A stretch of 60,387 nucleotides of DNA from Methanobrevibacter sp. Lineage in GTDB: Archaea > Methanobacteriota > Methanobacteria > Methanobacteriales > Methanobacteriaceae. Shown piece by piece: positions 1 through 60,387 of this stretch (the first letter of the stretch is position 1; the number at the start of each line of letters is the position of its first letter). A model generated the notes under the pieces. It saw nothing but the letters and a program-made list of their open reading frames with translations, did no database searches and was not told where the DNA came from. The position numbers and the translations under genes are program-made. Where the stretch lies: the NCBI RefSeq assembly GCF_017468685.1, contig NZ_JAFUHT010000062.1:1-60387 (forward strand). Direction: 5' to 3'.

Positions 1-536
1 CCCAAGGTTTAAGAAAAGCACAAGCTTATCCATTCACTAGATTTGTCGTTGACAAAATCAAATTAATCATCGGTATCTACTGTATGGAAAACTTCCCTAT
101 GGCTTCTCTCGACACCTTTGCAACCGCAAAATTAGGATTTGACTCCTTAACTGATGCTACCAAAATGGATATCGGAAAAGGTAAATTCTGGTTAACCAAA
201 GATGGAGAAGACTCTGGATTAGCTATCAAAGAAACACACGGATACGAACAAGCTGGATGTAACATCTGTATGGATTACGTTGCTGAATGGGCTGACGTAT
301 CAACCGGTTCTGTAGGATCCCCTGACGGATGGTCCACTGTTTTAACCAGAACTGACGATGGTGAATCCATATTTAAAGCTGCTGTTGACGCAGGTTTAAT
401 TGAAACCAAACCAATGGATGACGTAAAACCAGGTCTTCCTTTACTTGAAAAATTAGCTAAAGGTAAAAAGGACAAAAACGGTAAAGAACGTGAAAGAAGA
501 GCTAAATTAGGATTACCACTTCCTGTGGAATACTAA
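1..536 (+). CDS. frhB: Coenzyme F420-reducing [NiFe] hydrogenase, beta subunit (5'-truncated)
   Basis: The reading frame is open from the window edge (first whole codon at base 3) to the stop at 534-536, leaving about 177 C-terminal residues of a protein normally near 280. FrhB carries FAD and an iron-sulfur cluster and passes electrons from the FrhA/FrhG hydrogenase core to F420 in the cytoplasm. Family-typical stretches are [30 protein letters not shown] and the [14 protein letters not shown] segment. The cysteines in YCMEN and in CNICMDY are the kind that ligate the cluster. The methionine at base 84 is internal and is not the start. The gene is probably the last of an frhADGB operon lying upstream. 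The call rests on recalled close similarity to methanobacterial FrhB; the related F420-dependent formate dehydrogenase beta subunit is the main alternative. Confidence 0.92.
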
Positions 537-634
537 TTCCTTTTCTTTTTTTCTTTTTTCTATTTTTTTTAATTAAAACTTAAATATAATTTAAATCAAT
601 ATATTATCAATATTACAATTTTGAGGTGATATTG

Positions 635-1636
635 ATGAAAAACAGGATAATTATTTTGCTTATTGCATTTGCATTGATTTTTTCTGTCAATTCTGTTTTT
701 GCTATTGATGATTTGAATGAAAATTTAACAGTTGATGGCGAAACTAATATTGTAGAGGAAATCAATAATGATATTCAATCTCAAGATACATTAACTTCTG
801 ATGAAAATGCTGATGAGTTGAGCGCTTCAAATGATGCTGAAATTCTAGGGGATTCACCAGTTTATGTCACAGGTAAAGTAACTAACCGATATAAGGAAGG
901 GGTTATTTATACTGTAACTTTTTATGATGATAAAGGAAACATTTTAAAGGATGCACCAATCTTTTGCGGTGTTGATAATCCTGAATGGGGACAAAATTTA
1001 AATACTGATTCAAACGGTATTGTTAAAATTCCACTTCCATTAAGTAACGGAGTCCATAAATTATATTTATGCAGTGAATTCAATGTTGATAATCCTGTTG
1101 TGGATAACATTAAACTCTTCAATGTTTTAACCGGCAATAAGAATATCAAGATGTATTATGATGATGGATCCACTTATAAAGTTCGTGTTTTTGATGATAA
1201 TGGAAATCCAGTAAAAGCAGGACAAAAGGTTACTTTTGCCATTGGAAAAAAGGTATACTACAAAAAAACTGATAAGAATGGTTATGCAAAACTGAAAATA
1301 CCTTCAAAACCTGGCTCATATGCTATCGGTGCCAGGTATAATGATTATGTTGTAACAAATACCCTTTTGGTTAAACCTGTCTTAAAGCCATTAACATCCT
1401 TCAGCGGCAAGAAAGTTAAAAAGACAATCAAATTTAAGGTTAAATTTTTAGGAAAAAATAAGAAAAACAAAAAGATTACTGTAAAATTCAACAAGAAAAC
1501 ATACAAGGCCAAAACCAATAAGAAAGGAGTGGCCACTTTTGTTTTAAAAACACCTAAAAAATATGGTACATATAAGGTTGTCACTTCTTATAAAAAGACA
1601 AAAATAACTCAAATATATTCAAAATATTATGCATAA
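635..1636 (+). CDS. Secreted Ig-like adhesin-like protein with lysine-rich C-terminus
   Basis: A 333-residue exported protein. The ATG at 635 is chosen because a GAGGTG SD (623-628) lies 6 bases before it; the GTG at 626 is inside the SD. Residues 1 to about 24 form a signal peptide (KNR, hydrophobic core, VFA). An acidic, low-complexity stretch follows to about residue 75. Then come about three Ig-like beta-sandwich repeats, recognisable by DDNGNPV, TDKNGYA and TNKKGVA turns. The last about 100 residues are very lysine-rich and match the terminal cassette of the large adhesins downstream. There is no C-terminal membrane helix, so wall retention through the basic domain is an inference. It looks like a miniature of the giant proteins, without the beta-helix part. 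A terminator hairpin overlaps the stop. Confidence 0.8.
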   Translation: MKNRIIILLIAFALIFSVNSVFAIDDLNENLTVDGETNIVEEINNDIQSQDTLTSDENADELSASNDAEILGDSPVYVTGKVTNRYKEGVIYTVTFYDDKGNILKDAPIFCGVDNPEWGQNLNTDSNGIVKIPLPLSNGVHKLYLCSEFNVDNPVVDNIKLFNVLTGNKNIKMYYDDGSTYKVRVFDDNGNPVKAGQKVTFAIGKKVYYKKTDKNGYAKLKIPSKPGSYAIGARYNDYVVTNTLLVKPVLKPLTSFSGKKVKKTIKFKVKFLGKNKKNKKITVKFNKKTYKAKTNKKGVATFVLKTPKKYGTYKVVTSYKKTKITQIYSKYYA

Positions 1637-1662
1637 TGAAGAGAAAATCTCTTCATTTTTTA
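1635..1662 (+). terminator. Intrinsic terminator of the Ig-like gene
   Basis: A perfect 10-bp stem (AATGAAGAGA / TCTCTTCATT, loop AAA) begins at the stop codon and is followed by T6. It lies between this gene and the convergent map gene. Confidence 0.75.
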
Positions 1663-1666
1663 ATTT

Positions 1667-2584
1667 TTAAATGGTTGTAACAGTACAGCCCTCTTTTTCA
1701 ATTATCACGGTATGCTCTTTTTGACTTACAAAGCAACCCTCTTTTTCACGCAATGGTGCATACGGGTAAACCGCCATTGCATCGGATAGCTGTTTTAGGG
1801 CAATTGATCCTTTTCTCTCACCAAACTCGTCTGTTATCCATCTGCCTGAAAATGGAACATAAGCATGGTTGTGCTGAATGTACTTCAAAACCCTTTGTGT
1901 TGATTTCATCCTGAACGGCTTGTTTGCCATATATGAAAAGATATAATGGCCAGGCGCATCGTTTACAATGCCTTCACCGTTGGTTGCAAATGGTTCAATA
2001 GCTATTGCTTGACCTTCTTCCAAAACGTAATGGTCGTGATTGTCATAGTTAGGTATTGAGATACCCGCATGAAGGTTATTTTGCTCTAAACTGTGTCCTG
2101 TTAGGTTGAATATTGGATTTAATTTGTATTCTGCGATTGCTTCATGAACTGCTTCGCCGATTTTTGACACTTCGATTCCTGCCCTTGCTGTGGCGATTGC
2201 CGCTTCAAGCCCAGCAGCTGAAGCCTCAACTATCTCCTCATGCAAATTAATTTCATCCTGAGTGTAGTTTTCATCAATATTTCCATCAGCTATTACAGTA
2301 ACTGCGGTGTCTGCAATGTGTCCGTCAATCATTGCGCCTAAATCCAGTTTCACCATGTCCCCTGCATGAATTACGCTTTCATCCCCTGCTGGAGAGGTGT
2401 AGTGTGCAGCAACTTCGTTTAATGATACGTTGCAAGGAAATGCTATTTGGGCTCCTGATTTTAAAATTTCACTTTCTACATATTCCACCAAATCAATAAT
2501 CAATGTTCCTTCCTTAATCATCTTGGAAGCTTCGCTGCGTATTTTTGAAGCAATTTTTCCGGATTCAATATAAGATTCTATCAT
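1667..2584 (-). CDS. map: Methionine aminopeptidase, type II (archaeal)
   Basis: A 305-residue cytosolic metalloprotease that removes the initiator methionine from nascent proteins. It has the pita-bread fold of type II enzymes. Metal ligands can be placed: the two aspartates in the KLDLGAMIDGHIADTAV segment, the histidine in LTGHSLEQ, the glutamate in AIEPFAT, and the terminal glutamate in the region ending KEHTVIIEKEG. The substrate-side histidine is in NEVAAHYTSPAGDE. The insertion between the GHS histidine and the later ligands is the type II helical subdomain. The length matches archaeal MetAP2 (about 295-305). The start is the ATG at 2584, preceded by AAGGTA. It is monocistronic and convergent with the Ig-like gene. 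The short intergenic region to 2685 carries AT-rich TATA candidates for both directions. Confidence 0.96.
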   Translation of the reverse strand: MIESYIESGKIASKIRSEASKMIKEGTLIIDLVEYVESEILKSGAQIAFPCNVSLNEVAAHYTSPAGDESVIHAGDMVKLDLGAMIDGHIADTAVTVIADGNIDENYTQDEINLHEEIVEASAAGLEAAIATARAGIEVSKIGEAVHEAIAEYKLNPIFNLTGHSLEQNNLHAGISIPNYDNHDHYVLEEGQAIAIEPFATNGEGIVNDAPGHYIFSYMANKPFRMKSTQRVLKYIQHNHAYVPFSGRWITDEFGERKGSIALKQLSDAMAVYPYAPLREKEGCFVSQKEHTVIIEKEGCTVTTI

Positions 2585-2684
2585 AAATTTTTACCTTCTC
2601 TATTAATACAATTAAATATTTAATTGATAAACTTTATATAATATTTTATATTAGTATATACTATATTTAAATGGAGGTAAAAAA

Positions 2685-3092
2685 ATGGATATTCCTACAA
2701 TACCTGACCAGATGTTTCTATTGGTAGTCTTATTAATTATTGCTATTGTATTGATTATCATTGTTTTCCAATGGAAAAGCATTTCTAACTCTAAAAATTC
2801 AATTGCAATTTTAGAAAAAGAAATTGAGCTTAAAAAAATGTCCATGGTTGAAAAAGACATTGAATCCAAAAGATTAATGGATAATCCTATTCCATTGCCA
2901 CAGGATCAACAAGACCGTTTATCTGAAATTAGGCAATCCACTACTGAAGCTAGAAGTCGTGTTGGTTTCCTTCACTCTGAAATCAATGAAAGATTAGCAA
3001 GACTTGAAGCAGAAACTGAACAAAAGAAATTAGAAAAAATGCTTAAAGAAATTGAAGAAAAAGAAGCAAAACTTCAAAAAATGAATAAGTAG
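2685..3092 (+). CDS. Small membrane-anchored coiled-coil protein, function unknown
   Basis: I do not recognise a named family. The 135-residue product has one N-terminal membrane helix (about residues 10-28, run of L/I/V) and then a long charged helix with heptad-like spacing to the end, rich in E, K and L. The start is an ATG with a strong GGAGGTAAAAAA leader. It is followed after 8 bases by a second gene of the same general design, and the two are surely co-transcribed. A structural or scaffold role at the inner face of the membrane is the most that can be inferred. Confidence 0.8.
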   Translation: MDIPTIPDQMFLLVVLLIIAIVLIIIVFQWKSISNSKNSIAILEKEIELKKMSMVEKDIESKRLMDNPIPLPQDQQDRLSEIRQSTTEARSRVGFLHSEINERLARLEAETEQKKLEKMLKEIEEKEAKLQKMNK

Positions 3093-3100
3093 GTGTAATT

Positions 3101-3616
3101 ATGGATGCTACAGAAGTTGTTGCGGTGATAATTTTAATTGTTGCTATTGCAGTTTTGGTCTATTACTATTTGCTTAACAGTCCTGCAACTATGGATAAAT
3201 TAAAAACTTATGTTCCAACAAGTGCCGATGCACACATGGATGAGGTTTTAAATCAAAATTCTTACAATGATTTATCTAAAGAAGAAATCGCTGATGATAA
3301 AGGAGAATCTATGAGCAAAAGAATTAAAGTCAAATTAAGTGACATTGACATGTCCGCTTTAAACACTGATGCTTTTTCAAATAAAATAGATGCATTTTTG
3401 GATGCTAAAAGTGATGAATTAATTAAGGATTGGTCTTTAGCAACTACCCAAGATTTAGATGACCTTCAAAATAAATTCTCTGAAACTACTGCAAATGTAG
3501 ATACCTTAGAAAAAGATTTCAATGAATTTAAAAAGTCATCAGAAGAATTCCAAAAATCTACTGAAGAAAAATTAAATGATTTGGATAAAAGAATAGAATC
3601 ATTAGAAAATAATTAA
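3101..3616 (+). CDS. Membrane-anchored coiled-coil protein, function unknown
   Basis: A 171-residue protein with an N-terminal membrane helix (about residues 6-25), a polar central region, and a C-terminal coiled coil (about 115-171) containing repeated LEKDFNEFKKSSEEFQKS-type heptads. The SD is TAGGTG, 5 bases before ATG. It lies 8 bases after the previous membrane/coiled-coil gene and just upstream of the initiator tRNA promoter. The shared topology and tight linkage suggest that the two proteins form a complex. No catalytic motif is visible. Confidence 0.8.
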   Translation: MDATEVVAVIILIVAIAVLVYYYLLNSPATMDKLKTYVPTSADAHMDEVLNQNSYNDLSKEEIADDKGESMSKRIKVKLSDIDMSALNTDAFSNKIDAFLDAKSDELIKDWSLATTQDLDDLQNKFSETTANVDTLEKDFNEFKKSSEEFQKSTEEKLNDLDKRIESLENN

Positions 3617-3644
3617 TTTTATTTTCTTTTATTTTTCTATTTTT

Positions 3645-3663
3645 GCGAAACATTTATATATTA
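3645..3663 (+). promoter_or_regulatory. Promoter of the initiator tRNA - RNase P RNA unit
   Basis: GCGAAACATTTATATATTA reads as a purine-rich BRE followed by a TATA box. Transcription would be expected to begin about 25 bases downstream, shortly before the tRNA at 3705. The tRNA cluster at 60064 has the same AACATTTATATAT core. Confidence 0.7.
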
Positions 3664-3704
3664 TTTTAATCATAATTAATTATAGTTATATACTATTTTT
3701 GTAT

Positions 3705-3779
3705 AGCAGGGTGGGGTAGTCTGGTGAACCCGCAGGGCTCATAACCCTGAGATCCCTAGTTCAAATCTAGGCCCTGCTA
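3705..3779 (+). tRNA. Initiator tRNA-Met (CAT)
   Basis: A full cloverleaf. The acceptor AGCAGGG pairs with CCCTGCT (3772-3778), with A as discriminator. The anticodon loop is CTCATAA on a stem with three G-C pairs (GGG/CCC), and the T arm has TTCAAAT. The A1-U72 pair and the GGG/CCC anticodon stem mark an archaeal initiator tRNA. No intron is seen and no CCA is encoded. It lies 18 bases before RNase P RNA. Confidence 0.93.
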
Positions 3780-3797
3780 ATTTTAATTAATATTTTT

Positions 3798-4083
3798 ATG
3801 GCAAGTTAAAGACAGCTGCTGGTTTTATACTAAGGAAACTCCGCACATCAAACAAAACTATGGCGTTGAAAAACGTATACTGAGAAGTATGACTCTGGAG
3901 CAGAAACGACACGGCTTTTAATGGTAGACGATGATATTTAATTGAGGACATTAAAAGAAACGGTGAAACGGCCATTCCATAGGATGCAAGAGCAAAGATG
4001 CCGATAATCATTTGTTGTAGGCAAGGTAGTTCGCTAAGATGAATGCTGTATAAACAGAATGTGGGTTACTCTTAACATGCCAT
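3798..4083 (+). ncRNA. rnpB: RNase P RNA (archaeal)
   Basis: About 286 bases, the catalytic RNA that removes the 5' leaders of tRNA precursors. The ends pair as helix P1: ATGGCA with an inner AGTTAA arm at 3798-3811 against CTTAAC and TGCCAT near 4071-4083. Universal core elements appear in order: AAGGAAACTCCGCAC (CR-I), GAGCAGAAACGACAC (CR-III), GATGCAAGAGCAAAG (CR-IV), and GATGAATGCTG with ACAGAATGTGGGTTAC (CR-V). No separate promoter fits in the 18 bases after the tRNA, so it is probably made from the tRNA promoter. The open reading frames crossing it are spurious. Confidence 0.93.
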
Positions 4084-4166
4084 AATATTAATTATTGATT
4101 TCTTTTTTTGATGTGATTGTCAACAATTATATATTTAAAGTTAAATATCCATTACTAGTGATTTCT

Positions 4167-4730
4167 ATGAAAAGTATTTTTGAAAGAGAACTGGCCGGAG
4201 AGTTGATTTCAACAGATGACCCGGAATATGATAAGATTTTAACAATAATCAAGGAAACAATGAATACCTGCCGTGAACTTAACAGTGGAGTTCACACAGA
4301 AGAGGAAAATCTTGAATTTTTAAGCAAAATCATTGGAAAGGAAGTTGACGAATCTGTGTTTTTCATGCCTCCTTTTTATGTTGATTACGGCAAAAACATA
4401 ACTATCGGAAAAGGCGTTGTCATTCAGCAGCTGTGCACATTCATGGACCGTGGCGGAATAACCCTTGAGGATGGAGTTTTCATTGCTCCGAAAGTTAATT
4501 TGACCACATTAAACCATGACTTCAATCCTGAAAATAGAAGCGGAACCTATGCAAAGCCTATACATATCAAAAAGAATGCATGGATAGGAATTGCTGCAAC
4601 AATTCTTCCGGGTGTAACTGTTGGGGAAAATTCCATTGTAGGTGCCGGCAGTGTTGTTACCAAGGATGTTCCGGACAATTCTATTGTTGCTGGAAATCCT
4701 GCAAAATTCATTAAAAGAATAGATGAATGA
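4167..4730 (+). CDS. Left-handed beta-helix (hexapeptide) O-acetyltransferase, maltose/galactoside type
   Basis: A 187-residue cytosolic acyltransferase of the LacA/Maa/NodL group, transferring acetyl from acetyl-CoA to a sugar hydroxyl. The N-terminal helical segment (about 1-60) precedes hexapeptide repeats. [14 protein letters not shown], the TTLNHDF catalytic-histidine segment, the [22 protein letters not shown] coil part and the [10 protein letters not shown] end are family hallmarks. The ATG at 4167 is used because a GTGAT SD precedes it and a TATA-like TTATATATTTAAA lies at about 4127-4139. A TTG at 4095 would put the promoter inside the gene. Its place beside a surface-gene region hints at glycan decoration, but the acceptor is unknown. 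Confidence 0.87.
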
Positions 4731-4745
4731 TGAATTGGGGGATTT

Positions 4746-5072
4746 ATGCAAGATAAAATTACATATGAAGATGTAAAGGAATATAATCATCTTTTCACAA
4801 TAGATCCTTCATTTGTTCTTGAAATGATGGCCCGCAAAAACTCAAATCTGGTTTTGAAATTCAAATCCACAATACAATCTTATATGGACAATTTGGATGA
4901 TGTTCAAAAAAATAAGCTGGATATTATCTTAAACAGTGATATAGATGAACTTCAATCAGTCATGGATGAAGCCTATCGAAAAACCGGCAAAAGACAATAT
5001 CAGATTTTGGCCAATCCTAAGTATAAGAGCTTCATTCAGTCCAATCTCTCTGAGCTAAAAGAATTAATTTAG
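4746..5072 (+). CDS. Hypothetical protein, 108 residues, helical
   Basis: Not recognised. A soluble, mostly helical protein with no membrane segment or cysteine. The start ATG follows GGGGGATTT, a good SD, 15 bases after the acetyltransferase stop, so the two are probably co-transcribed. Its last 41 bases overlap the 3' end of the convergent DUF4405-type gene. Confidence 0.7.
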   Translation: MQDKITYEDVKEYNHLFTIDPSFVLEMMARKNSNLVLKFKSTIQSYMDNLDDVQKNKLDIILNSDIDELQSVMDEAYRKTGKRQYQILANPKYKSFIQSNLSELKELI

Positions 5073-5643
5073 TTATTATTGTTATGGCCAGTATTATGCT
5101 CAGGTATTCAAGTGTGGTTATCAGCAGGTTTCCGCTAACCTGGCTGAATCCTGGATTACCGGTTATGTGATTGAAAAAGTCAACTTGAATCATGGAATAT
5201 GCTCCAAATAGTATAATTGCCGCATCAATTAAATAAATTAATTTCGAATCTATTTTTTTAAAGACTTTTTCTAAATTAAATCCTAGATGTATTCCCAATA
5301 TTATCAGGCAGACATATGCCAAAATCTTGTGATAGGAGATTATGCTTAAATTGCCTATGTTAAGTGAAGAGAGCAGATATTGGTTGGACAGTATTCCAAA
5401 TATTGTGGTTAGGCCAAAAACAATAAAAAAACTTATATTAACTATCAGCAATGCTTTTCGTTTGGAACCGTATTTTCCTTTTGGGATTGCCTTTAGATAA
5501 TTCCTGTTTAAAATTAAATGGATTATCACAAGAATTATCAGCAATATCCCTATTATTTCGTGGATTTCACCAGGCAAATGCACTTTTGAATATTCCAAAA
5601 GCATTAATAACAGCAATAGAATATCCACAATAATTTTTTTCAT
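5032..5643 (-). CDS. DUF4405-type membrane cytochrome b-like protein
   Basis: A 203-residue integral membrane protein with about six helices. Paired histidines occur as EIHEIIG and IIHLILN in one helical pair, and SYHKIL and GIHLGF in a later pair. This matches the DUF4405 (flavinylation-associated cytochrome) pattern expected to hold b-type haem. The family is linked to electron transfer across the membrane to extracytosolic flavoproteins. The ATG at 5643 directly follows the stop (TAA) of the exported flavodoxin, so the two are translationally coupled and probably work together. A C-terminal KLILLAQRDWTE tail is cytosolic or peripheral. Family assignment is by motif layout, without a profile search. 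Confidence 0.72.
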   Translation of the reverse strand: MKKIIVDILLLLLMLLEYSKVHLPGEIHEIIGILLIILVIIHLILNRNYLKAIPKGKYGSKRKALLIVNISFFIVFGLTTIFGILSNQYLLSSLNIGNLSIISYHKILAYVCLIILGIHLGFNLEKVFKKIDSKLIYLIDAAIILFGAYSMIQVDFFNHITGNPGFSQVSGNLLITTLEYLSIILAITIITKLILLAQRDWTE

Positions 5644-6286
5644 TTAGTAACCTAATTCTTTTAACCATTCAATAGTTTGCAGTTTTCCATCATCGCTTCT
5701 TGCGGTTTTACCGTCTAATGCAAGGCCGTTTGTTTTGACTGTTGCTTTCGATAGTTTTTCCTGGATTGTTGTGTATGTTCCGGCATCTCCTGATTCCTCA
5801 TGTGTGTTGAATGGAATCACGGTTTTTCCGTCAAAGTCATATTTCCTCAAGGAATGTGTACATTATCATAGGAAGGTCTCCCCACCATATCGGATAACCT
5901 ACAAATATTGTATTGTAGCTATCAAAATTATCAATTTTATCAGTAATCTTTGGTCTTGCGTTGTCCTCCTGTTCTTTAGATGCAACCTTTGTGCATTCAT
6001 CATAATTGTCAGGGTACTTATCTATAGGAACTATCTCAAAAGAGTCACATTTCAAATATTCCTTGATGTATGATGCAACCATTGCGGTGTTCCCGACCTC
6101 GACATTGCCCACATTATAGTTTTCGCCGGTTCTTGAAAAGTAGACGACCAATATATCGCTATCACTATTGTTGTTGTTCAATATATCGTTTGCAGCGGTT
6201 TCAGCATCGCTGATTGCTGTAACTTCAGATATTCCCAATCCCAAAACGATTAGAATTATTGTAAAAAAGATTAATTTTGTTTTCAT
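5644..6286 (-). pseudogene. Exported flavodoxin, interrupted by a one-base frameshift
   Basis: Two minus-strand frames form one flavodoxin. The first part (6286-5837) has a signal peptide (KTKLIFFTIILIVLGLG...VTA), the FMN phosphate loop VVYFSRTGEN and the FVGYPIWWGDLPM motif, and stops at a TGA just after YTFLEE. The second part (about 5850-5644) continues as YDFDGKTVIPFNTHEESGD to the C-terminus. Removing one A from the AAA opposite 5842-5844 restores LEEYDFDGK, the normal family sequence. The start is ATG 6286, with AGTG 6 bases upstream; the GTG at 6295 is less likely. It could be a true mutation, a sequencing error or recoding. The downstream DUF4405-type gene starts right at its stop. 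Confidence 0.8.
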
Positions 6287-6344
6287 TGTATTCACTTAAA
6301 TATATGTTGATAGTTACAACAATATATAAGTTTTCTTTAAAAAA

Positions 6345-6377
6345 TAGAATAAGTGGGACTATTCTAGTTGAATAGTC
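6345..6377 (-). terminator. Terminator of the DUF1002 gene
   Basis: On the minus strand GGACTATTC and GAATAGTCC form a 9-bp stem with a 5-base loop that contains the stop codon at 6364. A T-rich run follows at about 6340-6350. It separates the gene from the flavodoxin, which has its own TATA-like AACTTATATATTG near 6320. Confidence 0.65.
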
Positions 6378-7200
6378 CGCCTAAAAATCCTTGAGCCTGA
6401 TCAGTGGTATTGTTGAATACTCCTGATACTTCGGTTTGGTAACTGTTTATGTCGCCTTGCACGTTCTGTATTTGCTCAATACTGTCTGCAAGGTTTTCAA
6501 TATCGCTGTTTGTAATGTTGATATTGTTGTTGATAGTGTAGTTATTGATAATGTTCACTATGGTAGTGTGATCTGTAACATTATTGACTTGAACTTCTTC
6601 TTTTACATCATCAACAAGCTTTGACAATTCATCAGCATCAACATCTGAGTTTTTAACGATTTCCGCTTGGGTGTAAATCTCATTGTTCGCTGCTTCTTTG
6701 ACTGTGTCTGGAATTTCCACATCGGTCACTACTTCATAGGAATTCATGATTCCTGCAAGTGCGGATTCACCGGTAGCGGATACTGGACTTGTTACATAAA
6801 CGTGTCCTGCTGTAATTCCTGCTGATTTTAAAGCGGAAAGGTACATGTCTCCGGTTATTGTTGTGATTTTTGATTTGTCAACGCTCACTTCAAGATTGTC
6901 ATTTTCATTCAAATCAACTAATGCTGAGGAATAGATTTGACTTGAAGAGTAGGTTTTACCGGTAATTGTACTTGAAATCTTGTTTACTTCAGAAGCGGTA
7001 ATTATTTTTGAATCAACGTTTTTTAAATCAACGCCTGCTTGATTTTTAAAGAAATTGTCAACAGTATTTTTATAATCTGCATTTGTGTGAGTTGTCTCAC
7101 CATAAGTTATGACAGCCTGACTATTATCGTTAGCTGAAAATCCCACTGGAATTAACATTCCGATAAGGATTATTGTTAAAACAATCATTACCTTACGCAT
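6364..7200 (-). CDS. Exported DUF1002-family protein
   Basis: 278 residues with a signal peptide (RKVMIVLTIILIGMLIPVGFSA). The DUF1002 pattern runs through residues about 25-200: AVITYGETTHTNADYKNTV, a TITGKTYSSSQIYSSALV segment, the MYLSALKSAGITAGHVYV motif, and SPVSATGESALAGI. The C-terminal part (about 205-278) is asparagine-rich with predicted short helices, and carries several N-x-S/T sites. The function of the family is unknown; it is exported in Firmicutes and some archaea. The ATG has an AGAGGTG SD 5 bases upstream. It is divergent from the CobN-like gene. Confidence 0.85.
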   Translation of the reverse strand: MRKVMIVLTIILIGMLIPVGFSANDNSQAVITYGETTHTNADYKNTVDNFFKNQAGVDLKNVDSKIITASEVNKISSTITGKTYSSSQIYSSALVDLNENDNLEVSVDKSKITTITGDMYLSALKSAGITAGHVYVTSPVSATGESALAGIMNSYEVVTDVEIPDTVKEAANNEIYTQAEIVKNSDVDADELSKLVDDVKEEVQVNNVTDHTTIVNIINNYTINNNINITNSDIENLADSIEQIQNVQGDINSYQTEVSGVFNNTTDQAQGFLGGLFN

Positions 7201-7235
7201 ATTATCACCTCTAATCTTTGGTAAATTTTATTTGG

Positions 7236-7401
7236 TCTATTAAGTATTTAAATGTATCTTATTTGTGTATACTTTATTTTATTAAACCCTAATTATGGTG
7301 TAGTTTAGTTAATTTTATATGTTCTCAAATCAAATTTAAACTTATAGTGAAAAAATTGATTTTGCTATGTTTCTTAAATCGGGCATGAAGGAGGTGAAAA
7401 G
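7236..7401 (+). promoter_or_regulatory. Promoter and long leader of the CobN-like gene
   Basis: A TATA-like GTATTTAAATGTATC lies at about 7240-7254, giving a leader of about 120-130 bases. The leader holds a 6-bp inverted repeat (AGTTTA 7302-7307, TAAACT 7337-7342) and ends with the SD GGAGGTG (7390-7396). The same region must hold the minus-strand promoter of the DUF1002 gene. Confidence 0.45.
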
Positions 7402-10400
7402 ACGAAAATTGATAATAGATTGTTATTCGCATTAATTATTTCAATATTGCTTATATTTTCTGTAGGTAGTGTATTTGCAGGAGATAATGAAACAATATCT
7501 GATGTGGTGAGTGCTCCAAGTGAGTTAGAAGAAATAACGCAAGAACATGATGTTACTGAAGTTCAATCTTCTCAATCAGATGAGGGAATGCTTGAGGCAA
7601 ATAATAATGTAATTAATGTTCACGTATATGATTCTTTTAACGAAACAGGCAAAACATGGACTGAGGATGGAATTGAGTTAAAAGGGGCAACCGTAAAGTT
7701 ATACGGCTCCCATAATAATTTGATTTCAACTCAAACAACAAACAACAAAGGTATTGCAACATTCACTGGAGTCGGCTCTCAAAAATATAATTTGGAATTT
7801 ACATATTCTACATATGATCCTATCAAATTAGATGTTGATTGCACTAATCAGGACGGTAAGACTTTAACTATTGATAACGTGATGTTTGTTCCGGATATTT
7901 TATTATTAGTGGATTATTCATCTCACAACGAAAAAGTGGACGTGTTAATGAATATGTCAAGGCGTATTGGATTCATCAGTACAACCAATTTTGATGAGTC
8001 AAGAGCATGGCTGGCGGAATGGGCTAAATATATCCACATTGATATGTTTGCTGAAAATTCAGCTTACAATAAATTCACAGCATCATATCTAAAACAATTA
8101 TTGTCAAATTCTCCGGCAAACAAGAACTATAAAGTAGCATATACTTTTGGTACTTACACTCAAGAGATATTGAATGCAACTGGTTTACATATCATAGGTG
8201 CTAGTGAAAGCAATAATACTTATGATACCATTGAAAATACCTACATCGGTTCTTATTTCCAAGCGGAAGATATTAAAGATTCTGATGTTTTACAAACAAA
8301 CATGAAAAATTACTTTGATTATGTTCGTTACCTGATTGAACCGACTAAATACTCCAATCCGACATTGACTGCAGATGGAATTCCTCTTATGAGTCCTGAA
8401 TGTGGTTTTTACCACCCGGACATTGGAATGCTCACTCTTCTTCCAAGTTCTGATTTGATTCATGACTGGATTACCAATGACCCAGGTTACACTAAAACCC
8501 AAGACGGCAGTTTAAACTGGATGAAGTTTGAATATGAATACTGGGTAGAGCATACATTGAATCCTAAGGAATTATTCAATAAATTCGAAGAACAATTAAA
8601 AACCAAATTGAATCCGGACAAAAAACTCATAGCTATTGCTACTTACTATTGTGGCGGAGACGTTGTTGATTCATTAATAAGAAGCTATGCTGCAAGTGGT
8701 AGAACCGCTTTTAACGTGTTTAAAACAAGTACCACTCCTTCCATGTCTTCTATATTGAATAGAATCACAAATGCCTCAAAAATAGGCATTTCAACAATTA
8801 CTTCTCTATATAGTTGGTCTTTAAGTTATGCTAATGGTTCAGCAGAACCTGATTTATCTGAAATAGATTTGGCAGTTCTTAAAGGGGTAAATGAAATCTC
8901 AGAATACAGTTACAATTCAGATTTAGGTCCGCAGGTCGAATGGACATATGCTGTAACCTTCCCAAGTTTCGAGGGCGTGTATGGTCCGGTTATCTTATCC
9001 TACGTTGATGGTGAGGGTAAGACTCATGTAATTCAATCTGGTGTGGATAAGATGGTCAAGTTAAGCTGCGGATGGGCAGATTTAAAGGATTTAGATAATT
9101 CCGATAAGACAATCGCAATTGTATTGTATAACTATCCGCCTGGAAAGGCAGAGATTGGTGCATCTTATCTGAATGTAACTCAATCCACATATGATTTGAT
9201 TGTTAAGTTATATGAGGCGGGTTATGATACTGGTGGAGACATCAGACAAAAAATGACCGCAAGAGAGCTTGAAGACATTATCTTTAAGATGGGTAACAAG
9301 GGTTCATGGGCATACGGTCTGTTAAGGCAGTATGTCGAGGATAATTATGATGAGTTGGTAAAGCATCATCAATTGATCTCAACAAGGGACTTCCGTAATC
9401 TTGTAAAGGACATTCCTCAACATCTAATTAAAGAAATGATTGATTACTGGGGAGCAGGTTTAGGTCCTTCAATGGTATATAATGGAACCGATGAGCAGTA
9501 CATGGTCGTTCCGGGAATATGGTTCGGTAAGGTATTTGTCACTTTCCAGCCAAGTAGAGGATGGGAAGAGCTTAAAACAATTGAGAATTACCACGACTTG
9601 ACCCTGCCTCCGACACAGTACTATGTATCCTATTATAAATGGTTGGATAAGACCGCTAAAGTAAATGCTATAGTGAATATGGGAACTCACGGAACACTCG
9701 AATGGCTGCCGGGTACAAACCTTGGTGCCAATGAAGGTGACTGGACCTTTGAGTTAACATTAAACCCAACATTATATCCATATATTGTATCAAACCCTGG
9801 GGAAGCTATGGTTGCACGGGATAGAATTGCAGCATTACTTATAACTCACATGACTCCTGCAATGGTTACTTCCGGTCTGTATGGTAATTATACTGTATTG
9901 AATAACTACATCAACTACTATAAGGATCAGGTAAAACTTAATGTAACATCTAATGCCGAAGAGTATAAGGCCAAGATTTTAAAATTGGCTCCAACTTTAG
10001 GCTTTAGAAACTTCACAGGAGAAAATGAGACATTCCAGGAATGGATAGATGACTTGCACTTGTATCTTGAAGCAATGGAAGATGATTTCATCACCTACGG
10101 TTTGCACACTCTCGGTAAAATACTGACAGGAGATGAACTTGCAGAGGAAGTAATGACCATTACATCATCTCAAACAAAAATCTACAATTATGTAATGGAG
10201 TATTTATATCCTGAATTAAAGGGCAAGAATTTCAATGATGATGTTCAGGGAAATATTGAATATTTGGCTCAGGCCAGTGCCATTAAGCAATTCCTATTGA
10301 ACTATATTTCTCAATTGGTTAACGGTTCATCTGTAGATGAGCTCACAGGCAAATATAATATAGCTAAAGGCTCATCATTATACAATGCAACTGCATATGC

Positions 10401-12267
10401 TGCACAAGTGATAGTCAATATTCAAAACAACAATGAATGGAATGCGATTTTCACTGCATTGCAGGGAGGGTATGTTCCTGCAGGATTGTTTGCAGACCCT
10501 TCATATGGGGATTCAATTCCAACCGGTTATGACGGTTATGCGTCTGACCCTACAAGGATGCCTTCAGAGTCAGCTTATGAGTCCGCTGTCAAAATCGTGG
10601 ATTTATTGCTTAGCCAATACTATGAAAAACACGGCAAATGGCCGGAATTAACTTCATTGATTTTATGGGGTACTGAAATTTCAAGGACTGAAGGAATCGG
10701 TGTTGCCGAATTCTTATACTTCCTCGGATGCAAACCGGTGTGGGCTGACAACGGTAAGGTAATAGGTGTTCAAAAACTTCCATTGGAAAAATTGACCGTT
10801 AAATTGTCAAATGGCACAGTTCTAAACAGGCCTAGAATTGATGTGTTTGCAAGCATCGTTACAAGCAACAAGGATTGGCTTAACTGGATGTTGACTGCTG
10901 TAAAACTTGCAGCATTTGCAGAAGGTGAAAATGAAACAAACAACTATGTAATTAAGCATTACAATGAAAATCCAATGCTTGACCGTTTATTTGGTCTTCC
11001 GGGTAATGTGCTTGAAGGAACAGGTATGTCAACACTTATACCAAACACTGCGGACTGGGAAAAATCCACAGTAAATGAAGTATTGATGGACATATACCTT
11101 TCAAGAGTTTCATTCTCATGGACAATTGATGATGACGGCAATATTGACATTAAAAATCAAAAGGAAAACTTCAAGTATCTGCTTGGTAAAACTGATTTGA
11201 TTACTCAAAACTTTGACAGTACTTGGAGACTCTTCGATTCAGACGATTACTATGACTGGTTCGGTGGATTATACAATGCTGCAAACATATTAAGAGAAAG
11301 AAACGGTTTGTCTCGTCCGGATACTGCATTTGTAGATATCAGGAACAAAAACAAATATGTTGCAAGAACCTATCAGGAAGAAATCGAGTATGAAAGTAGA
11401 ACAATGCTTCTAAACCCTAAATATTACATGCCGCTCATTACCGGTGGCGGATCTGGTATGAATGCATATGCTGCAAGATACCAGAACATGTTCGGTGGTT
11501 TGACCGTATCCAATGAACAATTGGGTAAACAATTGGGTGAACAAATGTCTAATGAATTATTAGGCATGAGCGGATACATTGATGGAGCAACCTCTTCATT
11601 CGGTTATCAGACTTCCCTATTGTGGATGGTTTACTTGGCTGATCAGGGAACTTGGGACGGTGATGCAAGCACAGTTCAAAAGCTTATTGACGAGTACATG
11701 AGACAAGTTATTGAATATGGTGTTGCATGTTGTCACCACACATGTAAAAACCTGGCTTTCAATGCTAAAATTATTCAAATGAGTTCTCTAACTCCTGCTC
11801 AAAAGGCTAAGTTTGCAGAAATCCTGGCTCAAGCAACAAACACTGACCCATTATATCAAATGCCTGACGAAGAAGGAACTTCCGGTGACAATAGTGGTTC
11901 CAATAGTGGATCCTCTAATAACAATGGTCAGGACAGTTCAAATGCACAGCAATTGGCAAACGGTACATCCCAAGACAAATCAAGTAGTAGTGATGGAGGA
12001 AATACAGGATTCGGTGCAGATGCTTCTCCAAGTGGTGATGCAAAATCTGCAAGTGAATCTGCAAGTGACGCTTCATCTGCTTCAGCAAGCAGTGCTGGTG
12101 AATCCGGCAGTAAAGCTTATGAATTGTCTGAGCAGTCAGCGGCTAAATCAGCTAGTGCAACTGAATCAAGCATGCCAATATTTGTTATTATTGCAGTGCT
12201 CATCTTAATTGCAATATTCCTTGTGGGATATGTAAGAAACGATGAAGATGAATATGATGATTATTAA
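7402..12267 (+). CDS. Exported, membrane-anchored CobN-like (cobaltochelatase large subunit family) protein
   Basis: About 1621 residues. CobN/BchH proteins are the large subunits that insert Co or Mg into tetrapyrroles and normally act in the cytoplasm. Here a signal peptide (LLFALIISILLIFSVGSVFA) leads an acidic spacer and one Ig-like domain (about residues 70-150). The CobN domain follows (about 160-1490), with VNMGTHGTLEWLPGTNLG, PITGGGSGMN-like glycine turns and a GVACCHHTCKNL metal-ligand-like motif. A Ser/Gly/Asn-rich linker (about 1495-1590), a C-terminal membrane helix and the tail VRNDEDEYDDY complete it. The SD at 7390-7396 is 5 bases before ACG 7402, which reads MKIDNRLL. ATT 7408 and TTG 7420 (23 bases from the SD) are the alternatives. 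Substrate and activity outside the membrane are unknown. No ChlI/ChlD partner is in the window. Confidence 0.85.
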   Translation, partial: TKIDNRLLFALIISILLIFSVGSVFAGDNETISDVVSAPSELEEITQEHDVTEVQSSQSDEGMLEANNNVINVHVYDSFNETGKTWTEDGIELKGATVKLYGSHNNLISTQTTNNKGIATFTGVGSQKYNLEFTYSTYDPIKLDVDCTNQDGKTLTIDNVMFVPDILLLVDYSSHNEKVDVLMNMSRRIGFISTTNFDESRAWLAEWAKYIHIDMFAENSAYNKFTASYLKQLLSNSPANKNYKVAYTFGTYTQEILNATGLHIIGASESNNTYDTIENTYIGSYFQAEDIKDSDVLQTNMKNYFDYVRYLIEPTKYSNPTLTADGIPLMSPECGFYHPDIGMLTLLPSSDLIHDWITNDPGYTKTQDGSLNWMKFEYEYWVEHTLNPKELFNKFEEQLKTKLNPDKKLIAIATYYCGGDVVDSLIRSYAASGRTAFNVFKTSTTPSMSSILNRITNASKIGISTITSLYSWSLSYANGSAEPDLSEIDLAVLKGVNEISEYSYNSDLGPQVEWTYAVTFPSFEGVYGPVILSYVDGEGKTHVIQSGVDKMVKLSCGWADLKDLDNSDKTIAIVLYNYPPGKAEIGASYLNVTQSTYDLIVKLYEAGYDTGGDIRQKMTARELEDIIFKMGNKGSWAYGLLRQYVEDNYDELVKHHQLISTRDFRNLVKDIPQHLIKEMIDYWGAGLGPSMVYNGTDEQYMVVPGIWFGKVFVTFQPSRGWEELKTIENYHDLTLPPTQYYVSYYKWLDKTAKVNAIVNMGTHGTLEWLPGTNLGANEGDWTFELTLNPTLYPYIVSNPGEAMVARDRIAALLITHMTPAMVTSGLYGNYTVLNNYINYYKDQVKLNVTSNAEEYKAKILKLAPTLGFRNFTGENETFQEWIDDLHLYLEAMEDDFITYGLHTLGKILTGDELAEEVMTITSSQTKIYNYVMEYLYPELKGKNFNDDVQGNIEYLAQASAIKQFLLNYISQLVNGSSVDELTGKYNIAKGSSLYNATAYAAQVIVNIQNNNEWNAIFTALQGGYVPAGLFADPSYGDSIPTGYDGYASDPTRMPSESAYESAVKIVDLLLSQYYEKHGKWPELTSLILWGTEISRTEGIGVAEFLYFLGCKPVWADNGKVIGVQKLPLEKLTVKLSNGTVLNRPRIDVFASIVTSNKDWLNWMLTAVKLAAFAEGENETNNYVIKHYNENPMLDRLFGLPGNVLEGTGMSTLIPNTADWEKSTVNEVLMDIYLSRVSFSWTIDDDGNIDIKNQKENFKYLLGKTDLITQNFDSTWRLFDSDDYYDWFGGLYNAANILRERNGLSRPDTAFVDIRNKNKYVARTYQEEIEYESRTMLLNPKYYMPLITGGGSGMNAYAARYQNMFGGLTVSNEQLGKQLGEQMSNELLGMSGYIDGATSSFGYQTSLLWMVYLADQGTWDGDASTVQKLIDEYMRQVIEYGVACCHHTCKNLAFNAKIIQMSSLTPAQKAKFAEILAQATNTDPLYQMPDEEGTSGDNSGSNSGSSNNNGQDSSNAQQLANGTSQDKSSSSDGGNTGFGADASPSGDAKSASESASDASSASASSAGESGSKAYELSEQSAAKSASATESSMPIFVIIAVLILIAIFLVGYVRNDEDEYDDY

Positions 12268-12301
12268 ATTAATCATCTATTTTTTACTTTTTTTATTTTT
12301 T
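12256..12301 (+). terminator. Terminator of the CobN-like gene
   Basis: GATGATTA and TAATCATC form an 8-bp stem with loop TTAAAT that spans the stop codon. Three T-rich runs follow. Confidence 0.7.
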
Positions 12302-12307
12302 TAGAAA

Positions 12308-12408
12308 TTTTTAAATATGCTTTATTTTCATAAATAATAATATATTAGATTATTTTTCAATTTAAGTTAAATAATCAATAATTGAATTTAATGTGAATGA
12401 GGTATAAT
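12308..12408 (+). promoter_or_regulatory. Promoter and leader of the 12409 adhesin gene
   Basis: TATA-like TTTTTAAATATGC at about 12309-12320. The leader has an 8-bp inverted repeat (GATTATTT 12348-12355, AAATAATC 12369-12376, 13-base loop). The SD TGAGGT (12398-12403) precedes ATG 12409. Confidence 0.5.
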
Positions 12409-15400
12409 ATGGTTAAAAAAATTAATATTTTACTATTTTTATTGCTGGTAATAGTATCTATCGGTGCTGTGAGTGCAGCTGATGACTTAAATGATACTGT
12501 TCAATCTAGTAATGAAGTTATTTCTGATTTGGATGAAATTTCCTCAGATGAAGTTAATGCCTTGGAAGTTTCAGAAAATATGTATACGGTAAATCAAAGC
12601 AATTATAATACTTACTTTAATAATAATGGCGAATCAACATCTTCCGTTAAAAGTGGAGATACTCTCTATATTGATGGTGATTTTTCCAATAAGAATTTTA
12701 CATTCAGAACTCCTGTAAACATTGTTGGGAAAACGGATAATAATTTGCAAAATTGTATTTTTACATTTTATGAGGGGTCATCTGGAAGTAATATTTCAAG
12801 TTTAAACATTGCCAATACAATTAATTATCATTATGGTATATTTTTGAACGGTGCTAGTAAATGTTTAATCACAGGATGTAATATAGTAAACAAGGGATTA
12901 TCCTCCTATCCGATTTGTGTTGCCAATAATGCTAATTACAATAATGTTACAGATAATTATTTAAAAGCATATGGTATAAGAGAAGGATATGCTACTTGGT
13001 CTTTATTCCCTTTAGTTGTTAGTGGGGCTCATTATAATTATATTGCTAATAATAGGATTGAATGTCAGGATGCAAATGGTATTTACTTGTCCAGTTATTC
13101 AGGAGGTCCATTGAAAGGTGGTGATTCTAATTTTAACATGATTTATAATAATACTGTGCATTATAATGTTTTACCTACTTCATGGTCTTGGGGTATTCAG
13201 ATGATGGGGTGGAATAATACTGCAAAAGCCAATAAGGTTATTGGTGCATATTTAGGTATATCAGGTTCTCAAAACAGTATTGTAGTTGATAATACTATAA
13301 TTAATATTACTGGAGCTGATTATAATCATGTGGGTGTTGAAATTGGTGGAGATGGAGCTATTTCAGTCTCTAGAGGATCTATCGTTCGAAATAACACTAT
13401 AATCAATGCAAAAGTAATGACTACTGGTGCAGGAATTACAGTTTCTGATGGGTGTACAGTAGAAAATAATAACATTGAAGTAAAATTGAATGGGGTTGGA
13501 ATAGCGCCAACAGGCACTGGCATACTTATTAAAAACAATACCTTAACTGTTGAAGGAGGGGCAGGTATAAGCAATTATAATGGAGGTATATCTTCTGTTA
13601 ATAACATAACTATTATCCAAAACAATATTGTCAGCAAATATGGTGTTGGTATTTCAATTAAAAAGACAAGTTCTAAAAACAGGCCTAAAAATATAATCAT
13701 CAGATCCAACACAATAAACACTAACAATTCTATTTCAATCGATGGTAAAGATATTGATCCATCCTCCCTTTGGGATATAGATTATAATAATATTATAAAT
13801 AAGAAAGCAATTGTTTCAACTCCTGAGGGGGAGTATGACCCATCTAAATATTATTACAATTATAAAGGAACTATTCATAACATCACTCCTGAAAATTATG
13901 AGGATTATATAGACAATAATGGGATAATGAAGGGTTCAAAAATTTCCGATGGTGATATATTATCATTCTCAGGGGAATTTTCAAATAAATTCATTTATGT
14001 GAATAATGCAGTGAAAATCACAGGAAATAATCCTACATTCTTTAATACTACATTCAGAGTATCTTCTGGTGGGGTCTGGATTGAAAATCTAAATATTGTC
14101 AATAATCGTTGTGAAAGAATTAATGCATGGGGACTACTTATTTATAATGTAACATCTGTAACCGTTCTTAATTGTACAATAGATGTTTATGATCCAAATG
14201 CGGCATATACTATTTACGTTTTGGAATCAAATGAAATAGATATAATTAATAACACTTTGTCTTCAGAAGGAAAGTATTTAACTTACACTATATTAGCACA
14301 TACGGTTTATGATTGTAAAATAATAGGTAATACTATTTTTACTAATGGAACAGGGGAAGTTTATAAATTTGAAGGTGAACATTGTCTGGAAGGTAATTCC
14401 GTTTGTACTGATGGTTCAACTGTTTGTACTGATGGGTCTACTGTCTGTACTGCAGGTAATTCAATTGGCGGTAGCCATGTTTTAAAAGAGGTGTATAGAA
14501 CTTACGGTATCCTGATGGTTTTCTCATCTGATAATACTGTTTCTAAAAATAATGTTAGAGTCACTTCAAAATTAAATAAAACTTACGCACCCGCTAATTC
14601 AACAAACTCTATTGTGGGTATAGATTTATATTATAATAGTCATAATAATGTTTTCTCTGAAAATGAGGTGACCGTTTGGGGTAATGATAATTATCTTTAT
14701 GGAATGGGAGTTTTAGGTTATTATACAACAATGACTGCTCCTTTAGGTCAAGGTGCGGAAAACAACGAATTTTTAAATAATAATGTTAATGTTAAAGGAT
14801 ATTATTGTGCTGAAGGAATTATTATAGGTTCCTCATCAGAGAATACTGTAGTTGCTGGAAATGTCATAGATGTGAGCTCCGCATTAGTGGTTTATGGTAT
14901 CACTTTGGAAGTGTCTCAAAAATCTACTGTTAACAATAATCATATCACATTAAATTCTGAGGTTATATATGGAATTGAGGCGTTTGACTCAAGTAACAAC
15001 GTACTAAATAATAATGATTTAAAAATCAATGCAAAACAAGCTTATGGTATTGTAATGTCTAAGGGGAATTATAATGAGATAAATTCAAATATCATATTAA
15101 TCGAACTTGAAGATGATTCTACTGTACAGAATGTTTCTGTTAAACATTCAGATCAAATAAAACCTGGAATTGCGGGAATTTGTCTTCAATCTGTTTCATT
15201 AAATAACACTATGATTGATAATAATATAACAATTTCAAAAGGCTATGTAATCAATATGGATGAGGATGCAATTAATAATTTAATCTCAAATAATTATTTG
15301 AACTCTACATTAGGCACTGGAAACAATGCTATAAACTGTACAGAAAATAATACTATTGAAGACAATTATGTGCATTTGGTCATCGGAAATTTTGAAGATG

Positions 15401-16719
15401 TCAATATCAAATACTTTGAAAATGGTACTTTAATATTCAAAACAGATGATGAGAATCTAAACGGTGCAAAAGTCGAATTCATTGATTTAGATGGAAAAAT
15501 AATTAATGTGACTGAGATTTCTGAGGGTATTGCCTCATTTACATATGATTTTGATAGATTGGAACCAGCTTTATATCCATATTATGTAAAAATATATAAA
15601 GAAAATTATAAGGTCACCACTTTGGAATGCCTAGTTGAAATAAGTGATGGTGATTTGATTGTATCCGTTAAAAATATAACCGGAACCTTTGGGCGTAATA
15701 CAAATTATTTTGCTGTCGTTAAAAATATTTTGGGTGAAGGAATAGCAGATATTGTCGTCGAATTCTATGTGGATGATGATGGATATCCAGTTTATGTCGG
15801 TAAGGCCACTACCGATAAGGATGGTATTGCATCCCTCACAACTGAACTTCCTAAGGTTTATGGTGAAAATCCTACAGTTTTAGCAAAAATCGATAACCCA
15901 TATCATTTCAATCCAACATCTGCAACTGCTAATGTAAGTGCAATTTGGTTGGTTGATACTAAAATTGTAATTAACAGCAATATTTATCCAAAAGGCAATT
16001 TAGCTATATTGAAAGATAGTAACGGAAAAGTTTTAGCTAATAAACAAGTAACTATTTTAATAGGATCTGGAAGTTATCAAGTTTCTACTGATTCAAATGG
16101 AATTATCACAATGCCTTCAATTTCAAGAGGAAACTATGTTGTGTCTGTTTCATTTGCGGGGGATGATGATTACTATGATTCTAAAAACAGTGCAAAAATA
16201 ACTGTTTTACCATCCATATTTGAGAATAAAGACTATTCTGTCTATTATGGAAACACTATTAAATACAAGGTTCGTGTTAAAGGATCTGATGGTAAATACA
16301 GTGCAGGAAATCAGGTAACTATTAAAGTTAACGGCAAAACCTATAATGTCAAGACAGATAAGAACGGTTATGCAACACAGGCTTTAAAACTAAAATCTGG
16401 ATCTTATACAATCACTGCAGAGTTTAATGGGGATAAAGCTTCAAATAAAATTACATTTAAACCAACATTAACTGCTAAAAACATAGTTAAGAAAAAAGCT
16501 AAAAAAATTAAATTCTCAGTCAAAGTAGTCAACAAAAATGGCAAAGCTGTTAAAAAGAAAAAAGTAACCTTTAAGATTAAAGGTAAAAAATACACTGCTA
16601 AAACCAACAAAAAAGGTGTAGCTACTGTATCAATCAAGAATTTGAAGATTGGTAAGTTTACCATAACCTCAAGCTATGGTGGTTGCACAATTAAAAATAC
16701 TATTAAAATTAAAAAATAA
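12409..16719 (+). CDS. Secreted adhesin-like protein: beta-helix, Ig-like repeats, basic C-terminus
   Basis: A 1436-residue surface protein. ATG 12409 is 4-5 bases after a GAGGT SD; the upstream ATG 12397 contains the SD. The signal peptide is VKKINILLFLLLVIVSIGAVSA. Two long right-handed parallel beta-helix regions (about 50-480 and 490-1000) carry NosD-like repeats of the type NNTI, NNYI and ITGN. About four Ig-like domains (about 1000-1340) and the lysine-rich cassette (about 1340-1436, LTAKNIVKKKAKK...TNKKGVATV) follow. It is very rich in N-x-S/T sites. A cysteine-bearing VCTDGST repeat interrupts the second helix near residue 665. A role in adhesion or wall association is inferred from architecture. 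No membrane anchor is seen. Confidence 0.83.
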   Translation: MVKKINILLFLLLVIVSIGAVSAADDLNDTVQSSNEVISDLDEISSDEVNALEVSENMYTVNQSNYNTYFNNNGESTSSVKSGDTLYIDGDFSNKNFTFRTPVNIVGKTDNNLQNCIFTFYEGSSGSNISSLNIANTINYHYGIFLNGASKCLITGCNIVNKGLSSYPICVANNANYNNVTDNYLKAYGIREGYATWSLFPLVVSGAHYNYIANNRIECQDANGIYLSSYSGGPLKGGDSNFNMIYNNTVHYNVLPTSWSWGIQMMGWNNTAKANKVIGAYLGISGSQNSIVVDNTIINITGADYNHVGVEIGGDGAISVSRGSIVRNNTIINAKVMTTGAGITVSDGCTVENNNIEVKLNGVGIAPTGTGILIKNNTLTVEGGAGISNYNGGISSVNNITIIQNNIVSKYGVGISIKKTSSKNRPKNIIIRSNTINTNNSISIDGKDIDPSSLWDIDYNNIINKKAIVSTPEGEYDPSKYYYNYKGTIHNITPENYEDYIDNNGIMKGSKISDGDILSFSGEFSNKFIYVNNAVKITGNNPTFFNTTFRVSSGGVWIENLNIVNNRCERINAWGLLIYNVTSVTVLNCTIDVYDPNAAYTIYVLESNEIDIINNTLSSEGKYLTYTILAHTVYDCKIIGNTIFTNGTGEVYKFEGEHCLEGNSVCTDGSTVCTDGSTVCTAGNSIGGSHVLKEVYRTYGILMVFSSDNTVSKNNVRVTSKLNKTYAPANSTNSIVGIDLYYNSHNNVFSENEVTVWGNDNYLYGMGVLGYYTTMTAPLGQGAENNEFLNNNVNVKGYYCAEGIIIGSSSENTVVAGNVIDVSSALVVYGITLEVSQKSTVNNNHITLNSEVIYGIEAFDSSNNVLNNNDLKINAKQAYGIVMSKGNYNEINSNIILIELEDDSTVQNVSVKHSDQIKPGIAGICLQSVSLNNTMIDNNITISKGYVINMDEDAINNLISNNYLNSTLGTGNNAINCTENNTIEDNYVHLVIGNFEDVNIKYFENGTLIFKTDDENLNGAKVEFIDLDGKIINVTEISEGIASFTYDFDRLEPALYPYYVKIYKENYKVTTLECLVEISDGDLIVSVKNITGTFGRNTNYFAVVKNILGEGIADIVVEFYVDDDGYPVYVGKATTDKDGIASLTTELPKVYGENPTVLAKIDNPYHFNPTSATANVSAIWLVDTKIVINSNIYPKGNLAILKDSNGKVLANKQVTILIGSGSYQVSTDSNGIITMPSISRGNYVVSVSFAGDDDYYDSKNSAKITVLPSIFENKDYSVYYGNTIKYKVRVKGSDGKYSAGNQVTIKVNGKTYNVKTDKNGYATQALKLKSGSYTITAEFNGDKASNKITFKPTLTAKNIVKKKAKKIKFSVKVVNKNGKAVKKKKVTFKIKGKKYTAKTNKKGVATVSIKNLKIGKFTITSSYGGCTIKNTIKIKK
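14401..14463 (+). repeat. Three tandem 21-base repeats inside the adhesin gene
   Basis: Units at 14401-14421, 14422-14442 and 14443-14463 encode VCTDGST, VCTDGST and VCTAGNS. The first two differ at only two bases. They put regularly spaced cysteines into a protein that otherwise has few. Confidence 0.85.
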
Positions 16720-16749
16720 AGATTTTTAATCTTTATTTTACTTTTTTTT
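16715..16749 (+). terminator. Terminator of the 12409 adhesin gene
   Basis: AATAAAGATT and AATCTTTATT form a perfect 10-bp stem with loop TTT, starting in the stop codon. A run of eight T follows. Confidence 0.8.
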
Positions 16750-16767
16750 CAATTTTTCTTTAATAAC

Positions 16768-16874
16768 TTTTAAATATATTTAATCTATATATTCTTAATT
16801 ATAGTCAAATAATTAACTAACTGTCATATATTTCAGACTATAATCTTATTTAACTATTCAAAAGAGGTGTAAAT
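16768..16874 (+). promoter_or_regulatory. Promoter and leader of the 16875 adhesin gene
   Basis: TATA-like CTTTTAAATATATTTAA at about 16767-16783. A perfect 9-bp inverted repeat (ATTATAGTC 16798-16806, GACTATAAT 16836-16844) lies in the leader. The SD AGAGGTG ends at 16869, 5 bases before the proposed ATT start. Confidence 0.5.
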
Positions 16875-19800
16875 ATTAAAACAAAGAGTTTGATTATTTC
16901 ATTGCTCTTGATTTGTGTAGTGATGTTGTCCGTTGGTTCAGCATTCGCAGCCGATGAAGATACAACATTAACCACAATAGATGATGAAATAACAGTCGAA
17001 GATGATGTCTTAAGTGTTGAAGATGAAACTGATGCACTTGAAGCTGAAAATGAACAAGTCCTTGAAACCGATGATGCAACTGAGGTTGTCGGTGCAAGTG
17101 CAACAGTTACAAACACTACATTCCATAATTACTTTGATGAATATGGAGACTTAACCTCCGATGCTGATGAACTGATTTTTGAAGGGGATTTCACTGGTAT
17201 CGATGTAAATTATATCACTATTGAAAAATCTGTAAAATTAACTGGTAACAATGCAATCTTTAATAATGTTTCTTTTGTAATCAGTGCAAATAATGTTGTT
17301 ATTGATGGATTTAAGTTATACATGGATAATAAGGATACTTCATTAATAAGTATTGGAGATTCAACTAATGTAACTATTTCAAACAATATAATTGATTATA
17401 AAGGATTAAATTATGAAAATGGTTTTGCAATTTTTGCATTAGATATTGATAATCTAAAACTTATTAATAATGCTATCACTTTTGTAGGTAATAATGAAAG
17501 TACTTATATCAACAATGCTATTCGTATTTTTGGAGATGAAAAAAAATCCACTAACATTCAAATTGAAGGAAACACTTTTGATATAACAATTCCATCAAGA
17601 ACTATAGATTATAGTGATTATCCTAATTCATTAGAGTTTTCTGATGGAGTGGTATTATTAGGTTGTGAAAATATCACAATTAATAAAAATACCATGACCA
17701 TTAATTATAATGATTTCAGCGGATATTCAGATACAATTAAAGCAATTCTCATAGGAAATTCAAATTATGATTTCGATGAGGATGATGAAATTATTTATCC
17801 TAATCTCTGTAGCAATGTTATAGTTGCAGACAATAACATAGTTCTTAATGGTCATGCATATGTATATGGAATTTCTATCGCAGCAGATAACTTTAATATT
17901 ACTGGAAATGATTTATCTGTTTCTTCAGTAAATTATGGTGCTGGGTTTGAAATTTGTGGATTTTCAAATAAGGGAAATATTTCTGAAAATACTGTAAATG
18001 TCACCACTCCTTCTGCAGCATATGGTGTGTATGCATATCCATATGGATTCCCAGTTGATAATATGACTTATTCTAAAAACAAATTTACTGTTAGTGCATA
18101 TGAAAGTTGTGGTATGGAACTTGTTGAGAATAATCCTGTCATATTGGATAATATTATCATCGTAACCGGTAATCATACAGTGGGTATAGTTGCAAATATG
18201 GGGGATTATGGTGTTATATCTGGTAATACTATTTCAAGTTTAGGTACAAATATTGGACACAAACCAGCAGATCCTATGATTCATATTGAAAGTACTGCAA
18301 TTAGTGTTAACGGAGACACTTTAATCAGTGGAAACGATCTCACTTCCACATCCATTGGTATTAATTTAGTTGATTATGGTGACTCTGGAAGCATTGTTGT
18401 TGATGGTAATAAAATAACTGTAACCGCTAATAATGATACTGTAGCTAATTATGCTATTTATTCTAATTATATGGATACATTAAATGTTACTAATAACAAT
18501 ATAACATTTAAAGGAAAATCCAACGGAACTACTGATTCAAATGCAATTTCCATCATTGGTGTTGATGATGTAGTTATATCTAATAACACAATCGATGCAA
18601 CTTTAACTGCTGGTCAAGGCAGTGCTATTAACATGGCAAACTGTCCTGATTCAACCATATCTGAAAACACTATCGACTTTGGATATGAAGGTTATGCTAA
18701 CTGGGGAAGTAATAATGTTGTATTTGTACAAAATGGTTGTGACAATGTTAAAATCATAAATAATGAGATTAATGCAGTTGGTTCTACTTATGTTTATGGT
18801 ATTACAACATATGCTCAAAATTTCACTATTGAAAATAATAATGTAGTTGTAGAATCAGATGTGAACTACGCATGTGGTATCAATCCTGACGCTGGAGCTT
18901 CAGGTATTGTAAACAAAAACGATATAAGTGTTTCTGGTTTAGGAACTGTATATGGTATCTACTCTGGAATGTGGAAAGGTATGTCTCCGGTAACTGTTAA
19001 TTATACTAACAATGTTATTTCAGGTAACGGATTCTTCGCATGTGGTATTGAACTTGGTGGAGCTAAAGAAAATGCAGTAGCTAATAATATCACTCTTGAA
19101 GGTAACTATACAATTGGTGTTGCATTATACAAGTATGGTCAAGATACTATTGACTCTACAATTAAAGGCAATGATATTGCTTCAAATGGTGTAAGCATAG
19201 GTAACGCTTCTGATTCTAAATATTATGATGCTGTTGGAATCGAAACAACAGGTATTAAAATTGCTTCAGGTAATGTCACTATATCTGACAACAATGTAAG
19301 GACTGCTGGTGATTATGCAATTAACTTATGCGGTTCCAATGCAACTGTAGCTGACAATTACCTTGCTGCTAAAAAAACTGTAGGTCCTAATTCAATTGTT
19401 AATGGAGAAAATGCTACTATTTCTGGCAGTGGGCCTGAATTAAAAACCATTATTTCAGCTGTAGACTTATACACTACCTACGGTGACGGCATATATTATG
19501 TTTCACTTAAAGATGAAAATGGTGATCCTATTAAGAATGCAACTATTTTCTTGACTGTAGATAGTGAAATTATCAATGAAACCACTGATGACGATGGTGT
19601 GGCAACATTCTTAGTAGATGAATGGGCTGCTGGAGATTACATTGTTGATGTTTCATATAAAGGTAATGCTACATATGGTCCAAAATCCATTAAAGGATTT
19701 ATACAAATTGAGAAAAGAAACTCTCAAATTGTTGCTCCTACCACTGTTTATGCTTTAGTCACTGCTACTAAAAACGGTTACACTTACACTTTAACCTTAA

Positions 19801-20294
19801 AAGATGATCGTGGAAATGGTTTAGCTAAAGAAACCGTTACTATCACATTCAACGGTAAGACTCAAACTCTTACAACCGACGATTTAGGCGTAATCAAATA
19901 TAAATTAGTTGCAACCAAGGCTGGAACCCAAAAATTAACTGTTAAATTTAACAGTAATGATAATTATGTTGCTTCCACTTTAACAGCTACTGTTAAAATC
20001 AACAAGGAAGCTACTAAATTAACTGCTAAAAAGAAAACTTTCAAAGCTAAAGTTAAAACCAAAAAATACACTGTAACTTTAAAAGACAGTAAAGGTAAAG
20101 CAATTAAAAAGGTTAAAGTAACCATTAAAGTTAAAGGTAAAACCTACAAAGCAAAAACCAACGCTAAAGGTAAAGCTGTCTTCAAAATCAAAAACTTGAA
20201 GAAAAAAGGTACCTACAAAGCTAAAGTTACTTTCGCTGGAAACAACCTTTACAAAAAAGTTGCCAAAACTGTTAAAATTACTGTTAAAAAATAG
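16875..20294 (+). CDS. Secreted adhesin-like protein: beta-helix, Ig-like repeats, basic C-terminus
   Basis: About 1139 residues. The only start codon at proper SD spacing is ATT 16875 (read as Met), giving MKTKSLIISLLLICVVMLSVGSAFA, a textbook signal peptide. An in-frame TAA at 16851 and no ATG/GTG before TTG 16890 limit other choices; TTG would lack the positive n-region and sits 20 bases from the SD. After an acidic spacer (about 30-75), a parallel beta-helix with NNTI/GNDI-type coils runs from about 80 to 860. Two Ig-like domains follow (about 865-1050), then a strongly basic terminal domain (about 1050-1139). It is glycosylation-site rich with few cysteines. Its final 15 coding bases and terminator are identical to those of the 33195 gene. 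Confidence 0.8.
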   Translation: MKTKSLIISLLLICVVMLSVGSAFAADEDTTLTTIDDEITVEDDVLSVEDETDALEAENEQVLETDDATEVVGASATVTNTTFHNYFDEYGDLTSDADELIFEGDFTGIDVNYITIEKSVKLTGNNAIFNNVSFVISANNVVIDGFKLYMDNKDTSLISIGDSTNVTISNNIIDYKGLNYENGFAIFALDIDNLKLINNAITFVGNNESTYINNAIRIFGDEKKSTNIQIEGNTFDITIPSRTIDYSDYPNSLEFSDGVVLLGCENITINKNTMTINYNDFSGYSDTIKAILIGNSNYDFDEDDEIIYPNLCSNVIVADNNIVLNGHAYVYGISIAADNFNITGNDLSVSSVNYGAGFEICGFSNKGNISENTVNVTTPSAAYGVYAYPYGFPVDNMTYSKNKFTVSAYESCGMELVENNPVILDNIIIVTGNHTVGIVANMGDYGVISGNTISSLGTNIGHKPADPMIHIESTAISVNGDTLISGNDLTSTSIGINLVDYGDSGSIVVDGNKITVTANNDTVANYAIYSNYMDTLNVTNNNITFKGKSNGTTDSNAISIIGVDDVVISNNTIDATLTAGQGSAINMANCPDSTISENTIDFGYEGYANWGSNNVVFVQNGCDNVKIINNEINAVGSTYVYGITTYAQNFTIENNNVVVESDVNYACGINPDAGASGIVNKNDISVSGLGTVYGIYSGMWKGMSPVTVNYTNNVISGNGFFACGIELGGAKENAVANNITLEGNYTIGVALYKYGQDTIDSTIKGNDIASNGVSIGNASDSKYYDAVGIETTGIKIASGNVTISDNNVRTAGDYAINLCGSNATVADNYLAAKKTVGPNSIVNGENATISGSGPELKTIISAVDLYTTYGDGIYYVSLKDENGDPIKNATIFLTVDSEIINETTDDDGVATFLVDEWAAGDYIVDVSYKGNATYGPKSIKGFIQIEKRNSQIVAPTTVYALVTATKNGYTYTLTLKDDRGNGLAKETVTITFNGKTQTLTTDDLGVIKYKLVATKAGTQKLTVKFNSNDNYVASTLTATVKINKEATKLTAKKKTFKAKVKTKKYTVTLKDSKGKAIKKVKVTIKVKGKTYKAKTNAKGKAVFKIKNLKKKGTYKAKVTFAGNNLYKKVAKTVKITVKK

Positions 20295-20332
20295 GGATTT
20301 TTAATCTCTATTACTTTTTTTATTTTTTTTAA
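20285..20332 (+). terminator. Terminator of the 16875 adhesin gene
   Basis: AGGGATT pairs with AATCTCT (one G-U pair) around TTT, overlapping the TAG stop, with long T-rich runs after it. The same sequence follows the 33195 gene. Confidence 0.75.
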
Positions 20333-20369
20333 TCAATCTCCTTTTTTCAACTTCAGTTGATTTTTTCAT

Positions 20370-20481
20370 AATCTATATATATTATATTTGATAATAGTTA
20401 TAGTATAGTCAATTTTTTATTATATATTCTCAATATAATTTGACTTGTTTTGTTGAATCAATATAAAGGGAGGTGAAAAAG
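20370..20481 (+). promoter_or_regulatory. Promoter and leader of the 20482 surface-protein gene
   Basis: TATA-like CTATATATATTATA at about 20372-20385. AGTCAA (20407-20412) and TTGACT (20440-20445) form a weak inverted repeat. The SD GGGAGGTG ends at 20475. Confidence 0.45.
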
Positions 20482-23400
20482 ATCAGAAAGGAGAATATTT
20501 TGATTTCATTAATATTCGTTTGTTTTGTTTTACTGTCATTAAACATTGCTTTTGCAGCTAACGAAACGGATTTTGATGATGAGGGATTATTGTCTGGTGA
20601 AGCGGTAGATGTTCCAGAAATTATTAATCATGAAGTGGATGACTCAATTGGCCTTGATGAGGATGATTCTAATGATGTCATTGCTAGTTCCAACAGGACT
20701 TTTGAGATTACTCAAAAGAATTATGAATCCTATTTCGATATAAGGACTGGTAAAATCAAGGATGATTCAGGCATTTCTGCTGGAGACACTTTAAAGATAG
20801 GTAATATTTCTGGAAGGGCATTTGTTATTGACCGTCAACTTACATTAATGCCTATTTCTTCCAATGATGAAATTTCAAATGGTTTCATTCATTTGGTTAA
20901 GGGAAGTGATGGTTCCACTATTACAAATCTTACTGTTAACAATACAAAAGGTACTTTAACGCTTAGGGGAGTAACTGTAGGTCAATTACATGGTATTTGG
21001 TTATCCAATTCCAATAATAACCTTATAGCATACAATACGATAAGAGTTGCAAATACGGGTGGAGTTTATGCTATGCCTATGGGTTGGTCTAGTAATAATA
21101 GGATTATTTATAATGATATGAAGACTTATGTTACTTGTAACATTATTATGGGTCAATGTCATGATAACTTGATTTCTCATAATAGTTTGGAGGTACTGTC
21201 TTATTCAGAGCTGTCTGTTACTAATTTGATTTATTTTAATCCATTTGGTCATGCCGATTATTCTGGGTCTCCATTATGTAAAGGCAACATAATTTCCTAT
21301 AACTATCTTAAGGGATATTGCACAATGCCAATGTCCATAATTATTCAAGCTCAATATGCTAGTCATGATGGTACTGTAATTGCAAATAATACTATTATTA
21401 AGGGATCATTCGGTGTTAACCTAGCTGGTGATAATGTTTCCGTTTACGGCAATGTTGTTAAGGGTAGTGCAAACGGCATTTCTGTTGGGGGCAGTGGTTT
21501 CACTGTTCATGACAATGATGTCAGCGGCGAATCTCACAACATTGGTATTCAGGCAAGCGGTAATGATGCAGGTCTGTGTGAAGTATATAACAATAACATC
21601 ACCTTCACTGATGTTACCTCTGCATTGAATGTGGGCAAGTGTGTTTATGCTCATGACAATAGAATCAATGTTAAGGGATATGGTAAGGGTATTAATATAA
21701 ATGGTAATAATGCTCGTGTATGCTATAATAGTGTAAAAGTAAATCATGATGATGGAATATCTGCACTATGCAGTTATGCTCTAATTGATAATAATATAGT
21801 AACTACCAATAATATAGGTATCAATATACCTGCCGCTTCAACTGGTTCAAGGTATTATAACAATACTATTACCAATAACAGAATCACAAGTGAAAATTAT
21901 GGTATATCTGTAGAGGGTTTGGTATATAATACTGTCATTACTGATAATATTATTGAAACAAACAATACTGAGGGTATTTACATTGATGTCACAGATGCCA
22001 AGTCCAATACACAATTGGACAATATGGTCAATGGGGTCATATTGAATTCAACTGCAATCATTGTTAATGATGATAATTTCTATGAGTATTTCGATAGGAA
22101 CGGTCATTTGACATATGAATTCGAGGAAAATAAGACCAAGGTAATATTTTTAACATTCTTAACTAATAAAAACCTCTTCTTCACTGAAAAGATTAATGTA
22201 ATCAGCAATAAGATGAACAATCTGCTGTTCAATGTAACCATTACATTTGAAGCGGATGCTGAAGGATCCCTGATTAGGGATTTCAATTTTGTTAATTATG
22301 ATAGGGAGGCAATAGTTTTAAACAATGTTAATGATGTGAGCGTCACACGCAATAACATTACTGACGTGTTCAGGAAAGGCTCATTGTCCAATTCAGCCAT
22401 TCTCATACAGGATGTCTGCGAGAATTCCATCATTTCCTATAATAACATATATGTGAATTCAAAAATCAAGTATGCTTACGGCATAACGGCGCCTGCGTTA
22501 AATCCAACCACTCGACAGATGAACAAGAGGTTTTCAACAGGTTTCAGGGTATTGGAGAATAACATAATCATGGTTTCAGATGGTGTTGCCGAGGCAATCT
22601 ATACTGATTCATTGTCTGAAAGTGAATTCCTTTCTAATAAGGTCAACATTATCTGCGACGGTTACGGATATGGTATTGCATTTGCAAACTTAATCGGCAA
22701 ACTTTCCGGATTAAATGTCACAGGCAACGAAATCATAATTCACAGTAAGGAAATGGCATACTTAATCGAATTCCATATGGTTGATAATTCAACAGTTTCA
22801 TCAAATAAACTATATAGTGAAAGTAATGGTATTTATGGTATCTCCATATACATGTCCAATAATATTTCCATTGAAGACAATGAAATTACAATTCTTGCCG
22901 GAAACTTATCAGACATTAAGGGAGTATCAGATGTGTTGGGAATAGGAACATCAGCAATAGCTGTAATAAAGCATACCAACGACACATCCATAACCGGAAA
23001 CAAGATTTATACCAATGTGACAAATCCAATAATCCTGGTAAATTTAACAGATGAAAGCGAAATGGAATTTGCTTCAAACTCATATATCATTGATGACAAT
23101 AATTACGGTGTTTACTTTGATGAGGATGGAAACCTGAATTCAGGAATCATAGCTCCAAACAGCATACTGCTATTAAACAATCTGACTAAGGGGCAAACAA
23201 TGAAAATTAACAGTCAAGTTAATATTTCCTCACTCGACAAGAACATCCCATCAAAGGTTTCATTGATAATTAATGAAAACGCATCAAACATAAAAATATA
23301 TGATGCATTCCTTGTTAATTCAACAATAACCCTAAACAACACTTCAAATGTACTCATAACAGGCAATTTATTCAATTCCTCAAACTCCACAATCTTAAAC

Positions 23401-26289
23401 ATGGTTGGTGGAGAATGCAATTCATTCATCAACAATGAAGTTTACATCAACGCAACAAGCGTTTCTGGAATAATATTGAATAATACATTGTCAAGTACTG
23501 TAAAAGGTAATGATTTTGAAGTAAACGCATCAGCGGTTAAAATAATAATCAATGAAGCATCAGCAAACTCATTGATAGACAAAAATGTTATGAATGCAAA
23601 AGCCGATGATTTAATTTTCATATATTCTGAAAACTCAAATCATGACAATATCATAAATAACAATCTGACCGGTGTAGCGGAGTCAATATATGGGTATTAC
23701 GCATCAAATGTTAAATCAGGAGAAGTGACATTAAACACTATATCAATTAATGGAACAGGAAACGTCACAAACCAGGCTGCAATCTATTACTGTGACGGCT
23801 CCAGCGATAATCTGGCATCAGAGAATTATATAGTTTCATTCTCAAAAAATGCAGATGATTATGCTGTAATCTCAATTTCAACTCCAGATTCATTCAACAC
23901 CATTGTTAAAAACTTTTTAATAAGCGGCAATGGTTCAAAACGTTCGGATTATGCAGTAAACGGAAAATATGATATTGTTCACACAAACACTCCAATGGAC
24001 ATATACGTGTCTGAAAATGGAAGTGACGTGACCGGCGGTGGAACAATCTATGCACCATATGCCACAATATCAAAAGCGGTACAGAATGCGCTGAATCATT
24101 GCATAATCTATTTAATGGACGGCAGCTATGTCGATTCAAATATCAAAATCGATAAGAATCTGACAATTAAGGTAATGAATCCTGGAAAGGTGATGATTGA
24201 TGCAAACTCAAAACAACTATTCAATATTGATAAAACAGGTATTCTTACAATTTCAGGTGTTCTTATAGAAAATGCACATAACGTTGACGGCGGATCAGTA
24301 TTCATAAACAACGGAAAATTAAACATCAATGATTCCGTCATATGCAATTCTTCATCCTATTATGATAATTCTAATCCCGTATTTGACCATAATGTCACAT
24401 ATAACCGTGACGGAGATATGGAAACCGGTCATACTCTAGATTGTAGTAATACTGGAAGGGGAGGGGCCATTTTGAACAATGGTGAACTTTCAATAAATTC
24501 CACAGTATTCTACAATAATTTAGGTCATTGGGGTGGAGTAATAGCGGATTATGGAAAAACCCATATCAACTCATCATTATTCTATGATAATGAGGGAGTT
24601 CACGGTGGCGTAATTTATACGGATTCAAAAAGCAATTTGGCAATTGAAAATTCCATATTCAATGCCAACACTGCATTGACATCCCTTGACTACTGTGCTA
24701 TAAGGCTTTCAACAGTTATGTGGTCCATTGTTGATGGAAATCATTATAAATATTACTCTGAATGTGAGTCTCCAGTTGGTTCTGGTGGAGTAATATACAC
24801 TAAAAACACACCAGTATCAATTCATGATTCCAGTTTCAGCGACAATTCCGCTCAAAAAGGTGGTGTGATTGCCACTCAAATAGACAGCTTCACATCTAAA
24901 TCCGACTTTGAACCAAAGGTTGATTTGGACATCGATAACTGTTATTTCTTCAATAACAGGGCTAATGACACTAGACGGTCTTTAGGTTCAGTTGATCTGG
25001 ATTATTATGACTATTATAGTGGATGTAACGGTGGGGTTGTATATGGAACATATAATAAATGCTATATTCAATCTTCACAGTTCTACTACAATCAAGCAAC
25101 AAATGATGGTGGAGCATTATATGCCAAAGCAAATGATGGAAAAATTTTGGATTCAAAATTTAGTGAGAATATTGCTGGAACAAGTGGTGGGGCCTTGAAT
25201 TTGGCTAAAAATTTCATCATGATGAGAACGGTCATATCAAATAACACTGCCAGGTATGGTGGAGCTATAGAATATGATTCCTATCGTTATTATGGCCATA
25301 TTCAGGATAATTTCAATATTTATAACTCAACAATATCCAATAATAAGGCATTGAATATGGGTGGAGCATTCAATGTGGGTTCCGGAAATATAGTGGTTCA
25401 TGATTCCAATATTGTGAACAATTTCGCACCGGCATATAATACAATCCATTCTAAAGGCGGAAATTATGCAATTGACATGAGATATAATTATTGGGGCATT
25501 TCTCCAACAGGATATGATGGTCCCGATGATTCTGTATGGAATGTTAATAACAATCAATTCAAGCCATGGTACAGGCAATGGGTAAAATGGGAACCTCAAG
25601 AGGTTAAAGTGGACCCTACCGATCCAACTCCGGATGAACCTTCAAATCCAAAACCTGGCAATCCAGATAATCCTAATAAGGGTTCTGGTGATTCGAAAAA
25701 TCCGAATCCTACATCCACCGGTTCAAGTACCTCAACAGGATCTTCTATTGGAGGTCATGGAAACGGTAATGGACAGGGAAACGGCAATGGTAATGGTAAT
25801 GGGTATAATGGAAATGGAGATGGAACTAATTTGGGTCCTGGAAGCAGCGGAACCGGTTATGGCGGTTCTTTCTCCAACTTGCCTGGATCCAATGCTTATA
25901 ATGGTCAGAATATAAGGGGAACATCTAATTCAAACTCTTCATCTAATTCGGATTCGAAAGTTGATGGAACTGTTAATTCTGATAGTTTAAGTCAATCAAA
26001 CAGTTCAAACTATAATCCTAATCTTGCAAGTGTTGGAATGACTGCAAATGCCGCAGCATCTCCTTCAAGTTCCCAAGGCGGTTCTGAAGGTGCGGGCGAT
26101 GCCAGTTCCAGTTCTTCATCTGGAGGTGCAACAAGCGTTGCCAAATCATATGAAATCACTGAGAAATTAGATGAATTAATCGACAACGACACTGCCATGA
26201 TGGCATTTATCGTTTTGGAGATTATTGTATTGTCTCTATTGATTATAGGTTATAGGCGTAAAGAAAAAGAAAATGAAGAAAATTATTAA
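20482..26289 (+). CDS. Membrane-anchored beta-helix surface protein with Gly/Ser/Asn-rich stalk
   Basis: About 1935 residues. The SD GGGAGGTG (20468-20475) overlaps the GTG at 20473, so that GTG is unlikely. ATC 20482, 6 bases after the SD, gives MRKENILISLIFVCFVLLSLNIAFA. Two beta-helix blocks (about 70-540 and 560-1170) are followed by a third. The third starts with YVSENGSDVTGGGTIYAPYATISKA-type sequence and holds GGAI/GGVI plus FxxN repeats like chlamydial polymorphic membrane proteins (about 1175-1700). It ends at an NYWG motif. A proline-rich segment and a Gly/Asn/Ser stalk (about 1710-1880) lead to one membrane helix (MMAFIVLEIIVLSLLIIG) and a charged RRKEKENEENY tail. It has no lysine-rich cassette, so anchoring differs from its neighbours. 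Codon choice shifts from AAT/ATT-rich to AAC/ATA/ATC-rich near 22300. Confidence 0.82.
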   Translation: MRKENILISLIFVCFVLLSLNIAFAANETDFDDEGLLSGEAVDVPEIINHEVDDSIGLDEDDSNDVIASSNRTFEITQKNYESYFDIRTGKIKDDSGISAGDTLKIGNISGRAFVIDRQLTLMPISSNDEISNGFIHLVKGSDGSTITNLTVNNTKGTLTLRGVTVGQLHGIWLSNSNNNLIAYNTIRVANTGGVYAMPMGWSSNNRIIYNDMKTYVTCNIIMGQCHDNLISHNSLEVLSYSELSVTNLIYFNPFGHADYSGSPLCKGNIISYNYLKGYCTMPMSIIIQAQYASHDGTVIANNTIIKGSFGVNLAGDNVSVYGNVVKGSANGISVGGSGFTVHDNDVSGESHNIGIQASGNDAGLCEVYNNNITFTDVTSALNVGKCVYAHDNRINVKGYGKGININGNNARVCYNSVKVNHDDGISALCSYALIDNNIVTTNNIGINIPAASTGSRYYNNTITNNRITSENYGISVEGLVYNTVITDNIIETNNTEGIYIDVTDAKSNTQLDNMVNGVILNSTAIIVNDDNFYEYFDRNGHLTYEFEENKTKVIFLTFLTNKNLFFTEKINVISNKMNNLLFNVTITFEADAEGSLIRDFNFVNYDREAIVLNNVNDVSVTRNNITDVFRKGSLSNSAILIQDVCENSIISYNNIYVNSKIKYAYGITAPALNPTTRQMNKRFSTGFRVLENNIIMVSDGVAEAIYTDSLSESEFLSNKVNIICDGYGYGIAFANLIGKLSGLNVTGNEIIIHSKEMAYLIEFHMVDNSTVSSNKLYSESNGIYGISIYMSNNISIEDNEITILAGNLSDIKGVSDVLGIGTSAIAVIKHTNDTSITGNKIYTNVTNPIILVNLTDESEMEFASNSYIIDDNNYGVYFDEDGNLNSGIIAPNSILLLNNLTKGQTMKINSQVNISSLDKNIPSKVSLIINENASNIKIYDAFLVNSTITLNNTSNVLITGNLFNSSNSTILNMVGGECNSFINNEVYINATSVSGIILNNTLSSTVKGNDFEVNASAVKIIINEASANSLIDKNVMNAKADDLIFIYSENSNHDNIINNNLTGVAESIYGYYASNVKSGEVTLNTISINGTGNVTNQAAIYYCDGSSDNLASENYIVSFSKNADDYAVISISTPDSFNTIVKNFLISGNGSKRSDYAVNGKYDIVHTNTPMDIYVSENGSDVTGGGTIYAPYATISKAVQNALNHCIIYLMDGSYVDSNIKIDKNLTIKVMNPGKVMIDANSKQLFNIDKTGILTISGVLIENAHNVDGGSVFINNGKLNINDSVICNSSSYYDNSNPVFDHNVTYNRDGDMETGHTLDCSNTGRGGAILNNGELSINSTVFYNNLGHWGGVIADYGKTHINSSLFYDNEGVHGGVIYTDSKSNLAIENSIFNANTALTSLDYCAIRLSTVMWSIVDGNHYKYYSECESPVGSGGVIYTKNTPVSIHDSSFSDNSAQKGGVIATQIDSFTSKSDFEPKVDLDIDNCYFFNNRANDTRRSLGSVDLDYYDYYSGCNGGVVYGTYNKCYIQSSQFYYNQATNDGGALYAKANDGKILDSKFSENIAGTSGGALNLAKNFIMMRTVISNNTARYGGAIEYDSYRYYGHIQDNFNIYNSTISNNKALNMGGAFNVGSGNIVVHDSNIVNNFAPAYNTIHSKGGNYAIDMRYNYWGISPTGYDGPDDSVWNVNNNQFKPWYRQWVKWEPQEVKVDPTDPTPDEPSNPKPGNPDNPNKGSGDSKNPNPTSTGSSTSTGSSIGGHGNGNGQGNGNGNGNGYNGNGDGTNLGPGSSGTGYGGSFSNLPGSNAYNGQNIRGTSNSNSSSNSDSKVDGTVNSDSLSQSNSSNYNPNLASVGMTANAAASPSSSQGGSEGAGDASSSSSSGGATSVAKSYEITEKLDELIDNDTAMMAFIVLEIIVLSLLIIGYRRKEKENEENY

Positions 26290-26324
26290 TTTCTTCATTT
26301 TTTCCTATTTTTTTATTTTTTCAA
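26271..26324 (+). terminator. Terminator of the 20482 gene
   Basis: AAATGAAGAAA (26271-26281) and TTTCTTCATTT (26290-26300) make an 11-bp stem across the stop codon, followed by T-rich sequence. Confidence 0.75.
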
Positions 26325-26347
26325 TCAAATTTGATATTTGATAAAAA

Positions 26348-26422
26348 CTTTTTTATATCTCTTTTTATAAAAAATATAATATGTTTGACTTTTTTATAAA
26401 GTATGATTAAAAAGAGGTGTTG
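26348..26422 (+). promoter_or_regulatory. Promoter and leader of the 26423 adhesin gene, possible SD-masking hairpin
   Basis: TATA-like CTTTTTTATATCTC near 26348-26361. CTCTTTTT (26359-26366) can pair with AAAAAGAG (26409-26416), which includes the start of the SD AGAGGTG (26413-26419). The leader is shorter than in the neighbouring genes. Confidence 0.4.
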
Positions 26423-29400
26423 ATGATTTTATATAAAAAATTCATGTTAATAATATTATTGTCATTGGTATTGATGTCTTCATTACTAGTAGTTAGTGCA
26501 AATGACGATAATTCAACAGTCATTGAATCATCAAATAATCAGGAAATGGTTATATCTGATGACATTGATGATCCAATCCAAGAAACCCATGAATATTATG
26601 TTAGTGCTGATGGTGATGATTTAATAGGAAATGGGACCTCAGAATCTCCATTTGCTTCAATAGGCTTTGCTGTCAGTGTAGCTAATAACAATTCAAAAAT
26701 TATAGTTAAGGATGGAACATATAAAGGCTCATCCAATACTGGAATTACCATTAACAAGTATTTGACAATTGAAGGCCAATCCCAACCAACAATCAATGGT
26801 GAAAATAAATATGCCTTCTTCAAAATTAATGGGGGCTCATCATTAATCTTAAACAACATCAAATTCATTAATGGTAAAACCGACTCATATTCACAATTGG
26901 GAGCTATAAACAATCAAGGCAATTTAGTAATAAACAATAGTTCATTCAATACAATCAGAACTCTAATGGGTGTTGTATACAATGAGGGAACATTGCTGAT
27001 GAATAATACTAATGTGGGCAATGCCCACTCCTCGAATATGGCTCAGATAATCACTAATGTTGGGGATTGCACTGTAGACAATTCCAAATTCACTGCAACC
27101 CAAGCCTACTCTAGTGAAGTTGGAGTGACAGTGTATAACTATAATACTTTAAGGGTCTTGAATTCAAATATAGGCTATTTGCAGTCAAACATTGTGTATG
27201 ATGAATATAATTACGTACCGGGGTTTGTCTTCATTAACAATTCATTATTCACAAATTTTGAAATAGAAAATGTCACTGCAAGGATTTACAACTCAAAAGT
27301 TAATGGAATGCCTGCTTTTAAGGGTGCTGACGTGTTTATGGACAACACTCGATTTGTTCAATCTTCATCAATAAGCGTATTGTCAATTATAGATTCAAAT
27401 TTCACTGCAACACATTCCATTTTTGATTACAGTATTTCATGCTCTTACACTGCCTTAAACATAACATATTCAACTATTCTAGGTTCAATCTATGGTGGCG
27501 GTAAAAGCGGGTATCTGTTTGCGCCATTTAACTGGTGGGGATCAAACAAAGGACCTTCATTCGATTATTTCAGAACCAATTATGTTAAATACTGGGCAGT
27601 GGCAACTTTCGAATCAGAAGACGGAAACTTATCAGTTGGAACAAATTCAAAGTTCATAGTCTCTCTCAATAAATGGAGTGACGGCAACAACATTTATGAT
27701 TTCTCAGAAAATGAGTATCTGCCTGGTAGGCTGGTTTCATTCGAAGCGCAAAACGGCAATTTCATGCATTCTTCAGGAACAATCAATAATAATTTCACCA
27801 ACTATCTGAACAACAATATCCTGGATTGCCTGGTGTATGCCGTGATTGACAATGAAAGATTAATGCTCACAATAGGCAAGGGAATGTCAGCATACCAATA
27901 TTTCGTATCTCCAGATGGCCATGACGGTCCTGAGGATGGAACCCTTGAAAAACCGTTCTGGTCACTGCAATATGCAATACAAAAGGTTGGAAATGGCAAT
28001 ACCATCTGTCTGCTTGAAGGATTGCATAAGCACAATGCAGATTCCAATGTGGTGGTGGATAAGAATGTGACAATCGTAGGATTCGGCGATGTAACATTAA
28101 AAAGAGCCAACAACTTCAATGTATTTATAGTTAAAGAATGGGGTAGTCTCACACTTAAAAACATTAAGTTCACAGTTGATATAAGGGAATATGACGATTC
28201 AATAGTCTACTGTACTGGCGGAAACGTTAGTGTGGTCAACTGCTCATTCACAGGCATCACATCTCCGTCTGTAATATTCACCACTTCCGGCAATAAAAAT
28301 GACGGTTTGGTTTTCATGGAGGATTCAAGTTTTAAAGATATTGTAGGAGCGGTTTCAAGGGGAACTGCACGGGTTTATGTTAAAAATTCAACATTCGAGC
28401 AGGTTTCAAATTATTATAGATATCAGGGTATGGAAAATTATAATGCAATATTCCCAATCACTTCCTCTATAGAAATATACGATTCAATATTCAGGCAGAA
28501 TGCAGTGGGAATTGTCAACTTGCACCCGTTTTCATATTCATCATCATCTCTTTTAGGTGCAACATACTCTGAATACCATGATAATTACCAAAGATATGCA
28601 TATGTTGAAAATACAATATTTGAAAACAACATATTCAAAAGTACAAGCTATTCAAGTAGTGGAATAGGATTAAACACTCATGATGATTACGGCTCATTTG
28701 ATGGATTCATTAAAAACTGCACATTCACTGGAAACACTGGTAAAATCGCTTTTGCAACCAATATTGATTCATGTTACTTTTACAATAATCGGGGAGACGC
28801 ATACGGAGGAGAGGCATTAGTGACAGCAGCACTGATAGAAGACTCCTACTTTGAAGGAAACTTAAACCAGTACATTAATCATGATAATGCATATGTTGGA
28901 GAGGGGATAGCTTCAGCAGACACTATCTTAACCTCAATATTCATGAACAATAGGGCATCATACGGAGGAGCAGTCTCATCCTCCAAACACGTGCATTACT
29001 GTGTATTCATAAACAATACTGCAAAATACTCCGGAAACGATATTTACTCATCTTCAGGGGATGTGGACTACTCAAGCAATTGGTGGGGAAATAATCAAAA
29101 GCCGACTACCGATAACATTTTCATCTTCCTTGGTAATCTAAAACTTAATGATTGGGTTATAATGTCCCTTGAGAGCGTTTCCGGCAATGTCATTGAGGCT
29201 GCATTGAACAGGGTGGTTGATGATGACGGAAACATCAGAGTGATTGGTCATCCAATGCCTGTAAGGCCGGTTTACTTCATGATTAATGGAGGAAACATCA
29301 CTCCTGAATTCACTTATCTCAAAGAGGGCCGTGCAAATGCAACAATATCATATGACTTCAACGCAGAGGATTTGAAGGTATATGCAAGGATAGACAATCA

Positions 29401-32400
29401 GGTATTGGAGTTGGATGTTCTAAACTCCCACACTCAACTGGTCATGGACAATGTGACCTTTAAAGGCAAGGACAATAAGTATAACATTACCTTGATTAAT
29501 GTAAACGGTCGCCAATTGTTTAATCAAACATTGAAAGTTGAAATAATAGATTCCAATGGGGTTAATCAGATTTTTGAAGTGGTAACTGATGAGAAGGGTT
29601 ATGTGGAGTTCAATGTGGACTATCCTATAGGGGAGTATACAGTAAACGTTAACTATCTTGGCAACGGCTACTTTGACAAGTGCAATGCTACAGCTAAAAT
29701 CGAGGTATTGGCATCCATAACAAGCATAAACGCTTATGACGAAACATATTACGGTAAAAACAATAGGTATTATGCCATTTTATACGGTGAAAACGGAAGA
29801 AAACTGATAGGCATGCCTATCACATTCACAGTCACCAACGAGAAGGGAATCTCAAGCCAGGTTGAAGGCATCACCGACCACTACGGCCAAGCGGAGATAG
29901 TGTTCAGTCTTGACGTTGGAAAATACACTATAAAATCAGAATATAAAGGCGATTCATGGTATGCTCCATGTTCCATAGTGAAACAAATCGAGATTAAACC
30001 TGCCAATTCAACTTTAATCGTGCCAGAAGTTACTTTATACGGTCAGGGTGGAATTTACAACATTACCTTAAAGGATGTATATGGGACCTTGATACGAGGG
30101 GAAAACATTGTTGTAACATTGTCACAAGGGGACCTGTATGACAGATTCGTTATTAAAACGGACGATAACGGTAGGGCAAACCTTGCAATTAACTATCTTC
30201 CGGGAACATATAATGTTAAAGCGGAATTTGTAGGAGATGACATTTACGGTCCAAGTGCTGCAAGCAATGTGATTCATGTGGAAAAGGTACTGACAATAGT
30301 TTCAGGATTCCATCATGCAACAATACCGTTAAAAGGCATCTACACTATTGTTTTAAGCGACATGTATGGCAGGAGAGTTAGCAATGAGACAATAATCTTG
30401 AATTGCTATAAGGGCAAACTAATAAAAACATATGAGATGAACACAGACTCCAATGGTGAAGCATCCTTTATAATTGATTTGGATGAGGGAAGCTACTTGG
30501 CAACATTCGATTATGGTGGCAATGAATGGTATGCTGATGCAACCAATGCTGCAACAATTATTGTCAGCAAGGAAGCAGTATTGCAGAAGATCCAAATAAA
30601 CTCCACAGACCTCGTCCAGTATTATGGTGAAGACAAATTCTTCATCATAGAATTCAATGATCCCAACGCATACAGCCAATATGGAAAGAAAATCCAAGTG
30701 TCCTTGACTTCCGGAGAATGGTCACAGGCCTATGAAGTAATCACTGATGCATTCGGATTGGGACGTTTGAAAATCAATTTAAACCCTGGAGAGTATAATA
30801 TTACTTATAAATACTCCAATGACTATTATAACATTTTCGGTTCAGGGTCAAATAAAATAACTGTCTATAAAATGCCGACAACAATATTGGGAAAAGACAT
30901 TATAGTGAACTATGGTGAGGCAAGGCAATATGAAATAACCCTCAAGAACGTTAATAATGTGCCGATTAAAAACATGCAGGTTCAGGTTGACCTTAACGGA
31001 ACAAAGTATAATCTAACCACTAATGATAATGGAATCGCTAAACTCCTTCTCAATCTTGAGGAAGGAGCTTATAATATCACTTACAGTATGGACAATCCGA
31101 ATTATGTTCCATCTAAAGGATCTTCAACAATACTTGTAGTCGATTCTGATAAGTTATCTTCTACATTATCAGCCAGTGACATGAACGCATTGGATAATGA
31201 GACAAGCCAGTTTAAAATCATATTGACTGACCCGTTGGGAAACGCAATCGGTAGCTGTGAAATCACCCTTGAAATATTCACAGTTGACGGCGATTCAGTC
31301 GTTAACCTTACCAAAACAACAAACAGGAACGGCATAGTGACATTTGATTTGGAATTGGAATATGGCAACTATATTGCAAAAGCCACATTTAAAGGAAATG
31401 AAAGATACCTTGCAAGCAATTCAATCAACACTATCAGCATAGAATCATCAGACAATAAAATAAAGACAATAATCTATAAGGGAGAGACAACAATCAAAAA
31501 CGCAAAATATTATATTGTCTTGTCAGACGTTAACGGAACATTGCTCGCCAATAAATCAGTCACATTCTCCATTGGAAATAATAATTACCCTACATTGACA
31601 GACAGTGAAGGCAGGGCCTATCTGAATGTTGACTTATATCCGGATGTTTACACTGTCAAGGCAGTATTCAATGGTGATAAGCAATATAAAAAGGCTTCAT
31701 CCTCCATTAAGCTCATGGTTTCCGGTGATTCCACACAGCTGTTCGCTTTAAAGCTAGTCAAATATTATCGTAACGGAACACAATTCCATGCTCAAGTGGT
31801 TGATGACAGCGGCAGGGGACTGGCCAACAAAACAATCTCAGTTCTCTTAAATAACGTGACTTATAATTGCACAACTGATGAAAACGGTTGGATAACCTTG
31901 AAAATAGATTTAAAACCAGGTCGTTATGATGTTGAATGCTACTATTACGGAAGAATACCATATGAAAATTCATTTAACAGAACCACAATAACAGTTTTAA
32001 AAACCATTGAAGGGGAGAATGCAATTAAGTATTATGGTGAAACACCATACCTGACAGTGAAATTCCTTGAAGGTAGTGGGAAACTAATCAGAAATGAGCA
32101 ATTCCTAATAGGCATAGATGGAACCAATTACATTGCAACAATTCCAAGCAGCGGAATATTCGACTTCAACCTCAATATAGCATCAGGCAGTCACATCATT
32201 ACCGTAACTAATCCATATGACGGTTTGACCGAAAGATTCAACCTGGAGATTTTACCGACAATCTTTGCAGACAGATTCACCAAGCTATTGGGTGACGGCA
32301 GTTCTTATTCAGTATTTTTCATTGATAGGAATGGAACCCCATTAATCAACACCAATGTTGATGTGATAATCGACGGCATAAAATATGATTACAGGACAAA

Positions 32401-33025
32401 TGAATTCGGTGAAATAAATGTGGATATGGAGTTAGCGCCTAAAAGTTACCTTGTAACTGTTATCAATCCGGATTCAGGGGAATATATTGAAAGCATCATT
32501 AATGTTTATGCTCCGATTATTGAGAATAGGGATTTGGTAATGTATTATACTGGTGGAAATTATTATACTGTTAAGATAATAGGCCATGACGGCAAGGCTG
32601 TGGGAAGTGGAGTTCCAGTCAAATTCAGCATTGCAGGTAAAAACTATAATGTTAAAACTGATAGGAATGGATATGCTTCACTTAAAATTAGTTTAAAGCC
32701 GAACAAATATGTTGTAACTGTTCATTATGCCAATTACAAGGTTTCAAATAAAATTACAGTCAAGCCTGTTTTGACAGCTAAAAACATTTCCAAGAAGAAA
32801 GGCAAAGTAATTAAGTTCAAAGCTAAACTGGTCAACGGAAAGGGCAAGCCCCTTAAGGGTAAAAAAATCACTTTTAAATTTAAGGGTAAAAAATATAAGG
32901 TAAAAACCAATAAAAAAGGTGTTGCAACATTAAAGCTTAAATTAAAACTTAAGGTGGGCAAATACACTATAAAAACAAGTTATGGTAAATCCACCATTAA
33001 AAATAAAATCAAAATTAGAAAATAA
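26423..33025 (+). CDS. Giant secreted adhesin-like protein: beta-helices, about a dozen Ig-like repeats, basic C-terminus
   Basis: About 2200 residues. ATG 26423 lies only 3 bases after the SD; ATT 26426 would have the 6-base spacing seen in the neighbours, and GTG 26417 is inside the SD. The signal peptide runs to SANDD (LIILLSLVLMSSLLVVSA). Two beta-helix domains each begin with a YYVSADGDDLIGNGTSESPF or YFVSPDGHDG motif (from about 55 and 495) and end at NWWG motifs (residues about 370 and 890). From about 1000 to 2100 come about 12 Ig-like repeats with (T/K)D(N/E)NGxA turns and Y(Y)G(E/G) starts. The lysine-rich cassette closes the protein (about 2100-2200). Many N-x-S/T sites are present. 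No membrane anchor. Confidence 0.83.
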   Translation: MILYKKFMLIILLSLVLMSSLLVVSANDDNSTVIESSNNQEMVISDDIDDPIQETHEYYVSADGDDLIGNGTSESPFASIGFAVSVANNNSKIIVKDGTYKGSSNTGITINKYLTIEGQSQPTINGENKYAFFKINGGSSLILNNIKFINGKTDSYSQLGAINNQGNLVINNSSFNTIRTLMGVVYNEGTLLMNNTNVGNAHSSNMAQIITNVGDCTVDNSKFTATQAYSSEVGVTVYNYNTLRVLNSNIGYLQSNIVYDEYNYVPGFVFINNSLFTNFEIENVTARIYNSKVNGMPAFKGADVFMDNTRFVQSSSISVLSIIDSNFTATHSIFDYSISCSYTALNITYSTILGSIYGGGKSGYLFAPFNWWGSNKGPSFDYFRTNYVKYWAVATFESEDGNLSVGTNSKFIVSLNKWSDGNNIYDFSENEYLPGRLVSFEAQNGNFMHSSGTINNNFTNYLNNNILDCLVYAVIDNERLMLTIGKGMSAYQYFVSPDGHDGPEDGTLEKPFWSLQYAIQKVGNGNTICLLEGLHKHNADSNVVVDKNVTIVGFGDVTLKRANNFNVFIVKEWGSLTLKNIKFTVDIREYDDSIVYCTGGNVSVVNCSFTGITSPSVIFTTSGNKNDGLVFMEDSSFKDIVGAVSRGTARVYVKNSTFEQVSNYYRYQGMENYNAIFPITSSIEIYDSIFRQNAVGIVNLHPFSYSSSSLLGATYSEYHDNYQRYAYVENTIFENNIFKSTSYSSSGIGLNTHDDYGSFDGFIKNCTFTGNTGKIAFATNIDSCYFYNNRGDAYGGEALVTAALIEDSYFEGNLNQYINHDNAYVGEGIASADTILTSIFMNNRASYGGAVSSSKHVHYCVFINNTAKYSGNDIYSSSGDVDYSSNWWGNNQKPTTDNIFIFLGNLKLNDWVIMSLESVSGNVIEAALNRVVDDDGNIRVIGHPMPVRPVYFMINGGNITPEFTYLKEGRANATISYDFNAEDLKVYARIDNQVLELDVLNSHTQLVMDNVTFKGKDNKYNITLINVNGRQLFNQTLKVEIIDSNGVNQIFEVVTDEKGYVEFNVDYPIGEYTVNVNYLGNGYFDKCNATAKIEVLASITSINAYDETYYGKNNRYYAILYGENGRKLIGMPITFTVTNEKGISSQVEGITDHYGQAEIVFSLDVGKYTIKSEYKGDSWYAPCSIVKQIEIKPANSTLIVPEVTLYGQGGIYNITLKDVYGTLIRGENIVVTLSQGDLYDRFVIKTDDNGRANLAINYLPGTYNVKAEFVGDDIYGPSAASNVIHVEKVLTIVSGFHHATIPLKGIYTIVLSDMYGRRVSNETIILNCYKGKLIKTYEMNTDSNGEASFIIDLDEGSYLATFDYGGNEWYADATNAATIIVSKEAVLQKIQINSTDLVQYYGEDKFFIIEFNDPNAYSQYGKKIQVSLTSGEWSQAYEVITDAFGLGRLKINLNPGEYNITYKYSNDYYNIFGSGSNKITVYKMPTTILGKDIIVNYGEARQYEITLKNVNNVPIKNMQVQVDLNGTKYNLTTNDNGIAKLLLNLEEGAYNITYSMDNPNYVPSKGSSTILVVDSDKLSSTLSASDMNALDNETSQFKIILTDPLGNAIGSCEITLEIFTVDGDSVVNLTKTTNRNGIVTFDLELEYGNYIAKATFKGNERYLASNSINTISIESSDNKIKTIIYKGETTIKNAKYYIVLSDVNGTLLANKSVTFSIGNNNYPTLTDSEGRAYLNVDLYPDVYTVKAVFNGDKQYKKASSSIKLMVSGDSTQLFALKLVKYYRNGTQFHAQVVDDSGRGLANKTISVLLNNVTYNCTTDENGWITLKIDLKPGRYDVECYYYGRIPYENSFNRTTITVLKTIEGENAIKYYGETPYLTVKFLEGSGKLIRNEQFLIGIDGTNYIATIPSSGIFDFNLNIASGSHIITVTNPYDGLTERFNLEILPTIFADRFTKLLGDGSSYSVFFIDRNGTPLINTNVDVIIDGIKYDYRTNEFGEINVDMELAPKSYLVTVINPDSGEYIESIINVYAPIIENRDLVMYYTGGNYYTVKIIGHDGKAVGSGVPVKFSIAGKNYNVKTDRNGYASLKISLKPNKYVVTVHYANYKVSNKITVKPVLTAKNISKKKGKVIKFKAKLVNGKGKPLKGKKITFKFKGKKYKVKTNKKGVATLKLKLKLKVGKYTIKTSYGKSTIKNKIKIRK

Positions 33026-33060
33026 AATGATTAAATTCATTTTATTTATTCCTTTTTTTC
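33020..33060 (+). terminator. Terminator of the 26423 adhesin gene
   Basis: AAATAAAATGA (33020-33030) and TCATTTTATTT (33037-33047) form an 11-bp stem overlapping the stop, followed by seven T. Confidence 0.8.
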
Positions 33061-33079
33061 AATTTCATTTGAAATATTT

Positions 33080-33194
33080 TAAAAATTTATATATTATAAA
33101 TTCCAACATATATTTATCATACTTTATTTTTTTTCAATTATATTTAATCAACTTAAACACAGTATGATATCAAAAATAAATGAGGGGTGAGATT
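33080..33194 (+). promoter_or_regulatory. Promoter and leader of the 33195 adhesin gene
   Basis: TATA-like AATTTATATATTATA at about 33084-33098. A perfect 9-bp inverted repeat (TATCATACT 33115-33123, AGTATGATA 33161-33169) fills the leader. The SD GAGGGGTG ends at 33189. Confidence 0.5.
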
Positions 33195-36100
33195 ATTAAG
33201 AAATCACTATCGTTCCTTGGAATGATATTATTAGTTTTCCTGATACTCGGATCAGTATCCGCAACAGATTCAGATGATTTAATTGCATCAGATGAAGCTG
33301 CAGATGATTTAGGCTCTGATAATCTGGAAAATGATATTTTAAACGAGGAAGAAGTCGATGTAGATGATGAAAATTTCGCTGCACTCGACAATGCAATACA
33401 AAATGTTGACGCTGGAGGAACAATTCATTTAAACACAAACGTGACATTAAATGGAGGAACCTCTGGTGAAGAAACAACATATGCGAATGGAATGACAATA
33501 AGTAAAGACTTAACCATCAACGGTTACAATCAGGCGATTAATGCAACCGATGCAAATGGAAACAAAGTTCGCTTGTTTACCATTGCTTCAGGGGCTCACG
33601 TAACCTTGAAAGATTTAACTATCACTGGCGCAAGCTATATAGGTGATGGTAATCAAATAGGTGGTGCAATTACTGTAAACGGAGGATACTTAACATTGAT
33701 TAATGTAAACTTCATTAACAATTATGCACAGATGACCGCAAACAATAAAATCGGTTCAGCTGCAGTGATGGTCTATAATGGAGGTACAGTTAATGTTACA
33801 GGAGGATCCTTTGTAAACAACACCCTTAAACATGACCAGGCTCCAAATACTGCAGGTGGTGGAGCTGCAATAAATGCCAATCAAGGAAGTTCCAGCATAT
33901 ATGTTGATGGAACTCTTTTCGAAAACAACGAAGCTATTTTCGGTAAAATTTCAAATCAGGCAGGGGGTGGAGCAATTGCTTCATTAAATTCTATTGTATC
34001 AATTGCCAACTCTGAATTCGTTAACAACAGATTGACTTGTGATGCCGCAAGAGCTATTGCAGGTGCAGTTTATGCGATTCCGAACGCTCGCAGTTCTATG
34101 GTTGTAAATACTACTTTTAGAGATAATTCTGCACATTCTGTTTCTGCACTCTACTTCAGAGGAACTGATTATGTCGTAACAGGTTGTCTATTTGAAGGCA
34201 ATGTGGCTGATGACTCAGTATCTGCTCAGTTTGAAAGTGGTGGGGAAATACATCACAATGCATTTACTGACGGTAAAATTAGCAAGAATCAATATGTAAA
34301 TGAAAATAAGGATTATTACTGGTATTACAACTGGTGGGGAACAAATGAACCAAGCGATGTTGGCCTTGATTTGACCAATTGGATGGTCATGACTATTGAA
34401 CATGATGACAATAATGTTGTAGTAAAATTGACTAAACTCAATGATGGCACCGAATTAGGTGATTTAGCATTATTGCCAACTATGGAAGCTACAATAACCG
34501 GTTTAGGTGAAACTAAAAAGGTTAAAATTGTTAAAGGTATTGGAACATTAACATTAGATGGGCCAATTACAGATTATGCAGGCAATACTGTTGTCGCCAC
34601 AGTTAATAATCAATCTTTAAGTTTTGTTGTAAATGATAAAGTCAAAAGTTTCGCTGAACTAGAAAGTTATATCCTAAATACTCCTGCAGGAGAAACCTAT
34701 GATGTAAAAGGTGATTTCCAACTAAACACTGGCGTGACTGGTGAAGAAACTACCTACGCACAGGGTATCACAATAGACAAAGATATAACTATAGATGGGC
34801 ATGGTTTAACAATTAATGCAACCGATGCTAATGGAAATAAAGTAAGAATATTCAAAATAGTTAATGGCGCAACCGTAACATTAAGAGATATAATATTGAC
34901 TGGTGCTTCTGCCGATAATGGTGGAGCTATCCTTGTTGATGATGGAACATTAACTTTAAATAAAGTTACTTTCACTGAAAACAATGCAACAAACGGTGGA
35001 GCAGTTTATTCAGCTGATGGTAACGTCAATATTGTAAATTCTACATTTGTGAAAAATACTGCAACCTCTGCCGGTGCAGTTCAAATTGAAAAAGGTACTA
35101 TTGAAGGCTCTATTTTTGAAGGCAATTCCGCAGGTGCAGTGACTCTTGGAAGTGAGGCTAGTGCTAATTATAATGTATTCTCTAACGGACAAACAGTTTC
35201 CGGAACAGGTAACTTCGATTATAACTGGTGGAAAACCAATGCTCCTGAAAATGTTGGAGTAACATTAAATAACTGGATTGTAATGAACATTACAAATGAC
35301 GATACTTTAATCAAGGTATCATTCACAACTTTAAACAATGGTGCAAATGCTCCAAACCCTGAAAAATTCCCAACATTGCCGGTCACCGTTTCTTGGGATG
35401 ATGTTGTAAAAGAAACAACTCTTGAAAACGGCATTGCAACTGTCGAATTTGATAAAGCTGTTACATATGACTCAAATTATAATGTTTCAATAAAAGTTTC
35501 AGAAGTTAGCACAGATTACACTTTAAAACCAATTGATTCTGATCATGATAATTTCGCTCAATTAGACTCTAAAATCAAAGACGCTAATGAAAATGATGTC
35601 ATTGATTTGGAAAATGGAGTAAAATTAAATGAAGTGAATATTAATGAAGAAACTACTTATAAAAACGGTATTGTAATCGATAAAAGCATCACAATCGATG
35701 GTCATGGATTCACAATCAATGCAACTGATGCAAGTGGAAATAAAGTTAGGATCTTCAACATTGCAAATGCAGATGTGACATTGAAAAACATGATTTTAAC
35801 AAGCGGGTCTGTTGCTTCTCCAGGCGGTGCGGCCATTTACATTAATGGTGGCTCATTGACTTTAATCAATGTTACTCTCATTGACAATAAGGTAACTGCT
35901 TTAACTGGTGCAGCATTATCCGCTAATAATGCACAGGTAACTGTTATAAACAGTAGCTTTATCAACAACACTTTAACCAAAACAGACTATTCCGCTTTAG
36001 GAGGGGGAGCTGCTATTTACTTGAATGGCGGTTCATTAAATGTGGATAATTCATTATTCGAAGGAAATGTATATAATGGATATTCTTATTCCTCTTCTAG

Positions 36101-39100
36101 TGTCGGTGGTGGAGGTGGAGCAATATATACCACAACCGCTACTACAAACATTCTGAATTCAAGATTCATTAGAAATTCAGCTATCCGTACAGGAGGTAGT
36201 GGGGAACTAGTCGCTGGAGCTTTATTAATCAAAACTGGTATAATAAAAGGAAACATTTTCGAAGGAAACACTGCTACTTCAGCTCCAAACACTATGAGAG
36301 TAACTGATGCAGATGCAATCGTCAATTATAATGCATTTGTGGGAACAGACGCTCAAACCGTCGGAGGATCTGCAAATTACCAAGCTAATTGGTGGGGAAC
36401 CAATAATCCAACTTCTGTTGGTGTAACCTTGACTAACTGGCTTGTATTAAGCTATTCAATTGATGGTAAAAAAGTTTCAGCCACAATCAACACTTTAAAT
36501 GATGAAACTCCTGTGGAAGAGTCTGTTTCAATCCCAATTAGACAAGCCATCATTACAATCAATGAAGTTTCAAATATTGTAAACACTAAAGATGGGGTAG
36601 CAACCATAGTATTGGATGATGAATTGAGCATTGGCGACAGTTATGCAGCTACCGCAACAATCGATTCACAAACTATATCCTTTACAGTTAAACCAACAAT
36701 CAAAGAATTTTCAGGAAATGTTGTTTCTAATGCAACTGTTGGGGTAAACGGTACAATTAGTGTAAAATTGACTGGAATTGAAGGAACCGTACCTACTATG
36801 ACAGTTTCTCTATGGTTGAACAGTACAATGTATACTATTAACTTGGATGAAAATGGTGAAGGAACTATTGACTTAGGTTATGACCTTGGTGGTGGAGAGT
36901 ATAATGTTTATATTAAATACAATGGTGATGAAAACTATGCGGATTCAGAAAGAGTTAAATTAGATTCAGTGTTTAAAGTTGAAAAATTAAATCCTACAAT
37001 AACTCTTGATAATGATACCGTATACAAAGGAATATCCACTTATATATTTATCAATGTTTTAAATGATTTTACAACTCCAACTGGTGAGGTTACAGTAACT
37101 ATTAATGGAAATGATGTAACTAAAATTTTAAACAACGGTAGAAATTACTTCCCTGTTGATGGAGATTTGCCTATGGGTCCTAATGAAATCGTGATAAAGT
37201 ATAGTGGTGACAGCAAATTCAATAATGTCACTACAAAATTGTATCTAAATGTCCCAAAATTTGATGTGGATGTAAGTGCTGAATTGGCAAGAGACACAAT
37301 TGATGAAGGAAACAACGTTACAATGACTGTAACAGTAACTCCTGAAGGTGTAGTCTATTATTATGATAAACCACTGTTCAGCATTGACAAGACTTCAACA
37401 AGTACCTCCAGTTTGGTTAAAGTATCCACCTCAAGTACTTATGCAAATTGGGTTACTACTAGCATAGTCTCCAATGGTGTTAAAATTTCATCTCAATCAT
37501 ATTTAAGAAGCGACGCTGCAATCATATTCCCTGAAGCGGGAAGTCAATTCGAATTTAAATATGTAAGTTCAACCAACTTCAGATTATATGCATTTACCGG
37601 TAAAACCTGGTCAAGCAATATTGGTTATTTATCTCATTCTGGATCAACTTATACATTTTGGGGTAAATCTGGTTCCACTAAATTTAATGGATTTGCAGCA
37701 CCAAAAGAAGGGGATATATTTAAAATAACCATTGAAAATAGGCAAATGGCATTTTATGTAAACGGTAATCTCATGGGAACCGCTTCTGTAACTGCTGATA
37801 ACCTTTACTTTGGATTTTATACTAAGCAGGCTTCAACAACTATTGTTGATGATGTGATTATTAGCAAATTAGGTCAAGAACCTGTTGAAGGTACATACAC
37901 TCCTACATTTGCTCCAAGTGGAAACATAACAGTTAAAATAGGTAATATAGAAAAAACTGTTCAATTGAATGCTGGCAAGGCAAGTTTCGATATTGGAGAC
38001 ACTCTTACAAAAGGAACTTACACTGCTGAAATCAAATATGAAGGTGATGACAATTACTTAAATGCATCTACTACATCTTCTCAACTGACAGTTAAAAGAA
38101 TGGAAATGCCAACAATTGAAATTGAAAATCCTGAAACCTGTGAATTAGGTAAAAACATTACCGTTAACGTTAATGTAACCGGCTTGGATGAAGAACAAAT
38201 CACCGGTAAATTCAATGTAACAATTGGAGATATCGTTTACACTGCCTATGCTGAAAACGGTAAATTGACATTTGACATAGGATATAATTTAACTGCAGGA
38301 AACTACACTATCAATGTTTACTATGACGGTGATGCAAATTACTTGTTCGCATCTAAAAACTCTTCATTTATCATTAAAACTGTTAATACAACATTAGATG
38401 TGACAGGCGGAGCAACAATTCTCGTTGGTAATGATGACATTATCTCAATCAAAGTTAATCCGGTAAATGGAGTAATTCCGATTGGAAACGTAACAATTAT
38501 CTCTAAAAATGTAAATAAAAGAGTAAAATTAGATGATAATGGTGAAGCAACTTACAATATTGGTGCTGATTTGCCGAGTGGCGTGCATGATGTTTATGTT
38601 GAATATACTGGTGATGTAAACTTCAATAAAGTTAACACAACTATTAAATCAATGTACACTGTTATTAATGTTATTTATGTCAATGCCTCTGAAGGTGATG
38701 ATGAAAATGGAAATGGATCTAGTGAAAATCCATTCAAATCTATTAAAAAAGCATTTTCACTCATGAAAGGAAATGGAACAATTGTTCTTAATGGCATATT
38801 CAAAGGATCAGATAATATTGGCCTTACATATTCCTCATCAAAAATGATTGATGTTGACATAATTGGTAATGATGCAGTAATTGATGCTGAAATGACTAGA
38901 ACATCAATGTTCACAATTAATAAGGTCAATGTTCGTTTCATCAACTTAACTTTCAACAATTCAGCAGCATCCTCTTCAACTTACGGTTCTCTTATAAATG
39001 TTGTTGATGCCGACAGTTTGGATATTATCAATTCCACATTTACAAATATTTATGAGCAAAACGGTAAAAGTGCAGCAATCTACTTGAAGGATTGGGACGT

Positions 39101-42100
39101 CTCATTGAACATTACTAACTCCCATTTCGATAATGTTGTATCTCATCATAGTGGAGGAGTAATAGCGACTGATGGTGTAAACCAGGGATTAAGCAATGCT
39201 AAGAATAAAATTTACATTGACAATTCAACATTCAACAATATTAAAGCATACAGTGATCTTCTTGTTGACAGTTCCAGTGCATTTGGTGCAGGTGCCGACG
39301 TCATAATTACAAATTCCGTTTTCACAAACATCATAGGAACTCAGGACACATACTCCACTTTCATTGAAGCAAAATCATTAAACATGAACAATTGTGTGAT
39401 ATCCAATATGGATTTCAACATCAGGTGGGATTGGATTAAAATTAAAGAGGGTAATCTGGATTACAACTTCTGGTCTTCAAACAATCCGGACTTCAGTCAT
39501 ATTCAAATTACACCGAACAATTGGATAGTGATGACCTTCGATAATGAAAGCAGCGTGTTTAAAGCAACATTGAACACTTTGAATGACGGCAGCAGTTACA
39601 CTGATTTGAATGCTGATGTTATTTTCTCAGACAACCTCAACCCATCCACAGTCAGACTCGACAATGGTGTTGCAGAGGCAATCTTGGAGAAAACATTAAG
39701 AGTTGGTGAAAAAGTAACAGCTACAGTTGGAAGCTTAACCCTCTCATTGGTATTCCAACATGACATTGAAGGAATGTCTTCTGAAGTAACCAATGCTATT
39801 AGATGGCAAAACGGTACAGTAAACATTACTGTTGAAGGTAAGGAGGATGTAACTCCTACAGGTAACATTACAATCTGGATTAATAATGTTCCATACACTG
39901 TTGATTTGGTGGAGGGTAATGCAACATTAAGAGTCGGTGATGACTTGGCTGTTGGAAGCTACATTTCCAAATTCCAATATAATGGTGATGAAAACTATTA
40001 TTCAAGCGATATCGCTGAATTTATTTTCACAGTGGATAAGACATTCACAAACATCACAACCGTTGCAGAATCTGTCGAATACGGCAAACCACAAACAATC
40101 ACATTTGCTTTAACTTCAGATAAGGCAACTGGTAATTTCACTGTATTGGTTAATAATAAACCGTACACTGTATATGTCAATGATCCTAAACTTGACTTAG
40201 GTATTTTGAATGCTGGAGAATACACTATCATAGTTACTTATAATGGTGATGAAAACTATAATGTTGCTCGTAATGAAACTGCATTCAATGTGACTAAAAA
40301 ACAAACAGTTCCAATAGTTAAATATGATGAAACTGTTAAAGTGGGCAATAATCAAACAGTCGAAGTTGAATTCACAGAATGTGATGAAAATGCTACTGTA
40401 AAATTAGAATTAAATGGAAACATTAAACTACAAACAATATCTGGCAACAAAGCCGTATTTGAACTGGTTGATTTAAAAGAAGGCAATTACACATTCACAA
40501 TCACTTATGAGGGAATGAATTATATTGCGGAATCAGTTTCAAAATCATTCGAGGTAACTAAAAATGAACTGGACATCACTGCATATGCCATTAATGCAAC
40601 AGCAGGAAACAACATATCCATTATCATTTCAGGCATTCCAAATGATGCAAAAGGTGTTGTGACTGTAACAGTCGACGGAATTAATTATGGTGCAAGATTA
40701 GCCGATGGAAAATATGTGGCAGAAATTCCAGCACTCAAAGTTGGAGAAAACACTGCAACAATCACTTTCAGCGGTGATGATAAATATGCTCCTGCACGCA
40801 CAACCGCAGACTTTAATGTAACTCCACTTAATGTGGATGTAAAATTGGATGTAGGAAGCGAAATCACCAAGGATTCCACAATAACCATTTCAGCTCCTGG
40901 AGCAACAGGAGAGATAATAGTCATTGTTGATGATGAAGTAAAAACACTGCCTCTCGTTGACGGTAATGCAATCTACTCTCTTGAAAACACATCATATGGG
41001 GACCATAACCTAGTGGTAATCTATAATGGAGTGGTTAGTCATGTAACCCAATTCACAATTGAAAAATTGGATGTAGATATAACAGCTAGTGCTGATCCTA
41101 TAGATGTGGGCGATGTTGTTGAAATCATTGTTACACTTAATGAAACCGCTAAAGGTTCAGTGGTTGTTGATGGTAAATATTATGGCGAAATCAATGAAGG
41201 CCAGGCCATCATATCCATTTCCGGTTTGGCTAACGGTACTCACACATTCACTGTAAAATATTCCGGTGATGAAGTATTCAATGAAGCTGAAACCACTGTC
41301 ACTGTAATAGTCAATAAGTTACAAACAGTTCCTCAAATAAATGTTGAATCTATTCAATTAGGTGAAGACGCCTATATTGAAGTGACATTGCCTGACGGAG
41401 CTACCGGATCTGTGACAGTTTATATTGATGACAATGAAGGTGAAACTTACGATTTAATAGATTCCTCCGCATACATTACAGTTTCAGACTTGACTAATGG
41501 AACACACACAGTTAAAGTTGTTTACTCAGGTGATGACAATTATCATGGTGCTGAGTCAACAGAAAGCTTTAACGTAATCTATGACATCACTATTGATGGG
41601 GACTCTTTATATGGTGAGGATTCAATTATTGAAATCAATTTACCTGACGGCGCTGAAGGAAACGTGACTGTAATCATCGGTGATAAAACATTCAATGCAA
41701 CAGTTGAAGATGGTGTGGCATATGTCAACGCATCAGCATTGGATTATGGTACTCATGAAGTCACTGTAAAATATTCCGGTGATGAGAAGTATCCTGCAAA
41801 AACAGTGACTGGTGAAATTACTGTCGATGCTAATATCAACATTCCTGATGAAGTACCATATAATGATGGTGAAATAACTATTAGCTTGCCAAGCGATGCA
41901 ACTGGTAATGTAACTGTAACAATAGATGATGAGACTAATGTCACCGTTCCTGTTGTAAACGGTACTGCAAGAATCCCATTAGATAACCTGTCAATGGGAG
42001 ATCACAAGATTACTGCAACATACTCTGGTGATGATGATTATAAAAAATCAAGCGTTTCACGTGATGTTACTGTTAATCCAAATATCAATGTTCCGGATGA

Positions 42101-42896
42101 ATTGACTACTGGAGACAATGAAATATCCATTGCGTTGCCTAGTGATGCTGAAGGTAATTTGACCGTTAATATTGATGGTAATGAAATCACTGTTCCTGTT
42201 ATAAATGGTACTGCAAGTGTACCTATTTCCAACTTGTCTGCAGGAGATCATGATATCTCTGTTGAATATTCAGGAGATGGTAAATACGATTCATTCCAGA
42301 AAAATATTAATGGTAATGTTGCTAAAGTAACTCCTTCTGCAAATGTGAATGCTCCAAGCAGCATTGTTGCGGGTAAAGCAACTAATATTGCTATTGATTT
42401 ACCTAAAGATGCAACAGGTATTGTTTTAGTTGATGTTGACGGAAACAAATATTATGCATCCATTGAAAATGGTGTTGCTAATGTTAATGTTGCGGGTTTG
42501 GCTGCAGGTGACAAACAATTGACTTACCAATATCTTGGTGATGCTAAATATAATGCATTTAACGGAGCTGCTAATTTGAAAGTTGTTAATCAAGTTGTCC
42601 CTAAACCAAAAGTGGATAAGATTGTTTTAAAATCTAAAAACATGAAAGTTAAAAAATCCGCTAAAAAACTTGTACTTAAAGCAACTTTAAAAATCAATGG
42701 TAAGGCTGTAAAAGGCAAAAAAATCACCTTTAAGTTCAAAGGTAAAAAATACGTTGCCAAAACAAACAAGAAAGGTGTAGCTAAAGTAACCATTAAGAAA
42801 AAAGTAATTAAAAAACTCAAGAAAGGTAAAAAATATAAATTCAATGTTTCCTACTTGAAAACTAAAATTACTAAAAAAGTGACTGTTAAAAAATAG
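33195..42896 (+). CDS. Giant secreted adhesin-like protein: triplicated beta-helix module, lectin-like insert, Ig-like repeats, basic C-terminus
   Basis: About 3233 residues, the largest product here. The SD GAGGGGTG (33182-33189) lies 5 bases before ATT 33195, giving MKKSLSFLGMILLVFLILGSVSA; the ATG at 33180 would place the SD inside the gene. Three homologous helix modules (about 52-480, 486-780, 784-1166) each have an EETTY..G(I/M)(T/V)I opening, an INATDA(N/S)GNKVR(L/I)F line and an NWW end. Ig-like domains (1167-1383) are interrupted by a concanavalin/LamG-like domain (about 1384-1570, FYVNGNLMG). Further Ig-like domains precede a fourth helix (about 1824-2136, YVNASEGDDENGNGSSENPF). About 11 Ig-like repeats (2140-3130) and the lysine-rich cassette (3136-3233) end it. 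Surface adhesion is inferred from architecture. Acidic overall except for the tail. Confidence 0.83.
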   Translation: MKKSLSFLGMILLVFLILGSVSATDSDDLIASDEAADDLGSDNLENDILNEEEVDVDDENFAALDNAIQNVDAGGTIHLNTNVTLNGGTSGEETTYANGMTISKDLTINGYNQAINATDANGNKVRLFTIASGAHVTLKDLTITGASYIGDGNQIGGAITVNGGYLTLINVNFINNYAQMTANNKIGSAAVMVYNGGTVNVTGGSFVNNTLKHDQAPNTAGGGAAINANQGSSSIYVDGTLFENNEAIFGKISNQAGGGAIASLNSIVSIANSEFVNNRLTCDAARAIAGAVYAIPNARSSMVVNTTFRDNSAHSVSALYFRGTDYVVTGCLFEGNVADDSVSAQFESGGEIHHNAFTDGKISKNQYVNENKDYYWYYNWWGTNEPSDVGLDLTNWMVMTIEHDDNNVVVKLTKLNDGTELGDLALLPTMEATITGLGETKKVKIVKGIGTLTLDGPITDYAGNTVVATVNNQSLSFVVNDKVKSFAELESYILNTPAGETYDVKGDFQLNTGVTGEETTYAQGITIDKDITIDGHGLTINATDANGNKVRIFKIVNGATVTLRDIILTGASADNGGAILVDDGTLTLNKVTFTENNATNGGAVYSADGNVNIVNSTFVKNTATSAGAVQIEKGTIEGSIFEGNSAGAVTLGSEASANYNVFSNGQTVSGTGNFDYNWWKTNAPENVGVTLNNWIVMNITNDDTLIKVSFTTLNNGANAPNPEKFPTLPVTVSWDDVVKETTLENGIATVEFDKAVTYDSNYNVSIKVSEVSTDYTLKPIDSDHDNFAQLDSKIKDANENDVIDLENGVKLNEVNINEETTYKNGIVIDKSITIDGHGFTINATDASGNKVRIFNIANADVTLKNMILTSGSVASPGGAAIYINGGSLTLINVTLIDNKVTALTGAALSANNAQVTVINSSFINNTLTKTDYSALGGGAAIYLNGGSLNVDNSLFEGNVYNGYSYSSSSVGGGGGAIYTTTATTNILNSRFIRNSAIRTGGSGELVAGALLIKTGIIKGNIFEGNTATSAPNTMRVTDADAIVNYNAFVGTDAQTVGGSANYQANWWGTNNPTSVGVTLTNWLVLSYSIDGKKVSATINTLNDETPVEESVSIPIRQAIITINEVSNIVNTKDGVATIVLDDELSIGDSYAATATIDSQTISFTVKPTIKEFSGNVVSNATVGVNGTISVKLTGIEGTVPTMTVSLWLNSTMYTINLDENGEGTIDLGYDLGGGEYNVYIKYNGDENYADSERVKLDSVFKVEKLNPTITLDNDTVYKGISTYIFINVLNDFTTPTGEVTVTINGNDVTKILNNGRNYFPVDGDLPMGPNEIVIKYSGDSKFNNVTTKLYLNVPKFDVDVSAELARDTIDEGNNVTMTVTVTPEGVVYYYDKPLFSIDKTSTSTSSLVKVSTSSTYANWVTTSIVSNGVKISSQSYLRSDAAIIFPEAGSQFEFKYVSSTNFRLYAFTGKTWSSNIGYLSHSGSTYTFWGKSGSTKFNGFAAPKEGDIFKITIENRQMAFYVNGNLMGTASVTADNLYFGFYTKQASTTIVDDVIISKLGQEPVEGTYTPTFAPSGNITVKIGNIEKTVQLNAGKASFDIGDTLTKGTYTAEIKYEGDDNYLNASTTSSQLTVKRMEMPTIEIENPETCELGKNITVNVNVTGLDEEQITGKFNVTIGDIVYTAYAENGKLTFDIGYNLTAGNYTINVYYDGDANYLFASKNSSFIIKTVNTTLDVTGGATILVGNDDIISIKVNPVNGVIPIGNVTIISKNVNKRVKLDDNGEATYNIGADLPSGVHDVYVEYTGDVNFNKVNTTIKSMYTVINVIYVNASEGDDENGNGSSENPFKSIKKAFSLMKGNGTIVLNGIFKGSDNIGLTYSSSKMIDVDIIGNDAVIDAEMTRTSMFTINKVNVRFINLTFNNSAASSSTYGSLINVVDADSLDIINSTFTNIYEQNGKSAAIYLKDWDVSLNITNSHFDNVVSHHSGGVIATDGVNQGLSNAKNKIYIDNSTFNNIKAYSDLLVDSSSAFGAGADVIITNSVFTNIIGTQDTYSTFIEAKSLNMNNCVISNMDFNIRWDWIKIKEGNLDYNFWSSNNPDFSHIQITPNNWIVMTFDNESSVFKATLNTLNDGSSYTDLNADVIFSDNLNPSTVRLDNGVAEAILEKTLRVGEKVTATVGSLTLSLVFQHDIEGMSSEVTNAIRWQNGTVNITVEGKEDVTPTGNITIWINNVPYTVDLVEGNATLRVGDDLAVGSYISKFQYNGDENYYSSDIAEFIFTVDKTFTNITTVAESVEYGKPQTITFALTSDKATGNFTVLVNNKPYTVYVNDPKLDLGILNAGEYTIIVTYNGDENYNVARNETAFNVTKKQTVPIVKYDETVKVGNNQTVEVEFTECDENATVKLELNGNIKLQTISGNKAVFELVDLKEGNYTFTITYEGMNYIAESVSKSFEVTKNELDITAYAINATAGNNISIIISGIPNDAKGVVTVTVDGINYGARLADGKYVAEIPALKVGENTATITFSGDDKYAPARTTADFNVTPLNVDVKLDVGSEITKDSTITISAPGATGEIIVIVDDEVKTLPLVDGNAIYSLENTSYGDHNLVVIYNGVVSHVTQFTIEKLDVDITASADPIDVGDVVEIIVTLNETAKGSVVVDGKYYGEINEGQAIISISGLANGTHTFTVKYSGDEVFNEAETTVTVIVNKLQTVPQINVESIQLGEDAYIEVTLPDGATGSVTVYIDDNEGETYDLIDSSAYITVSDLTNGTHTVKVVYSGDDNYHGAESTESFNVIYDITIDGDSLYGEDSIIEINLPDGAEGNVTVIIGDKTFNATVEDGVAYVNASALDYGTHEVTVKYSGDEKYPAKTVTGEITVDANINIPDEVPYNDGEITISLPSDATGNVTVTIDDETNVTVPVVNGTARIPLDNLSMGDHKITATYSGDDDYKKSSVSRDVTVNPNINVPDELTTGDNEISIALPSDAEGNLTVNIDGNEITVPVINGTASVPISNLSAGDHDISVEYSGDGKYDSFQKNINGNVAKVTPSANVNAPSSIVAGKATNIAIDLPKDATGIVLVDVDGNKYYASIENGVANVNVAGLAAGDKQLTYQYLGDAKYNAFNGAANLKVVNQVVPKPKVDKIVLKSKNMKVKKSAKKLVLKATLKINGKAVKGKKITFKFKGKKYVAKTNKKGVAKVTIKKKVIKKLKKGKKYKFNVSYLKTKITKKVTVKK

Positions 42897-42934
42897 GGAT
42901 TTTTAATCTCTATTACTTTTTTTATTTTTCATAT
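42887..42934 (+). terminator. Terminator of the 33195 adhesin gene
   Basis: The same AGGGATT / AATCTCT hairpin over the stop codon and the same T-rich tail as after the 16875 gene. Confidence 0.75.
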
Positions 42935-43244
42935 AGATTACTCAATTCATAATTCTGCTTTTTAAAAAACTAATTGCTTATATCGCATTTGATGTTGATT
43001 TTAAATATGGTTTTTACAATTACTTAATGTTTAATTAACTCTCTATTGATGTATTGTACTAGTAATTTCCAATCCAGTAATTACTTGTATTCATTAAAAA
43101 ATAATAATCCGTATATTGGAGAGACTTCATCTATATCACAGTGGATGTAATATATTTTTTAACAATGAGCATATTGAATTATGGATGTTATCATCAATAA
43201 TGTAAAAGTAAAATATTAAAACACTCGTTTAATCGAGTCTGAAA
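42935..43244. other. Gene-free spacer between the adhesin cluster and dnaJ
   Basis: About 310 AT-rich bases with no open frame of normal size. A small hairpin (ACTCG / CGAGT, 43223-43238) is visible. On the minus strand a 30-codon frame from ATG 43172 (ending NEYK) and a further open stretch after its stop have fairly normal residue content, so a decayed gene is possible. No family is recognisable. I see no RNA gene. Confidence 0.4.
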
Positions 43245-43287
43245 ATAAGAAAAATAGTGGAAGTAAATTAGTAGGAAACTAATTTAC
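43245..43287 (-). terminator. Terminator of dnaJ
   Basis: GTAAATTAGT (43263-43272) and ACTAATTTAC (43278-43287) form a perfect 10-bp stem with a 5-base loop, overlapping the dnaJ stop. On the minus strand a T-rich run follows. Confidence 0.7.
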
Positions 43288-44423
43288 ATTGCATCCTTGA
43301 CCCTGTCGAAGAGTCCTTTTTTAACATGCTTAATTTCGTCTCCGCTGATTTCAGCGAATTCCTTAAGCAGTTTTTTCTGTTTTGAATTTAATTTCTTAGG
43401 AACTACAACGTTCACGGTAACGTACATGTTTCCTCTACCTGAGTGTCTTACGGAGTTCATTCCTTGACCTCTTAATTTGAATACTGTTCCGCTTTGTGTT
43501 CCCGGTGTGATTTTAAATTCAACCTCTTTTCCTTCAATTGTAGGAATGCTTAAGACATCACCTAACGCTGCCTGTGGGAAACTTACTTGCTGTTCCATGT
43601 ATATGTGGTCGCCTTCACGTGTGAATTGCCTGTGTCCTTTTACATGAACTGTTACTATTAAATCTCCTTCAAGGCCAGCTTGTTCACCGCAGTTTCCTTC
43701 GCCTGAAACTCTTAAGTGGTTGCCTTCATCGACTCCTTCGGGAATTTCAATTTTGATTGTTTTTGTTTTTCTTTTGCTTCCTTTTCCGTGACAGTCATCA
43801 CAAGGGTCGGTAATTATTTTACCGGTTCCGCCACATTCTCTGCATGGTCTGACATTGACCATTTGACCGAGGAATGTGTTGCTGACTTCCTTGATTTGGC
43901 CTGTTCCGCCACATGTTTTACATGTTTCAGGGTCTGATCCAGGTTTTGATTTTGAACCGTGGCATGTTGGGCACAGTTCGCTTCTTGTGATTTTGATTTC
44001 TTTTTCGCAACCGTTGAATGCCTCTTCAAGAGAAATAGGTACTTCTGTATATATGTCTGAGCCTCTTTGTGGTCCGGCTCTTTGTCTGGAGCGTGATCCT
44101 CCGCCGAAACCGAACATGTCGAAAATATTTCCAATATCAAATCCTTGGAATATGTCTTCGAAGTTCACATTTTGATAGAAGTCTTCTGCAGTAAATCCAT
44201 CCATTCCTGCATGACCAAATTGATCATATCTTTGACGTTTTTCATCATCAGACAAGACAGCATAAGCTTCACTCACTTCTTTGAACTTATCTTCTGCATC
44301 AGGTTCATCGCAAACATCTGGATGGTATTTTCTAGCTAATTTACGATAAGCTTTTTTAATTGTTTTTTCATCAGCGTTTTTATCCACGCCTAGAACATCA
44401 TAATAGTCACGCTTGTCTGCCAT
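43284..44423 (-). CDS. dnaJ: Chaperone DnaJ (Hsp40, type I)
   Basis: A 379-residue cytosolic co-chaperone that delivers clients to DnaK and stimulates its ATPase. The J domain covers residues 4-70 with HPD at 34-36. A Gly/Phe-rich part follows (about 85-120), then the zinc region (151-217) with [24 protein letters not shown] and CDDCHGKG. The C-terminal substrate-binding domains run to about 345. The SD AAGGTG is 5 bases before ATG. It is third in grpE-dnaK-dnaJ order, 137 bases after dnaK, so a second promoter in that AT-rich gap is possible. Like other archaeal copies it looks bacterial in type, which suggests ancient transfer. Confidence 0.98.
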
Positions 44424-44560
44424 TTATTCACCTTAAAAAATAATAAATAATAGAAAAAAATAATAGTTTTATTTTAATTGTTAGTTTAACTGTTTTTTGA
44501 TTCTGATTCTGATTTTTATTTATTAACCTAAACAATTTAATAAAACTGTATTATTTAATT

Positions 44561-46435
44561 CTAATCGTCTTTTACTTCATAGTCTGCATCAATTGTGTCA
44601 TCATCACCATCATTAGCACCTGCGTTAGGGTCAGCTCCTGCTTGTTGTTGAGCTTGTGCTTCAGCTTGTGCCTGTTGGTAGATTTTAGCTCCAATCTCTT
44701 GAACTACATTTGATAATTCATCGGATTTTGCTTTAATGGCATCAACGTCATCGCCAGCTATGAGTTCTCTTAATTCAGCTACAAGTCCTTCGACTTTAGT
44801 TTTTTCATCTTCAGATACTTGATCTTTGAGTTCATCTAAGGTTTTTTCTGAAGTGTAAATTAATGAGTCTGCATTGTTTCTGATTTCAATTTCTTCTTGT
44901 CTTTTTGCATCTGCTTCAGCATTCATTTCTGCTTCTTTGATTTTTTGTTCGATTTCTTCATCGGACAATTTGGTTGAGGAAGTAATGGTAATTGCTTGTT
45001 CTTTACCGGTTCCTTTGTCTTTAGCAGTTACATTGATAATACCGTTTGCGTCAATATCGAATGTTACTTCGATTTGTGGAACTCCTCTTGGTGCAGGTGG
45101 GATTCCTACTAATTGGAAACGACCTAAAGAGGTATTGTCTGCTGCCATTTTTCTTTCCCCTTGTAAAACATTAATGTCTACTGAAGGTTGGTTATCTGCA
45201 GCAGTGGAGAATACTTGGCTTTTCTTAGTTGGAATTGTAGTGTTTCTTTCAATTAAAGTGGTTGATACTCCACCTAAGGTTTCAATACCTAAGGATAATG
45301 GGGTTACGTCTAAAAGAACGATGTCTTTAATTTCACCAGCCAATACTCCTCCTTGAATAGCAGCACCCATGGATACACATTCCATTGGGTCAATTCCACG
45401 TTCAACTGGTTTTCCTATGAATTTTTCAACATATTTTTGTACGATTGGCATTCTGGTAGGTCCACCGACTAAGATGATTTTATCGATTTCGGATTTGCTC
45501 ATTTTAGCGTCATCTAATGCTTGTTGCATTGGTTTACCTGATTTTTCAACAATTGAATCAACGAGCTCTTCTAATTTAGCTCTTGTAAGTGTAATGATTA
45601 AGTTTTTAGGAGTTCCATCAGTTCCCATAGCAATGAAAGGTAAGTTAACTTCAGTTGTGGTAGTGGTGGATAATTCAATTTTAGCTTTTTCAGCAGCTTC
45701 TCTTAATCTTTGTACTGCTTGATCGTTATCCATTAAGTCAATACCTTCTTGAGCTTTGAATTCATCAGCTAAGTATTTGATTAATACATTATCCATATCG
45801 GTACCACCGAGTTGGGTGTCTCCGCTGGTGGATCTTACTTCAAATACTCCTCCACCGAACTCCATAATGGTTACGTCTAAGGTACCTCCACCGAGGTCGT
45901 AAACCATGATGTTCATGTCATCTTCTTCTGCTTTGTCAAGACCGTATGCGAGGCTTGCTGCGGTTGGTTCGTTTACGAGTCTTACAACGTCAAGACCAGC
46001 AATGGTTCCTGCATCTTTTGTTGCGGTTCTTTGGTTGTCGTCAAAGTATGCAGGTACGGTAATTACAGCTTTTTCAATTGGTTCGCCGAGGAAGGTTTCT
46101 GCGTCTTTTTTGATTTTTTGTAGGATGAATGCGGAAATTTCCTGTGGGGAGTATTGTTTTCCGTTTACAGTAACTTTGTGATCAGTACCCATGCTTCTTT
46201 TGATTGCACTGATGGTATTTTCAGGGTTGGTTACTGCTTGTCTTCTTGCTGGTTCACCGACTAACATTTGACCGTCTTCTGTAAATGCAACATAACTTGG
46301 GAATGATTTACCGTATTGACTTGCTCCTTCAGCGGATGGGATTGTAGTTGGTTTTCCCCCTACAAGTACGGATGCTGCGGAGTTACTAGTACCTAAATCG
46401 ATTCCAATAATTTTTTCTTTTTTAGTATCAGACAT
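44561..46435 (-). CDS. dnaK: Chaperone DnaK (Hsp70)
   Basis: A 624-residue ATP-dependent chaperone. The ATPase domain (about 1-380) shows the phosphate loop [13 protein letters not shown], the [13 protein letters not shown] motif and VGGPTRMP. The interdomain linker is near [15 protein letters not shown]. The substrate-binding domain and helical lid follow, ending in a Gln/Ala-rich segment and the acidic [13 protein letters not shown] tail. The SD AAGGTG is 7 bases before ATG. It starts 43 bases after grpE and shares its transcript. Long open frames on the opposite strand are shadows of the biased codon use. Confidence 0.99.
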
Positions 46436-46478
46436 AATTAATCACCTTAATTTTTTTTAATATATTATTTAATAAACA

Positions 46479-47021
46479 TTATTTTTTACAAACTATAACT
46501 TTTGAATATTTAAGAACTTTATCTTTGTACATGTATCCTTTCATTAATTCTTCAATGATATATCCGTTTTCAACATCATCGGACTCTTGAACCATTAATG
46601 CTTCATGTTTGTTTAAGTCGAATTTTTCTCCTTTTGCTGGGATTTCTTCAATACCTTCTTTTTTAAGTACATCTGTAAATTTATTGTATATGAGTTCTAT
46701 ACCATTTCTTAAATCTTCATCATTCTCTGTTTCTAAAGCTCTACCGAAGTCCTCGTAGCAGTCTAGGAATTCTTTTATAAGATTTTCATTTGCGAATTTT
46801 ACGAGATCTTTGTTTCTTTTGTCAGTTATTTTTTTGAAGTTTTCAAAATCTGCTTGAAGTCTTTGTGATAGTGAGATATATTCTTGAGTTTCACCTTGGG
46901 ATTTTTCAAGGTCTTTTTTGAGCTGTTCTATTTCCTGATTTTTCTCTTCAAGAATTTCCTCAAAATTTTCTTGAATATCCTCTGTTTTAACTTCAGTTTC
47001 GCTTTTATTTTCATCAGTCAT
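46479..47021 (-). CDS. grpE: Nucleotide exchange factor GrpE
   Basis: 180 residues. It releases ADP from DnaK as a homodimer. The N-terminal half is a long acidic coiled coil (about 15-85). The C-terminal beta domain contains IPAKGEKFDLNKHEALM and the KVLKYSKVIV ending typical of the family. The SD AAAGGTG is 5 bases before ATG. Its leader carries a near-perfect palindrome (47037-47054). The promoter region is shared with the divergent regulator at 47268. Confidence 0.97.
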   Translation of the reverse strand: MTDENKSETEVKTEDIQENFEEILEEKNQEIEQLKKDLEKSQGETQEYISLSQRLQADFENFKKITDKRNKDLVKFANENLIKEFLDCYEDFGRALETENDEDLRNGIELIYNKFTDVLKKEGIEEIPAKGEKFDLNKHEALMVQESDDVENGYIIEELMKGYMYKDKVLKYSKVIVCKK

Positions 47022-47036
47022 AGTTACACCTTTCCT

Positions 47037-47054
47037 TAGGTTTTTAGAAAAACC
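47037..47054 (-). promoter_or_regulatory. Palindrome in the grpE leader
   Basis: AGGTTTTT and AAAAACCT flank a 2-base centre. It lies just before the grpE SD, where it could be an RNA hairpin affecting translation or an operator. Function is inferred from position only. Confidence 0.4.
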
Positions 47055-47068
47055 TCAGTAATAGCTCT

Positions 47069-47237
47069 TAACCGAGAAGTTAAACTTTTAGTTTTTAATA
47101 TTGGTTTTTTGGGAATTTATGGACATATAGGAAAATGGTTCATCATTTAAGAGTTATTACTTCAAGTTTTTCTGAACCAAATATTAAAGTAACCAAAAGT
47201 TATCTTTCTCTTACATTATTATAGTAACAAAAAGTTA
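47069..47237. promoter_or_regulatory. Divergent heat-shock promoter region with repeated TAAC-GTTA operators
   Basis: TAACCAAAAGTTA (47190-47202) and TAACAAAAAGTTA (47225-47237) are matching imperfect palindromes with centres 35 bases apart. A third, TAACCGAGAAGTTA with a spacer longer by one, is at 47069-47082 on the grpE side. The second site runs into the TATA box TTATATAAAGG (47235-47245) of the regulator gene, whose ATG at 47268 suggests a leaderless transcript. The arrangement fits autoregulated repression of chaperone genes. Confidence 0.6.
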
Positions 47238-47267
47238 TATAAAGGTTTCGATACAAAATGTATAAAC

Positions 47268-47843
47268 ATGACTAATACAAACAACATTGAGAAAAATGAA
47301 AAACCACGTAAAAATGTTAATTTGTCAAAAGGTCATATAGAATTAAGAACCAACTACAATGACTGTGCAGATGACATTGATGTGGAAGACATCCTTGATG
47401 TAATGGGTTGTAAAACTAGAAGAGACATTATAAATCTTTTAAGAGAAGAACCTATGTTTGTAAGTGAAATTTCAAATGAGTTGGATATAGGTCAAAAAGC
47501 AATCATTGCTCATTTGCGTGCTATGGAAGACATAGGTATACTGAATTCTTCTTATAAAAAGATTTTAAGAGGTCGTCCGCGTAAATATTATGATTTGCAG
47601 AATGAAGTTAACATCCATATTACTATTAATAGAAACAACTTCGATGTACAATTCACTGACGACATGCTCAATACATTGCAACTTCCATCAGGTGATGAAT
47701 GGTCTAAATTATTGGACATAGAAAAAAGAATTGATGATGGCCAACTTGAAGCAATCGATGAGTTGAAAAATCAAATTAGATTATATGGTAACTTGAAAGA
47801 AAGGGCCGAATATATTCTTGAAAGAACCATGAAAAATAGATGA
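47268..47843 (+). CDS. ArsR-type winged-helix regulator, probable heat-shock regulator
   Basis: 191 residues. A winged helix-turn-helix (about 40-112) is seen in VMGCKTRRDIINLL, EISNELDIGQKAIIAHLRAMEDIGIL and the RGRPRKYYDL wing. The C-terminal part (about 135-191) is helical and probably dimerises. It is divergent from grpE-dnaK-dnaJ, and a similar regulator next to these genes is recalled from Methanothermobacter. The TATA box lies about 25-30 bases before the ATG with no SD, so the mRNA is likely leaderless. Repeated palindromes overlap its promoter. DNA binding is well supported; heat-shock control is inferred from context. Confidence 0.85.
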   Translation: MTNTNNIEKNEKPRKNVNLSKGHIELRTNYNDCADDIDVEDILDVMGCKTRRDIINLLREEPMFVSEISNELDIGQKAIIAHLRAMEDIGILNSSYKKILRGRPRKYYDLQNEVNIHITINRNNFDVQFTDDMLNTLQLPSGDEWSKLLDIEKRIDDGQLEAIDELKNQIRLYGNLKERAEYILERTMKNR

Positions 47844-47846
47844 TAT

Positions 47847-47888
47847 TGTTTGAAACTTTTTTCAAACATTTTTTTCACTTTTTTTACA
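47847..47888. terminator. Bidirectional terminator between the regulator and hypF
   Basis: TGTTTGAAA and TTTCAAACA form a 9-bp stem (47847-47868) that includes the hypF stop, with T-rich runs on the plus-strand side. It serves both convergent genes. Confidence 0.6.
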
Positions 47889-50114
47889 AACAATACTCTG
47901 ACCTAAAGATACAGATCCGTCTCCGGCACAGGTATTTAGGTGTTGTATGAAGTTATAACCGTTGTTTTCAATGTAATTTTTAACACAGTCTGTTATGGCT
48001 TCGTTGTAAAATACGCCGCCTGTAGCGCCAATATCTGAGATATTCTTATTGTCTGCCGCCTGTATTGCCAGTTCACTCAAACCGCTTGCAATAGCAATCT
48101 GGCCTGCAGCTGCAACATCAGATTTTTTTGCACCATTTTGATATAATCTTACCACTTCCCGCAATATCTCAGTGGTGTTAAGCTGATTATTTTCAATGAT
48201 TACCGGAATTTCTAATTCATTTGTTGAATAATATGCTGCAGATTCAAGTTTCATGGAACATTCTCCTTCGTATGTTCTCTCATGACATATTTCTAATGCC
48301 GCAGCCATTGAATCAAGAACCCTGCCTGTACTTGTGGTAATTCCGACATTTATTCCTGAATTAATTTGTTTTTTGATATTTTTTATTTCAATTTCTCCGT
48401 ATTTAAAGTAATTTGCATAATGTCTAATTAGATCATCGTCATTTAGGATGCTTGCAAGCATTCTTACAGGATATTTGGTTGCAACATCTCCTCCGGGCAT
48501 TAATTGAGGTTGCAGGTGACTTAATCTTTCAAAACTGCTGATGTCTGTATAAAGAATTTCACCTCCCCAGCTGGTGCCGTCGCTTCCGAAACCCACTCCA
48601 TCGGCAGCAATGCAAATCATCTCTTCAATTCCGTGGTCATTTGCAAGTGCTACAGTATGTGCATGATGATGTTGTACAGGTAAGACTTCCGCATCATATT
48701 TTTCACCAAGTTCATATGCTAAACGGGTTGTAAAGAAATGAGGATGCATATCACATGCAATCACGTCAAATTCATTGATTTTTGTGATTCTCTGCATGTT
48801 TTCAATGGCTTCACGTAAAAATTTCAATGTTTTAGGTTTATTGGTGTTTCCAATATGTTGTGAAGGATAAACTTTATTTCCACGGGCAATTGAAAATGTC
48901 ACATCCAATTCAGGACCTAACGCAAGAACATCTAAGTCATTAACATCATAATTGATGGTATAAGGTTCAGGAGTGTATCCTCTGGAACGCCTGATAAAGG
49001 ATAACTCATCATTTCTAAAACGGATAACTGAATCATCGCATCTGTTTAATATTTTACGATTGTGAACAAGTGAATAGTCATTAACTCCATTAATTATTTG
49101 TGAGTTTTCAATCATCATCGGTTCGCCGGGAATGTTGGCGGAAGTCATGACAAATGTGTCTATTTCGCTTTCATCGAATAATAAGTAATGCATTGGTGAG
49201 TATGGAAGCATTACTCCAATATTATGCAGTCCCGGAGATAAACTTTCTGGGAATCTGTAACCAGTTTTTTTCTTTAAAATGACAATTGGCCTTTTATTGG
49301 AAGTAATGGTTTTAATTTCTTTTTCGCTTAACTCAGCATATTTTTCCAGACTTTCAAGATCTCTGCACATTACCGCAAATGCCTGATTAGGTCTGTTTAA
49401 TTTTTTTCTCAGCTCTTTTATTGCATCATCATTATATGCATCAACTACAAGGTGTGTTCCACCAATTCCTTTGATTGCCAATATCTTTCCTTTACTTAAA
49501 ACTTCAGCACCTTTTCTGATGGGATTTTCACATTCAACGCGGGTTTTTCCATCATAAAAACTCATTTGAGGTCCGCAATCACTGCAACATATTGCCTCAC
49601 CATGATAACGTCTGTCTAATGGTTGTTGGTATTCTATTAAACAGTCATCGCATAAAGGGAACTCATCCATTGATGTGCGGACACGGTCATAGGGCACGCT
49701 TTCAATCACTGTAAATCTTGGTCCGCAATCTGTGCATGCATTGAAAGGATATTTATAACGTCTGTCATTAGGATTTCTGATTTCAGCTAAGCATTTTTCG
49801 CAAATTGCAATGTCTGGCGGGATTACACTAACTCCTGAATATGTATCTCCACTTTCAATGATTTTAAAATCAGTATGGTTTTCTGCTTTGATTTCACGAA
49901 CTTCCATTGAATCAATTTTTGCTATTGGAGGTAACTCTTCAGGAAGTCTTTTGACGAAATCTTCAGTATTTTCTCCTTCAATAATTATCTCAACTACATT
50001 TCCAAGGTTTCTAACATGTCCTTTCAAGTTTAAATCACTTGCTAGTCTATATACATATGGTCTGAATCCCACTCCTTGAACAATACCTTGGGTTAAAATC
50101 ATTAAAGCATTCAT
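47862..50114 (-). CDS. hypF: Carbamoyltransferase HypF ([NiFe]-hydrogenase maturation)
   Basis: A 750-residue cytosolic enzyme that converts carbamoyl phosphate to the thiocarbamate on HypE used for the cyanide ligands of [NiFe] hydrogenases. Domains in order: acylphosphatase-like (1-90, GIVQGVGFRPYVYRLA); paired zinc fingers (about 108-190, CEKCLAEI/CTDCGP and CDDCLIEY/CCSDCGP); YrdC-like (about 200-390); and Kae1/HypF C-terminal with VQHHHAHTVAL and ADGVGFGSDGTSWGGE. The length is normal for the family. No SD precedes ATG 50114, but a TATA box lies about 30 bases upstream, so the transcript is probably leaderless. It serves hydrogenases such as Frh at the window edge. Confidence 0.97.
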   Translation of the reverse strand: MNALMILTQGIVQGVGFRPYVYRLASDLNLKGHVRNLGNVVEIIIEGENTEDFVKRLPEELPPIAKIDSMEVREIKAENHTDFKIIESGDTYSGVSVIPPDIAICEKCLAEIRNPNDRRYKYPFNACTDCGPRFTVIESVPYDRVRTSMDEFPLCDDCLIEYQQPLDRRYHGEAICCSDCGPQMSFYDGKTRVECENPIRKGAEVLSKGKILAIKGIGGTHLVVDAYNDDAIKELRKKLNRPNQAFAVMCRDLESLEKYAELSEKEIKTITSNKRPIVILKKKTGYRFPESLSPGLHNIGVMLPYSPMHYLLFDESEIDTFVMTSANIPGEPMMIENSQIINGVNDYSLVHNRKILNRCDDSVIRFRNDELSFIRRSRGYTPEPYTINYDVNDLDVLALGPELDVTFSIARGNKVYPSQHIGNTNKPKTLKFLREAIENMQRITKINEFDVIACDMHPHFFTTRLAYELGEKYDAEVLPVQHHHAHTVALANDHGIEEMICIAADGVGFGSDGTSWGGEILYTDISSFERLSHLQPQLMPGGDVATKYPVRMLASILNDDDLIRHYANYFKYGEIEIKNIKKQINSGINVGITTSTGRVLDSMAAALEICHERTYEGECSMKLESAAYYSTNELEIPVIIENNQLNTTEILREVVRLYQNGAKKSDVAAAGQIAIASGLSELAIQAADNKNISDIGATGGVFYNEAITDCVKNYIENNGYNFIQHLNTCAGDGSVSLGQSIVCKKSEKNV

Positions 50115-50136
50115 TAAATTATAATATTGTAAGTTA

Positions 50137-50153
50137 AATTTTATATAATTTTA
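50137..50153. promoter_or_regulatory. Shared, nearly symmetrical TATA element of hypF and larB
   Basis: AAATTTTATATAATTTTA reads as a TATA box on both strands. Its centre (about 50146) is 32 bases from the hypF ATG and 25 from the larB ATG, the distances expected for leaderless transcripts. No second TATA box is obvious in this 56-base gap. Confidence 0.6.
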
Positions 50154-50170
50154 TCCTAAATATTATTATT

Positions 50171-50932
50171 ATGAAAGATATTCTTGAAAGATTGGTTGAT
50201 GGGGAACTTAATATTGATGAAGCAGAAAAACTGCTAAAAGCAGATAATATTCTGGAGTTTGATGATATTGCTAAATTTGATATTAAACGTGAAGATAGAA
50301 CAGGTTTTCCAGAAGCAATATTCTCTCCAAGTAAGGATTATGAAGATTTGATTGCAATAATAAAAAATTACTTGAAAAACAGCGATAAGGATTTAATAGT
50401 AACAAAATTGTCACAAGAAAGATTTGAAAAAATCACCAACGATTTAAACGATGATGAATTGATTTTTGATTATAACAAACGAGCTCAAATTCTTGTTATC
50501 AGAAAAGAAATTATTCAAAAAGAACCGATTGCTAAAATTGGTATTATAACTGCAGGAACTTCAGATATCAACATTGCAGAAGAAGCAAGAGTCATAGTTG
50601 AAGAAGGGGGTTGTGAAGCAATCACTTCATATGACATTGGTGTGGCCGGAATTCATAGACTATTTCCTCAAATCGCACATATGATTAGTGAAGGTGTAAG
50701 GGCCCTGATAGTCTGTGCAGGAATGGAAGGGGCACTTCCTTCAGTTGTTGCAGGTCTTGTTGATGTGCCTGTTATAGCAGTTCCTACATCTATCGGATAC
50801 GGTGTTGGAGAAGGTGGAAGAGTTGCTCTTGATGCGATGCTTCAGTCATGCGCTCCGGGAATAGCAGTTGTAAATATTGACAATGGTTTCGGTGCAGGAG
50901 TATTTGCCCTTACAATAGTGAATAGTGATTGA
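50171..50932 (+). CDS. larB: LarB, pyridinium-3,5-biscarboxylate mononucleotide synthase
   Basis: 253 residues. LarB carboxylates nicotinate adenine dinucleotide and hydrolyses it to P2CMN, the first step toward the nickel-pincer nucleotide of lactate racemase and relatives. The C-terminal PurE-like domain (about 125-253) shows [42 protein letters not shown] and [16 protein letters not shown]. The N-terminal helical part is LarB-specific. The mRNA is probably leaderless from the divergent TATA element. LarC and LarE are not in the window. Many methanogens have LarB without a known racemase, so the final user is uncertain. Confidence 0.93.
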
Positions 50933-51493
50933 ATGAAATATGAAACTTTTAATCCTGATGTTCATGATACATTAAAGGTAGCTCGTTTAGTGTATGACGT
51001 TGATTTTAGAACATTTGACATGCTTTTTAAAAATACAGATAAAGCAGTTAAGACAATCGAAAAAGATCTCCATAAAAGACAAATCGATGATTATTTTAAA
51101 GTAATATTAAATGAAAATAATGAAATCATAGGTATTCTGATAATATATACCTCAAAAACATCACACAAATTCTATTTGAAATCTTTAAGATTATGGATTG
51201 TGGATGTTCTGGATTATTTTGTATTATGTGATATTGAAGATAATGATTTTTATATTGCAGAAATTGCGATTGACGAATCGCTTAGAGGTCAGGGATTGGG
51301 CAAAAGCGTTTTACTTGATGCAATTGATTATGCCAGAAAAAAAGATTACAATCGCGTTACATTGGATGCTGATTTTAGAAATTCCGGTGCCAAAGCCCTT
51401 TATGAGCGAATGGGTTTTCAGGTATTTAAGAAAAAACAGGTTAAGATTGGAAGTTTTTTAAGGGGAATGAGCAATATGGAATTAATCCTTTAA
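50933..51493 (+). CDS. GNAT-family N-acetyltransferase
   Basis: 186 residues. The acetyl-CoA loop is LRGQGLGKSVL, preceded by the IAEIAI strand and followed by ALYERMGFQ, the classic GNAT core (about 100-170). The ATG directly follows the larB TGA, with AGTG upstream, so it is co-transcribed and possibly coupled. The acceptor (protein, amine or small molecule) cannot be read from the sequence. The last 12 bases overlap the 3' end of the convergent glycosyltransferase gene. Confidence 0.87.
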   Translation: MKYETFNPDVHDTLKVARLVYDVDFRTFDMLFKNTDKAVKTIEKDLHKRQIDDYFKVILNENNEIIGILIIYTSKTSHKFYLKSLRLWIVDVLDYFVLCDIEDNDFYIAEIAIDESLRGQGLGKSVLLDAIDYARKKDYNRVTLDADFRNSGAKALYERMGFQVFKKKQVKIGSFLRGMSNMELIL

Positions 51494-54031
51494 TGGGATT
51501 TCTTTAATTGCATCATATACTCTTTTACAATTATTTTTATCAGTATACAAGTAGAATTCCCTAATTCTATTTTCATACTCTTTTTTAATTTTACAATCAT
51601 TTTCCATGTATTCAATGATTAAATCAACTAGCTTGTCTTCTTTTCTGGTGACTTCTCCAAGTCCCATGCTTTCATAGTCAAAAAAACTTTCTTCAACATC
51701 AAAGTGATAATCGTCACTGTATTGGTAATATAATACAGGTTTGTAGAGGTATGCAAAGTCAAAAGCAACGGATGAATAATCAGTAATCAAAATGGATCCG
51801 TTATTGAATAAGGTTTGATATTTAACTCTATCATAATCAATTTTCACATACTCATTTTTGTCAAACAATTCAATAAAATCATAAACTTTAGGGTGTGGTC
51901 TGAAAATTATTTCATATTCGTATTCTTGTGCTTTTTTTATCAGCTTTTCATTATTAATTAATGAGTTGAACTTTTTGAAATATTCACTTTCTTTAATAAA
52001 CTCTTCTGATTTTCGAGTTAAATAACGCCTCCATGAAGGCATTATAATAATTTGTTTTTTATCTTCGTTATTTTCAAGGTTGTCATATCTAGGTAGACCC
52101 AACAACTTAACAACATTTTCATCATAATTGTAAGGATATTTGAAAATTGATTCATATTCTAGTCGTGCACTAGTTAAAAAGAAAGATAAATTCATGTTTG
52201 TTTTATTTAACCATGATGAAATATCGTCTTTGATTATTCCATGTTGCAGGAAAATATTATTTGATTTTAAAAGGCCTGCAAAAAATGGGTATCTTCCCCA
52301 AAATGGATAAATAATTTCATTATCTGGATGGGAAGTAACTATATTTTCAACAAACATTCCTAAAATACGATGTTTAATGGATTTGTATGCCAGAACATCT
52401 CCATATTGTTTCATCTCATTGAAATCAGGACTATCTTTATTTAATATAAAATACTTTTTGATATTTGGATCTTTATTAACTGAATATTTGAATAAATGCA
52501 TTCCATTGTCATCAGATATTTCCGGACGGTCCATATAAAACCATATGTGTTTATTTCTTAAGAAAGGATAAAGTAACATATAGGCAATTCTAAATGGGAC
52601 TCCAATATGAAATCCAACGTCTTTTTGTTTAATCATGCGGGTTAATGTTTTGATTTCTTGTTTTAGCCATTTAAATGTAGTTTTATTTTCAATATTGATT
52701 TTGTTGTCATTTAAAATACTTAAATAACTTTTAGTTTTAGCATATCCTACAACCTTTGAAAAGTTGCATGGTCTTGAAAAATCGATTTTAAAAATATCTG
52801 TGCTATTTTTAAATTCAATTGAATATGTTTTATTCTTATCTAAATCCACTTTAAACTCAAATGAATAGTCTTTGGCATATAATTCATCAATACAGTATTT
52901 ATCCCTTTGAGGAAATCTGACATGTCTTGTTTCAATTTTTTCATTATTGATATAAACCTCAATGTCTCTATCACGGATATTTGGAATATTTGCCAAAACA
53001 TATAATTCGTCATTGATAATTTCATAAACATCAATGAAAACTGTATCAAAATTCAATTTACCAATAATTTCAGAGGATAATGACCCATATTTAATTAAAA
53101 AACTTTTTAGTTTGGAATCATTATTCATCATATTATGTTTAAAGATATTCTCATCATCAATATATTTCAGGACATTTTTAAGAGAATTCTTAAAATTGAT
53201 TATTTCATCCTTATCTAAAATGTCAGAGATATTATCAACATCAAGCATCCATCTTATATCATATAATATGACATTCTGAATAAATTCGCTAACAAAACCG
53301 AATTTCTCTAAACTTTTATCAATTAGATATTTAAAATAATTTTTGCACCTGTCTGTGTAATATTCCTTTTTATACTGTGAATTATCAATGATGGATGATT
53401 TGTCTTCACGTTTTCTATAGTTATATTTTCCAGATTTGCATAATCCGATATTCGGATTATTAATCAGTATTTCATTGATAAAAACAACATCTTCAGAAGT
53501 GACAATATCCGGAAATTTGATATTATTAATTGCACTCTTTCGAATAAAACTGCTTGGACCGGATAACTGATAATATTCTGGAAATTCAAGTAAATTTACA
53601 GTTTTAGTTTTATTAAATTTATAATTTAAGTAATGTGGTCCTTTGTTGTTTTCAAAATAAAAAATGGGTATGGCCACCAAGTCAGTTGATTTGTTATTAT
53701 TAAAAAAAGTCAAAACATCTTTTAATGTATTCTTTGAAAGGGTGTCATCACTATCTAAAAAATTAATATATTCTCCTGTGGCATATTTTAAACCAATGTT
53801 TCTTGAAGCCCCAGGTCCTTTATTGACATCATTTTCAATATACTTTAGATTATTTGGATATTTTGAAAGGTATTCCCGACATATTTTGTCAGTATTGTCT
53901 GAACTAGCATCATTAACTATTATCACTTCGATATTTTTATCAAAATCTAATGTCTGATTAATTAATGATTCAATACTTTTACCAATCCATTTTTCAGAAT
54001 TGTATGCAGGAATTATTACTGAAAAAATCAA
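51482..54031 (-). CDS. Family 2 glycosyltransferase fused to a CDP-glycerol glycerophosphotransferase-like (TagB/TagF) domain
   Basis: About 849 residues. The N-terminal GT2 domain (1-230) has FSVIIPAYNSE, VNDASSDNT and the NFLDSDDT metal-binding aspartates. A middle segment (about 310-450) is unassigned. The TagF-like part (about 460-845) shows FLQHGI, a PSWRRY segment, FRPHP and LITDYSSVAFDFAY, as in wall teichoic acid polymerases that transfer polyol phosphate to a lipid-linked acceptor. It is last in an operon with an exporter. TTG 54031 is preferred (AGTG SD 6 bases before); GTG 54040 shares a base with the upstream stop. The polymer built in this archaeon is unknown. Confidence 0.88.
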   Translation of the reverse strand: MIFSVIIPAYNSEKWIGKSIESLINQTLDFDKNIEVIIVNDASSDNTDKICREYLSKYPNNLKYIENDVNKGPGASRNIGLKYATGEYINFLDSDDTLSKNTLKDVLTFFNNNKSTDLVAIPIFYFENNKGPHYLNYKFNKTKTVNLLEFPEYYQLSGPSSFIRKSAINNIKFPDIVTSEDVVFINEILINNPNIGLCKSGKYNYRKREDKSSIIDNSQYKKEYYTDRCKNYFKYLIDKSLEKFGFVSEFIQNVILYDIRWMLDVDNISDILDKDEIINFKNSLKNVLKYIDDENIFKHNMMNNDSKLKSFLIKYGSLSSEIIGKLNFDTVFIDVYEIINDELYVLANIPNIRDRDIEVYINNEKIETRHVRFPQRDKYCIDELYAKDYSFEFKVDLDKNKTYSIEFKNSTDIFKIDFSRPCNFSKVVGYAKTKSYLSILNDNKINIENKTTFKWLKQEIKTLTRMIKQKDVGFHIGVPFRIAYMLLYPFLRNKHIWFYMDRPEISDDNGMHLFKYSVNKDPNIKKYFILNKDSPDFNEMKQYGDVLAYKSIKHRILGMFVENIVTSHPDNEIIYPFWGRYPFFAGLLKSNNIFLQHGIIKDDISSWLNKTNMNLSFFLTSARLEYESIFKYPYNYDENVVKLLGLPRYDNLENNEDKKQIIIMPSWRRYLTRKSEEFIKESEYFKKFNSLINNEKLIKKAQEYEYEIIFRPHPKVYDFIELFDKNEYVKIDYDRVKYQTLFNNGSILITDYSSVAFDFAYLYKPVLYYQYSDDYHFDVEESFFDYESMGLGEVTRKEDKLVDLIIEYMENDCKIKKEYENRIREFYLYTDKNNCKRVYDAIKEIPLKD

Positions 54032-54039
54032 TGTAATCA

Positions 54040-54621
54040 CTAATCTTGGGATTTAACAGTTCTTTTATATTTTACTGCAAGATCAGATTGTTCTTGTGGT
54101 TCTTCATTGTCTTGTGATTTTTTATAATCTGGATGTGTGTTTTCTGCAATGAAAGTAATTTTTTCGTCAATGCTGTCTGTATTTTCAAATCCACTTAATT
54201 TTAAATGGTATGTGTTGCCATTTGTGAAATAATAAGCAATGGATTGATTTTTTAAATCTTCATTGTTTAAATCAATATAATGGGCAATGTAAATAGTGAT
54301 TCCATTGTTGGTTGTATGAGTGACCTCATCAATAAATTCCTTTTCTTTTTTTACTTGTTTTAAATCACTTTTAAAACTAGATTCTGCAGAATCTCCTTTA
54401 CCTAAATCCTCAATATAAATTTTTTCATTAGTATTTTTATCAACCAATTCTAAACTGGTTGCTTCAGAAGATCCAACTGAAAAACCATAAGGTAATGTTA
54501 TGCTACTTTTATCAACATCTGCAATTGCATTACCAACAGTAGGTGAATTTTGGGCAACATAATACCCACAAATAATCGCCAAAACTATAATAACTAATAT
54601 TGCTATCCATCTTTTATCCAT
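54040..54621 (-). CDS. Membrane-anchored or secreted protein of unknown function in the exporter operon
   Basis: 193 residues with an N-terminal hydrophobic helix (KRWIAILVIIVLAIICGYYVA), then an extracytosolic domain (about 30-165) of mixed strands, and a charged tail. It has no recognisable family motif. It sits between the exporter ATPase (9-base gap) and the TagF-like gene (1-base overlap), and its SD-like GGGTGG lies close to ATG. Operon position suggests a part in polymer export or attachment. Confidence 0.72.
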   Translation of the reverse strand: MDKRWIAILVIIVLAIICGYYVAQNSPTVGNAIADVDKSSITLPYGFSVGSSEATSLELVDKNTNEKIYIEDLGKGDSAESSFKSDLKQVKKEKEFIDEVTHTTNNGITIYIAHYIDLNNEDLKNQSIAYYFTNGNTYHLKLSGFENTDSIDEKITFIAENTHPDYKKSQDNEEPQEQSDLAVKYKRTVKSQD

Positions 54622-54630
54622 AGTACCACC

Positions 54631-55446
54631 CTATTTTTTTCCAGATTCCGCACTTTTTACATAAGCATCGCAAACTTCGTTAGCTTCTCCTTCCATAACC
54701 AAATGTCCATTTTCAATCCATATACATTTATCACAAATGTCTCTAATCTGACTTATGGAATGTGAAACAAGTAATACAGTAACACCGTCTTTCATCATGG
54801 ATCTTATTTTTTCAGAACTTTTTTTTCTAAATTTAATATCTCCAACAGATAGAATTTCATCAATAATTAGGATATCTGGTTCAACTAATGTAGCTATTGA
54901 GAAACCGAGTTTGGCTCTCATACCTGATGAATAATTCTTAACTGGATAATTGATGTATTCTCCAAGTTCTGAGAATTCAAGAATTTCATCATATTTATTG
55001 TTAATAAATTCTTCATCCATGCTTAAAAAAGCACCATTCAAATAGATATTATTCTTACCAGTATAATTTTTATCAAAACCTGCACCCAATTCCAATAATG
55101 GTGCAACTTTACCGTTAATACGAATATTGCCGTATGTAGGTTCATAGATTCCGGCTAAAATTTTTAAAAGTGTACTTTTTCCAGCTCCATTGAAACCAAG
55201 AATTCCAATACGGTCTCCTTTATAAACATTAAATGTGATGTCGTTTAAAACTCTTACTTTTTCTTTTTCTTTTTTATTTTGTTTAATAGTTCTAATAACA
55301 TATTCTTTAAGAGTATCAATTTTATCTTTACTAACTTTAAACTCCATTGTTAAGTGCTCGACACTTATAGCAATCTCACTATCATTAGAAAGCAATTTAT
55401 TTTCATTTTTTCTGAAAATATTTCTAATTTTTTCTATTAAACTCAT
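54631..55446 (-). CDS. Polysaccharide/teichoic-acid-type ABC exporter, ATPase (TagH/RfbE-like)
   Basis: 271 residues. Walker A is GFNGAGKST, the signature motif is NYSSGMRAKLGF, Walker B is PDILIIDEILSVGD, and the switch histidine is in LLVSHSI. Sequence before the ATPase core (about 1-60) includes the AISVEHLTMEFKVSKDKI start typical of O-antigen and teichoic acid exporters. It pairs with the permease encoded just upstream (12-base gap). It energises transfer of a lipid-linked glycan or polyol-phosphate polymer across the membrane. Confidence 0.95.
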   Translation of the reverse strand: MSLIEKIRNIFRKNENKLLSNDSEIAISVEHLTMEFKVSKDKIDTLKEYVIRTIKQNKKEKEKVRVLNDITFNVYKGDRIGILGFNGAGKSTLLKILAGIYEPTYGNIRINGKVAPLLELGAGFDKNYTGKNNIYLNGAFLSMDEEFINNKYDEILEFSELGEYINYPVKNYSSGMRAKLGFSIATLVEPDILIIDEILSVGDIKFRKKSSEKIRSMMKDGVTVLLVSHSISQIRDICDKCIWIENGHLVMEGEANEVCDAYVKSAESGKK

Positions 55447-55458
55447 GATAAAACCTGA

Positions 55459-56226
55459 TTATAATTCTAATGCTAATTTCTTTCCGTAAATGTCAAATAA
55501 GAGTATTCCAATCAATAAAGTTGAAACTGCAAATGTTGCAAGATAAGCTAATGTTCCTATGTTTGGAATAACTCCATATACAACACATTCCCTAAAGCAG
55601 GATATTGCTGCATAAACTGGGTTTAAAGAGAAAATGATTTGAACTTTTGCAGGAACTATTTCCATCGGATAGAATAATGCGGATGCATACATCAATAACA
55701 ACATAAATACATTATATAAATAACCGATATCTGAAAAGTATGTGTTGCACACAGCTAAGATTAATCCGACTCCAAATATTAATAAGATTAATAATATTAT
55801 TGGTATTATAGCGAATAATGATGTTAGGTGGAAATGGGCGCCTGTGATTAACATTACTCCGAATAAAATTACGAATGTAATTAAAAAATTTATGAATTCA
55901 TAGCAAATTGCACTAACAGAAAACATGTATTTTGGAACATAAATCTTTTTTAATAATACTGAATTTCTTCTAATAGAATTCATCGCACCTTTTGTGGCAG
56001 AATTATAAAAATCATAGATTATTCTACCTGATAAAAAGTAAACAGGATAATTTTCAATATCTTGGCCGAATAACATTGAAAAAATAGCTGTAAAAACTAA
56101 CATTATTAAAAGTGGGTTGAAAAAACTCCAAAGTATACCTAATACTGAATCTTTATATTTTGAAGTTAAGTCTCTTTTAACGAGTTGTTTTAATAAAAAT
56201 TTTTTTTCAGAGAATGTATCAAACAT
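55459..56226 (-). CDS. Polysaccharide/teichoic-acid-type ABC exporter, permease (TagG/RfbD-like)
   Basis: 255 residues with six membrane helices. The N-terminus KKFLLKQLVKRDLTSKYK and the SVLGILWSFFNPLLIM segment are ABC-2 exporter hallmarks, as is NPVYAAISCFRECV near the C-terminus. It is the first gene of the four-gene operon. ATG 56226 has only a weak SD (TTGGTA). Partner of the ATPase at 54631. Confidence 0.93.
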   Translation of the reverse strand: MFDTFSEKKFLLKQLVKRDLTSKYKDSVLGILWSFFNPLLIMLVFTAIFSMLFGQDIENYPVYFLSGRIIYDFYNSATKGAMNSIRRNSVLLKKIYVPKYMFSVSAICYEFINFLITFVILFGVMLITGAHFHLTSLFAIIPIILLILLIFGVGLILAVCNTYFSDIGYLYNVFMLLLMYASALFYPMEIVPAKVQIIFSLNPVYAAISCFRECVVYGVIPNIGTLAYLATFAVSTLLIGILLFDIYGKKLALEL

Positions 56227-56288
56227 AAAATTACCAATATTTTTTCAATTATCTAAACTTTTGTTTAATTCAATTAATATATTTTTAC

Positions 56289-56579
56289 TTATTTTCGTCT
56301 TCTTTCAAATTCGTTTAAGATTTCATCTAGTTCAATGCCTTTATAGACTAGTAATAACAATGTATGAAAAATTAAATCTACAGATTCATAAACAAGATTT
56401 TCATCATTTTTAGAAGCAATTAATACCTCTCCTGCTTCTTCAGCAACTTTCTCAAGTATCTTGTCTTCAGCTTTTTTGTCGCTGTCTTGCATTATATTGG
56501 ATGTGTATGAATCGATTGGATTGTCTCTTCTAGATTCCAATACTTCATAAACCTCTCTAATGATTTTTTCATTAACCAT
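56289..56579 (-). CDS. hisE: Phosphoribosyl-ATP pyrophosphatase
   Basis: A 96-residue all-alpha NTP pyrophosphohydrolase of histidine biosynthesis (second step, PR-ATP to PR-AMP). The metal-binding helices are [15 protein letters not shown] and [13 protein letters not shown], matching the MazG-like HisE pattern. ATG 56579 overlaps the stop of the CBS-ParB gene (TAATG), and AAGGTG lies 7 bases upstream. It is a stand-alone HisE, not fused to HisI. No other his gene is nearby. Confidence 0.95.
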
Positions 56580-57385
56580 TAATGGTCACCTTTTCCTTCT
56601 TGGTCTTGCATACTTTCAGTAAGTGCAATTAATGGATGTTTGTCGTCATCAATAATTTCAATATCGTTAAGATTATTGATCCCTGCTTTATCTGCAGTTT
56701 TTTCCATTCCTAATTTGATGTCTGCACCTAAATCTACAACATAGGAATCCACAGTTTCATATCCTCTTTGCATTGAAACTACTGCTCTGTGATGTCCATC
56801 AACTAAAATCCATCGATTTCCTGTTTTAACAACAATAGCTGGTTCGGCCAATCCCTTTTCTAATTCATATGCTCTTCCTTCAAGTTCATCAGCATATACT
56901 CTGTCTTGTGTAGGCCTTAGCTTGTTGGTTTCAACAGGCATGTGTTTTAAAGTGGTTTTGATGTCATATAATTGTTCCATTGTCTTTTTAAAGTATTCAA
57001 CTTTGTTTGGAGTGGATCTTTCAATATGTGACCTTACCATATCTGTATTGGTAATAATGCCCACTAATGCACCAGCAGTGTCTACAACTGGCATTCTTGA
57101 TATACCTCTTCGAAACATTACTCTTGAAGCATCATTAATTGATAAATCTTGATTAGCGACAACTAATTTGGTACTCATTATTCCTGAAACTGTATCTGCC
57201 CATTCTTTTGCAACAATATCGAATGCAGTAACCATTCCAACTAATTTACCATTTTCAACAACTGGATAACTGTTGTGGTGACTTTCTTTCATTAAATCTA
57301 TAATTTTATCTGTTGCGGTATCTGGAGAAACACTAATTACATCTTTGGTCATATAGTCTTTTACAAAAGATTTTTTTGCCGCCAT
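56579..57385 (-). CDS. CBS-domain protein with ParB-like C-terminal domain
   Basis: 268 residues. Two CBS motifs (about 8-62 and 72-132, with [52 protein letters not shown]) should bind an adenine nucleotide. The C-terminal part (about 150-240) resembles the ParB/sulfiredoxin fold, with [17 protein letters not shown] in place of the usual DGHHRW-type motif. It may be a nucleotide-sensing regulator; a chromosome-segregation role is unlikely. The SD AGGAGA precedes ATG. It sits between gatB (11-base gap) and hisE, so all three are co-transcribed. Confidence 0.85.
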
Positions 57386-57396
57386 ATTGTTTCTCC

Positions 57397-58767
57397 TTAT
57401 TCAATATTTTCTTTTAAAAGTTTAACAGTTTCTGCAGGGTCAGCTTTTCCACGAGTTAATCTCATGACTTGTCCAACAAGGAAGTTTAAGGAAGCTTTTT
57501 GGCCAGCTAAATAATCATCAACAGCTTTTGGATTTTCATCAATAGCTTGTTTTACAGCAGCTAATACTTCATCATCTTTTACGACACCTAATAATCCCAT
57601 TTCTTCAGCAATAGCTTTAGGAGATTTATCATTATTTGGCATTTGTTCAATAATCTTGTGTGCTGCTTTAGCGGTGATTTCTTTAGCATCAATCATTTTC
57701 AAGTATTCTACTAAATCGCTAACACTAATTCCACTATCTGCAAAGTCTAATTTGTTATATGATAATACTCTTTTGAGTTCATCTCTCATCCATTTAGCTG
57801 CAAATTTAGAATCAACTTCTTTAACTACTTCTTCATATGCAATAGCTAAATCTAATTCGGAAGTTAATACTTTAGCGGACTCTTCATCTATGCCATATTC
57901 TTCAACAAATCTTTTTACTTTATTGTGGGGAGCTTCTGGCATAGTGTCCAATATTCTTTGAATGGTTTCATCAGAAATTTTCATCGGTGGCAAGTCTGGA
58001 TCAGTAATAAATCTATAATCGTCTGCATCTTCTTTCATCCTCATACCGACAGTAATCATTTGGGACTCTAAGTATGCACGAGTTTCCTGTTTGACTTCAA
58101 CACCTCTTTTCATAAGGTTTTTCTGTCTTACAAGTTCAAATTTCAATGCTTTGTAAGCACCTTTGATGGAGTTAACGTTTTTCATTTCTACCCGGTTTCC
58201 TCCGTTAATGGAGATGTTAACGTCAGCTCTCATTGTACCTTCACCACGTGCTCCTCCACTGTATTGAAGGACACGAATTAATTCTTTTAGGAAGTTTCTT
58301 GCTTCTTCAGGTGATTTTATATCAGGTTCTGTAACAATTTCCACCAATGGGATTCCTGAACGGTTGAAGTTAACAGTACCTCTGTCAGGTTTGAATTGGC
58401 CAGGGTCTTCTTCTGCGTGGATTTCTCTGATTCTTATGCCATTCAATTCTCCTTTAATTCCAATTGGAACAGATGTTCTCTGATAACCTGATGGCAAGTC
58501 AGGATAATCGTAATGTTTTCTCATAAAATAAATAACATCTTGATCAATTTCACAGTTAAGCATTAAAGCAATCATTAATGCATTTTCCAATGCTTTTTCA
58601 TTGGTTGGATGTGGTTTAGCACCTGGTTGGTTAAGACAAACTGGGCAGATGTTTGAATTAATAGGTGCGTCCTGATAATTTGTAGGACAATCACAGAATA
58701 ATTTTGATTCGGTTTCTAGTTGTACGTGGATTTCAAGTCCACACATCATATCGACATCGTCACTAAT
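57397..58767 (-). CDS. gatB: Aspartyl/glutamyl-tRNA amidotransferase subunit B
   Basis: About 456 residues. GatB converts mischarged Asp-tRNA(Asn) and/or Glu-tRNA(Gln) with GatA and GatC. Motifs include GLEIHVQLETESKLFCDCP, the zinc cysteine pair NICPVCLNQPGAKP, HYDYPDLPSGYQRT and RADVNISI, with the YqeY-like tail at the C-terminus. The SD GGAGG (58775-58779) is 25 bases before ATG 58749, but ATT 58767 lies at the usual spacing and gives MSDDVDMMCGLEIH. Conventional annotation would start at 58749. The GatA and GatC genes are not in the window. Confidence 0.93.
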   Translation of the reverse strand: MSDDVDMMCGLEIHVQLETESKLFCDCPTNYQDAPINSNICPVCLNQPGAKPHPTNEKALENALMIALMLNCEIDQDVIYFMRKHYDYPDLPSGYQRTSVPIGIKGELNGIRIREIHAEEDPGQFKPDRGTVNFNRSGIPLVEIVTEPDIKSPEEARNFLKELIRVLQYSGGARGEGTMRADVNISINGGNRVEMKNVNSIKGAYKALKFELVRQKNLMKRGVEVKQETRAYLESQMITVGMRMKEDADDYRFITDPDLPPMKISDETIQRILDTMPEAPHNKVKRFVEEYGIDEESAKVLTSELDLAIAYEEVVKEVDSKFAAKWMRDELKRVLSYNKLDFADSGISVSDLVEYLKMIDAKEITAKAAHKIIEQMPNNDKSPKAIAEEMGLLGVVKDDEVLAAVKQAIDENPKAVDDYLAGQKASLNFLVGQVMRLTRGKADPAETVKLLKENIE

Positions 58768-58888
58768 AATAATTCCTCCATTAGGATAGTTTTTATATTA
58801 TCATTATATTTGTTTATTTCAATTTATAAATATTGTTAAAAAAAATATTATAAAATAAGGTTTTAAATAAGATGAATTACTATGTCAG

Positions 58889-59872
58889 TTATTGATATTT
58901 GTTTTTTAAGGATTCTTTCACATATCGTTTAATGAATTTATCTAAATCTGGTGAAACTTCACTTTCTTTGGGACCTAACTTCTCTTTATCAGTAAATGTT
59001 CCTTTTAATTGTCTTCCTGCCCATTTAACTTCTTCTTCAACTCTTTTTCCATATTTTGTTCCAAACATCTTAAATAATGGGAATTTGGTTATTCCATTTG
59101 CACCACTTAAAATCAGTATTCCAATATTTGCCAAATTGTCAATCCAGGTTCCGCAGATTATTTCAATATCTGGGAAAGCCAATCTGACTTGTGCAACAAC
59201 TTGAGCATAGTATAAGGAGGCAGGCTGTGAAGAGTTTGCATAAATGGTTTCCTTGTGGGGATTTAATGAGTAAAAAATCACTCTGTCAATTCTGTGGTCT
59301 TTGATGTAATCTATGAGATAATCAACATCATCTAATGTTTCTCCAAGACCTAATATAATTGTTATAGCTTTTTTAAATCCTAAGTCTCCTGCAGTATCTA
59401 ACATATGGCTTATATCAACTAATTTTTTAGAAGGGCACACTCTTTCGTGTATTTCCGGATTTGCCACTTCAACCGCACCAGTTATTCCGGTGATTTCAGA
59501 TCCAAATTCTGCTAAATCATCTGTGATTCCAGTGTTTAACCAAACGCCGTCACCAGTAATATTTTTAATATTGGTTGCAATATCTTTAATTTCCTGAGTT
59601 GTGAAGGATTCATAACCTCCAGATAGAAATTCAATATTCCAATCAAGACGTTTGCACATTTCTGCTTCAGCAAGAATGTTATTTACATTTCTTCTTGCTT
59701 TTGTCGGATCTTTAATTTTTTCCTTTTGTGTGGACATATAACAAAATGCACAATCTCCTTTATCACACCACCAAGATAAAAACACTGCTCTTTCGAGAGT
59801 AATCAAATCTCCATGATTTTTTAAAGTGATTGAATTAGCTTTTTTAATCAAGTCAAATATGTTAGATTCCAT
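58889..59872 (-). CDS. Radical SAM protein, BioB-like, with CX4CX2C cluster motif
   Basis: 327 residues. The SAM-cleaving cluster motif is WWCDKGDCAFCYM, with four residues between the first two cysteines, not the usual three. EFLSGGYESF matches the GGE-type SAM motif, and IILGLGET(L)DD is the following radical SAM strand. The C-terminal half resembles the biotin/thiamin synthase-associated region. The substrate is unknown; Fe-S sulfur donor cysteines like those of BioB are not obvious. It is similar in type to stand-alone methanogen proteins near HmdB/BioB, but a firm family needs a search. ATG 59872; the TATA-like TAATATATAAAC lies just upstream. Confidence 0.85.
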   Translation of the reverse strand: MESNIFDLIKKANSITLKNHGDLITLERAVFLSWWCDKGDCAFCYMSTQKEKIKDPTKARRNVNNILAEAEMCKRLDWNIEFLSGGYESFTTQEIKDIATNIKNITGDGVWLNTGITDDLAEFGSEITGITGAVEVANPEIHERVCPSKKLVDISHMLDTAGDLGFKKAITIILGLGETLDDVDYLIDYIKDHRIDRVIFYSLNPHKETIYANSSQPASLYYAQVVAQVRLAFPDIEIICGTWIDNLANIGILILSGANGITKFPLFKMFGTKYGKRVEEEVKWAGRQLKGTFTDKEKLGPKESEVSPDLDKFIKRYVKESLKNKYQ

Positions 59873-59960
59873 GATAATATATATTATCCTTAAAGTTTAT
59901 ATATTAGTTAGACTAATTTATTTATGTTGATGATTTTTTTCTATGGAAAATATGAAAAAA

Positions 59961-59980
59961 ACAAAACATTTATATATCAT
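59961..59980 (+). promoter_or_regulatory. Promoter of the tRNA cluster
   Basis: ACAAAACATTTATATATCAT combines a purine-rich BRE and a TATA box. The predicted start is near 60000, leaving a leader of about 65 bases before tRNA-Asn. It shares AACATTTATATAT with the initiator tRNA promoter. Confidence 0.65.
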
Positions 59981-60063
59981 GTCATGCATAGTTATTATTA
60001 CTGTTTAAAGTCTTTGATTTTGTATCATGGGTTTTATTTGGTTAAGTTGGATGGGTGTCTCAT

Positions 60064-60136
<73 letters not shown>

Positions 60137-60141
60137 CTTTT

Positions 60142-60215
60142 GGGCCCATAGCTTAGCCAGGTAGAGCGTCCGGCTCATAACCGGAAGGTCATGGGTTCGA
60201 ACCCCATTGGGCCCA
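60142..60215 (+). tRNA. tRNA with CAT anticodon (elongator Met or Ile2)
   Basis: Acceptor GGGCCCA pairs with TGGGCCC, discriminator A. Anticodon loop CTCATAA on a CCGG/CCGG stem. It is not the initiator (G1-C72 pair, no GGG/CCC stem). The GGGCCC acceptor resembles archaeal isoleucine tRNAs, so it may be tRNA-Ile2, whose C34 becomes agmatidine. Elongator tRNA-Met cannot be excluded. Confidence 0.9.
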
Positions 60216-60245
60216 TGTTAATTTAAACGTTACTTGTATTTGTAT

Positions 60246-60326
<81 letters not shown>

Positions 60327-60375
60327 AAATTTGTTAAGATTTTTAATGGTTTCTATGTATCCTTTGTTTTTATAA

Positions 60376-60387
60376 GCGGGGGTGCCC
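60376..60387 (+). tRNA. Start of a class II tRNA, probably Leu (truncated)
   Basis: The window ends with GCGGGGGTGCCC, which matches the acceptor strand and D-arm beginning of archaeal leucine tRNAs. A serine tRNA is possible. It continues the cluster. Confidence 0.5.

What the first reader, a model, noticed from the sequence alone, without database searches (positions are those of the whole stretch)
7390..33200. Surface-protein genes that appear to start at ACG, ATT and ATC
Seen directly: at 7390-7404, 16864-16877, 20468-20484 and 33182-33197 a strong SD (GGAGGTG or similar) ends 5-6 bases before ACG, ATT, ATC and ATT. Each codon begins a good signal peptide with Lys/Arg in the n-region. Standard codons in the same frames are either inside the SD (GTG 20473, ATG 33180) or 20-23 bases past it with no positive n-region (TTG 7420, TTG 16890). 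Other genes in the window mostly keep 5-7 bases between GGTG and ATG (635, 3101, 7200 minus, 44423 minus, 46435 minus, 47021 minus). The 26423 gene is ambiguous (ATG at 3 bases, ATT at 6). ATT initiation of infC, used for feedback through IF3, is established in bacteria. A shared weak-start control of adhesin genes in a methanogen would be new to my knowledge. The concentration of such starts in one functional class argues against random error.
Basis: partly seen in the sequence, partly recalled or inferred. Interest (0 to 1): 0.8.

Follow-up and report, generated by a model that had tools for sequence, protein, structure and literature searches.

The report
Conserved non-AUG starts in methanogen surface genes
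In the gut methanogen Methanobrevibacter, several giant surface-protein genes begin at ACG, ATT, ATC or ATA instead of ATG, and this "weak" start is preserved in dozens of species together with an unusually strong ribosome-binding site, which points to a deliberate throttle on how much of these proteins is made.

Summary
The start-codon position of these genes was read in up to 67 genomes of the genus.
- CobN-like gene (7402): ACG 35, ATC 10, ATT 4, ATA 2, CTG 1, TTG 1, ATG 1, ACA 1. These codons share nothing except being, ACA apart, within one base of ATG. ACG is only 0.08% of this genome's codons.
- 16875 family: ATT in 25 of 25 orthologs.
- 20482 family: ATC/ATA/ATT in 19, ATG in 1.
- 33195: ATT in 3 of 3.
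In 60 of these 99 near-cognate cases no ATG, GTG or TTG in frame could serve instead. Complete genomes, including one matching M. smithii PS, show the same, so sequencing error is excluded. Near-cognate starts are enriched among signal-peptide genes (12/61 against a background of 22/682, p = 4e-6) and carry far stronger Shine-Dalgarno pairing (mean -13.8 against -7.0 kcal/mol).
Best reading: a conserved weak start codon plus strong SD that throttles synthesis of large surface proteins, as in bacterial infC (AUU) and sigR (GTC). I found no archaeal precedent in the papers searched. Whether it is regulated, for example through aIF1, is not shown. Only about a fifth of secreted-protein genes use it.

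The parts
7390..7397 (+). extended Shine-Dalgarno GGAGGTGA of the CobN-like gene (with the A at 7389 a 9-nt match)
   Evidence: conserved as AGGAGGTGA in most orthologs
7402..12267 (+). CobN/Mg-chelatase-like surface protein (PF02514, E=1.5e-176), start codon ACG 7402-7404, signal peptide, C-terminal membrane anchor
   Evidence: ACG in 35 of 55 readable rows in the genus, others near-cognate
12409..16719 (+). beta-helix / Big_1 adhesin-like protein with ordinary ATG start (control neighbour)
   Evidence: ATG in orthologs L003, L009, L053, L055, L057, L059, L169
16801..16840 (+). dyad TAGTCAA...GACTA upstream of the 16875 gene, near the inferred transcription start
   Evidence: function not tested
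16864..16869 (+). Shine-Dalgarno GAGGTG
16875..20294 (+). Big_1/Big_3_5 adhesin-like protein, start codon ATT 16875-16877
   Evidence: ATT in 25 of 25 orthologs
20407..20446 (+). dyad AGTCAA...TTGACT upstream of the 20482 gene
   Evidence: function not tested
20469..20476 (+). Shine-Dalgarno GGAGGTGA; contains in-frame GTG 20473 that is out of frame in 13 of 19 near-cognate orthologs
20482..26289 (+). adhesin-like protein with Chlam_PMP repeats, start codon ATC 20482-20484
   Evidence: orthologs ATC 7, ATA 6, ATT 6, ATG 1
26426..33025 (+). Big_3_5/Big_1 adhesin-like protein; start ATT 26426 or ATG 26423 (unresolved)
33195..42896 (+). giant Big_3_5 adhesin-like protein, start codon ATT 33195-33197
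   Evidence: ATT in 3 of 3 close orthologs, in-frame upstream ATG not conserved
3704..3780 (+). initiator tRNA-Met(CAU): A1-U72, GGG/CCC anticodon stem

Best explanation
The genes at 7402, 16875, 20482 and 33195 (and probably 26426) are translated by Met-tRNAi from near-cognate start codons (ACG, AUU, AUC, AUU). A near-perfect Shine-Dalgarno places the 30S subunit 5-6 nt upstream, and the mismatched codon then slows commitment to elongation. The strong SD and weak codon together act as a conserved throttle (inferred), which limits synthesis of 1,100-3,200-residue secreted surface proteins and should make their output unusually sensitive to start-codon stringency. In archaea stringency is set by aIF1/aIF1A/aIF2 (established knowledge). 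Shown here: codon identity, conservation, replacement within the near-cognate set, SD strength, class enrichment. Inferred: low or tunable expression, and aIF1 dependence.
For: Anatomy in the window. CobN family: 52 of 55 readable rows in the genus are near-cognate (ACG 35, ATC 10, ATT 4, ATA 2, CTG 1), plus one TTG, one ATG, one ACA. On the tree these are at least 9 changes, nearly all inside the near-cognate set, with an ATH-to-ACG switch at the base of a 41-row clade. ACG is 0.8 per 1000 codons in this genome, so a Thr position would almost never be ACG. 16875 family: 25/25 ATT, often with an in-frame TGA overlapping the SD (TGAGGTGGAATTATTAAA). 20482 family: 19/20 ATH. In 60 of these 99 near-cognate cases no canonical codon in frame lies upstream or before the hydrophobic core. 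Complete genomes G002, G004, G007 and G008 show it, and the related genera g5 and g6 also have ATT/ATC. SD pairing energy is -13.8 kcal/mol against -7.0 for ATG signal-peptide genes and -5.5 for the rest; CobN orthologs with ATG/GTG in other genera have weak SDs (-6.6). Class enrichment p = 4e-6.
Against: No protein or ribosome-footprint data were available. Orthologs share ancestry, so counts are not independent. Only about 20% of signal-peptide genes are near-cognate and two non-surface candidates exist, so 'class-wide control' is too strong. In vesicles of M. smithii and M. intestini adhesin-like proteins are the most abundant proteins (PMC12134236); which of them have near-cognate starts was not determined, and if these very genes are abundant, a throttle on amount would be doubtful. 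The anti-SD sequence used is the general archaeal one; the 16S end of this genome was not seen.
Confidence: 0.8

Rival explanations
1. Translation starts at a canonical codon inside or upstream of the SD (GTG 20473, ATG 33180, or leaderless upstream ATG) and the ACG/ATH codon is an internal residue.
For: GTG 20473 and ATG 33180 are in frame in the window; in-frame in-SD GTG in several spacing-6 orthologs, and in nearly all members of the 26426 family.
Against: With spacing 5 (44 of 52 CobN, 13 of 19 of the 20482 family, 24 of 25 of the 16875 family) the in-SD GTG is out of frame. 60 of these 99 near-cognate cases have no canonical codon upstream before the in-frame stop and none before the hydrophobic core. 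The codon alternates among Thr, Ile, Leu and Met codons that share only near-identity to AUG. An SD overlapping its own start codon could not pair.
Confidence: 0.05
2. Translation starts at a downstream TTG/ATG within the signal peptide (as automatic annotation would place it).
For: TTG 7420 and TTG 16890 exist.
Against: The downstream canonical codon varies in position and is often first found 36-51 nt on, inside the hydrophobic core; no SD precedes it; it would remove the positive n-region that is conserved in frame behind the near-cognate codon.
Confidence: 0.03
3. Start-codon mutations or sequencing errors: the genes are silenced alleles or assembly errors.
For: The window is from a draft genome of 94 contigs.
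Against: Same codons in dozens of species and in single-contig complete genomes; reading frames of 1,100-3,200 codons intact.
Confidence: 0.01
4. A dedicated initiator tRNA or RNA editing makes these codons efficient starts, so there is no weak-start effect.
For: A second, oddly built tRNA-Thr(UGU) exists on contig 36.
Against: ACG, ATT, ATC, ATA and CTG would each need their own tRNA. The one initiator tRNA found (window 3704-3780) is an ordinary CAU tRNA, and the extra Thr tRNA lacks A1-U72. C-to-U editing could only rescue ACG.
Confidence: 0.04
5. Near-cognate starts are neutral relics tolerated because the SD is very strong, with no control function.
For: Strong SD could buffer loss of AUG; several codon types interchange.
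Against: ATG is the favoured start elsewhere, yet across about 100 orthologs of the CobN, 16875 and 20482 families it appears only twice; a change from ATC to ACG passes through ATG or ACC, and an ATG step was not kept. Neighbour 12409 in the same cluster keeps ATG.
Confidence: 0.2

Closest known systems
infC (IF3) AUU start codon, Escherichia coli and other bacteria
   Same: near-cognate AUU start whose change to AUG abolishes control (Butler 1987, cited in PMC9845219)
   Different: infC encodes the fidelity factor itself and is autoregulated; here the products are surface proteins, and archaeal aIF1 starts with ATG
sigR GTC start codon, Streptomyces (PMC5472188)
   Same: non-canonical start with extended RBS AGGAGGTG, conserved within the genus, misannotated; repressed through IF3
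   Different: bacterial, single regulatory gene, GTC is two bases from AUG; here archaeal, several unrelated surface-gene families, codons one base from AUG; factor dependence untested
Chloroplast conserved non-AUG starts such as psbC GUG (PMC9845219)
   Same: evolutionarily conserved non-AUG starts that limit expression of particular genes, with an extended SD in psbC
   Different: organelle; GUG rather than AUH/ACG in psbC
Methanobrevibacter adhesin-like proteins (PMC2812497, PMC11532034)
   Same: signal peptide, Big/beta-helix/PMP domains; M. ruminantium BchH mru2047 has locus numbers next to ALPs mru2048/2049
   Different: no held paper on them was found to report non-AUG starts

Membership tests
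Non-AUG, fidelity-factor-controlled start codons (infC/sigR kind) | start codon outside ATG/GTG/TTG behind a strong SD at normal spacing | tested here: met
Non-AUG, fidelity-factor-controlled start codons (infC/sigR kind) | non-canonical codon conserved among relatives | tested here: met
Non-AUG, fidelity-factor-controlled start codons (infC/sigR kind) | change to AUG raises expression | not testable with these tools
   needs reporters
Non-AUG, fidelity-factor-controlled start codons (infC/sigR kind) | initiation repressed by the fidelity factor (IF3; aIF1 in archaea) | not testable with these tools
   aIF1 is present in complete genomes that have these starts; its absence from the own draft goes with a missing ribosomal operon
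infC-type autoregulation | the gene encodes the initiation factor | tested here: not met
   products are surface proteins; aIF1 gene starts with ATG
Methanogen adhesin-like proteins | signal peptide plus Ig-like (Big) or beta-helix domains | tested here: met
   the 20482 protein has PMP repeats only, and for the CobN-like protein only the signal peptide and C-terminal anchor apply
CobN / magnesium chelatase H | PF02514 domain over most of the length | tested here: met
   residues 389-1365, E=1.5e-176
CobN / magnesium chelatase H | cytosolic chelatase activity | not tested
   signal peptide and C-terminal anchor suggest an extracellular protein

The most novel reading that the evidence does not exclude
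A start-codon-stringency regulon: Methanobrevibacter and related genera keep AUG out of a set of surface-protein genes so that the aIF1-dependent stringency of initiation, changing with growth state, tunes the cell surface as a group. This would be an archaeal counterpart of infC/sigR control applied to a whole set of genes of one functional class.
Probability: 0.3. Interest if true: 0.9.

Novelty: new variant of a known kind. Interest (0 to 1): 0.78.

Why it matters
Near-cognate start codons conserved over dozens of species are very rare in prokaryotes. The known cases (infC, sigR) are single regulatory genes in bacteria, and I found no archaeal example in the papers searched. Here unrelated surface-protein families of the main human and ruminant gut methanogens use them, apparently in M. 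smithii too. Automatic annotation accepts only ATG/GTG/TTG, so it would cut or misplace the signal peptides of these proteins and bias lists of surface antigens used for methane-mitigation work. The system also gives a natural set of genes with which to ask what sets start-codon stringency in archaea.

Tried and rejected
- Autoregulated initiation factor: aIF1 (PF01253) lies between rpl29 and rnp1 and starts with ATG. It is not found in the own draft, nor in 15 other genomes of the genus, but rps3 of the same operon is mostly not found there either (full-length only in G018 among the negatives; a fragment in G021). The absence is treated as an assembly gap, not loss.
- Special initiator tRNA: the tRNA survey shows one ordinary initiator.
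- Mini-ORF termination-reinitiation: many 16875 orthologs read ATGAGGTGG..TAA across the start, but own and several others do not, so it is not conserved.
- A dyad TAGTCAA-N26-TTGACTA as a class-wide signal: strong in the 16875 and 20482 families (18/25 and 10/19 against 4% background), but in genome samples the strict pattern marks only one such gene each in G000 and G007, so it is not the common denominator.
- A first genome scan without position limits gave mostly intragenic SD noise and was replaced.
- RNA folding around the start does not differ from ATG genes (p = 0.2).
- Looking for the 16S 3' end in the fetched loci found none.
Full report
WHAT IS THERE. Six tandem surface-protein genes run from 7402 to 42896 on the + strand. 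A strong SD stands 5-6 nt before ACG 7402, ATT 16875, ATC 20482 and ATT 33195, and each codon is followed by Lys/Arg and a signal peptide. The products are a CobN/Mg-chelatase-like secreted protein (PF02514, E=1.5e-176) and adhesin-like proteins with Big, beta-helix and PMP-type repeats. The second gene, 12409, has an ordinary ATG.

ARE THESE CODONS THE STARTS? The decisive evidence is comparative. Seven relatives of the 20482 gene in named Methanobrevibacter genomes, mostly from deer and rumen, all carry ATC, ATA or ATT, never ATG, 5-6 nt behind the SD. A wider set gives ATC 7, ATA 6, ATT 6 (L045 also has an ATG directly 5' of its ATT), and one ATG (L049). The 16875 family is ATT in 25 of 25; in many of them an in-frame TGA overlaps the SD (TGAGGTGGAATTATTAAA), so nothing upstream can be the start. 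The CobN family has ACG 35, ATC 10, ATT 4 (one of them, L069, ambiguous), ATA 2, CTG 1, TTG 1, ATG 1 and ACA 1 among 55 readable rows of the genus. These codons mean Thr, Ile, Leu or Met; what they share, apart from the single ACA, is one base or less of distance from AUG.

ACG is 0.8 per 1000 codons in this genome against 24.8 for ACA, so conservation of a Thr residue cannot explain it. A tree built without the first 45 residues needs at least 9 changes of start codon inside the genus, nearly all within the near-cognate set, with ATH basal and one ATH-to-ACG switch at the base of a 41-row clade. The spacer between SD and start varies by one base (44 CobN rows with 5 nt, 8 with 6), while the codon stays in frame with the protein. 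The in-SD GTG is therefore out of frame in most relatives. In 60 of 99 near-cognate cases (24/52 CobN, 12/19, 22/25, 2/3) there is no ATG, GTG or TTG in frame either upstream or before the hydrophobic core.

ERROR OR ARTEFACT? The same codons occur in single-contig complete genomes: ATT in G007 and G002, ATC in G004, ACG in G008. G007 is 1,853,160 bases, the size given for M. smithii NC_009515 (1.853 Mb, PMC11532034). G004 at 2.54 Mb fits M. millerae SM9 (PMC4987999). Both identifications rest on size only.

HOW WIDESPREAD? In sampled stretches of G000, G008 and G007, genes were classed as signal-peptide or other. Near-cognate codons at SD distance number 12 of 61 signal-peptide genes (leaving the ambiguous 26423 out of the near-cognate count) against 22 of 682 others, Fisher p = 4e-6. 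In the second class near-cognates are outnumbered by unrelated codons (22 against 65), as noise would give. Further members in the own genome are a Big/PMBR/transglutaminase protein (L024), a Big/glycosyl-hydrolase-like protein (L026) and a Big-domain protein (L175). Related genera g5 and g6 have ATT and ATC in CobN; g2, g3 and g16 have ATG or GTG. So this is a habit of a subset of surface genes in part of the family, not a rule for all. Two non-surface candidates (L021:15476 ATA, methyltransferase-like; L026:4886 minus, ATT) were not tested in relatives.

STRONG SD, WEAK CODON. Pairing with AUCACCUCCU averages -13.8 kcal/mol in 100 near-cognate family members, -7.0 in 53 ATG signal-peptide genes and -5.5 in 781 other ATG genes. 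CobN orthologs with ATG/GTG in other genera average -6.6. Two cautions apply. Near-cognate sites had to have at least a 4-nt SD match to be called, and orthologs are not independent. The cross-genus contrast within one gene family is the cleanest part. Structure around the start does not differ.

HOW IT MOST LIKELY WORKS. Shown: the codons, their conservation, their exchange inside the near-cognate set, the SD strength and the class enrichment. Inferred: Met-tRNAi mispairs with the codon, the SD holds the 30S in place, and commitment is slow, so initiation at the codon rather than mRNA binding limits output. In archaea aIF1 disfavours non-canonical starts (reported for Sulfolobus, cited in PMC6237735), so such genes should be unusually sensitive to aIF1. 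The close bacterial parallel is sigR of Streptomyces, with AGGAGGTG before GTC, conserved, misannotated and repressed through IF3 (PMC5472188); infC with AUU is the classical case. Why a methanogen wants this is open: limiting very large Sec substrates or tuning the cell surface are both possible. A warning against a simple low-expression story is that adhesin-like proteins are the most abundant proteins in vesicles of M. smithii and M. intestini (PMC12134236), though which of them have near-cognate starts is not known.

THE 26423 GENE. Most orthologs have ATT 6 nt after GGTG; L333 and L334, and apparently L340, have ATG at that codon; own and L329 have ATG directly before it. Since GTG in the SD is in frame in nearly all, the start is unresolved, ATT being the more likely.

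NOVELTY. Searches of the held library for Methanobrevibacter or archaea with non-AUG, near-cognate, AUU, ACG and start codon found no report of such starts in archaeal surface genes. Subscription papers are mostly not held. I call it a new variant of a known kind: non-AUG starts are known, but a conserved set in archaeal surface proteins is not, as far as I could find.

Noticed in passing
window 16801-16840 and 20407-20446; L120-L143, L030-L048 upstream regions: A conserved dyad TAGTCAA-N26/27-TTGACTA, half-sites 33 nt apart, about 75 and 42 nt before the start in the 16875 and 20482 families (18/25 and 10/19 against 4% of 301 genes). Both arms change together in L038, L039, L041, L048 (TAATCAA/TTGATTA) and GGCTA variants keep G-U pairing; a TATA-like TTTAAATA about 30 nt upstream suggests it lies at the transcript's 5' end. 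Operator or leader hairpin.
   Followed up: partly
window 7402-12267: A CobN/Mg-chelatase-H-like protein with signal peptide and C-terminal anchor is nearly universal in the genus (56 of 67 genomes) and heads a surface-gene cluster; what a secreted chelatase-like protein does is unknown.
   Followed up: no
window 3704-3780: The initiator tRNA-Met gene (A1-U72, GGG/CCC anticodon stem) lies 3.6 kb before the surface-gene cluster.
   Followed up: no
own genome contig 36:264-340 (L211): A second tRNA-Thr(UGU) with an unusual D arm, different from the ordinary one on contig 85.
   Followed up: no
L021:15476-16372 (+) and L026:3792-4886 (-): Non-surface genes (a methyltransferase-like protein and an unassigned protein) that also seem to start at ATA and ATT after a good SD; orthologs not checked.
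   Followed up: no
own genome and 15 other genomes of the genus: aIF1 (SUI1) is not found and rps3 of the same ribosomal operon is mostly not found either (fragment in G021, full-length in G018), so this operon seems to drop out of draft genomes of the genus systematically.
   Followed up: yes
L263 (G059:C21): A tandem CobN-like paralog starts at CTG behind GGAGGTGAAAAT.
   Followed up: partly
L106, L107, L108: Another surface-protein family in G044, G060 and G056 with identical AGGAGACAATATTATTAAGCGA starts (ATT).
   Followed up: no
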